This document shows positions 1 through 64,000 of a stretch of 64,000 nucleotides of DNA, one piece after another; the first letter of the stretch is position 1, and every line of letters starts with the position of its first letter. The notes beneath the pieces are model-generated. The model saw nothing but the letters and a program-made list of their open reading frames with translations, was not told where the DNA came from and made no database searches. Origin of the DNA: Rhynchopus sp. YZ270_cl-10 (taxonomy: Eukaryota > Euglenozoa > Diplonemea > Diplonemida > Diplonemidae); contig OZ037867.1 of the NCBI GenBank assembly GCA_964035575.1, positions 1 through 64,000 on the forward strand, written 5' to 3'. The translations under genes were made by a program, and so were the position numbers.

Positions 1-5
1 AACAT

Positions 6-46
<41 letters not shown>

Positions 47-91
47 GGTGCTACACCAACAGCAGCAGCAACAACATATGCCACACCAGCT

Positions 92-124
<33 letters not shown>

Positions 125-290
125 ACAGCAGCAACAGCAGCAACAGCAGCAACAGCAGCAACAGCAGCAACAGCAGCAACAGCAGCAACAGCAGCAACAG
201 CAGCAACAGCAGCAACAGCAGCAACAGCAGCAACAGCAGCAACAGCAGCAACAACATAAGCTGCATCAACAGCAGTAGCAGGAGCACCAA
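1..290 (+). repeat. CAG/CAA trinucleotide-type repeat
   Basis: Nearly pure CAGCAGCAA and AACAGCAGC units. In the LINE-A frame they encode Ser/Asn, in another frame polyglutamine, and on the minus strand polyleucine. LINE-B has the same kind of stretch at the same place in its frame, so this is part of the element and not a chance microsatellite. Confidence 0.9.
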
Positions 291-3200
291 CAGCAGGAGC
301 GGCAGCTTCCTATGCTACAACAGCTTCCTCATCAGTGGCAGGAGCCCCATTCCCCCCCTTTTTTACCCCAAAAAGAGGCCTCTTGAGCCCAACAACCCAA
401 GCAGCTGCAGCTTTGATAGCAGCAACAAAAACGTGTGTGGAGGCAACAAAGTAAAGAACTGTTGTCATAACAACCCACACCCCCCTTCCCCCCATGATAT
501 CCCCAAAAAGAGGCAATGTATGCCCAACCACATCAGTGGCTGCAACTGTGATAGCAGCAAAAACGAAATCTTCGGAGTCCTGGGTGGGGTCCCAGTATCA
601 CCCCTGGTGTGCAGCAGCAGCAGTTCCAAAGGCCTTTACAGCAGCAGTTCCAACAGCAGGCTCTACAGCTTTTTCACCAGCAGTTCCAAAGGCTTCTGCA
701 GCAGCGGTTCCAACAGCAGGTCCAACAGCAGTTTAAACAGCAGTTCCAACGGCTTCTGCAGCAGCAAGAGCGTTTCCAAAAGCAGTTCCAGCAGCAGTTC
801 CAGCAGCAGTTCCAACAGCAGGCACAACAGCAGTTTTAACTGCAGTTCCAAAGACTTCTGCAGCAGCAGCTCCAACAGCAGGTCCAACAGCAGGCACAAC
901 AGCAGTTTCACCAGCAGTTCCAAAGGCTTCTGCAGCAGCAGTTCCAGCAGCAGTTCCAACAGCAGGCACAACAGCAGTTTTAACTGCAGTTCCAAAGACT
1001 TCTGCAGCAGCAGCTCCAACAGCAGGTCCAACAGCAGGCACAACAGCAGTTTCAACAGCAGTTCCAATGGCTTCTGCGGCAGCAGCTCCAACGGCGGGTC
1101 CAGCAGCGTCTCCAACAGCAGTTCCAGCAGCAGTTCCAACAGCAGGCACAACAGCAGTGTAAACAGCAGTTCCAATGGCTTCTGCAGCAGCAGTTCCAAC
1201 AGCGTTTCCAAAAGCAGTTCCAGCAACAGGCACAACAGCAGTTTCATCAGCAGTTCCAAGGACTTCTGCGGCAGCAGCTCTAACGGCAGGTCCAACAGCA
1301 GTTCCAACAGCAGGCTTAACAGCAGTTTTAACAGCAGTTCCAAAGACTTCTGCAGCAGCGGTTCCAACAGCAGGTCCAACAGCGTCTCCAAAAGCAGTTC
1401 CAGCAGCAGTTCCAACAGCAGGCACAACAGCAGTTTCAACTGCAGTTCCAAAGACTTCGGCAGCAGCAGCTCCAACAGCAGGTCCAACAGCAGGCTTAGC
1501 AGCAGTTTCAACAGCAGTTCCAAAGACTTCTGCAGCAGCGTTTCCAACAGCCGTTCCAGCAGCAGTTCCAGCAGCAGTTCCAACAGCAGGCTTAACAGCA
1601 GTTTTAACAGCAGTTCCAAAGACTTCTGCAGCAGCGGTTCCAACAGCAGGTCCAACAGCGTCTCCAAAAGCAGTTCCAGCAGCAGTTCCAACAGCAGGCA
1701 CAACAGCAGTTTCAACTGCAGTTCCATAGACTTCTGCAGCAGCAGTTCCAACAGCAGGTCCAACAGCAGCACCAACATCAACAGCAGACGCAGCAACAAC
1801 AACTTAGGGGGTGGTGAGCGAGGTATGCTGGTGTTCGGGGTCAGCCTTGAGGGGCGAGAAGGACAGAGTGGCTGTGTGATGATGCGGGTGTGGCAAAAGG
1901 GGTGTGTACAGATAGAGTTTTGGTTCGACTGGTGGTGCAACCTCTGGGAGGTCTTCACCTCCTTGCGTCAACCTGACCCCTGCTGGGTAGTCGAGGCACC
2001 TGAGTGGGGAGTGTTTGTGTCGTTCGCGGTCCTGGATCTGTGGAAGGACAGACGCGCCCCTACCCTCAGTCATCTCATTTTGTGGCTAGTGGGCAGGAGG
2101 ACCAGGAGGACGCGACGAGGACACCGGTCCTTGAACTGGACCAAGTCACAGGCGGGCAGGCTCCGTCGGCGCAAGGCGCCCTGCAATCGTCCGCCCTCTC
2201 CGGCAGCGCACCCAGTTTTCCGCAGGATCAGGGTCGCCGATGCGTTGAGAGGTGCTTTGCAGTGTGTGGCCATCTGGGTTCTGGTTTTTGTGGGGTCTGA
2301 GCTTGGGAGGTCAGCGCCACATGTTTTGGGTTGCGCGCTTTTTCGGGACGCGGAGGTGCTGGGGGTGGGTGTGCTGCGGGGACTGTGCCGCGTTCGGAGA
2401 GGATGGCGGTGGCTGGAAGGGGCGAGCGAGCGAGTGCGCCGATGGACCGGAGGGATCCGAGTGGCTGCCAGCTTGGTGAGGGCCAGTGTGATGGGGGTGG
2501 GTCAGTTGTCGGTGTGTGCAGCCGAGTGGGTGTGGGTTGCATGGTCCGCAGGTGGTTGTTTGGCGGGTTTTGTGGCACTGGTCGGCGTCGCGCGCCCACT
2601 TGGCTGGGTTCTTCTCTTGGAGGTGCGCCGTGTGGCAGCACGCAGGTGGACTCGTAGGATCGGGATGGCATTTGGCATGCTGGTGGTGTCCCTACTGGTC
2701 TTGCTGTCGCTGTTGTGGCGAGCGGTGACGCCCTGGGACCTGCGCCCTGCCCCTGCTGATCCGGAGCACCCGATCAACTTGTCCCCGTTTGCGTTGACCG
2801 GTGGGTGCGCAAACGTGAACGCTCCTGCGTATACAGAGCAAGCGGTGTCTGTGGACGCGACTCTGGCGAAGTTTGGAGCTAAACGCATCCCCAACGTGTC
2901 CACAAATGATTGTGGTTATGTGGCATTACACCTCTGGGACCACGACACGCAGCCGGACGTGAGGGCAATGCGCAAGCAGCTGTATGACACAGCAGTGGAG
3001 GTGTCGAACCGCCTGGTGCAGGTGCTGGGGTCGCAGGAGGCCATGACGGAGTTTGCCAATGGTGTGACCGGCGAGGCCCACCTCAACCACTTGGGGCTTC
3101 AGCTCACCGCGACAGCATCCCGCATCAACATCGTGGTAGTGCAGGCGTCGGAAGAGAACCCCCTCGTGCGCATCACCCCTGGTAGCAAAAGAGTCGCCAA

Positions 3201-6200
3201 GTCGTACGCGGAGAGCTTCCAAGCGAAACTTCCCACGGTCGTCATCGCTCTCTGTGACTCTCACTTTGAGGCAGTGGAGCTTGTCCCGGAGGTGGGGAAG
3301 ACCAAGGAGGGGATGGCAGAGAAGATGAGGAAGGAGGCTCGGCAGGCAGTGCTGGACACAGCGCATTTGGATGGCATCATCCCCACCAACACCACCACCA
3401 CCGCCCCCCTGGCTACCAAGCTGGGACACATCAATGCGGATCGGGTGTTCTGCCCCTTTGATGGATGCAGAGCGGGAATTTTGTCTTCGAGTGATGCGGT
3501 CGGGGGCCTGTCTCGTAAGGGCTTGCTGCAGCACATGCGTCGCCACCAGGCGGATGGAGCGTACATCCCCGACGAGCTGTTGGGCCACTTGGGCATGTCG
3601 CGCTGTGCGAACGATCAGTGCGACATGCTATTGCCGCAGAGCAAGGAGGTCTGCAACACCTGTACGGTGCACTTTGGCGAAGAAGGCTTCACCGCTCCGT
3701 CTCCCTCCAGTCGAGGAATGCTGACAGATCAGGATGACCTCCCCTCCTTTGAAGTCATGGGGACCACCAGGATCCAGCTGAAGGGCGGGTGCCCAGACAA
3801 ACACCTGCAGCTGTACAGCGAGCTCTTCCTGAGGGTCCTCATGGACATCCTGGAGTACCAGGACGAGGTGGCCTGGAAGCGCCTTGCACTGTTCTTCACA
3901 GTGTTGCACCGGACACGGACAGAGCGAGGGGGCAAGGACCAGGAGCGACGTTTGACGAGCACCTGGGGGAAGGACTTGGAGGCTTGGAAGGCTGGCCAGT
4001 ATGTCGCCCTGTGGGAGCAAACGGTAGAGGAGCGGAAGCCAAGGCCCTCTGGGTGGTCGGATGAAGACACTGACGAAGGGAGACGGAAGCGCACCATAGC
4101 CAAAGCGAGAGCAGGACTCCCGAGCCAGGCCATGTCATGCGCTACCAGCGACGGCCTCGCCCCACAGACACCGGCGACGCTGGAAAAGCTTCAGACGAAG
4201 CACCCAGCCGCAGCTGATGCCAAGGCCCTGGAGCAGGCGGATTGGCCACAGCCTCAGGAGGTCCCACCGGTGACAGTGGTGGAGGTGATGAAGGCCCTGC
4301 GGAGCATGCCGAAGTCATCGGCGGCGGGTCCCTCGAACGTGACGGGCGCGCACCTTCGTACACTTTGCCTACAGAGGCGGGCTAAGGGCACTTTGGCAGC
4401 GCTGGCCGCAGTGTTGACGTCTTTGGCACGAGGAAATGCTCCAGTGGAGGTGGCTGAGTTCTTCGCCGGCGCTAACTTGGTGGCTCTCCGGAAGCCTGCA
4501 AAGGGGCCGGGCCTGGAGGAGGACGTGCGTCCGATTGCGGTTGGGGACACTCTCCGCAGACTGGTGGGAAAGATTCTGTCGGCGCGAGTGCGGGTGCCTG
4601 CTAGGACGCTTCTTCTTCGAGGGAACCAGGTGGGGGTGGCAACGGCAAGGGGGGCGGCAGTGGCGACTGATGTTATCTCGCAGTACGCCGGGCGCAACCG
4701 CGGAAAAGGTAAAGTCATTTTGAAAATTGACTACCGTAACGCGTTCAACTGCGTAGACCGCCTGTCGATGCTAAGAGCGGTCGACGCCAACCTCCCCGAG
4801 CTGGCCCCATGGGTGCGATGGTGTTACCTGGAGCACTCTAGCCTGTTCTATGGTGGGGATACCATAAAGTCTCAGCGCGGAGCTCAACAAGGAGATCCCT
4901 TGGGCCCGCTTCTCTTCTCCCTGACCATACACCAGATGGCGCTAGAGCTGAAGGGGCACCCAGGCCTGGATGGGACTTTGTGGTACCTCGATGACGGCTC
5001 TCTGAGGGGGTCCCCTAAGGCGGTTTTCGAGGCGTACCAGGTTCTGTGCACTCGTAGCTCCGAACTGGGGTTGGAGGTGAACGCGAACAAGTGTGAGCTC
5101 ATCTCCACTGGTGGCGTCTCCAAGGAGGATCTCGAGGCCGTGGGGTTCACGTTGAACGAGGGTGGACAGGACGCCATGGGTGAAGGCGGGTTTCGGCTGT
5201 TGGATGTGGATGGGTTCGATTTCTTGGGCATCCCCATTGGGTCTGCGGCTTTCTGCGAGGAGTACATGGCCCGGAAGGTGGACGATTCCCGCCGCAACCT
5301 GGAAGCCCTTGTGGACCTCGGGGACTCCCAGGCAGCCTTCTACGTACTGAGATACTGCGAAGGCTACTGCCGCATGGTGTTCTACATGCGGGGGATCCCA
5401 CAGTGCGCGGAGTACCTGACGGCTTTTGACGACCTGATTGACAGGTGCCTGGCTGCGCTTCTGCATGACCCGGATGGGGCGCTGCCGGAGTTGGCAAGGG
5501 CGCAGGCGGCGCTTCCTGTGGCGCTTGGGGGGCTGGGTATCCGTCGCACAGTGGACCATCGGACGGCTGCGTCCCTCGCCTCTCAGTCAGGGAACCTGCA
5601 ACTGTCGCAGGCCTTGGACCCTGCGTTCACCTGGGATGAGGAGAGATGGAACAGCGCGGCTGAGGAGTACAACTCCAGGGTACCGGTGGCGTTTCACGTG
5701 GACAGGGCTCAGCCGAAGAAGATCCTGGAGCAGCAGAGTCTGTCGTCTGCGGTGATTGACGCCCAGGCAGACAAGTTGATGCAACAGCTCTGCATGCGAG
5801 ACCGAGCACGGATGAAGTCCCTTCTCCTGCCGCTTTCTGGGACGTACCTCACGGCGACACCCTCAGCAAGGAACCAGATGTCTTCAGCGGACTTTGCGGT
5901 TGTGACCCGTTTCCGACTAGGGGTGGCCATCCATGCGGAGGGAACGACTTGCTCGGCATGTCAGGGGGGGCAGAAAAGGGTTGTCATGGACTCCTTTGGC
6001 GACCACACCTTTGGCTGCCCCTACGCCAAACACCGCGTCGCCCGCCACAACGCCTTGCGGGATTCGGTGTACAGAGCGGCTCAAGGGGCGGGCTTGGACC
6101 CTGCTTTGGAGGAGACCGTGAGAGTGGATTTGGAGTCGAAGAAGCGGCCAGGCGACGTCTACCTCCCAGTAGGAGTGGCGGAAAATGGACCTCGTTGTTT

Positions 6201-9200
6201 GGACATCACCCACGTGTGCCCCACCTTGCCTTCCTACAGAACAGGGGCCTCGAAGTTTGTGGGCTGGTCGGCGAAGAACCAGGGCCAGGTCAAACGGGAG
6301 AAGCACGAGCGGGATTTGAACAAGATCAACACCAAGTTCTCCCCTATTGTGTTTGAAGCCTTCGGGGGTGCAGGCGACGAGGCGAACCTCTTGATTGCGC
6401 AGCTTGGAGGCCTGACGACGGGACAGACGTCGCACCTGACAGGGTCGGCAGAGTTGCGCATCCGGGAGAGCATTGCGGTGGCGTACCAGAAAAAGGTCGC
6501 ATCTTCCTTTCTGGAGCGGGGTGCTATGTGTGTAGGGATTGCCACCCTGAAGCGGGAGCCGTGTGTGGAGGTAGATGTGGCACCGTCTGCAGAGGACATG
6601 GACCGGTTTGGACGCCGCAGTGCAGGGGCCGTGGAACCTCTCTGTGATGATGCGAACCCTGACGACGATATGAGTCGTCCTGCTCCAGACCGGTCGGAGG
6701 AGCAGCAGGGGAAGCGCAAGAGGGACGTGAAGCCGGACCACGTGGAGCCACCGAGGAAGCGGACCGGGAGGTTCGATTCGGCTACCGTGATTCCGGAAGG
6801 GCCGGGTCTCGATGTGGTGCGTGAGTGGGAGTTCTTGCGTGAGTGCCCGGCAGCGCAGAGGCCTCGGGCGACGGAACAGGCGGCCAAGCTGGGAGCCTCG
6901 AAGGTGACTTGGTCGTTTGTGGCGGGGGACTGTGCTTTTGAGGCTTTGCTCTTCGCCACTGGGCGCACGGATTTGACGGTGGAGGGTCTGCGCCAGGCGG
7001 CAGTGAAGAAGGTCCAGGGCCGCGCTGATCTGTCGAGTGCGGCTGTCCCTAATTTTGGGGTCTGGCAGCGGCTGATGACGAGTGGGGACAGAGGAGACGA
7101 GCGTACGTGGGCGGATGCCATTGCAGTGGCGGGGGCAGGGGAGGCTCTTGAGGTATCTGTGGTCATCCTCAACGAGTTCGCCCGCCCTTCTCTGATGGTG
7201 CCAAGAAAACGGCCTAAGGCAGTGGTCCTTCTCCTCCACTCGGGTGATCAGGATGCGGCAGATGGATCCGGCAGTATCCCGGGACACTACGAGCCCCTCA
7301 CCATGGACCCGGCTCTGCAGCAGCACATCCTGTCTTTTGAGGCCACAGGTGGTAAGGGGGAGTGCCAGTCAGAGCGCCCCATGGCTTTTGTGGGAGCGAG
7401 GGAGGCGGAGGCGTCGAACACTTTCCTGCAGTGCGAACAATGCAGCAAGCTCTTCGATGCGTCGGACGCACACTTCTGCTGTCACACGTGTGGTGGCTTG
7501 GCATGTCTGCACTGCGCTCAGGGGTCCAAGCACTGCCCTCTGTCGCAAATTGGCAGGGCGGAATATTTCAGTGCCCTGTCTTTTTTGCACTCGAATGTTC
7601 CGGCTCAGGCTGCCTCTGCGGAGGGGAGCGGAGACCCACCACCTAAACGGGCTCCTTCTCCAGCAGTGCCAGCTCCCGAGGGCGAGGACGTCGAGGAGGT
7701 AGACATGCCAATGGCGGGCGAAGAGGGGCAGCAGGCAGAACAGAAGCAGCAGAAGCACGAGAAGCAACGGAAACAGCAGAAGCAGCAACAACAAAAGGCG
7801 GACCAGGAGAAGAAGGAAGCGTTGCAGCGTGCGTCGGACGCGTGGCAGCAAGCCCTGGAGGTACGGCGGGAGCATCGTCGGTCGTGGGGACCGGATTTGG
7901 CCGCGCTTCGGGGCACTTTTGGCGACCGCCAGCAGGAGTTGAGTCGTTTCCTGGAGGAACAGAATGTGCGTCTGGACCAGGCGAAGGCGGCGGACAGGCA
8001 TCGTGTGGAGGAGCTGACCGCCAGGCACAAGCGGGAACTCGCAGAGGACGCGAAGAAGATGCATGCGCAGTACTTGGAAGACTGCGATCGGCACCCCGAA
8101 GCAGGAGAGTCGCTCCGGGCGGAGTATGACAGGCAACGCTGCGAGAGGCATTACGCCATCGCAGCTAAGCATGAGTCGGAGCAGAAGGCGACCACTCTGT
8201 TGTTGACGGCGGTGAACCTCTCCCGACAGCTGGAGGCAGAACGCATGGTGGCATACGGGCGGTGCTTTGGGGTGGTGTGCGAAGGGCGGCTATTCCTCCC
8301 CTGCCATGCGGTGCGGAGAGCGGTGGGCGACGACCCTGAAGGACTCGAACCTGACTGTGTCGGCGACTGGATGGCTCTCTTTGGTCCTCAAGGTGCTTCT
8401 CCGTGCCCGGGCGAGTTCCTGTACTGCTGGGCGACACAGCAGCCGTGGAGTGGGAACGGGGAGGGGGACGGTGATTGCCCGGAGTCGGTGGTCGCCCGTC
8501 AGGCGGTTAGGAAGATAGCAGGGGAGGCCGGATACTGCGATACCTGGGGCAAGACCAGCGCGGTCATCGTCGTTCGGGAAGGCAGGGTCAGCTGGGGAAC
8601 CCCTTCTCGGGATCAGCTGGAGGAGGAGGTGGGGCGACAGGCCGAGGCGGCAGACACCGAGGTGCGTGTGAAGGTGGAGGAGATGGATGATGATGAGCAG
8701 GAGCAGGAGGAGGACCTCGACACCGCGATGGAGGGGGCGGATCGCTCGCTTTCTCTGTCAGTGGAAGGCATCCCTGACCAGAAGAAGCAAGCGAGGGTGA
8801 GGGAATTGCTGAGGGCGCAGAGCGAGGCTTGGATGTGGACGGAGGAGGAGCGGACGGAGAGGGGGGGTCTTTTCCCGTGCCTCACCATGGGGTCGCCGGT
8901 GCCTTCTTCTGTGACGAAGTGGATCTCCCTGTTCCACTACCGTCAGGGAGAGAAACAGGATGGCAGACCCTTGTTGTCACTCCCCCTCTCTACCGCTACT
9001 TTCACTCAGTGGTATGAGGTGATGAAGGTGGTGGGTTTGCATGAGTGGTCGGTTCAGGAAAAGTGCAAGGCAAAGTCGACGTTGCATGCCCTGACGGACA
9101 ACCGGAGCAGTAGGGGGCAGGCCTTTGCAGCGGAGAGTACAAGGAGGGAGAATGAGGCACGAGCGGCTCGAGAGGGAATAGGCCGACAACCTCAAGCCTC

Positions 9201-9534
9201 CTCTTCTTCTTCTTCTTCCTCCACCTCTGCAGGCCGTGGCACTACAACCTCCATCGCCCAACCTGCAGTCTCCACTTCTTCCTCCTCCTCATCGGCAGGC
9301 CGTGGCAATGCAACCTCCTCCGCCCAACCTGCTCCTTCCCCAGCTCCCAAAGGACCCCAGCGCCATGCAGCTCAGGGTAGGTCCAACACGTCGAACGTGT
9401 TCACCGACGCAGTGGCACAAGCGACGGGCCACTCCGGTGCACAGGGGGCACGTCCGGTGCACAGGGGGCGCACCCCAAAACGGTGCACAGGGGGCGCCCA
9501 AAAATCCGGTGCACAGGGGGCGCTTTACCCGTGA
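1..9534 (+). CDS. LINE-A: giant RLE-type non-LTR retrotransposon polyprotein (5' end outside window)
   Basis: The frame is open from base 1 to the TGA at 9532, so at least 3,177 codons; the true start lies upstream (LINE-B shows what it may look like). Order seen: Ser/Asn/Cys-rich repeats (1-1800); hydrophobic stretches near 2245-2300, 2521-2628 and 2665-2730; an OTU-like fold with Cys in NDCGYVAL (codon 2911) and His in SHFEAVEL (3262); C2H2 finger CPFDGC...HMRRH (about 3448-3560); reverse transcriptase (about 4270-5270) with KIDYRNAFNCVDR, QQGDPLGPLLFS and YLDDG (4984); knuckle CSACQ...GDHTFGC followed by a restriction-like endonuclease with RPGDVYLP and CLDITHV (about 5945-6370); a second OTU domain with GDCAFEALLF (Cys 6931) and GHYEPL (His 7285); Cys/His cluster (7420-7545); Gln/Lys-rich coiled coil (7690-8220). 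The endonuclease type places it near R2/CRE/Utopia-like LINEs. The last 35 or so codons are read through the GTGCAC array. No internal stop, so probably young. Confidence 0.9.
600..1795 (+). repeat. Degenerate minisatellite inside the LINE-A reading frame
   Basis: Tandem variants of AGCAGTTCCAACAGCAGG mixed with a recurring TTCCAAAGACTTCTGCAGCA unit. They encode a Ser/Asn-rich region with periodic KDFCSS or KGFCSS segments in the LINE-A frame. The other plus frames and a minus frame are open over long stretches as well, because the unit lacks stop codons. The frame was chosen because it joins without a break to the enzyme domains. Confidence 0.85.
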
Positions 9535-9705
9535 TTTAATAGCCGGGCGCCCCCTGTGCACCGTTATGACACGCCCCCTGTGCACCGTTTTTGGGCGCCC
9601 CCTGTGCACCGGATTTTCCGAGGATACGCCCCCTGTGCACCGATTTTTGACTTAGGCGCCCCCTGTGCACCGGATATTTCTCAAAAACGCACCCTGTGCA
9701 CCGGA
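9427..9705. repeat. GTGCAC palindrome array 1 (both orientations)
   Basis: Four copies of GGTGCACAGGGGGC on plus are followed, after an AT-rich spacer (about 9525-9545), by six copies in the opposite orientation (GCCCCCTGTGCACC, the last one shorter). The GTGCAC core is itself a palindrome. The outer sequences also pair (GGGCGCCCAAAAATCC against its complement further on), so the block can form a long hairpin or cruciform. The LINE-A stop codon lies inside it. Confidence 0.9.
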
Positions 9706-9784
9706 TCCAGTCTGCTCAGGGTTCAGTAACTTAGCTGTTTCTCGCACTGTATAACTCGTATTTGCAAGTATTTGCGCTTGCTAT

Positions 9785-11290
9785 GTTGTGTAATCTGGCT
9801 GGTGTGATTGTGCGCGTGCGCGGGGTTCGGGCAACGTTATCTGGCTGGTGTGGTCGATAGCCGGCTGGTGGGTGCGGGTGCGCGGGACCCAGCTGGTTCT
9901 AGGTTGCGTTTTCTGGTTGGTGTGGTCACTAAGCTGGCTGGTGGGTGCGGGTGCGCGGGACCTAGCTGGTTCTAGGTTGCGTTATCTGGTTCTAGGTTAC
10001 GTTATCTGGCTGGTGGTTGTGCGGGTTTGCGGGTTTGCGGGTGCGCGGGTTTGCGGGTTCTAGGTTGCGTTATCCGGCTGGTGTGGTTGTGCGGGTGCGC
10101 GGGGTTCGGGCAACGTTATCTGGCTGGTGTGGTCGATAGCCGGCTGGTGGGTGCGGGTGCGCGGGACCCAGCTGGTTCTAGGTTGCGTTTTCTGGTTCTA
10201 GGTTACGTTATCTGGCTGGTGGTTGTGCGGGTTTGCGGGTTTGCGGGTGCGCGGGTTTGCGGGTTCTAGGTTGCGTTATCTGGTTGGTGTGGTCACTAAG
10301 CTGGCTGGTGGGTGCGGGTGCGCGGGACCCAGCTGGTTCTAGGTTGCGTTTTCTGGCTGGTGTGGTCACTAAGCTGGCTGGTGGGTGCGGGTGCGCGGGA
10401 CCCAGCTGGTTCTAGGTTGCGTTTTCTGGCTGGTGTGGTCACTAAGCTGGCTGGTGGGTGCGGGTGCGCGGGACCCAGCTGGTTCTAGGTTGCGTTTTCT
10501 GGTTCTAGGTTACGTTATCTGGCTGGTGGTTGTGCGGGTTTGCGGGTTTGCGGGTGCGCGGGTTTGCGGGTTCTAGGTTGCGTTATCTGGCTGGTGTGAT
10601 TGTGCGGGTGCGCGGGGTTCGGGCAACGTTATCCGGTTCGTGTGGTTACTAAGCTGGCTGGTGGGTGCGGGTGCGCGGGACCTAGCTGGTTCTAGGTTGC
10701 GTTTTCTGGTTGGTGTGGTCACTAAGCTGGCTGGTGGGTGCGGGTGCGCGGGACCCAGCTGGTTCTAGGTTGCGTTTTCTGGTTGGTGTGGTCACTAAGC
10801 TGGCTGGTGGGTGCGGGTGCGCGGGACCCAGCTGGTTCTAGGTTGCGTTTTCTGGTTCTAGGTTACGTTATCTGGCTGGTGGTTGTGCGGGTTTGCGGGT
10901 TTGCGGGTGCGCGGGTTTGCGGGTTCTAGGTTGCGTTATCTGGCTGGTGTGATTGTGCGGGTGCGCGGGGTTCGGGCAACGTTATCCGGTTCGTGTGGTT
11001 ACTAAGCTGGCTGGTGGGTGCGGGTGCGCGGGACCCAGCTGGTTCTAGGTTGCGTTTTCTGGTTGGTGTGGTCACTAAGCTGGCTGGTGGGTGCGGGTGC
11101 GCGGGACCCAGCTGGTTCTAGGTTGCGTTTTCTGGTTCTAGGTTATGTTATCTGGCTGGTGGTTGTGCGGGTTTGCGGGTTCTAGGTTGCGTTATCCGAC
11201 TGGTGTGGTTGTGTGGGTGTGTGGGGTTCGGGCACATTATCTGGTTCCAGGTTGCATTATCTGGCTGGTGCTAATGCGGTTGGTGTGGTT
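9785..11290 (+). repeat. 73-bp satellite, block 1
   Basis: Tandem array with a 73-bp period where it is most regular (for example at 10308, 10381 and 10454). Units contain GGTGGGTGCGGGTGCGCGGG, CTGGTTCTAGGTTGCGTT and GTGGTCACTAAGCTGGCTGG. Longer variants add a run with repeated GCGGGTTTGCGGGTT. Short open frames here are only repeats of the unit. Strongly G/T-rich on the plus strand. Confidence 0.9.
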
Positions 11291-11299
11291 GATAAGGTT

Positions 11300-11475
11300 A
11301 TTCTTACTCTTCATCCACCTTTTATTCTAAACCCGACCTTTTTTGGTCATCCTTTTTTCCATTTCCATTTTCCTGTTCATTTTATTGTCTTTATTATCTT
11401 CTCCATTTTTTCCTTTTTCCTTTCTATTCTCATAAAAAAATAGACCAAGTACAGAAAAGAAAAAAAATAGGGTTC
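11300..11475 (+). repeat. Pyrimidine-rich 3' module, copy 1
   Basis: Runs from TTCTTACTCTTCATCCACC through TTTTTTGGTCATCC, CATTTTATTGTCTTTATTA and CTATTCTCATAAAAAA to an A-rich tail after CCAAGTACAGAAAAG. Found again at 14085-14260 and, as the tail of the A-tailed units, near 30770-30985 and (inverted) 31322-31525. It looks like the conserved 3' end of a non-autonomous retroelement that was captured in the satellite unit. Confidence 0.75.
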
Positions 11476-11621
11476 TCGGGGGTTACTTAACTGGTTGAGT
11501 TATCTGCAAACCTGCAAACCCGAAATAAATATCTGGCTTGTGTCAACTGTTTTGTCTTTTGGTGTGCTGGGCACTTAGGTGTTTTCATGTGTACCATGCT
11601 TCCCTACTGAGAGAAGGTTTT

Positions 11622-12113
11622 TATACTGTGTTATCTGTGTATACTGTGTATTCTGTGTATACTGTGTATACTGTGTATACTGTGTATACTGTGTATACTG
11701 TGTATACTGTGTATACTGTGTATACTGTGTATACTGTGTATACTGTGTATACTGTGTATACTGTGTATACTGTGTATACTGTGTATACTGTGTATACTGT
11801 GTATACTGTGTATACTGTGTATACTGTGTATACTGTGTATACTGTGTATACTGTGTATACTGTGTATACTGTGTATACTGTGTATACTGTGTATACTGTG
11901 TATACTGTGTATACTGTGTATACTGTGTATACTGTGTATACTGTGTATACTGTGTATACTGTGTATACTGTGTATACTGTGTATACTGTGTATACTGTGT
12001 ATACTGTGTATACTGTGTATACTGTGTATACTGTGTATACTGTGTATACTGTGTATACTGTGTATACTGTGTATACTGTGTATTCTGTGTATACTGTGTT
12101 TTTCTGTGTGTGC
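11622..12113 (+). repeat. 9-bp minisatellite TATACTGTG, block 1
   Basis: About 53 nearly perfect tandem copies of a 9-mer. Variant units occur only at the two edges. Because 9 is a multiple of 3, every frame stays open (Tyr-Thr-Val or Cys-Val-Tyr repeats); there is no support for real coding. Confidence 0.95.
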
Positions 12114-12137
12114 TGTGAAAACTGTGTACGGGACCCA

Positions 12138-12334
12138 AAATACCTGTAAAAGTCATATGGGGCATACTTTTGCGCCCCCTGTGCACCCTATTTCGGGACC
12201 CCCGAAAAGCCCCCTGTGCACCCTTTTTCAGGGGTGAAATGCCCCCTGTGCACCGTATCCAAAACCAGTTCCGGGAGGTTTCGGGAGGGTTTCGGGAACC
12301 AAAAAAAGCCGCCCCCTGTGCACCTTAGATACCA
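12138..12334 (+). repeat. 197-bp GTGCAC-containing block, copy 1
   Basis: Carries four GCCCCCTGTGCACC motifs in one orientation with spacers such as TTTCGGGAGGGTTTCGGGAA. It is almost identical to 15873-16069 and closes the first composite satellite unit. Confidence 0.9.
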
Positions 12335-12512
12335 AGCGACGCAGCATGTGCTCTCGCCCCAGGAGGTGCAGAGAGGGCGCAATGGTCGCGGTGGTGGACA
12401 GAAGGGGAGACAGAGCGGAGGAAGGAAGGGGAAAAAGGGGAATAAAAAGAATTTCCGGGTTTTGAGTGTTTTTAGTGTTTTCTTTTTCCCGGAGAGGGTT
12501 GGGGGGAGGTGA
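12335..12512. other. Spacer between composite satellite units
   Basis: About 180 bp of purine-rich sequence without GTGCAC motifs, absent after the second 197-bp block. No gene or known element seen. Confidence 0.6.
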
Positions 12513-12514
12513 TC

Positions 12515-12870
12515 GGCCACTCCGGTGCACAGGGGGCACGTCCGGTGCACAGGGGGCGCACCCCAAAACGGTGCACAGGGGGCGCCCAAAAATCCGGTGC
12601 ACAGGGGGCGTTTTACCCGTGATTTAATAGCCGGGCGCCCCCTGTGCACCGTTTTGACACGCCCCCTGTGCACCGTTTTTGGGGCGCCCCCTGTGCACCG
12701 GATTCTAGGCGCCCCCTGTGCACCGTTATGACACGCCCCCTGTGCACCGTTTTTGGGCGCCCCCTGTGCACCGGATTTTCCGAGGATACGCCCCCTGTGC
12801 ACCGATTTTTGACTTAGGCGCCCCCTGTGCACCGGATATTTCTCAAAAACGCACCCTGTGCACCGGATCC
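12515..12870. repeat. GTGCAC palindrome array 2
   Basis: Same order as array 1: four plus-orientation motifs, AT-rich spacer, then inverted motifs. It has three extra inverted motifs (about 74 bp) between the spacer and the part that matches array 1 again. Identity with 9427-9705 begins abruptly at GGCCACTCCGGTGCAC, just inside the LINE-A C-terminus. Confidence 0.9.
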
Positions 12871-12954
12871 AGTCTGCTCAGGGTTCAGTAACTTAGCTGT
12901 TTCTCGCACTGTATAACTCGTATTTGCAAGTATTTGCGCTTGCTATGTTGTGTA

Positions 12955-14075
12955 ATCTGGCTGGTGTGATTGTGCGGGTGCGCGGGGTTCGGGCAACGTT
13001 ATCCGGCTCGTGTGGTCGATAAGCTGGCTGGTGGGTGCGGGTGCGCGGGACCTAGCTGGTTCTAGGTTGCGTTTTCTGGCTGGTGTGGTCAATAAGCTGG
13101 CTGGTGGGTGCGGGTGTGCGGGAACCTGCTGGTCTAGGTTGCGTTATCTGGTTCTAGGTTACGTTATCTGGCTGGTGGTTGTGCGGGTTTGCGGGTTTGC
13201 GGGTGCGCGGGTTTGCGGGTTCTAGGTTGCGTTATCCGGCTGGTGTGGTTGTGCGGGTGCGCGGGGTTCGGGCAACGTTATCTGGCTGGTGTGGTCGATA
13301 GCCGGCTGGTGGGTGCGGGTGCGCGGGACCCAGCTGGTTCTAGGTTGCGTTTTCTGGTTCTAGGTTACGTTATCTGGCTGGTGGTTGTGCGGGTTTGCGG
13401 GTTCTAGGTTGCGTTATCTGGTTGGTGTGGTCACTAAGCTGGCTGGTGGGTGCGGGTGCGCGGGACCCAGCTGGTTCTAGGTTGCGTTTTCTGGTTGGTG
13501 TGGTCACTAAGCTGGCTGGTGGGTGCGGGTGCGCGGGACCCAGCTGGTTCTAGGTTGCGTTTTCTGGTTGGTGTGGTCACTAAGCTGGCTGGTGGGTGCG
13601 GGTGCGCGGGACCCAGCTGGTTCTAGGTTGCGTTTTCTGGTTGGTGTGGTCACTAAGCTGGCTGGTGGGTGCGGGTGCGCGGGACCCAGCTGGTTCTAGG
13701 TTGCGTTTTCTGGTTCTAGGTTACGTTATCTGGCTGGTGGTTGTGCGGGTTTGCGGGTTTGCGGGTGCGCGGGTTTGCGGGTTCTAGGTTGCGTTATCTG
13801 GCTGGTGTGATTGTGCGGGTGCGCGGGGTTCGGGCAACGTTATCCGGTTCGTGTGGTTACTAAGCTGGCTGGTGGGTGCGGGTGCGCGGGACCTAGCTGG
13901 TTCTAGGTTGCGTTTTCTGGTTCTAGGTTATGTTATCTGGCTGGTGGTTGTGCGGGTTTGCGGGTTCTAGGTTGCGTTATCCGACTGGTGTGGTTGTGTG
14001 GGTGTGTGGGGTTCGGGCACATTATCTGGTTCCAAGTTGCATTATCTGGCTGGTGCTTATGCGGTTGGTGTGGTT
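12955..14075 (+). repeat. 73-bp satellite, block 2
   Basis: Same units and variants as block 1 but fewer copies, so unit number has changed since the composite was duplicated. The edge sequences before and after it are the same as in block 1. Confidence 0.9.
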
Positions 14076-14084
14076 GATAAGGTT

Positions 14085-14260
14085 ATTCTTACTCTTCATC
14101 CACCTTTTATTCTAAACCCGACCTTTTTTGGTCATCCTTTTTTCCATTTCCATTTTCCTGTTCATTTTATTGTCTTTATTATCTTCTCCATTTTTTCCTT
14201 TTTCCTTTCTATTCTCATAAAAAAATAGACCAAGTACAGAAAAGAAAAAAAATAGGGTTC
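14085..14260 (+). repeat. Pyrimidine-rich 3' module, copy 2
   Basis: Almost identical to 11300-11475, including the CATAAAAAAATAGACCAAGT end and the A-rich tail. Part of the duplicated composite. Confidence 0.85.
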
Positions 14261-14406
14261 TCGGGGGTTACTTAACTGGTTGAGTTATCTGCAAACCTGC
14301 AAACCCGAAATAAATATCTGGCTTGTGTCAACTGTTTTGTCTTTTGGTGTGCTGGGCACTTAGGTGTTTTCATGTGTACCATGCTTCCCTACTGAGAGAA
14401 GGTTTT

Positions 14407-15108
14407 TATACTGTGTATACTGTGTATACTGTGTATACTGTGTATACTGTGTATACTGTGTATACTGTGTATACTGTGTATACTGTGTATACTGTGTATA
14501 CTGTGTATACTGTGTATACTGTGTATACTGTGTATACTGTGTATACTGTGTATACTGTGTATACTGTGTATACTGTGTATACTGTGTATACTGTGTATAC
14601 TGTGTATACTGTGTATACTGTGTATACTGTGTATACTGTGTATACTGTGTATACTGTGTATACTGTGTATACTGTGTATACTGTGTATACTGTGTATACT
14701 GTGTACACTGTGTATACTGTGTATACTGTGTATACTGTGAATACTGTGTATACTGTGTACTGTGTATACTGTGTATACTGTGTATACTGTGTGTTCTGTG
14801 TATACTGTGTATACTGTGTATACTGTGTATACTGTGTACACTGTGTATACTGTGTATACTGTGAATACTGTGTATACTGTGTATACTGTGTATACTGTGT
14901 GTTCTGTGTATACTGTGTATACTGTATTTTCTGTGTATACTGTGTATACTGTGTATACTGTGTATACTGTGTCTTCTGTGTATACTGTGTATACTGTGTA
15001 TACTGTGTATACTGTGTATACTGTGTATACTGTGTATACTGTGTATACTGTGTACTGTGTATACTGTGTATACTGTGTCTTCTGTGTTTTTCTGTGTGTG
15101 CTGTGAAA
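14407..15108 (+). repeat. 9-bp minisatellite TATACTGTG, block 2
   Basis: The first 300 bp are uniform. After about 14700 the units vary (TACACTGTG, GAATACTGT, GTGTTCTGT, GTCTTCTGT) with larger secondary repeats. Block 1 is uniform, so homogenisation has acted differently on the two blocks. Confidence 0.95.
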
Positions 15109-15130
15109 ACTGTGTACGGGACCCAAAATC

Positions 15131-15863
15131 CTAAAAAACCTTAGTTTTTTAGTCTTTACTATAGAGATGTGCGCCACCCACACCACACACACTACACACC
15201 CACACACAGCACACCCACACACACCCACACACACACACACACACACCCCCTCACCACCAGAGGGGATTTGACCAAAAAATCGATTTTTTTAAATAAATAG
15301 TTGCTCATCAGAAAGTGAATTTTTTGGGCTTAACGTGTTGTTTGGGGGTATTGAGGCCCAAAAAAAAATTTTTTTTCAGTCGTGTTCAGAAAATGGACTG
15401 CCAAATGACATGTGGCATTCGGCCAAAAATCAGCTTTTTTGGTCATTTTTACCTTGTAAAACATGACACTTGTGGCATGCTTCCCAGCACAGGAAAGTGC
15501 ATTGAAAAACCTGAAAAAACACATGTAATATGTGATGGTCAAAAGTGCAAGATTCCTTCGTTAATGAACTTTTTGAGTACCAGTTATACCTGGGGAATAT
15601 GGTCAGATCACTCTTTTGACCATCTGGCGTTTACGACAAAAACACCACTTTTTAACAGGCCACTTTACAGGCATGAGTGAGGTTTTTTTGTACACGTTAC
15701 CGTGAGCGGGCGCGCGAAGCGCGCACGCGAACGCCCCGCGGGAAGCGAATAGCTGACCGCCTGCCCAGTGTGTGAGGTGCTTACAAAAAAAACCACCTGT
15801 AAAAAAAGGGAGGTCCTCATCACGTTTCCATGGAAGTGTCACACAGAACGACAGGTTTTTTAG
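15131..15863. mobile_element. MITE-like insertion with 11-bp terminal inverted repeats
   Basis: The left end CTAAAAAACCT (15131) is the exact inverted complement of AGGTTTTTTAG (15853-15863). The 733-bp block interrupts the second composite unit exactly where the first runs GACCCAAAATACCTGT without a break, and AAAT flanks both sides. No transposase frame. It holds a CA-rich tract and a GC-rich hairpin near 15700. A chance TIR is possible because the ends are A/T runs. Confidence 0.45.
15165..15252 (+). repeat. CA-rich microsatellite
   Basis: Irregular CACACACC, CACACCCA and CACA repeats, inside the insertion. Confidence 0.85.
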
Positions 15864-15872
15864 CCCGTCACC

Positions 15873-16069
15873 AAATACCTGTAAAAGTCATATGGGGCAT
15901 ACTTTTGCGCCCCCTGTGCACCCTATTTCGGGACCCCCGAAAAGCCCCCTGTGCACCCTTTTTCAGGGGTGAAATGCCCCCTGTGCACCATATCCAAAAC
16001 CAGTTCCGGGAGGTTTCGGGAGGGTTTCGGGAACCAAAAAAAGCCGCCCCCTGTGCACCTTAGATACCA
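15873..16069 (+). repeat. 197-bp GTGCAC-containing block, copy 2
   Basis: Matches 12138-12334 nearly base for base (for example CACCATATCC against CACCGTATCC). It is the displaced end of the second composite unit. Confidence 0.9.
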
Positions 16070-17197
16070 GGTGATCAGGGGTCTCAGGGACCTCGAATCA
16101 AAACAGAGGTGTCTTGACAAAAAAGGCTCAAAGGTGCAGAGGTCTGTTTAGCCTTACAGCAAATCCTTTAAAAAGGAAAGGCCTTGAGACATAACATAAG
16201 AGGGTTTTGAGACAGACAGAGGGGCTCAACAAATAAGACCTTCCAGGACCCAAGTTTTTTCTAGCCCACAGCAACATAGGTAGAAAGAACATGAGAGGAA
16301 GAAGGGACTTACCTGCATGTGAGATGAAGAGGGAAATAGGCAGAGGAGAAGGAGGGGCTTTTGCACTTCAGGGGTTCTTGATGGTCAGGGCTGGGTTTCT
16401 TCTAGGTGGAGATTCCCATGGGTAGACCGAAAAGAGAGAGAGTAGGTTGAAGTGGAAAAGTTTGGGAGGACAATAAAGACAATAAAGACAATAAAGACAA
16501 TGTAAAACAGTTGAAAAACAATGACAATAACATACAGACAGACCAAGTGATGACCTCCCATGCCTCAGGGGCAAGGATGTTCAGCTGGTTCTGGATTAGT
16601 TTCCTGAATCTGGAGGGGGGGTGAGCGAATCATACAACCCTTCAGTATGGAAACGGAGTCTTGGGCAGGCCTGTGAAAAAGAGGAATAATGGAACAAAAG
16701 GACAAAGGTAGACAATATTAACAAGGGGGTGAATAAAATAAAATATAGAAAATATTAACAAACTAGACAAGGGGGTGAGGGGTGTGGATTAAAAATGGGG
16801 GTTGTGTTTTTGAATTTTCTGTACAAAATTGGATCTGTGCACAGGGGGCATTACCCCTCTAACAGCAAGGGTAAAGTTGAAAATAAAGGAAAGGAAAGTG
16901 CTTCTTTGAGGCACTATGACACTTTGACAATCTATTTTTTGAAAGTAAAGTAAAAAGAAGTGCATCCTGGTGGCACTTTGACACTGGCAGACATTCTATT
17001 CTATTGTGTCTACTGTTTCTATTCTAAATTCTAAAACACTGGCTGGGCGACCTCCTGGGAACACCTCACACAAAAATCAAAATGATAAATGACAAAATAA
17101 AAATGGGGAAAACCACGTTTTCGTACACATATTCTTTGCTTTGCTTTGCATTGTTTTGGTTTGCTTAGTTTGGTGTTGTTTTCTTTGTATCTCTTGT
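16070..17197 (-). other. Probable 3' flank/UTR of LINE-B
   Basis: No gene seen. Read on minus it follows the LINE-B stop, whose TAA overlaps an AATAAA. It holds a GTCTTTATT repeat (16470-16500), one isolated GTGCACAGGGGGC motif (about 16838), and otherwise A-rich sequence. Where the element ends cannot be set from one copy. Confidence 0.5.
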
Positions 17198-20100
17198 TTA
17201 TTGAAAGTCCTCATCAACCGCGTCGACATCGATGGAGCAAGCCGCAGCACAGGAAGTGGCAGACGGGTGGGCGGAGGGTGCGGTGTGGCCACTTCCTGTC
17301 TGGGCGTTCATTGCTGCTGGTGCGGTGGAGGAGTCAGAGGTGGACTGTGCGGCGGCGATGGGGGACTCGTCATCGCTCTCCATCATCACCTCTGCGGCAG
17401 TGTAGCGTCGTCCGAAGGGGGATGTGGGCTCAGCAGAACAGGAAGTGGCAGACTGGTGGGCGGAGGGTGCTGTGTGGCCACTTCCTGTCTGCGATGTTGT
17501 AGTGGGTGCCGTGGTGGAATCGACCCCATCTGGGTCTCGCCCTCGAGATCCTGGATCCAAAGCCAGCGTCACCGTCACCGTAGGGTCCCAAAGATTCGCC
17601 CTATCCCGAAAGCTCGTGTCGCCCATTGCCCTGTTGAGGCAATCCAGTGTGGACCGGATCTTCTTCTGTGCCGCCTCGGGAGCCTCCCAATTCAACGCCT
17701 TCCAGGTGTGGAGCCATTCCCGATAGGCCCAAAAGCACGCCACTGTGCCTAGCCGCGTATCCACCGCCCCTTGCCTGTGGTGGAATGCCTCCACCCACTG
17801 CTGGACGTTCCGCATCACCGGCTGCCCCATTGACAGGCAGGGGTAGCAACCCCCTTTCGACACCTGGTACCCCCACTGCAGCTTCCGCGCGATCTCCTCC
17901 ACCCTCTGCCGCGCTTCGCCCTCCACATCATCTAGGCGGAAGGAGTCCGGCGGGGTCTCAGCGTCCGTCGGGTTCTCGACCGCGGGGGTGGCCTGCCTGG
18001 CATTACGCACCCTGTTCTCCCGTCCTGTCGTCACCCTGGCCTGGGAGACCCCCTTCCTACGATTCTGTGTGTCTACGAGCTCGATACCCTGCTTCGCGGT
18101 TCCCGGCTTCTTGTCCTCCCCTGTGGACGGTGCAGATCGCGGCAGGAAGGCCTGAGCTAAGAGACAGGACGCAGTGCGAAGCTTGGAGAAAGCCATGTCC
18201 TCCTCATCCCTCAAATCGCCATGCGAGCGTTCAGCGTCCCTCAGCAGTAAAAGACACCGCTCAGACGTGGCGTGCAGGAGGATGGTCTCCCGTCCCTGTA
18301 TGGACTCTTCGTTGCCGATGTTGCGGCGCCCCTCAGCCTCCTGTTCCTCGCACGAGGCAAACCCTAACCGGAACCTCTGACGGCTCTCCTCTCTCCTCTG
18401 CGATGCAGTGAGGTTCTGGGCTTGCCTTCGGTTCAAGGCACCTGCCTTCGTCAGCTCACTCGTCTTCGCCGATCCAGGCTGCGCTCCAGCGGGGCTGCGG
18501 ACACCCATCGCCTTCTCCTGCATCGTCTCACGTCGCTGCTCCGACGATTTGACCTTAGCAGAAACGAAGCGAGATGCACTCTCGGATCTGGCCCGGCGCA
18601 AGAGGACCTCCGCAGCCTCCCGTTCCTGCCTCTGGCGTTCCTCCGACAACCTCCTCCGCTCTGCCGACCGCCGGCGTAACTCTTTCCCCTCCTCTGGTGG
18701 GACTTCACCCTCAACCCCACCCTCGAAGCCCGATTCCCTATCCTCAGGTTCCTCGGCAAAGCGGGGTGGCGTCACCGGCTGGGGAGAAGCGTCAGTCTGG
18801 TGCAGGTCTTGCATCGTAGCGCCAGCCTGCTCCCAATCTCCTTGAGAAGAGGGCGGCATAGGAGGAGTCTCATCAGGGTGTGCAGGGTGACGGACCGGTG
18901 TCGCTCCTGTCTGAGTCTGATCCACATCCATCTCCTCCTCCTTGACCCCGGCTTGGCGCATCTCAGCCTCATGGCGCTTCACCATCTCAGCTACCTCCAG
19001 TTCCTCTTCCCTTTCCCATTGGTCTTTCAGGGCACCCTCATGAACCCCCGCTCGTACACACCACCAAAGCCGCAGGAGACCCCTCTCAGTTTCATGGAAC
19101 CGCATAAGGTCACGAACATGGGGAGCACCGTTGTCAATCGGGTCCTCATTCCCACGCCTGGTCCCTCTGGGCCCGTCTGGCTGGTCATCCATAGGGACCG
19201 GGGGCCCAGCACAAGTCACTTGGTCCTGGCTGACTCGGCACGCCACGCAACAGCTCGTGCAGCAAGTCGTACAGAAATGTGACTCTGCTTCCGCTCCTTC
19301 GCTGTGCCCATCGCATCCCCTGCAAATGAACGGGCCTGTCGTAGGCTCCCAAAGGCATGTGTCGGCACGTAGAGGCTTCGCTGCGCAGAGGATCTTGACT
19401 GCATCGACGTTCAGCGAGAGGGTCTCAAAGTGCCCGGCGATTACTCCAGTAAAAACCAGTCCCAGGGCTCCGTGGGGGGCACATAGGCGAGGGACATAGA
19501 TTTTGGGCACGGCGCCCGGGGAGACAAGGATTATGGTCATCTCGAGTACCTCACATAAGCCCATGATCATCGTTTCATCCGCCCACGTGGTGTCGTCTCT
19601 GCATCCTTCTCGCAATTTCCGTTCCATCCACGATCGACGGTCTCCAGTGCGCGCAGCCAGCTTAGCGTCACGAAGAACTTGGGCAACTGCCAGTTTCCGG
19701 AGGAGCGATGACGAATGGTAGGGTGTATTCGGAGCGAAGTTCGCGGCCAAGGCGTCAAACAGGCAGTCACCCACAGTGAAGCTGTTCCTCGTACGCGAGC
19801 CAAGAAATTCTGCCTGCCTGTCCACCGCCCAAGACTTGAAGACATTCATATCTGTCAGAGAGTGGGTCGGGGAGAGGACCAGCTTCTCTAAGTTGTGTAG
19901 AAAAGATGAGGCCTCCTGATCGTCCTCCCTCGGTGTCGCCTGCGGGAATGTGGGTGACCTGGCTCTCTCAGCGCCCTTCATGTGCGTGTCGTGGGAAGTG
20001 TGCGGAGTAGGGGACGGAGCCGATGAGCGCACGTTACCACTGAGGATGTCAGCTAAGCCGTTCTGAGACGCCGGACAAAAGGGGGAGTCCCTTGAGCACA

Positions 20101-23100
20101 AATCGCACACCAACCTCTCGCACCCCTCAGCACATTTGAAGTGCGCCTCGCAACCGTCGATGGGGCGAACGCAACGCCTACACTGGTACACCGTCCCCAC
20201 CGGTGCAGACTGTGCTGCGGGGATACGCTTCATCATCGCCACAGACTTGCAGAAACGCTTCGACTTCGGCGCAGGTATCGGTTCCATGCCGAGGATTTCT
20301 CCCTTGAGGTGCGAGTCTGTGAAGGAGAGGGGGCTGAGGAACCAGTCCTGTGAAACGTCATCAACCGGACCTGCGAAAACGAAGAGCGCCTCCCGGGCCC
20401 TTTTGGTCGGCACCAGAATTTGGGGACGCATGCGATCACAGATGATCACAATGGTGCACTCTAAAGCCTCTCCCGCGCCAGCAAGTGCCACCATATCCAT
20501 CCAAGTGCGGGCGTCCGATCGGTCGCTGCTCTTTGTGCCCATGTACTCCAGCCAGTTCTTCACAGGAATGGAGATGCAATCCGCGAGGTCCGGTCGGTCA
20601 TTTTTTACAATCTCCACAGCACGTCTCCGGAGTTCCTTATGACTCGTCTCTCCGTTGATGTCTTCAATCAAAAGATCCTTCTTGAGATCCACCGAGCATG
20701 CGGTCAGCAGTGCATCGAACCCGCTGTCACCTCTCAGGATTTTGTAACGCTGGGGGTGTGTGAGCCCCAGTCGTGCAGCCTGCGTCTCTGCGTCAGGGCA
20801 TGCGCCGTCTGCCATCATGCGGAGGATGTTCCAATACGCAGCAGGTGTCTCCCCCCCGGCCTGACGCCCCGCTCGGAAAGGATTGTGTCGGAAGACCGTT
20901 CCACCCACCTTCTTCTCTGGCATTGAGAAGTAGTCGCGCGGTTCATGCGCTATTTCGGCTTCCTCGACCTCCACAGACGGTTCACGCTCCGGTAAGTTGC
21001 TGACAGGGTTGCTGAGGTATGTGGAATCCATCTGCCTGAGATCTTCTTCCGCGGGACGCTGAACTGAGTCGGCGCTGTGGGGCAAGTGTTCATTGATGTC
21101 TGTGCAAAGCACGCCTCGGGCAACAAAGGACTTACCCACGGCTGCTTGGTATGCGCACGACATATGCTCCCGTAGCCTCGCCTCAGTCGGTGCATCGCCG
21201 CCAGGGTCCTTTGTGCACGCAAGCCCGGCCACCTGGCTGATGACCCGGTTGCACTCTTCCGATGCCCCACCGAAGGCCTCAAACACCATGGGGGAGAAGA
21301 GCACGTCCGCACCTCTGCAATCCTCCAGGTGTTTCTTCCGCTTCTCCTCCCCGGCCACTTTGGCTGCGTACTCGCTATGTTGTGCCGCTCGATGCACGTA
21401 AGTGGGGAGGGTCGGAGCTACTACTGTGAAATCCAAAGCTCTTCGCCGGGTCTCCATGATGCCAGATGGGAGGAACACGTCTGCCGGCCTCTTCCCAGAC
21501 TCAAAACCCAAGTCTTTCTCCAAAGAGGGGTTGAGCCCCGCCGCATCCGCTGCCAAGAAAAAGGAGTGCTTCAGGGCGTCATGCCGTTCGGTTCTGTGAC
21601 CCATGTAGCCGCAAGAGAAAGTGTGGTCCCCGAAAGCATCCATGCACACCCCATCTCTGCTACATCCGTTGCACTCACTCTTAGGCTTGTGCACTGCCAC
21701 ACCCAGACGAAATCGGGCTGCCCCCGCGAAGTATGCAGAGGGGATGGAATTGGGGGGCGAGGGCGTGGCGGTCAGCCAGGTGCCAGACATAGGGAGTTGC
21801 AGAGAAAGCAGGCGTGCTCGATCCCGGTCGCTGGTGGCCACTCGCTTCAGCTCTGCTGCTTGTTCGTCCACGATGGCTGATGACAGCTGCTGTTGCACCA
21901 CAGCCTTGGAGGGCATCCTATCCCCATCGATGTGCTGCGACGCAGGTACTCTGGTGTTGTACGCCTCGGCTGCATTCTTCCACCTTGCCTTGTCCCATTC
22001 GAACTTCGGGTCCAGCTGCTGGGCAAGCTTGAAAGACCCAGCTTGCGATGCCAGGGCTGCAGCGGGCCAATGGTCGACTGTGCGACGAATGCCTAAACCC
22101 CCTATGGCGATGGGGAGGGCAGCCTGCAGGCGGGCCTGTGCTGGCAAGGCCCCGTGCTCATCATGCAGGATCGTCGCCAAACACCTGTCCACCTCCGCAT
22201 CAAAATCCCGGAGGTAGCCCTCCCCTAGGTCCACACATGATATTCCACGCATGTAGAATACCATTTTGCAAAATCCCTCACAAAAGCGCAAGATGTAGTA
22301 CGCATGCTGTGAGTCTTTGAGGTTTCTGAGGGCGTTCAAGTTCAACTTCGACTTATCTAGCTTGCTCTGCATGTACTTCCTGCAGTGCTCTGCTGTGCCG
22401 ATGGGGATGCCCAGGAAGTCGAAGTTCTGGTTGTGGAGGGAGAAGCCGTCGTTGTGCCCGTCAGACGCATCCCGGATGGTGAACCCCCTATTACGCAGAT
22501 CTTCCGCAGAGTCGCCCGCCAACGTCACAAGTTCGCATTTTGAACGGTTGACTTTTAGACCAAGGCGGCTGCTCGAATCCACTAGGGCATCGTAAGCGGC
22601 CAGGACTGCCTCAGGATCCCCCCGAATGCAACCATCGTCCAGGTACCAAATAGACCCGTCGAGGCCCCTGTTCGCGCTCAACCTTTCTGTCATCTCAGCA
22701 ATCGCCAAAGAGAAGAGGATAGGGCCTAGTGGGTCACCTTGTTGGACCCCACATTGGGACTCAAGTGTAGCCTCACCATAAAATAGGGAGGTGTGGCCGG
22801 CGTAGCACCACCTCACCCACGTGGAGATCTCAGGGATGTGCCGTTCAACTGCACTGATGAAGGTGGCCCTATCTACAGTGTTGAAAGCATTGTGATAGTC
22901 CACCTTCAGGATCACCTTGTCCATCCCCAGGTACTTCCGTGCATACTGTGCCACCACTGCAGTGGCAGCCTCCGAGCCCCGCGGCGTTGAAACCCCCACC
23001 TGGTTCCCCTTGCGGAAAATTTCAGCCGCCCGTTTCCGTAGCCTGTTTGCCAGAATCTTGCCAATCAACCGGCGAGTCACGTCTCCCACTGCGATCGGAC

Positions 23101-26100
23101 GCACATCCTCAGGCTTGTCTTTTGAGACCTTCCTGAGGGCTACCAGCTTGGCTCCGGCAAAGAAAGGCGCGACCTCTCGGTGAGCTTTGCCTTGTGCCAA
23201 TGAGGACAACACCTTCGTTAGAGCAGCGAGCGTGCCAGGGGTATGCTTCTGGTTGCACAGGACACGGAGGAGTGATCCTGTCAGGTTTGACGGACCACCT
23301 GCAGTGGCTCGCGGCATGCTGCTGATTGCTTCCATAACCTCCTTGGTGGTGAAATCGGCGGGCCCAGAGGGGTTCCTCACATTCTCATGCATAACCGATC
23401 GGATCTCCGTGGGGTGTTTGCCCTTCAGCTTCTCCAGAGTTGCGGGTCCATGTGGTGCGAGTCCGTCACTGGTGAGGGCTGTCAGGGCCTGGCCCGGAAG
23501 TCCCGTTGCTGCCTTCAAACGGGAGCGTTTCTGGCGCGCCTCCAAAGTGTCCCCTGGTGTCCACACAGGCTGGTCCTGTACCTCATCCAAAGCGTTGGAC
23601 CAAAGCTCCCCCCAGCTCCCAGCGTCCCACCTATCCAGGTCCTTTTTCCAGGAGTTGAAACAACGTCGATCTGTTACCTTCGTCCTGCGTCCGTGCGCAC
23701 GGTCCCTGTGTAAGACAGTGAAGAACAGGGCAAACTTCGTCCAGGCACAAGGGTCCTGATGCACCAGGATCTCCTGCAGTACCCTCTGGAAGATGAGGGT
23801 GTAGCGGTGGGCCAGGTCAGGTGGGCAGGTTCCTTTCAGCTTGAACCGTGTGGTCCCAATCTCCTGCAAAGAGGGCATGCCAGCGGGGCGGGCGCCGCGG
23901 AGGCGGTTGTCTATGGATGGGGCTGGTACCTCTTTCATTATAGCCGAACACGCCTGGCACGCGCTCTGTGAACGTTGTAGGAGGGCCGTGCACTCGTCTC
24001 CGACGCATCTCCTAAAACCGAAGTAGGACAAGATGTGATCTGGAATGTACTCAGCCGCTCTCGTATGGAGCTTCAAATGATTTAGGAGGCCGGACCGTGT
24101 GAACGACTTCACATCTGATTGTGAAACTATGCCACCCTTGCAACCCTCCACTGGGCAAAAGCAGAAGTCCTCCTCCGGTTTACCAAGACAGGATTCCAGA
24201 TCCTCACCCGAGGGGTCCGATGTAGACAACGGGCACTGGTCCAGGGCCAAGGGGTTCAGCTTCGCTCTGACCGCTTTCTTCAGCAAGGCCGACGATATGT
24301 CCCGAAAGTCCCTCTCATCTACCGGACGGATAGCCTCGTAATGGCCATTGCACAGCGCCACGGCTACCGTCGTGCGACCCATCAACTCCTTGGCGCGCTT
24401 TTCCTCGTTCTTTATGTTCCCCTCACCTGGCGCGATCAGGACGATCGGGGTCGCTCCAGCCTGAACGATGACGATGTTGAGGTTGCGCCTCACCGCGAAG
24501 AGACGCAGGGCAAGGTGGTCCAACTTTGCAGATCCTCTGACCCCATCAATCCAACGAGTGAGCGCATCGCCGGACTTGAGGACACTCCTCATCGCACGTT
24601 CTAGCGTTACCGCCAAGTCGCCGATGTCTTTCCGGTCGGTGGAGTAGGACGGCGGAGCGGAGCGCCAACCCGATGCGTGAATGGCCGCTAGGCTGCAGTC
24701 GTGTACAAAATTATTTGGTACACGTTGGGCATGGGCTTCCCCCAGGATTCTGTCCACTTCCAGAGCATGATCTCCGTATGTCGCGGACAGCGTTGCATCG
24801 GCACATCCACCAACTAACTGGTCGTGCGGGATGTATTCCTCAGGGAACTCCCAGTCGTCAACCTCATCGCGCAATCCCCAAGCCCAGTCGTCGTCACCTT
24901 CCACGAACTCATCATCCCATACAGCGACCTCCTCATCACCCACATCCTCTGCCAGGTGAGCAACCTCGTCATCCCAATGGGCGGCCTCCTCAACTTTCAC
25001 AAATCGAGGTGTTGGTGGGCGCAGGTCCCAGGGCGTCACCGCTCGCCACAACAGCGATAGCAAGACCAGTAGGGACATCCCGATCCAGAGTAGCGGGCCA
25101 TCAGCCTGGATCGCAGATCCGACCAGCGACACCGCAAGCCTCAACAGGCGCCACTCCCTTCGCACTCGGCACAGTGCGCTCAGAAAAAGGCGTGCAACCG
25201 GAGAGGGCGGACGAGTGTGCACCTTGCGCCGATGGAGCTTGCCTGCCTGCGTCTTGATCCAGTTCAAGGACCTGTACCCCCGTCGCGTCTTCCTGGTCCT
25301 CCTACGCATCAGCCACAAAATGTAATGACTGAGGGTAGGGGCACGTCTGTCCTTCCACAGATCGAGGACTGCAAACGACACAAACACACCCCACTCAGGT
25401 GCCTCGGCTACCCAGCGGGGGTCTGGTCGGCGAAGAGAAGAAAGGCGTTCCCAGAGGATGCTCCACCAGTCAAACCCAAGCCCATGTTCTGCACGCCCCA
25501 TGTGAACATTGGGGGTGAGAACAGTACTCCACATACGCATCGACACACAGCCACCTAAAGTTTCAGGCCCCACAAGGCTGCCCCAGAACACCGGCATACC
25601 TCCGCTGTCACCATGTGGGCTGTTGTTGGAGTTGCTGCTGTTGTAGTCTCTGAAGGTGTTGCTGTTGTTGCGGTTGCAGCTGCTGCTGTTGTTGCTGCTG
25701 TTGTAGCCTCTGATGGTGTTGCTGCTGGTGTTGCTGCTGGTGCTGCCGCTGGTGCTGCTGTTGTTGCATTTGCTGCTACTGCTGCTGCTATCACTGGTGC
25801 TGCTGTTGTAGCTGTTACTGCCGTTACTGCTAATGTTGTTGTTGTTGCTGCTGTTGTGGCCTCTGATGGTGTTGCTGCTGGTGCTGCTGCTGGTGCTGCT
25901 GCTGGTGCTGCTGTTGTTGCAGTTGCTGCTGCTGCTGCTGCTATCACTGGTGCTGCTGTTGTTGCTGTTACTGTAGCTACTGCTAAAGTTGCTGTTGATG
26001 CTGCTGTTGTGGCCTCTGATGGTGTTGCTGCCGGTGTTGTTGCTGGTGCTGCTGCTGTTGCGGTTGCTGCTGCTGCTGCTGCTATCGCTGCTGCTGCTGT

Positions 26101-27163
26101 TGCTGGGACTGTTGTAATTGTGGCTTCTGCTGTGTTGTACGTCTAAATAGCTGCATACACCCGTATCACATCGCACACCTGGCTCTCCACCTCTACACCA
26201 GTGTCTGCTGTTGTTGCTGGAGTTGTTGTTGTTGCTGCTATCAAAGCTGCAGCCGCTTAGGTTGTTGGGCACCAAAGGCCTCTTTTTGGGGTAATAATGG
26301 GGGGGAATGGGGGGACTGTTTCTGCTGGCGCTGCAGAAGTTGCTGTTGCAGCAGTTGCTGTTGCTGTTGGTGTTGGTGTTGCCATTGCTGTATTTGATGA
26401 TGAAGCTCTTGTTGCAGCCGTTGCAGTTGCAGTAGTTGGAGCTGTTGCTGCTGCTCTTGCTGCTGTTGCTGAGGCAGTTGCTGTTGTTGTTGCTGTGGCA
26501 GTTGCCATTGCTGTTGTTGCTGTTGATGTTACTCTTGTTGCAGCTGTTGCATTTGCTGTAGGTGGAGCTGATGCTGTTGCTCTTGTTGCTGTTGCTGAGG
26601 CAGATGCTGTTGCTGTTGCTGTTGCTGTAGTAGTTGCCATTGCTGTAGTTGCTGATGTTGTAGCTCTTGTTGCGACCGTTGCAGTTGCTGTAGGTGGAGC
26701 TGATACTGTAGCTCTTGCTGCTGTTGTTGCTGTTACTGCAGTAGTTGCCATTGCTGTTGTTGCTGTTGCTGTTGCTCTTGCTGCTGTTGCTGTAGCAGTT
26801 GCTGTTGTTGTTGCTGTTACTGCAGTAGCTGCCATTGCTGTTGTTGCTGTTGATGTTGCTCTTGTTGCAACCGTTGCAGTTGCTGTAGGTGGAGCTGATG
26901 CTGTTGTTCTTGCTGCTGTTGCTGTAGCAGTTGCTGTTGCTGTTGCTCTTGCTGCTGTTGCTGTAGCAGTTGCTGTTGTTGTTGCTGTTACTGCAGTAGC
27001 TGCCATTGCTGTTGTTGCTGTTGATGTTGCTCTTGTTGCAACCGTTGCAGTTGCTGTAGGTGGAGCTGATGCTGTTGTTCTTGCTGCTGTTGCTGTAGCA
27101 GTTGCTGTTGTTGCTGCCCACCACCAACACACATAGCACCCCCAGAAGGGCCTTCCTCCGCAT
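17198..27163 (-). CDS. LINE-B: complete giant RLE-type retrotransposon polyprotein with three OTU domains
   Basis: One frame of 3,321 codons from an ATG at 27163. It starts MRRKALLGVLCVLVVGS, like a signal peptide, then a long Ser/Asn-rich stretch and the motif YYPKKRPLVPNN. Next come a hydrophobic segment LLVLLSLLWRAV (near 25050), OTU-1 (Cys in HDCSLAAIH near 24695, His in GHYEAI near 24335), C2H2 finger CPVEGC...HLKLH (about 24150), reverse transcriptase (about 23130-22400; KVDYHNAFNTVDR, QQGDPLGPILFS, YLDDG near 22640), knuckle CNGCS...GDHTFSC and restriction-like endonuclease (KRPADVFLP, ALDFTVV; about 21690-21400). OTU-2 (about 20745-20320) reads GDSGFDALL, with Ser where Cys is expected, and lacks GHYE. 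OTU-3 (about 19790-19420) has GDCLFDAL and GHFETL. A Cys/His cluster follows each of the last two. A charged coiled coil and a short C-terminal repeat (QTGSGHTAPSAH twice) end it. Clearly diverged from LINE-A but unbroken. Confidence 0.92.
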   Translation of the reverse strand: MRRKALLGVLCVLVVGSNNSNCYSNSSKNNSISSTYSNCNGCNKSNINSNNSNGSYCSNSNNNSNCYSNSSKSNSNSNCYSNSSKNNSISSTYSNCNGCNKSNINSNNSNGSYCSNSNNNSNCYSNSSKSNSNSNNSNGNYCSNSNNSSKSYSISSTYSNCNGRNKSYNISNYSNGNYYSNSNSNSICLSNSNKSNSISSTYSKCNSCNKSNINSNNSNGNCHSNNNSNCLSNSSKSSSNSSNYCNCNGCNKSFIIKYSNGNTNTNSNSNCCNSNFCSASRNSPPIPPHYYPKKRPLVPNNLSGCSFDSSNNNNSSNNSRHWCRGGEPGVRCDTGVCSYLDVQHSRSHNYNSPSNSSSSDSSSSSSNRNSSSTSNNTGSNTIRGHNSSINSNFSSSYSNSNNSSTSDSSSSSSNCNNSSTSSSTSSSTSSNTIRGHNSSNNNNISSNGSNSYNSSTSDSSSSSSKCNNSSTSGSTSSNTSSNTIRGYNSSNNSSSCNRNNSNTFRDYNSSNSNNSPHGDSGGMPVFWGSLVGPETLGGCVSMRMWSTVLTPNVHMGRAEHGLGFDWWSILWERLSSLRRPDPRWVAEAPEWGVFVSFAVLDLWKDRRAPTLSHYILWLMRRRTRKTRRGYRSLNWIKTQAGKLHRRKVHTRPPSPVARLFLSALCRVRREWRLLRLAVSLVGSAIQADGPLLWIGMSLLVLLSLLWRAVTPWDLRPPTPRFVKVEEAAHWDDEVAHLAEDVGDEEVAVWDDEFVEGDDDWAWGLRDEVDDWEFPEEYIPHDQLVGGCADATLSATYGDHALEVDRILGEAHAQRVPNNFVHDCSLAAIHASGWRSAPPSYSTDRKDIGDLAVTLERAMRSVLKSGDALTRWIDGVRGSAKLDHLALRLFAVRRNLNIVIVQAGATPIVLIAPGEGNIKNEEKRAKELMGRTTVAVALCNGHYEAIRPVDERDFRDISSALLKKAVRAKLNPLALDQCPLSTSDPSGEDLESCLGKPEEDFCFCPVEGCKGGIVSQSDVKSFTRSGLLNHLKLHTRAAEYIPDHILSYFGFRRCVGDECTALLQRSQSACQACSAIMKEVPAPSIDNRLRGARPAGMPSLQEIGTTRFKLKGTCPPDLAHRYTLIFQRVLQEILVHQDPCAWTKFALFFTVLHRDRAHGRRTKVTDRRCFNSWKKDLDRWDAGSWGELWSNALDEVQDQPVWTPGDTLEARQKRSRLKAATGLPGQALTALTSDGLAPHGPATLEKLKGKHPTEIRSVMHENVRNPSGPADFTTKEVMEAISSMPRATAGGPSNLTGSLLRVLCNQKHTPGTLAALTKVLSSLAQGKAHREVAPFFAGAKLVALRKVSKDKPEDVRPIAVGDVTRRLIGKILANRLRKRAAEIFRKGNQVGVSTPRGSEAATAVVAQYARKYLGMDKVILKVDYHNAFNTVDRATFISAVERHIPEISTWVRWCYAGHTSLFYGEATLESQCGVQQGDPLGPILFSLAIAEMTERLSANRGLDGSIWYLDDGCIRGDPEAVLAAYDALVDSSSRLGLKVNRSKCELVTLAGDSAEDLRNRGFTIRDASDGHNDGFSLHNQNFDFLGIPIGTAEHCRKYMQSKLDKSKLNLNALRNLKDSQHAYYILRFCEGFCKMVFYMRGISCVDLGEGYLRDFDAEVDRCLATILHDEHGALPAQARLQAALPIAIGGLGIRRTVDHWPAAALASQAGSFKLAQQLDPKFEWDKARWKNAAEAYNTRVPASQHIDGDRMPSKAVVQQQLSSAIVDEQAAELKRVATSDRDRARLLSLQLPMSGTWLTATPSPPNSIPSAYFAGAARFRLGVAVHKPKSECNGCSRDGVCMDAFGDHTFSCGYMGHRTERHDALKHSFFLAADAAGLNPSLEKDLGFESGKRPADVFLPSGIMETRRRALDFTVVAPTLPTYVHRAAQHSEYAAKVAGEEKRKKHLEDCRGADVLFSPMVFEAFGGASEECNRVISQVAGLACTKDPGGDAPTEARLREHMSCAYQAAVGKSFVARGVLCTDINEHLPHSADSVQRPAEEDLRQMDSTYLSNPVSNLPEREPSVEVEEAEIAHEPRDYFSMPEKKVGGTVFRHNPFRAGRQAGGETPAAYWNILRMMADGACPDAETQAARLGLTHPQRYKILRGDSGFDALLTACSVDLKKDLLIEDINGETSHKELRRRAVEIVKNDRPDLADCISIPVKNWLEYMGTKSSDRSDARTWMDMVALAGAGEALECTIVIICDRMRPQILVPTKRAREALFVFAGPVDDVSQDWFLSPLSFTDSHLKGEILGMEPIPAPKSKRFCKSVAMMKRIPAAQSAPVGTVYQCRRCVRPIDGCEAHFKCAEGCERLVCDLCSRDSPFCPASQNGLADILSGNVRSSAPSPTPHTSHDTHMKGAERARSPTFPQATPREDDQEASSFLHNLEKLVLSPTHSLTDMNVFKSWAVDRQAEFLGSRTRNSFTVGDCLFDALAANFAPNTPYHSSSLLRKLAVAQVLRDAKLAARTGDRRSWMERKLREGCRDDTTWADETMIMGLCEVLEMTIILVSPGAVPKIYVPRLCAPHGALGLVFTGVIAGHFETLSLNVDAVKILCAAKPLRADTCLWEPTTGPFICRGCDGHSEGAEAESHFCTTCCTSCCVACRVSQDQVTCAGPPVPMDDQPDGPRGTRRGNEDPIDNGAPHVRDLMRFHETERGLLRLWWCVRAGVHEGALKDQWEREEELEVAEMVKRHEAEMRQAGVKEEEMDVDQTQTGATPVRHPAHPDETPPMPPSSQGDWEQAGATMQDLHQTDASPQPVTPPRFAEEPEDRESGFEGGVEGEVPPEEGKELRRRSAERRRLSEERQRQEREAAEVLLRRARSESASRFVSAKVKSSEQRRETMQEKAMGVRSPAGAQPGSAKTSELTKAGALNRRQAQNLTASQRREESRQRFRLGFASCEEQEAEGRRNIGNEESIQGRETILLHATSERCLLLLRDAERSHGDLRDEEDMAFSKLRTASCLLAQAFLPRSAPSTGEDKKPGTAKQGIELVDTQNRRKGVSQARVTTGRENRVRNARQATPAVENPTDAETPPDSFRLDDVEGEARQRVEEIARKLQWGYQVSKGGCYPCLSMGQPVMRNVQQWVEAFHHRQGAVDTRLGTVACFWAYREWLHTWKALNWEAPEAAQKKIRSTLDCLNRAMGDTSFRDRANLWDPTVTVTLALDPGSRGRDPDGVDSTTAPTTTSQTGSGHTAPSAHQSATSCSAEPTSPFGRRYTAAEVMMESDDESPIAAAQSTSDSSTAPAAMNAQTGSGHTAPSAHPSATSCAAACSIDVDAVDEDFQ
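25610..27130 (-). repeat. Trinucleotide-type low-complexity DNA encoding the LINE-B N-terminus
   Basis: Variants of GCTGTTGTTGCT on plus (AGCAACAACAGC on minus) with larger internal repeats of about 180 bp, for example at 26760 and 26940. It gives Ser/Asn with periodic Cys, Tyr and Lys in the LINE-B frame. Alternative frames give Ala/Val or Gln/Thr runs. Confidence 0.85.
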
Positions 27164-27563
27164 ATTTTTTTTTCTCCTTTGTGAAAAAGGAAAACAAGTT
27201 GGAAAATAAAGGGCAAGAAAAAGGAGAAAAAAGCACTCAGACTGAACTGGCTTCTAAGCTCAGAGTGAGCAAAAATAAGCCTCAGAAACTGAGACCAGGT
27301 CTGCACGTTCTTCTGTGCTGCTTCGTGGTGACAGGGACGCCTCGTGTAGGCGAGCACAGGAACTACCTGGGAAGAAAGCAGAACCGTTCCAGGGGTTCGT
27401 CTGGGTCTTCTAGCTCTTTCACAAGAGAATGCCTAGACGGCTTCTGGGGGAGGGTCTTTGGGCAGGTAGTGAGGGTTGTGTAGGAAAGCAAAAAGAAAAT
27501 GTGTAAAAAAAACGTGTCCCCAATGAAGTACAGAAACTGTAGCTTTAGAAATCGTTGGTGGAA

Positions 27564-27565
<2 letters not shown>
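27164..27565 (-). other. Probable 5' leader of LINE-B
   Basis: About 400 bp between the LINE-B ATG and the 52-base T run. No gene. On minus it is a plain leader ending in CACAAAGGAG and an A-run before ATGCGG. If LINE-B starts right after the homopolymer, it inserted at the A-tail of the neighbouring element. Confidence 0.5.

Positions 27566-27617
<52 letters not shown>
27566..27617 (-). repeat. 52-base homopolymer (poly-A on minus)
   Basis: An uninterrupted T run on plus. It lies about 290 bp beyond the LINE-like part of the broken copy (27930-29855) and may be its A-tail. Confidence 0.9.
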
Positions 27618-27618
<1 letters not shown>

Positions 27619-29855
27619 GGTGTTGTTCAACTTAGCCCTAGGCTCGCTTTTTTTTTATCTACATCCAGTGACAGAGGGGGTACTTACTAGTCAAGCGAGT
27701 ATGTAAACAGCTAGATGTCCAGACAAGGGCACTTTACTATTGTACTGGCAAGACAGTGCCTGAAAACACAGTTAGTGGCACTAAAATAGAAAGCATCTGG
27801 GACAACTACAACCAACACTTCCCTGCAAATAAGCAAAAGGGTCGTATGTGAGTGCAATTTTTCCCAAAAGGAAAAGGGGAGGGGATGGGACGGGAGGGTT
27901 GCTCTGTCTACCGGTGTAGTTTTAAGGTGGTGGAACCACAATCATTAGTAGACACGTTGGGGATGCGTTTAGCTCCAAACTTCGCCAGAGTCGCGTCCAC
28001 AGACACCGCCTGCTCTGTATACGCAGGAGCGTTCACGTTTGCGCACCCACCGGTCAACGCAAACGGGGACAAGCTTACCGGGTGCTCCGGATCAGCAGGG
28101 GCAGGGCGCAGGTCCCAGGGCGTCACCGCTCGCCACAACAACGACAGCAAGACCAGTAGGGACACCGCCAGCATGCCAAATGCCATCCCGATCCTACGAG
28201 TCCACCTGCGTGCTGCCACACGGCGCACCTCCAAGAGAAGAACCCAGCCAAGTGGGCGCGCGACGCCGACCAGTGCCACAAAACCCGCCAAACAACCACC
28301 TGCGGACCATGCAACCCACACCCACTCGGCTGCACGCACCGACAACTGACCCACCCCCATCACACTGGCTCTCACCAAGCTGGCAGCCACTCGGATCCCT
28401 CCGGTCCATCGGTGCACTCGCTCGCTCGCCCCTTCCAGCCACCGCCACCCCCTGCGTGCGCGGCACAGTCCCCGCAGCAGACCCACCCCCAGCACCTCCG
28501 CGTCCCGAAACAGCGCACAACCCAAAGCATGTGGCGCTGACCTCCCAAGCTCAGACCCCACAAAAACCAGAACCCAGATGGCCACACACTGCAAAGCACC
28601 TCTCAACGCATCGGCGACCCTGATCCTGCGGAAAACTGGGTACACACCCCTTTTGCCACACCCGCATCATCACACAGCCACTCTGTCCTTCTCGCCCCGC
28701 AAGGCTGACCCCGAACACCAGCATACCTCGCTCACCACCCCCTAGGTTGTTGTCGCTGATGTTGTTGCTGCGTCTGCTGTTGATGTTGGTGCTGCTGTTG
28801 GACCTGCTGTTGGAACTGCTGCTGCAGAAGTCTTTGGAACTGCAGTTGAAACTGCTGTTGTGCCTGCTGTTGGAACTGCTGCTGGAACTGCTTTTGGAGA
28901 CGCTGTTGGAACCGCTGCTGCAGAAGTCTGTGGAACTGCTGTTGAAACTGCTGTTAAGCCTACTGTTGGAACTGCTGTTGGACCTGCCGTTAGAGCTGCT
29001 GCCGCAGAAGTCCTTGCTGATGAAACTGCTGTTGTGCCTGCTGTTGTGCCTGTTGCTGGAACTGCTTTTGGAAACGCTGTTGGAACTGCTGCTGCAGAAG
29101 CCATTGGAACTGCTGTTGAAACTGCTGTTGTTGTGCCTGCTGTTGGAACTGCTGCTGGACCTGCTGTTGGAACCGCTGCTGCAGAAGTCTGTGGAACTGC
29201 TGTTGAAACTGCTGTTAAGCCTACTGTTGGAACTGCTGTTGGACCTGCCGTTAGAGCTGCTGCCGCAGAAGTCCTTGCTGTTGAAACTGCTGTTGTTGAG
29301 CCTGCTGTTGGAACTGCTGATGGACCTGCCGTTGGAGCTGCTGCTGCAGAAGTCTTTGGAACTGCAGTTGAAACTGCTGTTGTGCCTGCTGTTGGAACTG
29401 CTGCTGGAACTGCTTTTGGAAACGCTCGTGGAACTGCTGCTGCAGAAGCCGTTGGAACTGCTGTTTAAACTGCTGTTGTGCCTGCTGTTGGAACTGCTGT
29501 TGGACCTGCTGTTGGAACCGCTGCTGCAGAAGCCTTTGGAACTGCTGGTGAAAAAGCTGTAGAGCCTGCTGTTGGAACTGCTGCTGTAAAGGCCTTTGGA
29601 ACTGCTGCTGCTGCACACCAGGGGTGATACTGGGACCCCACCCAGGACTCCGAAGATTTCGTTTTTGCTGCTATCACAGTTGCAGCCACTGATGTGGTTG
29701 GGCATACATTGCCTCTTTTTGGGGATATCATGGGGGGAAGGGGGGTGTGGGTTGTTATGACAACAGTTCTTTGCTTTGTTGCCTCCACACACGTTTTTGT
29801 TGCTGCTATCAAAGCTGCAGCTGCTTGGGTTGTTGGGCTCAAGAGGCCTCTTAAA
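27618..29855 (-). mobile_element. Broken LINE-A relative: 5' part only, with a foreign 3' end
   Basis: Minus-strand copy of the LINE-A N-terminal region, from the first PKKRPLEPNN motif through the Ser/Asn repeats and hydrophobic segments, ending inside OTU-1 just after NVSTNDCG near 27950. It lacks about 300 bp relative to LINE-A (LINE-A 1912-2213), which shifts the frame near 28640, so it cannot make the long protein. The repeat region differs in unit number. From 27950 to the poly-A the sequence is unrelated to LINE-A. Loss of the 3' end is unlike ordinary 5'-truncated LINE copies. The 5' end is cut by the neighbouring A-tailed unit. Confidence 0.85.
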
Positions 29856-30953
29856 GGGGTTCATTTTTTAAAAAGGGGTTCATTTTTTAAAAGGGGTTCA
29901 TTTTTTAAAAGGGGTTCATTTTTTAAAAGGGGTTCATTTTTTTTTACAAAAGGGGTTCATTTTTTTTTACAAAAGGGGTTCATTTTTTTTTACAAAGGGG
30001 TTCATTTTTTTTTACACAAAAAACTATGTTAAGACGAAATCCTACCGATGTGCCTACATGGGGCGTCCCCCGTCAGTAGTGCGCCAGATGAGGGGCACGA
30101 AGCGAAATGCGGTGAAAGGTGCAGGCCTGTTTTGCAGCAGGTCTGGAGAGTTGTGGCAACTCGTCTGCTGAGCGTGTGAAGTATCAAGGCAGAGGTTCGC
30201 TGTTCAAGTAAAACCTACCCTGGTCATCCTCTGCCTGTCTTGGTTTCTGTCGTGATTGTTTGTGTTTGTGGGCGGGATCAGATGGGTGGAGGGTGTTTAC
30301 TTTGTGTTTAGCTCGGAGAAGTGGCTTACCCGCCCACTCTCTGTTATTTATTCAGTGTCATTTTTTCATTCATCCCCAAAGTTTGTAGACAGAGTCAAGA
30401 CCACCTTGGCCAAAAGGGTTTTTTCACCACACTTTTCTTTTGCTTCCATTCGTGGAAGCGTTTGCTTTTCTTCTGTTCCTGGCCTGACGTGTGTTCAACA
30501 GGTGTGTAATTTTTACCAAGTGGAATCCATTTTTCTTTTTCCAGGGGAGGCACTAAAACAAACCATTCTGCAGACAACAAAGCAAAGGCAATGTGTTTTT
30601 TATTCTCCCTTCCCTTCTTTTAAGTAAGGAGGATTAGGTCTTCTTTTTTTCCTTTTTTTGCCCCAGAAGTGTGACGCCTGTGTATTCAAATTGATCAAAA
30701 AGAATAAAAAACAAACACATAATGCAGTTTCTTGTTTTGTATAAAACTCTGTTGGCTCTACCGTACTCTTCGCCCGCCTTTTATACAAAACTTGAAACAC
30801 CGACCATTTTTGGTCATCATTTTTTCCTTTTCATTTTTCCATTTCCTTTTTCCTTTTCCATTTCCTGTTCATTTTATTGTCTTTATTGTCTTCTCCATTT
30901 CTTCCTTTTTCCTTTCTATTCTCATAAAAAACTAGTCCAAGTACAAAAAAGAG

Positions 30954-30985
<32 letters not shown>
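29856..30985 (+). mobile_element. A-tailed non-autonomous unit, plus copy
   Basis: Begins with about nine tandem GGGGTTCATTTTTT units (29856-30015), then about 930 bp of non-coding sequence. It ends with the pyrimidine-rich module (TTTTTGGTCATC ... CTCATAAAAAACTAGTCCAA) and a run of 32 A (30954-30985). No reading frame of note. Looks like a SINE-like or LINE-derived retroelement. The unit begins at a break in the LINE-A relative, so it inserted there. Confidence 0.65.
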
Positions 30986-30986
<1 letters not shown>

Positions 30987-31141
30987 CACCACCCACAACG
31001 CCCCCAAAAGAACTACGCCTTGCGCTTCGCCGGCCTGCACTCCTCAACCGTTGCCCAGGGACCGCCCCGTGGAGGCGTACAAGGCTCACAATAAAACAAA
31101 GGAAAGGGGGAGGGAGGGAGGGTAAAAAGAAAGGACAAGTG
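30986..31141. other. Spacer between the two A-tailed units
   Basis: About 150 bp of unique sequence (CACCACCCACAACGCC onward) separating the tail of the plus copy from the tandem repeats at 31142. No gene. Confidence 0.6.
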
Positions 31142-31321
31142 TGTTGTAATGTGTAAAAAAATGGTCCCCTGTAAAAAAATGGTCCCCTGTAAAAAAATGG
31201 TCCCCTGTAAAAAAATGGTCCCCTTTTGTAAAAAAAAATGAACCCCTTTTGTAAAAAAAAATGAACCCCTTTTGTAAAAAAAAATGAACCCCTTTTGTAA
31301 AAAAAAATGAATCGTTGGCGC
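31142..31321 (-). repeat. Tandem AAAATGGTCCCC / AAAATGAACCCC units
   Basis: Four units ending GGTCCCC followed by four ending GAACCCC (minus: GGGGTTCATTTTTT). The same unit lies at the heads of both A-tailed copies, so this is probably the head of a further, nearly lost copy. Confidence 0.75.
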
Positions 31322-32345
31322 TTTTTTTTTTTTTTTTTTCTCTTTTATGTACTTGGTCTTTTTTTGTATGTGAGAATAGAAGAAAGGAAAAAGGAAGAAT
31401 GGAGTAAACAATAAAGACAATAAAATGAACAGGAAAATGGAAAAGGAAAAAGGAAATGAAAAAATGATGACCAAAAAAGGTCGGTGTTTCAAGTTTTAGT
31501 ATAAAAGGTGGGCGGTAAAGTAAAGTAAGTGGCCACTTCCTCCTAAACAAAACAAGAAACTGCATCGTGTGTTTGTTTTTTATTCTTTTAAATCAATTTG
31601 AATACACAGGCGTCACACTTATGGGGCAAAAAAAGGAAAAAAAGAAGACCTAATCCTCCTTACTTAAAAGAAGGGAAGGGAGAATAAAAAACACACGTGC
31701 CCATTGTTTCGTTGTCTGCAGGATGTCTTGTTTTAGTGCCTCACCTGGAAAAAGAAAAATGGATTCCACTCAGTAAAAATAGCACACCTGTTGAACACAC
31801 GTCAGGCCAGGAACAGAAGAAAAGCAAACGCTTCCACGAATGGAAGCAAAAGAAAAGTGTGGTGAAAAAACCCTTTTGGCCAAGGTGGTCTTGACTCTCT
31901 GTCTACATACTTTGGGGATGCATGAAAAAATGAAACTAGATGATAGATAACAAGGAGTGTGCGAGAGTGGCCCTTCTCCAAGCTAAACAAAAAGCAAACA
32001 CCCTCCACCCATCTGATCCCGCCCACAAACACAAACAATCACGACAGAAAACAAAACAGGCAGAGGATGACCAGGGTAGGTTTTACTTGGACAGCGAACC
32101 TCTGCCTTGATTCCTCTCACGCTCAGCAGGCGAGTTGCCTCAACTCTCCAGACCTGTGCTGCAACACAGGCCTGCACCTTTAGCCGCTTTTCGCTTCATG
32201 CCCCTCATCTGGCGCACTACTAACGGGGGACGCCCCATGTAGGCACATCGGTAGGATTTCGTCTTAACATAGTTTTTTGTGTAAAAAAAAAATGAACCCC
32301 TGTAAAAAAAAAATGAACCCCTTTGTAAAAAAAAAATGAACCCCT
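31322..32345 (-). mobile_element. A-tailed non-autonomous unit, minus copy
   Basis: Inverted copy of 29856-30985. Its tail is the T run 31322-31339 and the inverted module follows to about 31525. The body matches the plus copy throughout (for example CATGTAGGCACATCGGTAGG and its complement at 30040), with scattered differences. Its head is three GGGGTTCATTTTTT units (32280-32345). With the plus copy it forms a palindrome of about 2.5 kb, so a foldback element is the alternative reading. Confidence 0.65.
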
Positions 32346-32492
32346 CACCATTCGCCACATCAGCGACAGCAAGGCCAGTAGGGACAAGGACAGCATGCCC
32401 AAAGGCATCCCGATCCAACGAGTCCACCTACAGCGTGCTGCCACACGGTACACCTCCAAGAGAAGAAACCAGCCAAGTGGGCGCGCGACACC
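32346..32492 (-). mobile_element. LINE-A-related fragment
   Basis: About 147 bp matching LINE-A 2590-2735, the hydrophobic segment: it reads IGMPLGMLSLSLLALLSLMW against IGMAFGMLVVSLLVLLSLLW. It overlaps in LINE coordinates with the copy at 27618-29855, so it derives from another insertion. Broken at both ends. Confidence 0.8.
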
Positions 32493-32823
32493 TGCCTGTG
32501 TGTGTGTTTCATTGGTTTCATCAAATGTATTGAAAAAAGTGTCACTTGTTCCCTCACCCCCTTTCTTGTAGTTGTTTGATGCGTTGACGAGTACTCACTC
32601 ACACACTATAAATCACCTGTTGGGTGGTGGTGTTGCGGAGCCTGGTGGGGTGAGTGAAACGCCGTGACACTTTCCGCTCACAAAGTAGTGTGTGTAAAAA
32701 ACAATAAAATGGCAATTCTTATTTTCCCCAAAAAAGAGAATGAAGTTAGTTTGGAAGCAAGATGGTATCGATAAGGAAATTATGCTATTACACACTATCG
32801 TATCTAGGGCGGCTGTACGTAGT
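32493..32823 (-). other. 3' flank of the glutathione transferase gene
   Basis: No gene seen. Unique sequence with a short GT run. It marks the border between the repeat block and the host genes. Confidence 0.6.
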
Positions 32824-33762
32824 CTAGTAGTCCTCGGGCTTGAAGTCGTCCTTGCTGTGCCTCTCTTCAACAGCATTTTCAGAGAAGCCGTTGACACGCG
32901 AGCCACGTCGCACAGCAGAGCGCTTCTCAAGATTTTCGATCCAACGCGTCACGTTCATGTAGGAGTCCAGATTGAGGAACTTCTCGGCACCGTAGCCAAG
33001 GTCGATGCACCTGATCCACGGGAAGATGGCCATGTCGACAATGCTGTACTCTCCACACACAAAGTCCTTCCCTTCAAGCTGCTTGTCCAGCACGTCCAGC
33101 TGGCGCTTCGTCTCCATTGAGTACCTGTTCACAGCGTACTCAATGTGCACAGGTGCGTACTTGTAGAAGTGCCCAAACCCACCTCCAATGAAGGGCGCTC
33201 CCCCCATCTGCCACATCACCCAGTTCAGCACCTCTGTGCGCTTGCGGATGTCCGACACAGGGGGGAGGAACTTCCCGTACTTCTCTGCAAGGTAGACAAG
33301 GATCGACCCAGACTCGAAGACACGTAGCGGCTCGCCACTGCCGTCCTCCACGCCGTAGTCGTACATCGCAGGGATCTTCGAGTTCGGGTTCACCGCCACA
33401 AACCCGCTTGTGAACTGCTTCCCCGAAAGCGGGATTTTCCACGCATCGTACTCAACACCAAGCTCCTCAAGAAGGATCGTCACCTTGATGCCGTTCGGCG
33501 TGCCAAGCGAGTACAGCTGCAGCGGGTGCTCCCCCTTTGGCAGAGCCTCCTCCTCGCGTGCACCTGCCGTGGGTTTGTTGAGCCCTGCGAACGGCCCCTC
33601 TCCAGCAGTAGGCTCCACCCACACCTCGGGCACGACGTACGACTCGGGAAGGGTCGGCTTCGATGTGCTCACATCAACAGTGTTGTACCTGACCTGCAGC
33701 GCAGCGGCAACTGACCTCCCAGGCACTGCCAAACGAGCGCTAGCCTTCAGAAGAGATGCCAT
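32824..33762 (-). CDS. YghU/Nu-class glutathione transferase (disulfide-bond oxidoreductase), possibly mitochondrial
   Basis: A 312-residue protein that follows bacterial YghU closely: FAGLNKPTAG (Asn62), HPLQLYSLGTPNGIKV (79-94), VNPNSKIPA, RVFESGSILVYLAEK, GGGFGHFYKYAP and the C-terminal ERHSKDDF. In that family the N-terminal thioredoxin fold binds two glutathiones and reduces disulfides; the Asn after FA and the SLGTPNG loop contact glutathione. Residues 1-28 are extra relative to YghU and rich in Ala, Arg and Ser with no acid until Asp30, as in a mitochondrial presequence. The ATG follows CTTCCACAG by about 25 nt. No intron. Close likeness to a bacterial family suggests old transfer, but YghU-type proteins also occur in other eukaryotes. 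Confidence 0.9.
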   Translation of the reverse strand: MASLLKASARLAVPGRSVAAALQVRYNTVDVSTSKPTLPESYVVPEVWVEPTAGEGPFAGLNKPTAGAREEEALPKGEHPLQLYSLGTPNGIKVTILLEELGVEYDAWKIPLSGKQFTSGFVAVNPNSKIPAMYDYGVEDGSGEPLRVFESGSILVYLAEKYGKFLPPVSDIRKRTEVLNWVMWQMGGAPFIGGGFGHFYKYAPVHIEYAVNRYSMETKRQLDVLDKQLEGKDFVCGEYSIVDMAIFPWIRCIDLGYGAEKFLNLDSYMNVTRWIENLEKRSAVRRGSRVNGFSENAVEERHSKDDFKPEDY

Positions 33763-34480
33763 GATCGATGTGTGTGTACCCTTCCTGTGGAAGATGCATG
33801 ACGTAGTGAACCTTTGGTCACAAGGAGGAAATCGCGGGACCTTTTATTTTTTTTTTTCCAATCCTGTGGAATAGCAGGTGCCACTTGGGAAATCTCCACT
33901 TTTTTTGATGCTCTCCTCGTCAATCTTTTTCTTGCGCTCATTTTTGCTTTTCTTATTAAATTTTGATTCCTTCTTTCCGCAAATGCACAAATGCTCTGCG
34001 TTATTTTTCTTCATTTAAATTTGTCTTTTGTTGTTGTTTTTGTTTGTTTTTGTTTGTTTGTTTTTTTTATATATTCTGTCCTCCTGGATTTTGCCACAAG
34101 CTATTTTGGGCTCAGTTGTATCTTGCAACACACGGCTAGTTCAGGTGCAAACAAAGAGTCCCAAATCGAGTAAAAAAAGCGCCACACCTACCTAACCAAA
34201 GTAAAGCACACGCTTCCACTCTGAAAATAATATTACGGAAGAAGAGAGCGTGCAACCAAATCGAACTAAACCCTGCGCCACACATATTACGTTGTCTTGC
34301 CCGTTGTCCCACCCTGTGATAAAGTAGAGGTGGGACCCCAAAAAGAAACGAGCATCGTTCAAAACAAAAACGTGTGCTGTTTTTGCCTTGCCTTCACATT
34401 ACTCCGCATCACCAGCTACCCGCCCCAACCCCCTCGTTTTATAGTTTTGTTCAGATTTAGGTTGATTTTGCAACATTGGC
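33763..34480. other. Intergenic region between GST and GCN1
   Basis: About 720 bp, T-rich on plus (for example a GTTTTTGTTTGTTTG run near 34035), with no gene. On minus it contains the GCN1 3' end and the GST leader. Confidence 0.6.
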
Positions 34481-37400
34481 TCACATCTCGTCCTCTCTCT
34501 TGTCGTCCTGGCATTCGGCACAGGTCTCCCACTCCTCGTACTCCATGACGGCAAGGGTGTCCTTCACCTTGTTGATCGGCGCGTGGAACTTAGCGGGGAC
34601 GTGTGCCAAGAGCTTCTCAAGGGTAACACGCAGGGTGTCCTCAAGATGCTGTGTGAACTGTCTGTCGCCCTCTACCACCACCTCTCCCAGCTTGCACAGA
34701 GCAGCCGAGAGCTTGAGAACCTCAGACAACTCGATCTCCTCAATGCCGTTAGATGCGAGAGCGTTGCACGCGCAGATTGTTGTGTACCTCTGGTCGGCAT
34801 CCGCCAGCTTCGGCAGCACAGACAGTGCATCCTGCACAAACTTGACGTAATCCTGGTGGAAGAAGCCAGGCTTGCCCGCACAGCGCAGCAGCAGACCCTC
34901 CCACCCAGACATTCCGAGGGCAATCATCGCGCCGCCCTGCGAAACGGCGTCTGTGGTCTGGTCGATCACCTTCCTCACAATGTCCTGGTCCTGCACAAGT
35001 CCGGCAAGCACACCGCACGCCTTACCAACGGCGATTGCGTGACGCACGTTTGCCACACGGTTGAACAACGGGAGGATGTTTTCTGTACACTTCGTGATGA
35101 CAAGCTTGCCGAGCTCTGCATCCGGGCGGGCGCTGAGGCAAAGGGTGATACCTCTGAGAAGCGCAGTCTGGATGGCGGGGTGGGCATTCTTGGTCTCGAA
35201 GATGAGCGAGTTCAAGGTGGGGTCCAGCTTCGGCTCCTGGAAGTTCATGAGCACCCACAAACTCCTGAGAGCAGCACGACGGACGTCGGGGTCGCTGTTG
35301 TTGAGGTTCTTCGGGAACGCGTTTTGAAGCATGACAATGAACTGCTTTGCGGAGGTGCCCACCTTCTTGATGCACGCACTGATGCACGTAAGCATCGCAA
35401 CCTTTGTTGTGCTTGGCATGGCTTCGTTCATCTTCCTGATCATCGGACCCATGATGTCACCCACGCACGCCTTGATCGTGTCCACGGTGACCATCTCAAT
35501 GACTTCCAGCACTCCGTTTGCGGCGTATTCACGCTGTTCGGGACTTCCACTCTGCAGCGGCTTCGTGTAGAAGCTCAGCACAGACCAGAGACCGAGGCTC
35601 TTCTTGTCGCCCTCCGCGTTCGTAAGGTCGAGGGCAGGCAGCTTGCAGTTGCTTGTGAGCGAACCCATCGACGCGGTGGAGAGCGCACCGTGCACAGTGT
35701 CCGTGAACTCCATCAGGACGCCGCTGTTCTCAAGCATCTCCCCGACGTTGATCATGGCAGCCAGGGCCGCACGCTGCACGTCTTCGTTCAGGTCACCGTA
35801 CAACCTAATGACGTTCTGGATGAACGGCACGTTGAACTCAGAAAGGTCCGTCTGTGGAGGGTTGTGGTTGCAAAACAATATAATAAGGTACATACAGTGC
35901 ACTGCACGAGGGCGCCGATGATACCCGCGCCTCCCTTTCTTTCCTCTGCGGATGAGCTTTGCACGAGCTGTGTGTGGGGGCGGTGTGTGGGTTGCAATAC
36001 ACCCGCAATGACATACATTACGCAGCTCTCCCATGATGTTGTACAGGTCCTCGGACTCTGCGAAGGACACAACGGCCTCGAGAGCAGCCACCACCTGGTC
36101 CATGTGCTCCAGGTCCGACTGTGCGAGTGTCGTGCAGAACACTGGCACCAACTCCACAATGTGCACACAGATGTTCTCCTCTGTGGGTGGTGAAAGGGTA
36201 AGGACAAACAACAAAGACAAGCATACCTGCAATGAGAGCCACCTGCTCCAGCCCCCTGGACAGGTTCTCTGTGAGTGCACCCGCCTTCGTGAAGGTCGGG
36301 ATAAGCTGCTGGAGCACCGCCCTCGGGCGCATCTTGACCATCTCCAAGGTACCCGCCATGGCCTGTTTGGTGTTCGTTGTTGTAAATATGATAAGGGCAA
36401 CAACATACCTGCTCGTCGTTGGACACGATGGCGTCAATCAGGTTGTTCATGAGGTTCTCAATCGCACGTCCTCCGAAGTTCTTGAAGAGCAGATCGAACG
36501 CCTGACCGGCCTCCTCACGCACCTGTTGTGTTGATGTGTTGATGTGGTGTGGTTTGTTTTGAGTTCCATACGTCTGAGTCCTCGTCCTTGATTGCCTTGA
36601 CAATGCTTGGCGTGATCGTGCCAGAGTACGTCGCCAGCTGCGAGCGCGAGATGCAACGCACCACCTCCTTGAATCCAAGGGTCGCACCCATCCTGGTCTG
36701 CACGCTGTTGTTCTCGCTGAGCCCGTCCGACAGCACGGGGATGATGAACGGCAGGAAGCCGTCGCCCAGACGTGCGACAAGGTCTCCCACGCAGCGTCCC
36801 GCCACCTCGCGTCTCTCCGCCTGTGGAACAATGTGTGAAGTGTGAAAGAAGCCAAAAAGCTACATACGTCGTCTTCGGAGATGTACTCCACAAGCTTCGG
36901 CGTGAGGTGCTCCATGATCTTACGCAACATAGCAGGGGTGTTGTCCACAAGCGCCTTCCACACCTGTAAGGGGTTGGGGTGAAGTGAAAAAAGTAACAAA
37001 CGCGTGTACATACCTGCTTTGCATGGCGGGACACGTCGTGGATGACGTCGACGGTAAGCATGTACACTGTGGCCATGACGCCTCCCAAGACCTGCGGTCC
37101 AATGACGTCGCCAAGAGCGACAACGAGGGAGTTGGTGGTCTTGTCCTGACGCATGCGACGCAGGTCCCTGAGGGTGAGCGGGCCGGTCTTTGCCTTCTGC
37201 GGCTGGAGGTTGGTCTTGCCGCCATCTTCGTCGCTCTCCTCCGACTCCTCATCTTCCTCATCCTCCTCGCCCTCCTCGTCGTCGTCTTCGTCGTCGTCGC
37301 CGCCACGCGCGGGTGTCACCTTCATGTTCTCCGTTGCGACCCTCATCAGCAGGTCACCCAGCAGCTGCAGCGACGACAGACGCACACGCCACTCGAGGTT

Positions 37401-40400
37401 GGACAGACCCTCCTGCAGCGGCGGCAGCAGCTGGTCGAGACACTTCATACCGAACAGGTGCACCACAGTCTGTCCAGCCTTCACCGCCATGTTCCGCACA
37501 CCCTCCTGCGGGTCGGAGAGACCCACAAGCACGCAGGGCGTCATCTCCTTCAGGTACGGCTGGTAGCTCTGCCCCAGTGCGTGCGGCACGTACACCATGA
37601 CCTGCAGGTATCCCTCGCGCACGAGGTACTCTTCGTCGCGTGTCTTCTCCTGGATGTACATCAGGCACTTCTCCATCTCGTCGCCGCCGATGGAGCTGAT
37701 CACCTGCGCCACACCCTGCGCAGCACCAGAGCGCTCGACGTGCGAGTTCTTCGTGTCCTGCAGGGCGTCGAAGCACCACTCCAGCAGGCCAGGGAAGTGC
37801 TCCTCTCCGAGCGACGTGAGAAGCGACCCAAGCGCCTTGGCGGCGGTCGATCTGCAGTCGGGGAACTCATCCATGAGCACCTTCTTGAGCAGCTTGAGCA
37901 GGCCGTCGAGGTAGGGGAGGATGAGCTGCTTCTCGCGCACAAGGAGCGCAACAGACCCAATGATCTGTGCGGCCTTGAGCTTGATGCTGGAGATGCGCTC
38001 CGAGAGCCCTCTCCGCAGGACAGGCTCGATCACGGCAAGCGACGCAGCGTCGATGGCGTTGGAGAATCGTGTGTACATGAGCGCCTCGAGAGCGTTGTCG
38101 GTCTCGTGTGTCGGGTCGCGCAGTGCGTCCAGAAGCACGTTCGCGTGCGCAGCGATCTCAGGGTTGGTGATGACACCACCCACCCTACGAAGTGCCTCCC
38201 ACGCACCCAGCTGGACGTCCTTGTGGGTGTCGTTCAAGGTCTCGCAGAGGAGCGGCATGACCTTGGGCAGGGCGGCGGCAAGTTGCTTCGGTGAGCAGTA
38301 CGACATCTGTCCAAGCAGGTTCAGGGCACTCACCTTCTGGCGCCAGTTCTCCGTGTCGAAGGAGGCAATCAGCGGCGGCAGGATCTGGCGCACACCAAAG
38401 TGCGAAAGCGACTTCATCATCGCAGCACTGCACTCGTCAGCAGCCTTCTTCACATTGCCTGGCTCAGAGAAGGCGCGCACAACGTCACCAATGCTGTCGA
38501 TCACATACGGCTCGTACAGCCCGTCCAGCCTCTCGCAGAATACGGAGTACGCCGCAAGCGCACCTTCCTTGCCGTATCCGGTCTTCCCGTTGAGGGCTCC
38601 CCTGAGCGAGTCGAGGATGCCCAGTTCGTGCAGCTGCGGCAGGTGCAGGCCCCGGACAATACCTGCAAGGATATGTGCCTGCGAGCGGCGCACCTGGAAG
38701 GGTGCAGCGCCCTTGACGATCTTTTCGATGGACTTCTTGACAAGCTCCTCCTTACGTGCGGTGACCTGGTCCAGGGTGATGACAGTCGTCATCGTCTCGA
38801 ACACAGAGAGCGCAACGGCACTGGAGGGTGTGTTCGCAATCTCGACAAGCTTCGTCGCAAGCTCGGCAAGGTGCTCGGACTTCTCCATCTTGGACGCAAG
38901 CGTGCCCATCACAACAACAATGCTTGCGGTGTACGACTCGCGGATCACTGCCGTCAGCGCACCCGGCGCGCCTGCAGGCCCCAGCGTCGTGTTGGGTCCG
39001 TTCTTGAAGTGGTTCTGGAGCGTCGGGAGGATGCTCTCTGCGTGCTGCCGTCCGTGCGTCGCAACCATCTTCTGCAGTGCAGTGAGGAACACATCGCGCA
39101 CCTCCTCGAGCACGTCCGCCAATGCACGCATGCAGGAGAACTTTGTGATGAGCGCACAGTGCTCCGCCTCCATGATCGGGATAAGCGCTGTGATACCCGC
39201 AGCAACACCTCTCCTGGAGGGGTCCTGGAGGGTCTTGGGTGCCATCTGCTGCTCCTTGTGGCCGAGCTGTGCGTCGAAGGCACGGAACATCTGCTGCATC
39301 AGCAGCTTCTTCGAGTCGGGGAACTTCTCTGCAGCCTTGGCCATGGTGGCGGCGATGCTGGAGCACACATCATCCTGATCGTAGATGATGCGCGGCACGA
39401 GCACGTCGATGTAGTCGGCGCCAATCTCCAGGCCGTGTGTATCCCACGCATCCTGTGCCTTGCGCGACACACTACGGTTCAGGTCGTGCGTGCAGCACTG
39501 AAGGTGGTAGCGTGTCGACGCAGGCGCCGTGGGCATCGCCCTGTAGTTCTTCGCGGCCGTGCATGCGGCCTCACGCACGATGGGAGCCCTGTGCAGCATG
39601 CCTTCCGTGATGGGGCCAAGCTCGTTCACCGCAAGGTTCTCGGCAAGCACTGTAAGCGCAGAGATCCCCATCTTCGAGAGCGTCGGTGTTCTGTCGATGA
39701 GACTGATGAGCGATGCGCTGACCTCCTCCTTGTGTGGGAGGTCGGGCGTACCGCAGTTCGTCGAGGTCAGTGCAAGAGTCTGCTGCTGGCAGATGATCCC
39801 GAACGACGCGAAGTTGTGTGTGTGCATCGCCACAGCCTCGATGACAGGGAAGAGGAGCGAGAAGGACGGTGGTGGGAGCAGCCCCGTGCACACGGTACGC
39901 AGACGCTTCATCAGGTTCTCCACCATCCCGATGACCTCCGTCTTGTACTCCTTCTTGCCACATTCGCGGGAGCTGCGGCGTCCCACAACCATCTCATACG
40001 TGGCGTTGGTGATGGTGTTCGAGAGTGCGCGCAGCTCGAGCATGGGTGTGGAATTGCCCAGCCACTCGAATGTCTCAGATGCTCTCAGAAGGGACTGCTT
40101 CACAGTGACGTGACGCCAGATGTACGCGATCGAGGGGATCACGGACGGCAGGCACGCGTGCACAGCAGCGCTGTTGCGCGAGTCCCTGCAGACTTCAATC
40201 AGCGCGGACAGCATTCCGTTCAGCAGCTGCCTCTCGCGGTGCACGCTCTTCTGCATGTCTGTGAAGCGTGCGCGTGTCTCCGCGCGTGCCTTTGCGACCT
40301 TGGGCTCTTCAATGCCGCGCTCGGCGTTCTTCTTCGCAATCATCTGGCGCTCCCACTCCTCGTCCTCGTGGCTGTAGAGACCCTTCTGCGTCTTGTCTCT

Positions 40401-43133
40401 CTTCACGTTCTGGTGCTCGGCCTTCTTGAACCTGGGCACAACGTCGTCGTCCTCAAGCTGCTTCTGCACTGCGCTGTCGAAAGCCTCCTTCGTCGCACAC
40501 TCGCCAATCTTGATCTCGAGCGGCGTCAGTGCCTTCAGCTTGTCTGACTGGTTTCTGATCATCTCTGCCAGCAGCGGGCGCAGCGGCTCCTCACCCTCTG
40601 CAGGTGCAGGACGGTCCTCGTCAAGCGTCTCTCTCAGCGCGTCTGCTCCGGAGTGCAGCGTGATGAAGGTGAGCGCACGGGCGGCGGCAACACGGCAGAA
40701 CTCTCTGTCCTGCGAGGACTCGAGAGCAGAGAGAAGAGCGTCGCGCACAGCCTTCCTGTTCTTGTGGAGGAAATGGCCTGCCTTGTAGGAGTCCGACATG
40801 CGCTGTGGCACGAAGTCCACACCGAAGATGCGTGTGAACGTGTTCGTGTCCATCTTCTTGCGGTACAGCGCCAGGTGCGGGCTCGTGCACTCCCAGAAGT
40901 TCCCAATCGTGCCACTTACGTCCGCGTGTCCTGCAGTGAACACAACCTCGGCCACCAGGTGCTCCGTCATCACGTCGGCCTGCTCAAAGAGCTCGTTCAC
41001 AATGAGCGTGAACACACCTGCCGCAGCCGGGTCCTCCCTTCTGTCGGTGTCCTTCTCGCCAAGCACAACAGTGCCGTCCATCTGCTCCGCAAGGTTCCAC
41101 AGTGCGTGGCGCTCCTTGCCAAACTTGTTCTTGTCGACGATGAGCGGGTGAACTGCGTCCTTCACGTCCTTGGCACCCTTGGCAGGCTTGGGTGCAGGCT
41201 TGGCACCCTTCTTACCTGCCGGCTTGGCGGCAGCCTTGGGGGAGTGTGCCGCCTCCTGCTTCTGAGGCGCGTTGCCCCACAGCACGATGAGGAGGGCCGT
41301 CCAGAAGGAGTTGAGCAGCTTCGGGTCGGCCTTGATGGCAGCGGAGATGGCTTCCATGGCTTCCTTGCGGACAACCTGCTTGGGGTGCGTGGCAGCGAGG
41401 ACAAGACCCTTGATGGGCCCCAGGTCGCGTGCGGCGCTGTAGCCGGGAGCAGGCTTGCTGATGGGCGGGAGGAAGCGTTGGCAGCCCTTGATCGCACAGG
41501 ACAGCTGCCACGTCTCGGTAAGCTTCCTGAAGTTCTCGACAGAGAAGAGGTGTGGCTGCATCCCGAGGCAGCCCTCCTTGTACCACTCTGCTGTCGGGGG
41601 CAGGTCCACAACGGAGAGCACCATGAGTGCGCCGACACGCGAGGACAGCTTCTTCTCAGACTCGCCGCACAGCTTGAGGAGGTCACCCTGCAGCTCCTTC
41701 ATCTTCTTTGCGTCGGCAACCTCGATGTGGTGTGCCATCGCAAGCACGAGGTGGCGCACGTTCTCCTCGGTGTTCGTGTGGCCCTCCTTCATCACGTTCC
41801 CGATGAAGTCCGGCACGACCTTGCCCTCGCGGATGCAGGTGCCGATTAGCTCGTAGAGCGTGGCAGAGGGGGCAAGCGACTTCACTGCTGGGTACAGGTG
41901 CTTCGAGACAGACTTGCTTGCTTCGACGCGCAGGTCTGTGTTCGCAAAGAGGTCAGGCACAACGTCGCGCAGGGTGGCGACAGAGATGTTACGCTCCTCC
42001 GTCGACTTGGAGTCCTTGATCGTCTTGCACAGCAGCGAGATCACGTAGTCGCGCACCTCCGTGTCCAGCACGTTGCGCAGCACAGACCCGATCGCACGCC
42101 GTGCGCATGCCTTCTGCGACGCGTCATTCAGCGCCTTCACGGACGGCTCAAGCAGTGGCTTCACAATCGCCCCCACACCAGACAGATTGTTCGAGAAGAT
42201 CTGCAGCAACGCACTCAGCGGGCCCATCACGGTTTCGATGGCACGCTTCGCCTCTGCCGCCATGGACGTAAAGATGGCAGTCACCTGCGATGCGTCTGCA
42301 TCCTCGAGCTTCACCTGCAGCGACTCGACGTACAGCCACATACGCTCGTTGCGCGACTTGCAGCACTTCTCAAGCACCTGAACCACCTGCGCCGTCTGCC
42401 CCTTAGCCCCCTTGCCGAGACGTGTCGTCGCAAGCACCACAGGCAGGAACGCCAAGGGCTCCTTCGCCGCAAGTGCCTCCTTCATGATGTGCGGCACCAG
42501 GGCGGGGAAGCTGCTCAGCCAGCCAGAGATGAGCGAGCTTTCCGGAAGCAGCTCCGTTACGAGGCTGCAGATCGTGTGGAGGAGACGCTTTGCGCTGGGC
42601 TGGGCGAGCACCTCGTCTGTGACCTGCGTCTGCACCTTGACGCCGTGGAGCACACGCGTCTCCTTGTAGAGCTTTCTGTCTGCCTCAGTGTGGCGCGTCT
42701 TGCCGGAGTGCGAGGTCTGGCATTTGTTACGTGTTGCGCGCACTGCGAAGAGGACACGTGGACCGCGTGCACGGCACACACCGGAGAGGAGATGGCAGAG
42801 CGAGAGGAGGTGCGTTTTGGTGGGTGTCTGCACGCGCTCGTACAGCTGCAGCACGGCGTCGCAGAAGGCCTCCACCTTTGCCGCACGGTCGTCGCCTGTG
42901 GAGACGAGCCCGCCGATTGCCTCGAACAATTCCGACAGACGGCGGTCCGACTTCCCCCATGAAGTGCCGTTCAGTGCCGACAGCAGCACTCCAATAAGCG
43001 CCTTCGCCTCGTCCACCACAAGCCCATCCGTCTCACGCTGCCTCAGCAAGGCAACCAGGGTGCTCTCGATCTCGTCAAGACGCTCGCCATAGTGCGGCGA
43101 CGTGAGGGACGCGATGATCTTCGAACGCTTCAT
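34481..43133 (-). CDS. GCN1: GCN1, activator of the eIF2-alpha kinase GCN2 (seven exons)
   Basis: HEAT-repeat protein. In known species GCN1 sits on ribosomes and delivers the stalled/uncharged-tRNA signal to GCN2. Recognised from blocks such as ERSGAAQGVAQVISSIGG (about residue 1800) and WRVRLSSLQLLGDLL. Exons on minus: 43133-37014, 36963-36868, 36820-36572, 36522-36409, 36362-36227, 36180-36017, 35851-34481. Introns are 46-50 bp, starting GTATG and ending CAG, except the last (165 bp, itself free of stops). The exons sum to 8,250 bases, 2,749 residues, matching the usual length of about 2,670. Oddities: a Lys/Pro/Ala-rich stretch near residue 650 and an acidic insert of about 30 residues near 1945-1975. 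The N-terminal half is weakly conserved but in frame. Confidence 0.88.
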
Positions 43134-43635
43134 CGCGCCTCACAGCTGATTTCCTTTGTCTTGTTCCTGGAGTAGGAGGGTGGTGAGAAAGACGGAGGGG
43201 GGTAGAGGGGAGGGGGCACAGAGGTACAAAATTGAAGCAAAAAAGGGAAGAGGTGACAATATTTGGTTTTAGTGTAACCTTTGACGCTGCTTGCGCAATA
43301 GGTTCTAAATTTGCAAAAAAAGAAAAAAAAAAGAAAAAAAGAGAAACTTTGAAAAGAATTCATGTAAGGACGAAGATCTCCTTTTTGGGGTAAACACCAC
43401 AGCGGGCATTAGAAAAGGCTGCGAGAAGAGGGTCAAAAAAAAAAAAAACTGACCCTCCCGCATGATGATTTGCGAGAAATGAGGAACAGTTTAAACAAGT
43501 GAACACGCCACACACCCACACTAGGAAATGTTCCGCTCTCAGGAACCACCTACCACTGCTTTGCAATACAATATTCCGCAGAACCATCCATAATCTCATC
43601 CATAATCTTGATCAACACTGGGAGCGACACGCACC
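43134..43635. other. Intergenic region upstream of GCN1
   Basis: About 500 bp with an A-rich stretch (43315-43350) and an A run near 43437. No gene. It contains the GCN1 splice acceptor listed separately. Confidence 0.6.
43167..43168 (-). promoter_or_regulatory. Probable trans-splice acceptor of GCN1
   Basis: On minus, CACCACCCTCCTACTCCAG ends here, giving a 33-base leader before the ATG. No donor is visible close upstream. Confidence 0.45.
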
Positions 43636-45432
43636 TCACAGCGACGCCTTGCCTGCCTGGCGAAGACACTTCGTGCCAAAGTCTGTCAGACACACCCCAC
43701 CTGCAGGTGTGTGCTGGATGAGGTTCCCCTTGAGCATTTCCTTCTGCAGGCGTTCGGCCGAGACGTCGCTGTGTGCGCTGATGTCCACCTCTGCGTTGGC
43801 TGCGAGCTGGCGCATGCAGGTCAGCTCTGCACGCGCCATGGGGTGTGCCCTGTTCTTCATCTCCGTGTACAGCACCGTGCACAGCTGCGCACCTACCGCA
43901 AGCAGTGCCGCCGCGTCCGCCTTCTGCCCACGCACATTCACCCCTGTCTTATCCTCCGTTCCAGAGTTGCGTACAAACACCCCAGCACGCTGCACACCAC
44001 CCGAGTACACCCCCATGTACAGCATGTCAGGCTCCTCCGGAAAGTCCACACGTCGCACCTCACCCAACCCCAAAAGGGCAACAGAGAGAAGCGACTCCAC
44101 CTGCTGCAATATGGCGGACCCCTTAGTAAGACGTGCCTTGTGTGTGTAGTAGACGTAAAAGGTCTTCTTGAAGCCCGCCGGGAACGGTGCTGCGACGTCC
44201 GCCACATCCTTCCCATGCACACTCACTAGGGTGTTGATCGCTGCCTTGAGGCCGTTTCCTGCATAGAAGTTGACCCGCCGTCCATCTCTGCAGAGAAGCC
44301 GCCCTGAGGTGATGCTGTGTCCAGAAGACTCGCAGGCAACAGCGAAGCTATCCTGCTGCGACAATGCCTTCTGCAGCAACCATTTGTCGCCGACCCCTGT
44401 GAGCGAGGGGGTGTACGAGAGCGTGCGTGCGGCGATGCCTGCTTCCAGGTCGGACTCCACTGTGTAGACGAACCCACGGCGGGGGGTGCGGGGGGCCAGG
44501 TGGGCGGCCATGTGGATGGCAGCCTCGTCACCACCGACCACCAGAACACTGTCGGTGCTGGGCGAGTAGAGCAGGGCGTAGAAGCGGTCGCCGTCTGCGT
44601 CGAAGACGACAGCCACCCCACGCCTCAGGTGCAGCAACTTCTGCACTGAACGGTGTGTACGAAACCCGACGTCGTCACGACTGATGCTACTGGTGCCTTC
44701 CAAGTCGGCCACGCCGCCATCCACGTTCACCTCCCCAGAGGCCACATCGCCATTGACCTCCACCACCTCGCACGTCACCAAGCCACGCAACACCTCCGCA
44801 GCCACTCCACACAACGCACCGTTCGCAGGGTCCACCACCAACGGTCCGTCCACCTCCAAACGGGGCGACTGCAGCCAAGAGTTGCACTGCGACAGATGGA
44901 AGGTGCGGAAGACCTCTGCTGCACGCTGTGTGTGGTCCTCTGTGCACCCCAAAGGAAGCGAGGCGATGTCCTCATACGATGTTGCCATGATAAGCGCGCT
45001 GAGGCGGAGGTCGTCCTCTGGCAGCAGCTTCATGCCGTGTTGTTTGAAGAGCTTGATGCCGTTTTGGGTTTTGAAGTTGTGGCTTGCAGAGATGACGACA
45101 GCAGCGGGCGCACCTATGTGGACGCAGTACATGCTGACGCTTGGTGTTGCAGCAACACCTATGGTGATCGCAGTACAGCCGGACCTGCGGATGCCACGCA
45201 CAGCTGCGCCGGTGTGGTGTCCTGCTGTGTCGCGTGGGTCCCAACCAATCACCACTGCAGGACCACCACTACCACCAGCGACGAGCCTGCAGTAGCAGTA
45301 CACATACAACTCCACAAACGTCTCCGTCAGCACCCCATGCTCCAGAAAGGCCTGCTGCGGCGTCACGCCTGCAGCAAGATCTTTCGCAAGCGCTGTCGAC
45401 GCACGAATACCGTCAGTACCCTGAAGACGCAT
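43636..45432 (-). CDS. Alpha-D-phosphohexomutase (PMM/PGM/GlmM superfamily) with a C-terminal extension
   Basis: A 598-residue enzyme of the superfamily that moves phosphate between C1 and C6 of a hexose through a phosphoserine. Seen in order: QGTDGIR at the N-terminus; active-site SASHN (Ser117); metal loop DADGDR (about 276-281); sugar-binding ESSGH (about 367); phosphate-binding RNSGTE (about 490) and NVRG. Which sugar it uses (mannose, glucose or N-acetylglucosamine) cannot be told. About 90 residues after NVRG are extra: ELTCMRQLAANAEVDISAHS followed by LKGNLIQ and GGVCLTDFG resembles a winged helix. No intron. Confidence 0.88.
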   Translation of the reverse strand: MRLQGTDGIRASTALAKDLAAGVTPQQAFLEHGVLTETFVELYVYCYCRLVAGGSGGPAVVIGWDPRDTAGHHTGAAVRGIRRSGCTAITIGVAATPSVSMYCVHIGAPAAVVISASHNFKTQNGIKLFKQHGMKLLPEDDLRLSALIMATSYEDIASLPLGCTEDHTQRAAEVFRTFHLSQCNSWLQSPRLEVDGPLVVDPANGALCGVAAEVLRGLVTCEVVEVNGDVASGEVNVDGGVADLEGTSSISRDDVGFRTHRSVQKLLHLRRGVAVVFDADGDRFYALLYSPSTDSVLVVGGDEAAIHMAAHLAPRTPRRGFVYTVESDLEAGIAARTLSYTPSLTGVGDKWLLQKALSQQDSFAVACESSGHSITSGRLLCRDGRRVNFYAGNGLKAAINTLVSVHGKDVADVAAPFPAGFKKTFYVYYTHKARLTKGSAILQQVESLLSVALLGLGEVRRVDFPEEPDMLYMGVYSGGVQRAGVFVRNSGTEDKTGVNVRGQKADAAALLAVGAQLCTVLYTEMKNRAHPMARAELTCMRQLAANAEVDISAHSDVSAERLQKEMLKGNLIQHTPAGGVCLTDFGTKCLRQAGKASL

Positions 45433-45465
45433 TGTATTTAGAAGAAAATTTGCAGCGTATTTTGC

Positions 45466-45467
45466 CT
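45466..45467 (-). promoter_or_regulatory. Probable trans-splice acceptor of the phosphohexomutase gene
   Basis: On minus, CTTTTCTTCAACTCCATTCAG ends here, 33 bases before the ATG at 45432. The gap to the XPG stop codon on the upstream side is only about 230 bp. Confidence 0.45.
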
Positions 45468-45663
45468 GAATGGAGTTGAAGAAAAGAAGAAAAGCATGCT
45501 TTTTGAAGAAAAAAATGGCTTTTTTTTTTCCTTTTCCGAATGTTCAAAGGGCTAGCGGGTGGGAAAGGGAGCAACATTCCCGCTTTATTTGAAAACCCAC
45601 CCTGTGTCCAGAACACAGTGAGGGTTGGTGTACTTCCACCGACATGGTGTTTCTTTTGCACAC

Positions 45664-48600
45664 TTAATGCTCTCGTGGGAGGAGTCTATGTCCGTCCACC
45701 TCGCCTTGCCGTATGAAGGCGACGGCGCGTGCGACTTGGAGCAGGGTGGGGGTGATGTCACGCTGCTGGGGTGCGTCTTCTGTGCCCTCCGTCGTCTTCC
45801 CTTTCCTGATGGCCCCCGCACTGGACCTGAGGTGTGGGGAGGTCTGGAGGTAGTGCTGCAGAACGGCAACGTGCTGTGCGGTGTAGCTCGCAGTCGAGAG
45901 GTGCAGCAGCGCTGCAAGCACCTGGCTTGCCGGCGACGACGGCGGCTCGACCATAGACACAACGTTGCGTGGGGGCGGCGCCTCGAAGGCCATGTCGAAC
46001 TTTGCGGTGTGCAGCATGCGCTCCAGGTCCGCCTGCTGGATGCCTAGTGTGTCCCGCCCGTACTGCGCAAGCTTCCCCCACAGAGGTTTGCTCCACTCGA
46101 AGGCAGCAGCACTCTCCTCCACGACAGGGCTGAGGTACGCACGGATCACATTCTCGTTCGGGAAGTGCGGGTCCAGCGATCGCATCTGCTTGCGCGAGTC
46201 GAGCGCCGAGAGGGCGTGGGTCTGGACACGCTCGAAGATGCTCTTCGTCTCGTCGTCCTCCCGCTTGCGCTTGCCTTTGGTACGCGGGGTGTCTTTCTCC
46301 TGCTCCTGCGAGGCTATGAAGCTGCACACCTTGCCGAGGACGAGGTTCACGTACTCTTCGTCGTCGACTGCGTCTGTGACATGTGTGCCGAGGAGGAGGT
46401 GCTGTGCGGCGTTGATGCCCACATGGCGCAGGCCCTCCGTGTAGTCGCTACCCACAAGCATGGCGAGGGCGACCAGCTGGCGCTTGCCGAGGCCCAGCTG
46501 CGTGCACAGGTCCGACGCAAGCACCTGCTTTGCCTGCGTGCTGTTGCGTGTCCCCAGCCCGCGCACAACGTTCGTGGCACCAAACAGAAACACGTCCGAG
46601 TCTTCTGTCGCCACAACGTCCACAAGACCCCTCTCAGACAGCCACCCCAGCTGCGAGTCTGCCTCCCCCGGGCTTGTCAGGTACGGCAGCCCAAAGAGGT
46701 CGAGCAGGGCACACATCTCGCCCACCATGTCCTCCGCCACGTTCGCACCCACACGCCGCAGTGCATCATGCTTTTCATTGTGCAGCACCATCGCCTCCTG
46801 CAGGGTTAAGTACTTCTGCCGCTTCTCCTCAAGGCCTGGTGACGCGCTCTCGCCTCCCACTTCTGCTGCACCTTGTGGTGGAGCCGGGGGCTCCTGTGGG
46901 TTGAGGCCAGGTGGTGCTCCTTCGCTGTGTGGCAAGGCTGGCTCCGGTTGTGCAGGAGGTGATTTCGCAGTGTCAATGCTGTCCACGTTTGAACTGGGCA
47001 CGACTTTGGTGTGCACAACGCTTGCTGTAGGCTCTGCAGGTGCTGATGCGGGAGAAGAGGGTGCTGGGGGCACTGCTGGTATCACTGCTGTCGTGGTGGC
47101 TGTCGCTGCGGCACCCCACTCATCGAGGGACTCCCACTCTTCACTCGAGGTGTCGTCATTGTGTACAGGGGCCGTGTGTGGGTCCTGCACGACACGAGGT
47201 GCATCGGGCAGGGGACTGGCTGCGTCAGCTGCAAAGAAGCCACCACCCTCTTCGGACATTCGACCACCACCAATGGCAGGCAACGCATGCGTTTGAAACG
47301 TGCCCCCCACGTCCTCTTCGTCCACCTCCTCACCCACGCGTTCGGCTGGCAGTTTCTCCAAGGGACACAATGCAGGGTGCACGTCACCAGGCTCAACGGG
47401 TCTGACTTCTGACGCAACGGTCGTGTCGGCGAAGAACCCACCACCATCGTCACCACCACCTTCAGACACAACACCCTCCCCCTCCATCATATCCTCCGTG
47501 AAGAAGCCGCCCCCACCCCCCTCGGGTGCCTCACTCTCCTCTACGAAGAACCCACCGCAGTCCATTTCCACGTCGACGTCTGCTTGCGGCGTTTCGGTAG
47601 GTGCAGGGGTGCGTGGTGTCGGCTCCTGGGCGTCCACTGCAGCAACGAAGAACCCACCCTCGCCACCTACTGCCTCTGTGTGGGCTGCACGGGGAGGGGT
47701 GTGTGTCGTCTCCTCGACGTCCATCGCATCTGCAGCAAGGAAGCCGCCGCCACCTTCCTCACCCATCTCACTCAGATCTGCCTGCGGATGGACTGTCGTG
47801 GTAACCACACTACCACCGCCACCCTCACCCTCACCCTCACCCACCTGCGCTGTTCTGGGCTTCTGCTGCGGAGGGACGCCCTCTTCACCCACACCACTAT
47901 CCTCGCACCCCTCAAGACTCATGAGGAGAGCTGCCTGCAGGTCGTCGTCGTCTATGTCGGAGTCCTCGGCTGTTTCGTCTGTCTGCTTGGGTGGCGTGGC
48001 ATCTGCACCCTGCTCACTACGCTGCGGATGCGTCGCAGGAAGGGTGTTGCCGCCACGTCTGGGCCCCAGGTAGAAGTAGCGGTCCTCTTCGCCACGGATG
48101 CGACGCAGCTTTGCAACATCGACGCCGTCCTGCGGGTTCAGGTCTGTGGCAGACTCGACGAGACGCTTCTTGAAGGACTCACCTACAGCCTCTCTGAGCG
48201 ACGTTGCCTTGACACGCAGCTGTGTGTGTGCGAGGAACGCCGCCATCTGCGTGGATGAGAAGCTCTCTGGTGTGTCCTCTGCCCCTTGCAGCACTGCCTT
48301 CGACCGCGCCATGCGGTCTTCCTGCACCTCTTGGTGTGCGGACCGCAGGATCTTCCGCTGTGTCTTGTACGGCAGCTGCGTGACAACACCGATGTCGATG
48401 GACGACACGGCCACGTCCATGTCACCGAAGGAGGCCGCACTCTCCACATCAGACGCTTCAGAGGAGGACGACCCTGCGTCGCCGTCCTCCATGCCCGCCA
48501 GCAGCACACCGTCGTTCACAGCACGCATCTTCGCCACTGCCTGGCGTGCGCAGGCGAACCCAACCAGACGGCGCTTCCTTCGGCTCTCCAGCAGCCTCCT

Positions 48601-48867
48601 CTTCACAGCAGGCGCACGCCCATCAAACACAAACACAGGCCGCGCACCCATCTCCAACAACCGCAAAATCCTCCTGTAAATAACGAGCATATGCACATCC
48701 TCAAGGTTCCGACTCCCCCCCTTTGCATTCTGCCTGGCCCGCACACCACGTGCCGCCTGCTGGATCCACACACTCGCATCAATCGCAACACGTTTCCCGC
48801 GTAGTGCCCCTGCATCCAACGGTGTCTGACATGCAGACAGAAGCGACCACAGGTTGTTAACACCCAT
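45664..48867 (-). CDS. RAD2: XPG/RAD2 structure-specific endonuclease (nucleotide excision repair)
   Basis: 1,067 residues (human XPG has 1,186). The XPG-N domain starts at the ATG: MGVNNLWSLL, Asp30 in IDASVWIQQ, Asp82 in FVFDGRAP. After a long acidic spacer, XPG-I follows with PGEADSQLGWL and ATEDSDVFLFG, then the helix-hairpin region LAMLVGSDYTEGLRHVG. This N / long spacer / I layout is that of XPG, unlike FEN1 or EXO1, so it should cut 3' of the lesion as part of TFIIH-linked repair. The usual E-A-E metal pair in the I domain reads E-A-D here. The spacer (about residues 370-550) carries six repeats of the form acidic-GGGFF. C-terminal KRKR after 850 is a likely nuclear signal. No intron. 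Confidence 0.9.
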   Translation of the reverse strand: MGVNNLWSLLSACQTPLDAGALRGKRVAIDASVWIQQAARGVRARQNAKGGSRNLEDVHMLVIYRRILRLLEMGARPVFVFDGRAPAVKRRLLESRRKRRLVGFACARQAVAKMRAVNDGVLLAGMEDGDAGSSSSEASDVESAASFGDMDVAVSSIDIGVVTQLPYKTQRKILRSAHQEVQEDRMARSKAVLQGAEDTPESFSSTQMAAFLAHTQLRVKATSLREAVGESFKKRLVESATDLNPQDGVDVAKLRRIRGEEDRYFYLGPRRGGNTLPATHPQRSEQGADATPPKQTDETAEDSDIDDDDLQAALLMSLEGCEDSGVGEEGVPPQQKPRTAQVGEGEGEGGGGSVVTTTVHPQADLSEMGEEGGGGFLAADAMDVEETTHTPPRAAHTEAVGGEGGFFVAAVDAQEPTPRTPAPTETPQADVDVEMDCGGFFVEESEAPEGGGGGFFTEDMMEGEGVVSEGGGDDGGGFFADTTVASEVRPVEPGDVHPALCPLEKLPAERVGEEVDEEDVGGTFQTHALPAIGGGRMSEEGGGFFAADAASPLPDAPRVVQDPHTAPVHNDDTSSEEWESLDEWGAAATATTTAVIPAVPPAPSSPASAPAEPTASVVHTKVVPSSNVDSIDTAKSPPAQPEPALPHSEGAPPGLNPQEPPAPPQGAAEVGGESASPGLEEKRQKYLTLQEAMVLHNEKHDALRRVGANVAEDMVGEMCALLDLFGLPYLTSPGEADSQLGWLSERGLVDVVATEDSDVFLFGATNVVRGLGTRNSTQAKQVLASDLCTQLGLGKRQLVALAMLVGSDYTEGLRHVGINAAQHLLLGTHVTDAVDDEEYVNLVLGKVCSFIASQEQEKDTPRTKGKRKREDDETKSIFERVQTHALSALDSRKQMRSLDPHFPNENVIRAYLSPVVEESAAAFEWSKPLWGKLAQYGRDTLGIQQADLERMLHTAKFDMAFEAPPPRNVVSMVEPPSSPASQVLAALLHLSTASYTAQHVAVLQHYLQTSPHLRSSAGAIRKGKTTEGTEDAPQQRDITPTLLQVARAVAFIRQGEVDGHRLLPREH

Positions 48868-49839
48868 GGTGAAAGGTGTGGAAGAGGATCCTAAGCTTCG
48901 AGCTGGTCACCTTTGTGTAGGGGGGAGGGGGCTAGATGGTGCTGAGGATGAGAGGGGTATGGGTATGGGTATGGTATGTAGAGAGAGAGAGAGAGGGGTG
49001 ACGTTCTTTTACTTTTTCGTTAACTAGCCTACGGTTGTTGTCGTTTGGGCTTCGTCCGATTAGTGCCGTTTGTTTTTCCAAGTGTTTCCATCCGGAAACC
49101 CCGTCCCATCCTTTTATACGTTGTAGAGGGGGTCTGAATGACCCCAGTGTGTTTCAACAATAATATTTTGAATATATTCCAAAAAAAAATTATCACGCAG
49201 CCACGTTTGGACAAAGAAACCCAAAGACGAAAAGGGGGTTTTGGGGGGGGGGGGGGGGGGGAAGAGTTTAATTCTTGAACACATCCCCACACTCAGTCAC
49301 ACACTGAATTCCCTAGGATGTGGCCTCCTTGGGGGGATATGGCGTCCACGTAGCATCACTTAAGCAGCGCCTGCATGATATCCCGCGACGGTAGGGAAAT
49401 GGCCAAAAACACTGTTTTGACACAACAGGGAAAACATGGGGGAGGGGCACGTATCAGAAACAAGAGAAGGTGCCGAACTAAAGCCGTAAAAGGCTTAGTA
49501 CACCCGCCTTAACCTTGTAATATTTGGAACAGTGTGGTTGGGTTTGTTGTCGGAACACAACCATTATCTCAGTGCGGACAGGCTCCTGTGGTGGAGGGGG
49601 TGGAGTCACTTTTTCGCGAGATCTGAGCTTTACGCAATATCTTTGTTTTTCAAAGAAATAAAGATAAAGTACCGCTCAATGATCTGTCATGAGAAAACTT
49701 AAAAATAGTACCCCACGTATGTGGGTCAGGGTCAGGGATGGGGAGAACAAATAAGTAGCTTTACGAAGGTCATCGATACACTTTTTTATTTTTTTTTTTT
49801 TTTTTACAATCACCTCGCGCAGGGTCCTAGCTTGGTTTT
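48868..49839. other. Intergenic region upstream of the XPG gene
   Basis: No gene. It holds a short GGTATG repeat (about 48956-48978), a GA run (48982-48996), a 20-base G run with flanking G blocks (about 49230-49261) and a T run (about 49785-49806). Promoter elements were not recognised. Confidence 0.6.
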
Positions 49840-50290
49840 GGAAAAAAATGCCAAATCTGGGTCAGAATTTTTTTTTTTGGGTCAGCAGAGGTTTTGGGCC
49901 TTGGGGGGCTTGTCTTGGCTTTTTTGGGTTTTCCGAGCTCTACCCTCACTGTGGTGGGGTCATTTCAGAAAAATGGACAAGTTCTTGACTGATACAAATT
50001 TTGGCCACTACGACTAGTGAGTTGCTCACAACGTTAAGTGGAACGCTACTATAACCATAAAAATCACTCCCCGTTCATAGATCACCCAACACAAAATATA
50101 TAAAATGGCGCCGCAGGCGAAAAAAATTAGGGTACGGTGTAAAAATGTAGCTTTTTACACCACAGAGTCACTCTACGAACCCTTTTTTGCGGAGCAAAAA
50201 AGGAAAAATGGCGCCGCAGGCAAAAAAAATTGGGTCCAGCCCTGGACGGTGCCGGATTTTTTTGTCGATATTTTTTTTCTTACCCCAGAA
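49840..50290 (+). repeat. Dispersed repeat family GCC, copy 1
   Basis: About 450 bp matching 63340-63790 in the same orientation: GGGTTTTCCGAGCTCTACCC, CAAGTTCTTGACTGATACA, then a box bounded by two GGCGCCGCAGGC motifs about 110 bp apart. Between them lies the small inverted repeat CCTTTTTTGC...GCAAAAAAGG. No reading frame. Confidence 0.75.
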
Positions 50291-50705
50291 AAGGTGGTGG
50301 GCCCCCCCAAAGAGGGGAAAAAATCAGAATTTCCCAATTTCCAAATTAATTAATTCCCCTTTTTTTTTTTTTTCGTGGGTCGCGACCCAGGCACTTGGGT
50401 CAGCTTGACCCACTGACCCAGGCAAGCTAGGACTCTGACCTCGCGAGTAGGCTTACACAGACAGCACATTTTTGCTTTTTGAAATCTTGGCTGTATTAGT
50501 GTAGACACCCGATGAACTCCACTCGCAAACCCGAACTATAGTTTTTTTTTTTGCTTTTTTTTGTTTTTTTCAGCAAAGGAAACCGTTGTATACTTTCTGA
50601 GGGATGGTACCGAAGCATGCGAAAAAACACGCTCACGTCACCTCAATAAAACTCGCTTGAGACGTGCAGGCTGGTTCCCGTCTCCTGCATGTGACACGAC
50701 GCTCT
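50291..50705. other. Intergenic region downstream of the ankyrin/DUF4246-like gene
   Basis: About 415 bp, T-rich, with GGGTCGCGACCCAGG and nearby GGGTCA repeats near 50375-50420. No gene. Confidence 0.55.
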
Positions 50706-53186
50706 TCAAACAAAGCAAATGGGTGCAGAGTTTGGATTGCCATGCCTTTGTGAAGACCATCCGAGCACACCTCTACGGCGTCCGTTGGGGCTATGCATCT
50801 CCCGTGAATTGCGCAACGCATCTTCACGCGCAGTCCACTGCGATTGGTCGGGGAAGGTGTCTGTGTTGGTGTGAGGTGTGTTCGGGTCGTTCACGAATAG
50901 GTAAAGAAGAGTGATGCGGCCTGGCTTGCTTGTGTCTTTCAAGTGGACAGGGGAGAACGTGTGGTATGTGTGACGATCCCACACTGCCAATAGCCCGGGC
51001 GACAAGCCCAACTCCCCGCTGATTCGTGCCGTGGGGCCGTAGCCAAACCCCAATGACTCGAAGACTTTATGGTTATTCGCGCCCTTGTTGGTCCACGCTG
51101 CTGGGTAAGCCTCGAAGAACGTTGCAGAAGGGGTAGTCACGTTCTCCGCAGACACCACCAACATCGCTGTCGCTACTACGTGCGGCCCACCCCACGTGAA
51201 CCTGTCGTTCACATCAGGCCCAAAGAAGGTCGGGTGCTCCTCGGTCAGGTTCACGTCAGTAGCCTGCCACGACACAGAGACGCCGTCCTTGATCTGGCTG
51301 CCCAGTGTCTCCTTCGCTGCGCGGTGCGCCTCCATGCGCTTCCTCTGCCGCATCACTTCGTGCAGGTCGGGAACTACGGTGGTCCTTATGATAGGCATCA
51401 TTGTGTGGTACGCACGCAGGAAGGCTTCCTTCAGGGACGCTTCGTCCATTTTGTGTGTTTTCTTCAGAAGCTGGACGAGAACTGAGGTTGGTGTCTGCTC
51501 GACCTCCACAACGATGGGTTTGGGTTTGTGGGTTTCAAGCAGCTTCTGGCACTTCTTTGCAGCGGCAGCAGAGGTGCATGCCTTGGCATCGTCAAGCGGT
51601 GTGTCGCCGTGTTTGTTGGTGGCAGCCACACTCGCGCCTGCGTTCAGGAGCAGCTCCACGAGGGCATGGTGCCCGGCGTACGCAGCACCGTGCAGAGGAG
51701 ACGACCCTGCGCCTGCAGATGTGTTCGCAACGTTCGGGTCGGCACCCACCTCCTCCAGAAGCCACCTCGCCACGTCGTCGTGCCCGAAACGGCACGCCGT
51801 GTACAGAAGCGTCGTCCCGCGCTCAGCGTGCGCGTAGTTCACGGTGCTCGCACACACCCAGGTGCTCGCCCTAAGCGCATCAAGGTTGCCTGCAAAACAC
51901 ATTTCCCAAGGGGTGCCTGAGCTCGCATCTACTTTGTACTTCTTCTTCGGTGGTGCGTCCTCGTCCTCCTCATCCTCGCCCTTCTTCTTCTTCTTCTTCA
52001 CCTTCTTCGGCGACGTTTTGTATTGCACTGCAGGTTCCGCCTCATCCTCCACATCCTCGTCTTCCTTCGCCTCGCAAGGAGGAGGCAGCTCTGCACCAAG
52101 ACATGCTGCAACACGCGTCGGCGTGATGTACGGAATCTTATATGCGTTTCCCTTTTTGGTCTTTTTTGCAGTTGTTTTATCCGGTTTTCCTTTGACCCTT
52201 GCTGTGCTGAAGAGACCACGCACGCTGTCGATGGTGAGACGCGCGTCAGAGAACGCGAGGCTGGCGTGCTTCTGGAATTCGTCGGAGCTGACGTCGTGCA
52301 GATCTGCTACAGCTGTTGCAAAATTTGATGTGCAGTGCGAGATGCCCTGTGCCACGTGCAGATGCTGGTCTGGGTCATCCACGTGCCCCACTAGCTGCAG
52401 ATTCATCATGCCGGGTGTCAAACCACTAGCAGCCACTGCCGCTGCAGCGCTCGCAACCTCCGCCTCATCAGCCTCTGTGAGCGTCACCTCTGCAGTACCC
52501 CCCGCACCACCGTCGTCCGCAGGGCTGCTGTAGCACGCCCTGCTCTGCAGCAGCGGGTACGCCGCCGCAAGCACCCCACGCGCTGCCACGTCAAAGGCCG
52601 CACACCCCGCTGGCCCACACAGCTGCACACCATTGACGTACGATCTTGGCGTGAACACCCCCGCTGCTTCCTCATACACCGTGGGCACCGGAGTGGGAAG
52701 GTTGCACTCATAATTTCCGCCGTAGGGCTGCACCTCCTCACGTAAGGAGTAGAGGTGAGGATCGATGATGTGATGAAGTGTTTCATAGGTGTCAAGGTTT
52801 TTGGCGGCTCTGGGTGCGGCAGGGGTGTTGGCACGCACTGTGGACAGCGCTGCGTGCACTTCTGTGAGGAGCGTGCCTGGGAGAGTCGTGGTGGCAATGC
52901 TGGGAAGTGTCTGTGGGTGTGGCGACGTGCCTGACGCGATGTGTGCAGCCTCCACACCCATCTGCGCAAGCACCTCCTCCAGCAGCACTGCCCCGTCTAC
53001 CTTATACACAACCTCCTCTGCCTCCACCCTTCCCAGGACCTCCTCCTTCTCAGCCGCATCCAGCTCAACGGTCTTCTCCCACCACCGCGGCCGCTTCTTC
53101 AGCTTCCTCAGAAGCCCTGCCCGCAGCTCCCGATGATCGGGCGTGTCTCTCTCAGTCCCCGGTACAGTGCCTGCCGCATCTGCCAT
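50706..53186 (-). CDS. DUF4246-like protein split by ankyrin repeats
   Basis: 826 residues from the ATG that follows the acceptor AG at 53204. The N-terminus (RPRWWEKTVELD) and IIDPHLYSLR with YVNGVQL recall the fungal DUF4246 family. So does the C-terminal part (about 615-775): VSWQATDVNLTEEHPTF, ATAMLVVSAENVT and HTFSPVHLKDTSKPGRITLL with VNDP. Between them lie an acidic and Lys-rich linker (about 365-415) and about three ankyrin repeats (430-545; TLLYTACRFGHDDVARWLLE, PLHGAAYAGHHALVELLLNA, GDTPLDDAKA). DUF4246 is thought to have a 2-oxoglutarate-oxygenase-like fold. The WHxE-type metal ligands usual there are not clear, so activity is uncertain. Family call from memory of motifs. Confidence 0.6.
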   Translation of the reverse strand: MADAAGTVPGTERDTPDHRELRAGLLRKLKKRPRWWEKTVELDAAEKEEVLGRVEAEEVVYKVDGAVLLEEVLAQMGVEAAHIASGTSPHPQTLPSIATTTLPGTLLTEVHAALSTVRANTPAAPRAAKNLDTYETLHHIIDPHLYSLREEVQPYGGNYECNLPTPVPTVYEEAAGVFTPRSYVNGVQLCGPAGCAAFDVAARGVLAAAYPLLQSRACYSSPADDGGAGGTAEVTLTEADEAEVASAAAAVAASGLTPGMMNLQLVGHVDDPDQHLHVAQGISHCTSNFATAVADLHDVSSDEFQKHASLAFSDARLTIDSVRGLFSTARVKGKPDKTTAKKTKKGNAYKIPYITPTRVAACLGAELPPPCEAKEDEDVEDEAEPAVQYKTSPKKVKKKKKKGEDEEDEDAPPKKKYKVDASSGTPWEMCFAGNLDALRASTWVCASTVNYAHAERGTTLLYTACRFGHDDVARWLLEEVGADPNVANTSAGAGSSPLHGAAYAGHHALVELLLNAGASVAATNKHGDTPLDDAKACTSAAAAKKCQKLLETHKPKPIVVEVEQTPTSVLVQLLKKTHKMDEASLKEAFLRAYHTMMPIIRTTVVPDLHEVMRQRKRMEAHRAAKETLGSQIKDGVSVSWQATDVNLTEEHPTFFGPDVNDRFTWGGPHVVATAMLVVSAENVTTPSATFFEAYPAAWTNKGANNHKVFESLGFGYGPTARISGELGLSPGLLAVWDRHTYHTFSPVHLKDTSKPGRITLLYLFVNDPNTPHTNTDTFPDQSQWTAREDALRNSREMHSPNGRRRGVLGWSSQRHGNPNSAPICFV

Positions 53187-53568
53187 TTGTTCGTGCGTGT
53201 ATTCTGTTGCGTTGAGACAATGGGTGGGTGTGAGAGAAAGAAGGGGTGTGAGCAGGGTTGTCACGGCAAAGGGGTAATAAAGCACGTACGTATTGAAGCC
53301 CAAAGGCGGGTGGGAAAACCGAAAAAGAAGGGAAAACAAAAGAAAAGTTCATAAGATGACCCCCGATCGAAGCCTCTCGTGCTTGGTCACCTGATAAAAT
53401 GACAGGGGAACGCAAAGGGCTTTTTTCAAGCAGGAAATCGCTGTACCACAAAGACAATGGCAAAGAAAACAGGAAATCTTGTGCACCATGGTAGGCTAGA
53501 TAGTGCGGTCCTGTCTTGTATGTTTTAGACAGGGAGGGCTCACTCACCGCCACGACACACGACCTACA
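53187..53568. other. Intergenic region between the EF-2 and DUF4246-like genes
   Basis: About 380 bp, containing the leader of the DUF4246-like gene and the 3' flank of EF-2. No gene. The frame continues open upstream of the chosen ATG (to 53339) but that extension has no known domain and lies across the acceptor AG. Confidence 0.55.
53204..53205 (-). promoter_or_regulatory. Probable trans-splice acceptor of the DUF4246-like gene
   Basis: On minus, a C/T-rich tract ends TTGTCTCAACGCAACAG here, 17 bases before the ATG. It decides the start at MADAAG instead of the upstream ATG at 53339. Confidence 0.5.
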
Positions 53569-56145
53569 TCATATTCTGTCGTGGAAGTCTGCAAAGACCG
53601 GCGGCACGTCGCTGCTGAGGCCCTTGCGCACCCGGGTGGACCGCACAAGGGCGGCTGCCTCCGTCCCAGCCTCAACCGGGTTCCCGGGGTACACATCCCA
53701 GTGGTCAAACACACACTGCAGGGTGGCATGCCCACCTGTCGCCGAACGTACAGCTGCAGTGAACCCAAACGACTCGGACACAGGGAGGTACGCCTGCAGG
53801 CTGTACATCGTCGTGCCTGGGCGCTGCAACTCCCCAAGCATTGTGCCTCGCCGGCGACTCAGCACCCCGTACACACCCCCAATCGCGTGCTCCACAGTCT
53901 GCACGTCAACAAGGAACACAGGCTCCAGGAGGGCCGGCGCCGCAGCCAGGTACGCCCCAAGGTATGCCCGGCGCGACATTGGCATCACCGATCCGTGCCC
54001 GCGGTGGATTGTGTCGCTGTGCAGCATCATGTCCTCGAGGTTCACACGCACCCCACGCATGCGTTCCCCGCACAACGGTCCCTCCGACGTCGCCCAGTCA
54101 AACCCAGCACTCAGGGCGTCGCGCATCTCTCCCACGTTCGCCACCGCACGCGTCCGGTCCACAACCACGTTCGGTCCAGTCCGGTCCGGCCCAAAGAACC
54201 ACACCTTGCGCGCCTCCGCCAGGTCCCAGTCGAACCTGTCCGCCAGCACATGTGCACGCAGCTTCGCGTCGCCGGCAGCGTGCAGGTGGTCTTCACACGC
54301 CTCAATGCCTGCACACAACTCCGCCCCAAGCGGCTCTGCCGTGCAGTACACACGGTTGTGGCGGTTCGCCGACACCGCAAGACACGTGCGCGCACTCGTC
54401 TCCATCACCGTCTCCCGCAGCGACACCACAGGCTCGCTCACCTTCAGCTTCGCCCCAGCCATGAAGTCTTCCTGCAAGTCCTTCAGGCAGATCTCCAGGT
54501 GCAGCTCCCCGGCACCGGCCACAATGTGTTCCCCGGTCTCCTCTGTCATGCACTGCACAAGCGGGTCTGCCTTCGCCAGGCGCTTCAGCCCCTCCACCAG
54601 CTTCGGCAGGTCGGCCGCCACCACAGTGTCCACTGCCACCCGCACCACAGGCGACACACTGTACTTCATGCCACGCAGCGGGTGGCAGTCTGCGTTCTCC
54701 GCCTCCGTCAGCGTCGCCGACTTCACAATGCACCCGTCCACACCCACAAGCCCAACCACGTTCCCGCAAGGCACACCGTCCTCCATAGACTCCATGTGCT
54801 TCCCCATCATCAGCAGCGTCCGCTGCACCCCCTTCACAGACAGGTCCTGCTTCTTCCCCATCTCGTAGTTCGGCCCCATGATGCGGCACTTCTGCCCAGT
54901 CCGCACACGTCCCGAGAACACCCGCCCAAAGGCAATGAACTTCCCCTCGGTCGACGGGATCATCTTCGACACGTACATCACAAGGGGTCCTGCTGGGTCG
55001 CAGTCCCGCACACCGGCAAAGTACCTGTCCTCCAGCACATGCCATGATCCTGTGGGTGTATTTGGGTCCTTCCCAGTGTACAGCTGTGCCGCACGGTACC
55101 GCTGTGCCATCTTCGGCGACGGGAGCTTCGTGACAATCATCTGCAGCAGTGCGTCGGACGCAGGGAGGAACTTCCGCATCACACACTTCAGCAGCGCCTT
55201 GTGCGTCAGCGCACGCTCGTCCCCCTTCAGCGTGATGTTCAGGCCCTGCAGCATCTTCTCCAGCTTCGCTGTCTTCCCGTTCATCACAGCATCAAACACG
55301 TTCCGGAGGGGCTCCATGCAGAACTGGCAGAACGCACGTTGCTGCTGCTTCCCGCCACTGCCTGCAGCCGCTCTCACCCACTTCTTCCGTTCCGCATCGA
55401 AGAAGTTGTCGCCCCACAGCCGCTCCACCATGCGGCCCTCGTCCACCCCAAACTTTGCAGCGTACTGACGTGCAAACTGGTGCAGCGTGAACGCCCAGGC
55501 CTGCAGACCGCTCCCGAACCCAACTGTCCCGTCGACGGGGCTCACCTGCACATCCCCAAGCACAGCGTCGTTGTACGTCGCCACCATCACATTCACAGAC
55601 TCAATCGTCCTGTGGAAGGCCTGGTACGCCTCCTCCGGGTCCAGCTGCAGCTCCAGCAGCGCACGGTCCACCTTGTTCACGAAGAGCACAGGCTTGATGC
55701 GCTCCGCGAGTGCCTGCCGCAGCACAGTCTCAATACCGCAAGATATTATCACACCCTCAACGCAGTCGACCACCACAAGCGCACCGTCCGTCACGCGCAG
55801 CGCTGCAGTCACCTCGCTCGAGAAGTCAATGTGCCCGGGCAAGTCAATCACATTCACGAGCACGTCCCGGTACGCACTCCCGGTCGCCGCCAGCAGCGCC
55901 GTGTCGTCGACAAGCGTCTCCGCCACACGGTACTGCAGCGACACGGGCGTCGACTTGATGGTGATGCAGCGCTGCTGCTCGTCCTTCCGTGTGTCTGTCC
56001 CGCGTGCGTCCCCGGGGCTTGCGCTCAGCCCCGCTGAGTGCAGGAGCGAGTCTATCAGCGTCGACTTCCCGTGGTCCACGTGTGCGATCACACTCAGGTT
56101 ACGGATCTGCTCGGGGCGGTCCATCACTTCCCGCACATCCCGCAT
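53569..56145 (-). CDS. Divergent translation elongation factor 2 (EF-2)
   Basis: 858 residues, the length of EF-2, without introns. This GTPase moves tRNA and mRNA through the ribosome. Seen: P loop AHVDHGKS (21-28), effector region TDTRKDEQQRCITIKST (50-66), DLPGH (101-105; DSPGH in nearly all EF-2), NKVD (157-160), the conserved blocks TVGFGSGLQAWAFTL and ESFGFTAAVRSATGG, and the diphthamide loop TIHRGHG with His714. It lacks the large insertion of EFL1, so EF-2 is the better call. Two universally kept sites differ: GVCVQTETVLRQ reads GVIISCGIETVLRQ, two residues longer (131-143), and HRGGGQ reads HRGHGS. It may be a fast-evolving only copy or a specialised paralogue. Confidence 0.85.
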   Translation of the reverse strand: MRDVREVMDRPEQIRNLSVIAHVDHGKSTLIDSLLHSAGLSASPGDARGTDTRKDEQQRCITIKSTPVSLQYRVAETLVDDTALLAATGSAYRDVLVNVIDLPGHIDFSSEVTAALRVTDGALVVVDCVEGVIISCGIETVLRQALAERIKPVLFVNKVDRALLELQLDPEEAYQAFHRTIESVNVMVATYNDAVLGDVQVSPVDGTVGFGSGLQAWAFTLHQFARQYAAKFGVDEGRMVERLWGDNFFDAERKKWVRAAAGSGGKQQQRAFCQFCMEPLRNVFDAVMNGKTAKLEKMLQGLNITLKGDERALTHKALLKCVMRKFLPASDALLQMIVTKLPSPKMAQRYRAAQLYTGKDPNTPTGSWHVLEDRYFAGVRDCDPAGPLVMYVSKMIPSTEGKFIAFGRVFSGRVRTGQKCRIMGPNYEMGKKQDLSVKGVQRTLLMMGKHMESMEDGVPCGNVVGLVGVDGCIVKSATLTEAENADCHPLRGMKYSVSPVVRVAVDTVVAADLPKLVEGLKRLAKADPLVQCMTEETGEHIVAGAGELHLEICLKDLQEDFMAGAKLKVSEPVVSLRETVMETSARTCLAVSANRHNRVYCTAEPLGAELCAGIEACEDHLHAAGDAKLRAHVLADRFDWDLAEARKVWFFGPDRTGPNVVVDRTRAVANVGEMRDALSAGFDWATSEGPLCGERMRGVRVNLEDMMLHSDTIHRGHGSVMPMSRRAYLGAYLAAAPALLEPVFLVDVQTVEHAIGGVYGVLSRRRGTMLGELQRPGTTMYSLQAYLPVSESFGFTAAVRSATGGHATLQCVFDHWDVYPGNPVEAGTEAAALVRSTRVRKGLSSDVPPVFADFHDRI

Positions 56146-56207
56146 TGTGAAGTTACCCCCTCACGTGTGCACAGAGTAAATAACGCTTGAGGTTGTGTCG
56201 TTCCTTT

Positions 56208-56209
56208 CT
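56208..56209 (-). promoter_or_regulatory. Possible trans-splice acceptor of the EF-2 gene
   Basis: On minus, CCTATCACAACAG ends here, leaving a leader of 62 bases. The pyrimidine tract is weak. Confidence 0.3.
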
Positions 56210-56355
56210 GTTGTGATAGGATGTGGCCGGGTTTTAAACCATACAAAACAAAGCAACCACCACAACACATTTGTGTAATATACTGGGATAGGACAAAAGG
56301 ACAAACTGTTTTTTTTTTACTGTGCGTAAGTCACAGGGAAAAAACCGACATATTC

Positions 56356-57285
56356 TCACATCTGCGATGCGTAGGCTAGGAGGAGGGATTCTGCTTCGTC
56401 TGCCATTTCACTGAATATGGAGACCCTCTCCTGACTCGCTTGCAACACGAGGCTGGCACGCCCCTTCGACTCCGCTATGTAGGTAGTGTGCGCTACATTG
56501 AAGAAGGCGGCTGCTGCGGTGTGGGTGGCGAAGGCGGCACCTTCTTCTGCCTCTATGCCCTGCCGCAGGGTGTGCTGCTGCGTCACGATGTGCACAAAAC
56601 AGCTGCGCAGGATGGTACCCACACCTGCAGCCACACCAGCGTACAGCTCCCCCAGCACCGTCGCTGCTTCCTCCGCCACCCCCGCACGCTCCGCCACCTC
56701 GCCACACATCACCGCCGCCTCTGCTTCCGCGTCCACCCGCATCGCCTCACACCTGCGCATCGCACGCACCTTCCTCCGAGTCACTTTGCGCATCACCTTT
56801 GCACGCAGGCGCACCTCCTCTGCGTCCACGACGCCACGTCCACACACCTCCTCGGACACCACCACACACCGCGCCTGGCGTGCCTGCAGGGCACGGAACA
56901 GCGGTGCGATCTCTGTCCTCATCCGCTCCCCCTCTTGAGAGGTCAGCGCTGTGTACGCATCTGCCCAGCCGGCTTCGATGAGACGCTTGCCTTCAATGAA
57001 GCGCTGCTTCTTTGGGAAGAGTGATTCGATAGGTGCCGGTGGTGGTGTCTGTGGTGTCTGCGGTGTTGGTTCAATATCTGCCTGCGTCTCTGGTGCGTAG
57101 TATATATCTCGCAGTTCATGTCCCGGAAGCTTAAGAGCCGCCAGCTGTGCAAGCAGGCGCCGATGCGCCACCATATCCCCACGCATGCGGCAGGCAGCCT
57201 TCTGGTACAGCACACGGCTCTCCCAACGCAGTGCGGTGGCAGCCTCATCGGGGCCCTGCTGCATGAGGGGTGTCATGTCGTGCAT
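56356..57285 (-). CDS. Unrecognised alpha-helical protein (309 aa)
   Basis: Not recognised. Rich in Ala, Glu and Arg with long predicted helices (residues 20-55 and 105-300). A Pro/Thr linker (TPQTPQTPPPAP) lies near residue 75 and the basic stretch VMRKVTRRKVRAMRRCEAMR near 165-185. No membrane segment or signal peptide. The ATG lies 6 bases after an acceptor-like AG. Its neighbour upstream in transcription is another coiled-coil protein and the CFAP20DC-like gene is next, so a cytoskeletal or flagellar role is possible but unproven. Confidence 0.6.
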   Translation of the reverse strand: MHDMTPLMQQGPDEAATALRWESRVLYQKAACRMRGDMVAHRRLLAQLAALKLPGHELRDIYYAPETQADIEPTPQTPQTPPPAPIESLFPKKQRFIEGKRLIEAGWADAYTALTSQEGERMRTEIAPLFRALQARQARCVVVSEEVCGRGVVDAEEVRLRAKVMRKVTRRKVRAMRRCEAMRVDAEAEAAVMCGEVAERAGVAEEAATVLGELYAGVAAGVGTILRSCFVHIVTQQHTLRQGIEAEEGAAFATHTAAAAFFNVAHTTYIAESKGRASLVLQASQERVSIFSEMADEAESLLLAYASQM

Positions 57286-57291
57286 GAGGTG

Positions 57292-57293
57292 CT
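57292..57293 (-). promoter_or_regulatory. Probable trans-splice acceptor of the 309-aa protein gene
   Basis: On minus, CTACCAACCCCCACCAGACAG and a second CAGACAG end here, six bases before the ATG. Confidence 0.45.
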
Positions 57294-57420
57294 GTCTGCT
57301 GTCTGGTGGGGGTTGGTAGCAAAGGTAGACGGGAAAGAAGAGGTGGTTACTTTTTTGAGCAAGGCTGAGATTTTTCCAAATGGGTGTAAATGGGTGGCTG
57401 GAAAGCCGTGTTTATTTTGT

Positions 57421-58532
57421 TTACCCTGGCAGGGGATGTGCCCAGCAGGAGTGAGGCGGGTCGTACGCAGTGCGTGCCTTGAGCTGGGTGAGAACTGCCT
57501 GGAGCTCGTCGTGCTCCTGCATGGCGTGGTGTGCGATGCAGCCGTGTACCTGTGTCGCTTCCTGGGCGTGGCGGATGCGCACCTCGTTGCGCCACTGTGC
57601 CTCGCACTTCACCTTGCGCAGGTGTGCCTGCTTAGCACTCGCCAGGCGATCACGGTCGCGGCGCACTTCCTTTGTTTTCGCACAGTTCCACCGAAACACC
57701 TCACTCCGCCCGATCGCAAGCTCCTCCGCACGCTGCAGCTGTCGCAGAAGCTCCTCCTGAAGAGGTTGAAAGAATGTTGAATGAAAAAGAGTTTTTGCTT
57801 GACAACTTTTCGAGTACCAACTTTTTAATGATATGCAATGAATCGCCCCACACACAAAAACGTAGTACGTTTTTTTTTGTGTTTTTGGTACGCCCCAACA
57901 TGACACAGAAGCTTCCTGAAAACAAAAAATAAAACTCATACTTCACGCTCCATGCGCTTCTGGTTGAGGAGGCTCTTTCGCGAGCGTGCGACGTCCTGCC
58001 GGAGCTGCAGCTTTGCACAGGCGACACGTGCCCTGCGGTCGCGCATGTCTTGCTTGTTTCTGCGGGCGCAGAGCTCTGTTAGGGAGGGTGCAGCGCTTGC
58101 ACCCACACTCGCACCTCCCCCACCCCCACCACCCCTCCGCACACTCAGATCCGCCTTGTGCTGTGCCTTGCCGATCTCCGCCCTGAGGACACGCGCACGC
58201 TGCTGCCAGAAGGCTGCGTCGCGCATCGTCGCCCTGCAGTCGCGGATGTGCTGCAGAGCACGGTTCTTCGTGGGGTGGCGCCCTCCACCTCCACCTCCAC
58301 CACACGCACTGCCCCTGCCACTGCTGCGGCTGCGACTCCCCTGTGCAGACGCAGGCCGTACACGCAACGGAGACGCACCGCCCACACCTACACGCACACC
58401 CCCACTCTCACGCAGGCTCGCTGGCGGCGTCTGCGGGCGTGGTGTGCATGGTGTACTGCTGGCGGTGCTTACGCTGGTGGTGTCCTCTGCCTCCCCTGGG
58501 TGTGGAGGGAGCGGGTCCACAGGGCAGACCAT
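57421..58532 (-). CDS. Unrecognised coiled-coil protein (308 aa, two exons)
   Basis: Exons 58532-57942 and 57756-57421 flank a 185-bp intron (GTATGAG ... CAACCTCTTCAG); they sum to 927 bases. The first ATG in frame is 58532 (MVCPVDPLPPH). The N-terminal 100 residues are Ser/Gly/Pro/Arg-rich with Gly runs. From about 110 on it is a basic coiled coil (QHIRDCRATMRDAAFWQQRA, KLQLRQDVARSRKSLLNQKR, EELLRQLQRAEELA). It resembles centriolar or flagellar coiled-coil proteins in style only; no family recognised. A second possible acceptor, TTGTTTTCAG, lies just inside the intron and opens a frame leading to a stop. Confidence 0.6.
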
Positions 58533-59947
58533 CAGTAAGGGGAAACCAAACCTTTTGTCTTTTTTTATCAAATCGTCTCTTTGTGTAATAAAGGGTGAAA
58601 AAAAGGTTACAAAAAAGCTTAAAAAGAAGTTGGGGCTGTGTGTTTAGTTTCCTATTAAAAAAATATTCTGGGGAGTGAGTGGGGAAGAGTGAGGGGTCTG
58701 TCAAAAAAAAAATGTGGGGTTTTCTAAAGGGGCTTTTTTTTTTTTTTAATCTATTCAGGGTTTCCGCCAGCATTTGGGGTTTCAGGATTTGGGGGGGTCC
58801 ATCAAAAAGACCCCCCAAAAAATTTTTTTTCTCCCCGCAAGAGCGGTCGTCGCGCGCTTCGCGCGCGCCTCCCTGGCAGCCACAGGTGGAGAGGCGAAGG
58901 GTGCTGCGGGGGGAGGGCCGCAAAAAAAATTTCGGGAAGGGTTGAAAGGGCGGGGGGAGCTCACTGCCGATTGAGGTGTCACTTCCACTAGGCTGCAGAA
59001 AGGCTGTCTTTGCTTTTTTGTTGTGTCGACAATCACCTGCTAGTGCAGGATCTGGTCGGGGGTGGAAGCTTAACAAGGTAAGGGTCTTGTGAGAGGGTGA
59101 TGGCATTTGCTTTTTTCGTTGTATGGCGCTACAGTGATTATGGCCAGCCTGATTATGGCGCTACAGTGCTGCAGTTGGAACATGTAATAGAAAGTGAATG
59201 TACTCGCTGCTTGCATCGAAGCCTCCTTAAAAAAAGGGGCAACCACATAAGTATCAATGGGGATATATCAATATCAAATAGTCAGCAACAGCGCCGCAGG
59301 CGCACGGTACGCTACTTTTTCTTTTTCTCTTTTAGATTTCCCCCCCCTTTTCTTCCACTTCTTTTGACACAGCGAGCCAAATGCTCTGCACGGTGGGGTC
59401 ACATGACCACGGGGGGTCATCTACAACCTCCAAAACCCCATTTTTCTTGGGGGGGTCCATGGGCCCCCCCAAACCCCTGTAAAAATCCGGATTTTTCTGG
59501 GAAAAATATTAGGGGGGTCCATGGTCCCCCCCGGTCCCCCTTGGCGGAAACCCTGCTATTCTCGTGGGCGAGGCTTTCGTTTCGTTTATTTTGTTTTGCC
59601 TGGTACTCCCCTGCCAACGTGCAACCCCCTCTCTCACAACTACAAAAAGAAACCTGCAGTAACAATCACAGATTTCGTATTCTCTATAAGTTTGGGGTTG
59701 GTCAGCTCTAAAGGGATATCTATCGTCTTCAAGAGAAAACTAAAGAAAAAAATACGTTTCCAAAAATGGGTTGGAACGTTCTTCGAGTTTTTGCTTCCCT
59801 CTCCCCCTTCCCACCCCTCTAAAAAAGAATAAAATTGAGAAAAGATGTGTGCCCAATACAGCGATCAGAACACACACCACCCAGAGACCCAGAGACCTGA
59901 GACAAAACCCTGCTGCGGACCCAAAAGAAGCATTTTTTTTTCGCTTC
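58533..59947. other. Intergenic region with homopolymer and G/C-block repeats
   Basis: About 1.4 kb without a recognisable gene. It holds GGGGGGGTCCAT blocks at 58790, 59449 and 59513, a GC-rich hairpin (CGCGCGCTTCGCGCGCG, near 58850) and a direct repeat GATTATGGCGCTACAGTG-like near 59130-59170. A GCGCCGCAGGCG motif at 59290 is shared with dispersed family GCC. Confidence 0.55.
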
Positions 59948-62900
59948 TCAATCGGCAGCAAAGTACTCATTTGATGTGGGATCGTAGTAAACGTGCAGAG
60001 ACGGGTCGTACAGCAGGGTGCGTGGCTGAGAGGTGTCGGCTTCAGGTACTGCCGCAGCCTCTGCCTTACCTGCACCACCCCCTGGATCCACACCCGCATC
60101 CTTCTGTTGTGCTTCCATGCGTGCATCTGGCGGGCCGGAGGGGTCCACCTCCTCTTGGCCCGGTATGGACCAATCACTCAACACAGAGTCCCCATCATTG
60201 CCCAGCACATTTGAATCAAAGACAACAACGTCGTCCATGTCTGTTGTGTCGTGTGCCCCTGCGTCCCAAGCATGTCGTGTGGTCGGTGTGTGTGAAGGTG
60301 CGTTTCGTGTGTCGCGGCTCTTCCGTGCACTGCGGAGGCCTGTGAACGGGGACATCCCCGAGAGTGCGGAGAGGGCGGTTGCGGAGCTTGCACCAAGGCC
60401 ACGGCAGCGCTCGTCGTGGCTGTCGTCGTGCTGGCTGCGTGCACTGCGCACTGCTGGGGTAGGGAGGTCGGCAGAGAACTCGCTGAGGGTGCTGTTGTTG
60501 AAGTGGAACCCACGCTTCACGTCGCTTTGTGGTGTCGGCGTCGGCAGGGGTCTGCTGCTGTACCGCGGCCGGTGCCGCCCGTTTGCGGAGACAGGGGTGC
60601 CTGACGTGGAGTGTCCGTCATACGTCGACATCGAGTACGTGAGGCCCTTAGGCGGCAGCGTCTCAGGCGGCACAGCGCACAGTGGAGCGGAGATGTGTGT
60701 GTCCGTGCTGGCCTCCTCCTCCCAGCTGTTCGCAGGGTGCGGCATCGGCAGGTCCACACGCAGCACGTCCTGCGCAGCGAGGATCGACGGCTGGCGGTGT
60801 GGGTGGTGTGCGGCCGGCTTCTCCTTCACCACCTCGCAACCCTCCATCGCACCGAGGAGCGATCTGTAGGTAGGTAGGTAGGGGGTGTGTGGTTGGTGGC
60901 GATGTGAAGGGCATACCTACGCACAGCATGCTTGCTGGCGGCAGGGAGCGAGTCGTGGGCTAGGTTGACCTTCATGAGCTTGCGTTCGACACTGAAGAAA
61001 GTGGGGAATATTTTGACAATAAAATTGATCATGACCGACAGGTCTAGCAACACATCAGGACATACCTGCTGAGCGTGCCATCTGGCTTTTTCCGCAGCGA
61101 CCTCTGTGGGGAGTGTTCGGACGGCATCGGTACGTGCGGCGACGTCGACGTGCGTGAGAGCGACGGACTTCTGAGAGAGTCGTCACAGGGCTGCGTCATG
61201 TTCACGTCCACAGTGCCCGCGGTCCCTGCTTCTGTCGCATGCTGCAGGCGCTCAGAGCGCAGTGGTGACCGTGCAGACGCAGGCGAGAGGGGTAGGGCTG
61301 ACAGCACAGAGAGGCCGGCTGCCGAGAGGTCGTTGTGTGCACCCTTGGTGGAGGTGGCCTCCTCGGACTCGGAGCGGTCGAGGGAGTGCACGGCTTCTGC
61401 TGCCGCTGGCTCTGCTGTGTTGCTGCTGCTCTGATGACGGTGCACGTTGCTGCGCTCTGCCTGTGCAGGAGGCACACAGCTACCCAAAGAAGCGTCCACA
61501 GCCGCATCCTCCCCCTCATACAGCAACGTCTCCTCACGGTGCTGCTGCAGACCCGCCTCAATCTCGCGTGTGCTGTTCGTGATCTCCATTTCCATCTCGC
61601 GAATCTCACGCAGCAGCTGCATGCCGTACGTGTCGTTGTCGCTGTCCTCCGACTCTGCGGCGCTGGCAGGTGCTGCGACCCTGAAGGGCATGTGGTCACG
61701 ACCCTGCCCGTAGGAGTCTTGTGGCGGAAGGATGCGGCGTGTGTCCTGCGCAGGCGAGACTGCTGCAGCAGCTCTGCCCGCGGAGAGTGTCGATGTCATT
61801 GTCTCGGAGCGGTCGAGACCGTGGGTGTGTTCGTGGGAGTGGGGGGAGTTGTGCTCGCGGTGGTCATGGTCGTGGACACGGTGCGCGTGGTGATGGCCGC
61901 TGTGGTTATGATGTTCGTATTCACGGTGTTCATCATGTGAACGGTGTTCACGGTGTTCATCCTGTATGCGGTGTCCACGGTACCCATAGTTGTGGTGGCC
62001 ATGGTGCTCACGATGTTCGCCATGGTGCTGACGGTGTTCGCTGTGCTCATGACGGTCATGCTCCTCATGCTGCCCATGTCCATGCGACTCATGCAGCTCT
62101 TCAGTGGACAGCTCACAGTGCAAACGGCTCTCATCACACGTAATGTCGTCAGCCGAGGCCCTCGGGTCGACGTGAAGCGTTGTCTGCACACTCGCTGTCA
62201 CGGACCTCTGCGCACACCGCAGCGCCTCGCCCACCTCCCCCACACTGCACACACTCAGCTCTGTCGTGTCCACCGCTGCCACCACCGTCCTGTACGCAGA
62301 TGGGTTGTACTCCTCGGAAGGGCTGCTGCGCCTGGGGCTGTGACTATGACTGCCTGCCTGCGTCGTCCCATGAGAGGTGTACCCCACAGACGACTCCACA
62401 GTCTCCCCACTCAACCTTGGGGCAGGCGACGCCACCACCTGCGCCACCTGCGCCACCTCCTCCTCCTCCTCCTCCACCTCCACTACACTAGGCACCTTCT
62501 GAAACACAAGCTGCGGCACCTGCAGTGGACCCTTCCGTGCAGAAACAGCTCGTGGCGGAAGACAGACACGCAGTGTACGGTGAGCCACCCCTACTGCAAA
62601 GTCGAGGTGCGGAGGAAGGTCTTCCTGGCACGACGGCACACCGTCTCTGAGGGACACTATCTTACGCAGCCTGCACGTCGGCCCCACGGTGATGGCCTCA
62701 ATAGCCTTGAGCTCGACACTCCCGAAGGCGTGAGAGAATATCCCCATCACATCGAAGCAGAGGTTGAGCCACTCACCACGTGGTATGCCTTTGCCTAGGG
62801 GAAGCTTTACGTGGAGGGGGTCTGAGAAGGGACGGTGTGTCGCAGTGGACATGACAATGCGCCGCTTAGTTTTACCATCGGTGCAGGCAAACTCAAAGAA

Positions 62901-63164
62901 GAGGGGCGCAGAGGGTGCTGCGTACAGCTGCAGCACGACAGTGGGGTGCTTCAGGCCCAACGTTGCCTTCGTGCTTGCAGGCACGCTAACCCGGCAGCTA
63001 GGTGCCACATCCCCTTCTATCACGATGCACGCCGCCTTCAGACCTTTATCGTACTGTCGTTTAACCGCCTTTGGCACGGTAACCTTCAATTCCTCCAAAG
63101 GTTTGCTCCCAGCAGCGCTAAAGACTTCAATGCTCGCACTGCCTTGATAGGTCAGGTGGGACAT
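59948..63164 (-). CDS. CFAP20-domain protein, CFAP20DC-like (three exons)
   Basis: Exons 63164-61066, 60991-60917 and 60863-59948; introns 74 and 53 bp, both GTATG...CAG. They sum to 3,090 bases, 1,029 residues. Residues 10-195 form a CFAP20 (BUG22/DUF667) domain: GSKPLEELKVTVPKAVKRQY, ACIVIEGD, TLGLKHPTVVLQL, LPLGKGIPRGEWLNLCFDV and CRLRKI. CFAP20 itself is a doublet-microtubule inner protein; human CFAP20DC likewise joins this domain to a long variable tail. Here the tail has a His-rich tract (about 355-452), a Glu/Ser-rich region and a C-terminal YDPSLHVYYDPTSNEYF, reminiscent of OCRE or WW-like tyrosine motifs. The ATG at 63164 was chosen because an acceptor AG lies two bases upstream and homology starts there. 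Confidence 0.82.
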
Positions 63165-63166
63165 TT

Positions 63167-63168
63167 CT
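63167..63168 (-). promoter_or_regulatory. Probable trans-splice acceptor of the CFAP20DC-like gene
   Basis: On minus, an uninterrupted pyrimidine tract of about 40 bases ends CTCTTCACAG, then AA and the ATG. With a leader of only two bases, a cap-proximal exon must come from elsewhere, by trans-splicing or from a leader exon beyond the window. It decides the start. Confidence 0.55.
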
Positions 63169-63339
63169 GTGAAGAGGGGGGTGGAGAAAGGGGGAGAGGA
63201 AGAAGGGGAAGGAGAGAGGAGAAAAATAACAGGGGTGGGCGGGCACCCTGGGGTTTTTTCCATTTTTTTGGATCGGGCACCCGGGTTTTTTCTGAGGATT
63301 TTTACAGGCAATTTTTTGGATTTTTCTGAGAACACGCTG

Positions 63340-63790
63340 CCCCCCTGCCGAAATATGTTCTCGGTTTTCCCTTTTCGGGGGTTTTTTTTGGCCTTTTTCG
63401 GGTTTTCCAAGCTTTTACCCTCACTGTCACGGGGTCATTTTGAAAAAAATGGGCAAGTTCTTGGCTGATACACGTTTTGGTCCTTACCACCAGCGAGTTG
63501 CTTAGCGGGGTTAAATTGAACTATGATTCTGGACCCACTGTAACGTGAACTGCCCCCTCGAAATTCAAGAAGGGGTCCTAAACCCGGGCGCGCTACGTGC
63601 ACTACGAATGTTCGGGATGAATATAAAACGGCGCCGCAGGCGGAAAAAAAAAATAGGGTACAGTATAAAAAATGCAGCTTTTACACCACAAAGCCACTCT
63701 GCGAATCCTTTTTTGCAGAGCAAAAAAGGGAAAATGGCGCCGCAGGCAAATTTTTTTTTAAGGTGCAGCCCTGGGCGGCGCGGAACTATT
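63340..63790 (+). repeat. Dispersed repeat family GCC, copy 2
   Basis: Matches 49840-50290, with an interior about 40 bp longer (near 63520-63610). Same CAAGTTCTTGGCTGATACA box and two GGCGCCGCAGGC motifs. The rest of the window (63791-64000) shows no gene. Confidence 0.75.
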
Positions 63791-64000
63791 TTCTTTTTCG
63801 TTCCTCAGTGCCGTCAGGGCCTGCCCAAGTGCGCCAACGCAATGCACTTTGCTACCACCGTGGTGGCGAGCACTTGCAGCACTGCAAGAAGCAAGGTTCC
63901 CTCGACGTTTGCAGTCACACGCACCATACTGTATTATTATTTATTCTGTTGTGCGGGAGGTGAAAGGGACCAGACCGAAGGAAGCGGGGTGGAGACTTTT

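Follow-up and report, generated by a model that had tools for sequence, protein, structure and literature searches.

What kind of mobile element carries an unbroken frame of more than 3,000 codons, and what could cysteine protease domains at both ends of such a protein be doing? The question is raised by two loci in a window of 64,000 nucleotides from Rhynchopus sp. YZ270_cl-10 (contig OZ037867.1, positions 1 to 64,000), the whole stretch of DNA analysed here. The initial annotation had claimed two such frames, and both lie where it placed them, with 3177 and 3321 codons.

1..9534, + strand: LINE-A frame, 3177 codons, unbroken from the first base of the window onwards; 5' end not included
17198..27163, - strand: LINE-B frame, 3321 aa from ATG, unbroken
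27183..27235, - strand: pyrimidine tract of 53 nt, 20-72 nt before the LINE-B ATG, then AG

Since the LINE-A frame is open at the first base, its start falls outside view. The LINE-B ATG follows 93 nt after an in-frame stop; the pyrimidine tract with its AG is a possible (trans-)splice acceptor. No Rfam match at gathering scores was obtained anywhere in the 64,000-nt window (the 5' flank of LINE-A falls outside it). Neither a U2 snRNA gene, the kind of site used by Utopia, nor a spliced-leader RNA gene, that used by CRE/SLACS elements, was thus matched within the window.

From LINE-A residue 889 and LINE-B residue 696 to their ends, the openness of the frames is far from chance: no stops are observed where simulation expects 33-61 and 36-82, respectively, and 0/100 simulations were stop-free under each of four models. 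Coding support is weaker in the 5' parts of both frames. Positions 1-1800 of LINE-A were stop-free in 1-2/1000 simulations under three plain models and in 333/1000 under a phase-aware model, so the openness of that repeat alone proves little. The corresponding counts are at most 10/1000 for LINE-A 1800-2664, at most 17/1000 for LINE-B 1-1500, and 2 to 70/1000 for LINE-B 1551-2085. Before position 3000 of LINE-A, frame 0 has no stops and the two other frames have 19 and 26; before position 2700 of LINE-B, the coding frame has none and the others 16 and 38. A reading of the first 850 codons as a mere stop-free repeat was partly rejected, as LINE-A 1800-2664 is open beyond chance and in one frame only; its LINE-B counterpart also shows single-frame openness beyond chance, less strongly, and the repeat itself is uninformative.

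Further material of the A family lies within the window.

12515..14254, + strand: LINE-A 3' end, second copy; either a tandem duplicate or an insertion truncated at its 5' side; approximate end
27934..29860, - strand: A', disrupted 5' fragment belonging to the LINE-A family, 97% identical to A 2210-2917, with a 302-nt frame-shifting deletion

Between LINE-A and A', third-position changes are in excess over 2210-2917 (11/20, P 0.038) and borderline over 2210-2660 (7/12, P 0.066), with no excess over the repeat at 618-1777 (26/68, P 0.23). Over two stretches, of 551 and 215 bp, the second 3' end is 98.9-100% identical to LINE-A; over longer, repeat-bearing alignments it is 87.5-92.5% identical. 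This near-identity hints at recent movement of the A family; tandem duplication would also fit. Both copies have the same 3' flank, which may reflect site-specific insertion or, equally, duplication. No related loci were found in viral_contigs; seven were found in genome_contigs, at 27-33% identity, in bacterial MAG records.

The assignment of both elements to the LINEs with a restriction-like endonuclease (RLE) is carried by the core of each protein.

3451..3663, + strand: C2H2-like and C4 zinc motifs, LINE-A; C2H2-like by eye, with longer spacing and no script match
23948..24157, - strand: C2H2 and C4 zinc motifs, LINE-B; C2H2 pattern matched by script
4258..5235, + strand: reverse transcriptase (RT), LINE-A; WYLDDG at residues 1661-1666
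22400..23371, - strand: RT, LINE-B; Pfam RVT_1, PDB sequence search
5950..6420, + strand: CCHC knuckle and RLE, LINE-A; RPGDV...LDIT
21209..21673, - strand: CCHC knuckle and RLE, LINE-B; RPADV...LDFT
8848..9135, + strand: conserved C-terminal domain, LINE-A; also in LINE-B and P0004
17594..17881, - strand: conserved C-terminal domain, LINE-B; matches LINE-A

RVT_1 is matched in both proteins (E 2.5e-15 and 2.1e-20), the top PDB sequence matches of both RTs are R2 and L1, and a CCHC knuckle followed by a K/RPxD...D endonuclease stands after the RT in LINE-A, LINE-B, P0004 and other relatives. At E up to 0.1, Pfam gave no endonuclease match, and thus no AP endonuclease, for LINE-A or LINE-B. With the zinc motifs before the RT, these features bear out the class first proposed. 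The order of RT, knuckle and K/RPxD...D endonuclease is that of R2 (PDB 9nl3, 9dou, 9nl2), whose chains in PDB differ in having 1121-1390 residues; the knuckle and endonuclease part aligns with R2 in order but without significance on its own, the RT alone being significant. An RT tree of 104 rows (99 relatives, LINE-A, LINE-B, two R2 and one L1 fragment) drew its relatives from 120 listed of 379, of which 21, P0123 among them, were dropped for a missing RT motif or flanking length. Among the 99 relatives in the tree, the OTU-bearing ones that could be placed form one clade with support 1.0. As the references are only R2 and L1, it is chiefly the architecture, and less the tree topology, that groups the RT with R2-like elements. 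Judged on their sequence, LINE-A and LINE-B are two families of R2-like, RLE-type LINEs.

The two proteins are 41% identical over A 604-2524, in keeping with the initial annotation's two diverged families. Its further suggestion that more than one lineage is active stands as far as the two intact, diverged frames go; activity would follow from these, and recent movement is hinted at for the A family only. Both proteins run from a Ser/Asn-rich repeat through a hydrophobic stretch, a first OTU domain (OTU1), zinc motifs, RT and knuckle to the RLE, followed by an OTU, a Cys/His cluster and the C-terminal domain (30% identity over A 2924-3042); LINE-B has one extra OTU and Cys/His module near its C-terminus. 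The order originally described (OTU, C2H2, RT, knuckle, RLE, OTU, Cys/His) thus holds, with the C2H2 recognised by script in LINE-B only and by eye in LINE-A. Added to it are the second C-terminal module of LINE-B, one OTU predicted to be catalytically dead, and the C-terminal domain and pre-OTU1 hydrophobic stretches common to both.

2833..3300, + strand: OTU1, LINE-A; Cys971, His1088; borders approximate
24314..24781, - strand: OTU1, LINE-B; Cys823, His941; borders approximate
6868..7320, + strand: C-terminal OTU, LINE-A; Cys2311, His2429
7432..7536, + strand: Cys/His cluster, LINE-A, after the C-terminal OTU
20354..20791, - strand: OTU2, LINE-B, positional counterpart of the LINE-A C-terminal OTU; Cys to Ser, His to Phe
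20075..20182, - strand: Cys/His cluster after OTU2, LINE-B; motif search
19379..19876, - strand: OTU3, LINE-B; Cys2467 and His2578 kept; Pfam PF02338
19211..19324, - strand: Cys/His cluster after OTU3, LINE-B; motif search

Protease domains at both ends, as originally proposed, are supported by a predicted OTU fold with catalytic Cys and His kept. The fold is predicted for the C-terminal modules (OTU-C) and, with weaker support, for OTU1, from models built on few sequences (five and four, respectively). Only LINE-B OTU3 scores above the cut-off for PF02338; no Pfam OTU match was found at E up to 1 in the LINE-A module alone or in full-length P0004 or P0005, and for OTU1 the sequence searches of Pfam and PDB gave no OTU at all. 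The OTU1 model resembles OTU structures, but with no Foldseek E <= 0.001, and the OTU1 profile aligns with that of the C-terminal OTUs, Cys to Cys and His to His. The catalytic Cys and His are invariant in 4/4 rows of OTU1 and 4/5 rows of OTU-C; LINE-B OTU2 has neither and is predicted to be inactive. The domains occupy the same positions in LINE-A, LINE-B, P0004 and P0005 (C-terminal) and in LINE-A, LINE-B, P0009 and P0123 (N-terminal), at 26-38% identity; a search with P0004 850-1140 for further OTU relatives returned P0004 itself only. The domain-by-domain dN/dS comparison proposed in the initial annotation neither supports nor refutes purifying selection on the OTUs, because dS between LINE-A and LINE-B is saturated there (about 2.3-2.4) and the ratio of about 0.3 is only suggestive.

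The region before OTU1 bears on how these domains might act.

1..1800, + strand: Ser/Asn-rich N-terminal repeat, LINE-A; CAG-type DNA, coding status weakly supported
25619..27163, - strand: Ser/Asn-rich N-terminal repeat, LINE-B; repeat analysis
1810..2208, + strand: LINE-A segment conserved with LINE-B at the DNA level; dN 0.20, dS 0.41
25193..25612, - strand: LINE-B counterpart of this segment, aligned to LINE-A 1810..2208
2659..2715, + strand: most hydrophobic stretch in LINE-A; hydropathy window at residue 887
25049..25105, - strand: hydrophobic stretch in LINE-B; hydropathy window at residue 687
2794..2805, + strand: L-x-G-G (LTGG/CA), LINE-A; residues 932-935, 36 residues before the OTU1 Cys
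24806..24817, - strand: L-x-G-G (LVGG/CA), LINE-B; residues 783-786, 37 residues before the OTU1 Cys

In the 1810..2208 segment dS between the two elements is 0.41, against more than 2 in the OTU domains, and LINE-A 2687-2747 is 98% identical to LINE-B. The hydrophobic parts of the two proteins match each other and nothing among the remaining relatives, for which E values begin at 0.34. The L-x-G-G before OTU1 is a candidate cleavage site. In LINE-B it is the sole [LIVM]xGG in 3321 residues; LINE-A has four further ones.

Recruited proteases are known from other mobile elements. Some members of the NeSL elements of nematodes, and Utopia-1_TSP, are RLE LINEs with an N-terminal Ulp1-like protease (PMC4640811, in part), and as described there they resemble LINE-A and LINE-B in combining zinc fingers, RT, knuckle and RLE in one protein with, in some members, a protease for ubiquitin-like proteins. 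They differ in that LINE-A and LINE-B carry OTUs, at both ends and in two or three modules; the modelled N-terminal module appears to resemble OTU folds rather than Ulp1, and Pfam, searched at E up to 0.1, gave Ulp1 for neither protein. Helentrons with OTU proteases (PMC4067079, in part) and Ginger1 transposons with OTU or Ulp1 (PMC2836005, in part) have also recruited such proteases, in a putative role, but are DNA transposons, not LINEs. Closer at hand, P0075 is an RT-RLE LINE of the same wider RT family fused to a C-terminal deubiquitinase domain; this is of the UCH/USP and not the OTU type, and P0075 falls outside the OTU clade. An EF2-like gene suggests that the host is probably a diplonemid: among the best 120 of 7994 matches, a protein at 94% was followed by one labelled Helianthus annuus (59% over 67% of the query), entries at 63-66%, one labelled Drosophila nasuta (48% over 78%), Diplonema papillatum (65%) and kinetoplastids at about 60%. 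For Diplonema papillatum, SLACS, R2, jockey and LINE-1-type gene models and abundant retroelement RTs are described, and the retroelement section of the main text names no OTU or other protease domain (PMC10161547, in part); main-text passages on the trypanosomatid mobilome mention neither OTU nor protease (PMC12278014, in part). No description of OTU-bearing LINEs was found in the open-licence literature searched.

Taken together, LINE-A and LINE-B are probably, though with considerable room for doubt, two RLE-LINE families whose OTUs work as deubiquitinases, with the LINE's own ribonucleoprotein or target-site proteins as substrates. Movement would be by target-primed reverse transcription, as suggested by the core of RT, knuckle and RLE. 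The cysteine protease domains of predicted OTU fold, which in the same protein precede the zinc motifs and follow the endonuclease, could then remove ubiquitin from the ribonucleoprotein or from proteins at the target site, which would spare a very long LINE protein from proteasomal loss or ease repair at the nick. Counted against the deubiquitinase reading is that the L-x-G-G before OTU1 fits self-cleavage equally, and self-cleavage at this shared motif is its main rival. OTU1 would cut in cis after L-x-G-G and so separate the N-terminal part, which is Ser/Asn-rich and hydrophobic, from the part with OTU, RT and RLE. In viruses, papain-like or OTU-like proteases process polyproteins in this way. 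The matching places of L-T-G-G/C-A and L-V-G-G/C-A, at 36 residues (LINE-A) and 37 residues (LINE-B) from the OTU1 Cys, speak for such processing, as do an A-M-Q-G-G 33 residues before the OTU1 Cys of P0009 and a length of more than 3000 residues, unusual for an RLE LINE by the figure of about 1,000-1,700 in the initial annotation. However, P0123, the fourth OTU1 relative, has no GG there, LINE-A has its four other [LIVM]xGG sites, and none common to both proteins was seen at another domain border. Moreover, a relative carries USP and published RLE LINEs carry Ulp1 (PMC4640811, in part), which are not typical polyprotein proteases. Polyprotein processing is thus considered unlikely, if worth keeping in view.

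Rather improbable is that the main task of the OTUs is targeting to chromatin, as modules that bind or erase ubiquitin there, e.g. at ubiquitylated histones of the insertion site. LINE-B OTU2 still aligns with the other modules despite losing both catalytic residues, as expected if binding alone is useful, and the OTUs adjoin Cys/His clusters; the other OTU modules, however, keep Cys and His, and no target site is definable within the window. A scheme joining several of these elements, in which an N-terminal part rich in Ser/Asn and in sequons, and containing stretches like signal and membrane-spanning sequences, would tether the nascent product as in a viral polyprotein, OTU1 would free a nuclear OTU-RT-endonuclease machine by cutting itself after L-x-G-G, and the C-terminal OTU would then deubiquitinate the complex, is a long shot. 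Least credible, and very improbable indeed, is accident: host protease genes caught by chance, or long frames open through composition, without a role. The repeat at LINE-A 1-1800, open in 333 of 1000 phase-aware simulations, would suit it, but the shared OTU positions in two sets of four proteins (26-38% identity) argue otherwise, as does the OTU with intact catalytic residues that accompanies the predicted dead one in LINE-B.

The built-in OTU domains hint at a possible defence of these elements against the protein-disposal system of the host. Ulp1, OTU or USP domains have been acquired by several mobile elements, and may there cut ubiquitin, SUMO or a protein of the element itself. LINE-A and LINE-B offer a clean natural test: one family pairs two OTUs in a single protein, the other has one predicted dead and one extra, seemingly live OTU, and a cousin carries USP. 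If the OTUs are deubiquitinases, control of LINE proteins through ubiquitin would be a conflict in which counter-enzymes have been selected more than once.

The two LINE proteins in the window are encoded by the following frames:

1 to 9534, + strand: frame A (LINE-A), 3177 codons, with its start outside the window
27163 to 17198, - strand: frame B (LINE-B), 3321 codons, beginning at an ATG

The initial annotation had described two diverged LINEs with unbroken frames of more than 3,000 codons, and this description stands. By protein comparison, A 604-2524 and B 518-2375 share 41% identity, and separate matches, each at 30% identity, join A's OTU to the last OTU of B and A 2924-3042 to B 3077-3185. 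The reverse transcriptase (RT) region is only 63-64% identical at the DNA level, in two alignable stretches; thus, A and B are two families and not copies of one. Both contain RVT_1 (Pfam), a C4 motif N-terminal to the RT and, 3' of the RT, a CCHC knuckle and RP[GA]DV...LD[IF]T. Before the RT, a pattern search also detects a C2H2 motif in B; the one in A has a longer spacing and was recognised by eye. A Pfam search of A and B gave no match to an AP endonuclease. Against the PDB, a family profile matched R2 (E 4.8e-12) and L1 (E 2.5e-10); for each of the three R2 chains displayed, the profile also aligns over a further stretch that lacks significance by itself, with the knuckle and the K/RPD...D motif in correct order. 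This core architecture implies that the restriction-like endonuclease (RLE) would nick the target, followed by target-primed reverse transcription. Both steps are established for R2.

Stop-free simulations numbered 0 of 100 under each of four models for A from residue 889 and B from residue 696 to the end. The N-terminal CAG-type repeats of both frames translate into Ser/Asn and test frame openness poorly. A 1-1800 was stop-free in 1-2/1000 simulations under three plain models and in 333/1000 under a phase-aware model, the non-repetitive A 1800-2664 in at most 10/1000, B 1-1500 in at most 17/1000, and B 1551-2085 in 2 to 70/1000. A single reading frame is open in the 5' part of each element. 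Upstream of the LINE-B ATG lies a 53-nt pyrimidine tract followed by AG, a candidate (trans-)splice acceptor by its pattern. We take most, if not all, of each frame to be coding; the repeat part is the least certain.

Between A and B, pN and pS were 0.30 and 0.75 for the RT, 0.50 and 0.72 for the N-terminal OTU (OTU1), and 0.45 and 0.72 for the C-terminal OTU (OTU-C). The OTU domains diverge faster than the RT, and dS is saturated in the dN/dS comparison by domain that the initial annotation had proposed. Upstream segments are far closer in DNA than the enzymes downstream, e.g. A 2687-2747 and B 25017-25077 at 98% identity. A 1810-2208 and B 25193-25612 (dS 0.41, dN 0.20) differ near-evenly across codon positions (0.20, 0.21, 0.24), which weakens the case for that segment being protein-coding. 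The likeness would be explained if recombination had given the two families shared 5' ends, or if the segment held a DNA/RNA signal. Hydrophobic stretches occur before OTU1 at window 2659-2715 (A) and 25049-25105 (B), without sequence match to the hydrophobic region common to the N-terminal parts of P0010, P0030, P0050 and P0085 (E 1e-8 to 0.007), relatives outside the OTU clade. By eye, LINE-B residues 1-16 form a signal-peptide-like start, after which come 54 N-x-S/T sequons in 515 residues. The hydrophobic stretches, signal-like start and sequons may be a by-product of the repeats.

Neighbouring repeats and inserts are:

27566-27933, - strand: insert between A' (a broken 5' piece of the LINE-A family) and LINE-B, with 52 consecutive A at its end
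29951-30985, + strand, and 31322-32345, - strand: inverted pair of ~1-kb elements, 89% identical to each other
11622-12128 and 14407-15116: TATACTGTG 9-mer arrays, one after each of the two LINE-A 3'-end copies
9455-9706, 12543-12868, 12138-12334 and 15873-16069: satellite with CGGTGCACAGGGGGCG-type units that run in both orientations

The insert, bounded by the 10-bp direct repeat GGTTCCACCA, is a putative SINE-like or processed insertion. The ~1-kb elements carry the last 3' stretch of LINE-A (11354-11467 at 93%; 11315-11467 at 78%), terminate in A or T runs and are likely non-autonomous partners of LINE-A. The satellite supplies codons for the final residues of frame A.

Database searches gave 379 protein relatives; the names among the 120 listed and examined point to Polarella, Ephydatia, a tardigrade and moths. 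In an RT tree with R2 and L1 as its only references, A, B, P0004-P0007 and P0009 form a single clade (support 1.0). In these seven and in P0123, an OTU module is present wherever the sequence covers its place: C-terminal in A, B, P0004 and P0005, with P0006 ending in a doubtful partial copy (E 0.15 and 0.34 by profile), and N-terminal in A, B, P0009 and P0123. P0007 ends short of either position. OTU profiles found no further good match among the 120 listed relatives besides the profile-building sequences; the best E-values outside those sequences were 0.053 (P0009) and 0.21 (P0123), in or near OTU1 of each, and other top values were 0.15 (P0006) and 0.2 (P0098). P0005 represents a 90%-identity cluster of 44 member sequences, which may be a multicopy family. 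Among the matches listed, an EF2-like neighbour gene shares 65% identity with Diplonema papillatum and ~60% with kinetoplastids, ranked below two matches with odd source labels; the host is probably a diplonemid. The D. papillatum genome paper counts about 2500 gene models of retroelements; no protease-bearing LINE is mentioned in its section 8 (PMC10161547).

All four OTU1 sequences (A, B, P0009, P0123) keep the Asp-Cys and the His unchanged, among 28 invariant positions in 159 full columns. In the C-terminal OTU the same residues are invariant in A, P0004, P0005 and OTU3, the last of LINE-B's two C-terminal OTUs (21 of 135 columns invariant). OTU2 of LINE-B occupies the position of A's OTU (37% identity, or 32% in another alignment) and reads GDS where others read GDC, with Phe in place of His; OTU3 is 29% identical to A's OTU. 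LINE-B thus has a positional counterpart without both catalytic residues, and an added OTU plus Cys/His module that keeps both. This single case suggests that each element needs one live C-terminal OTU.

A rival reading of the OTUs, which we rate less likely than the deubiquitination reading below, is self-cleavage of the LINE protein ahead of OTU1. L-T-G-G-C-A in A and L-V-G-G-C-A in B lie 36 and 37 residues N-terminal to the OTU1 catalytic Cys, and P0009 has M-Q-G-G 33 residues ahead of it; GG is absent at the corresponding place in P0123. For the proteases of Ginger elements and Helentrons, repair-related, chromatin or self-cleaving roles have been suggested (PMC2836005; PMC4067079). LINE-A and LINE-B carry OTUs, whereas P0075, an RT-RLE LINE protein elsewhere in the RT tree, carries a complete C-terminal USP domain, and nematode NeSL and one Utopia carry a Ulp1 protease (PMC4640811). 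Deconjugation is common to all three, which makes deubiquitination our first choice: the OTUs would probably deubiquitinate the LINE complex or target-site proteins.
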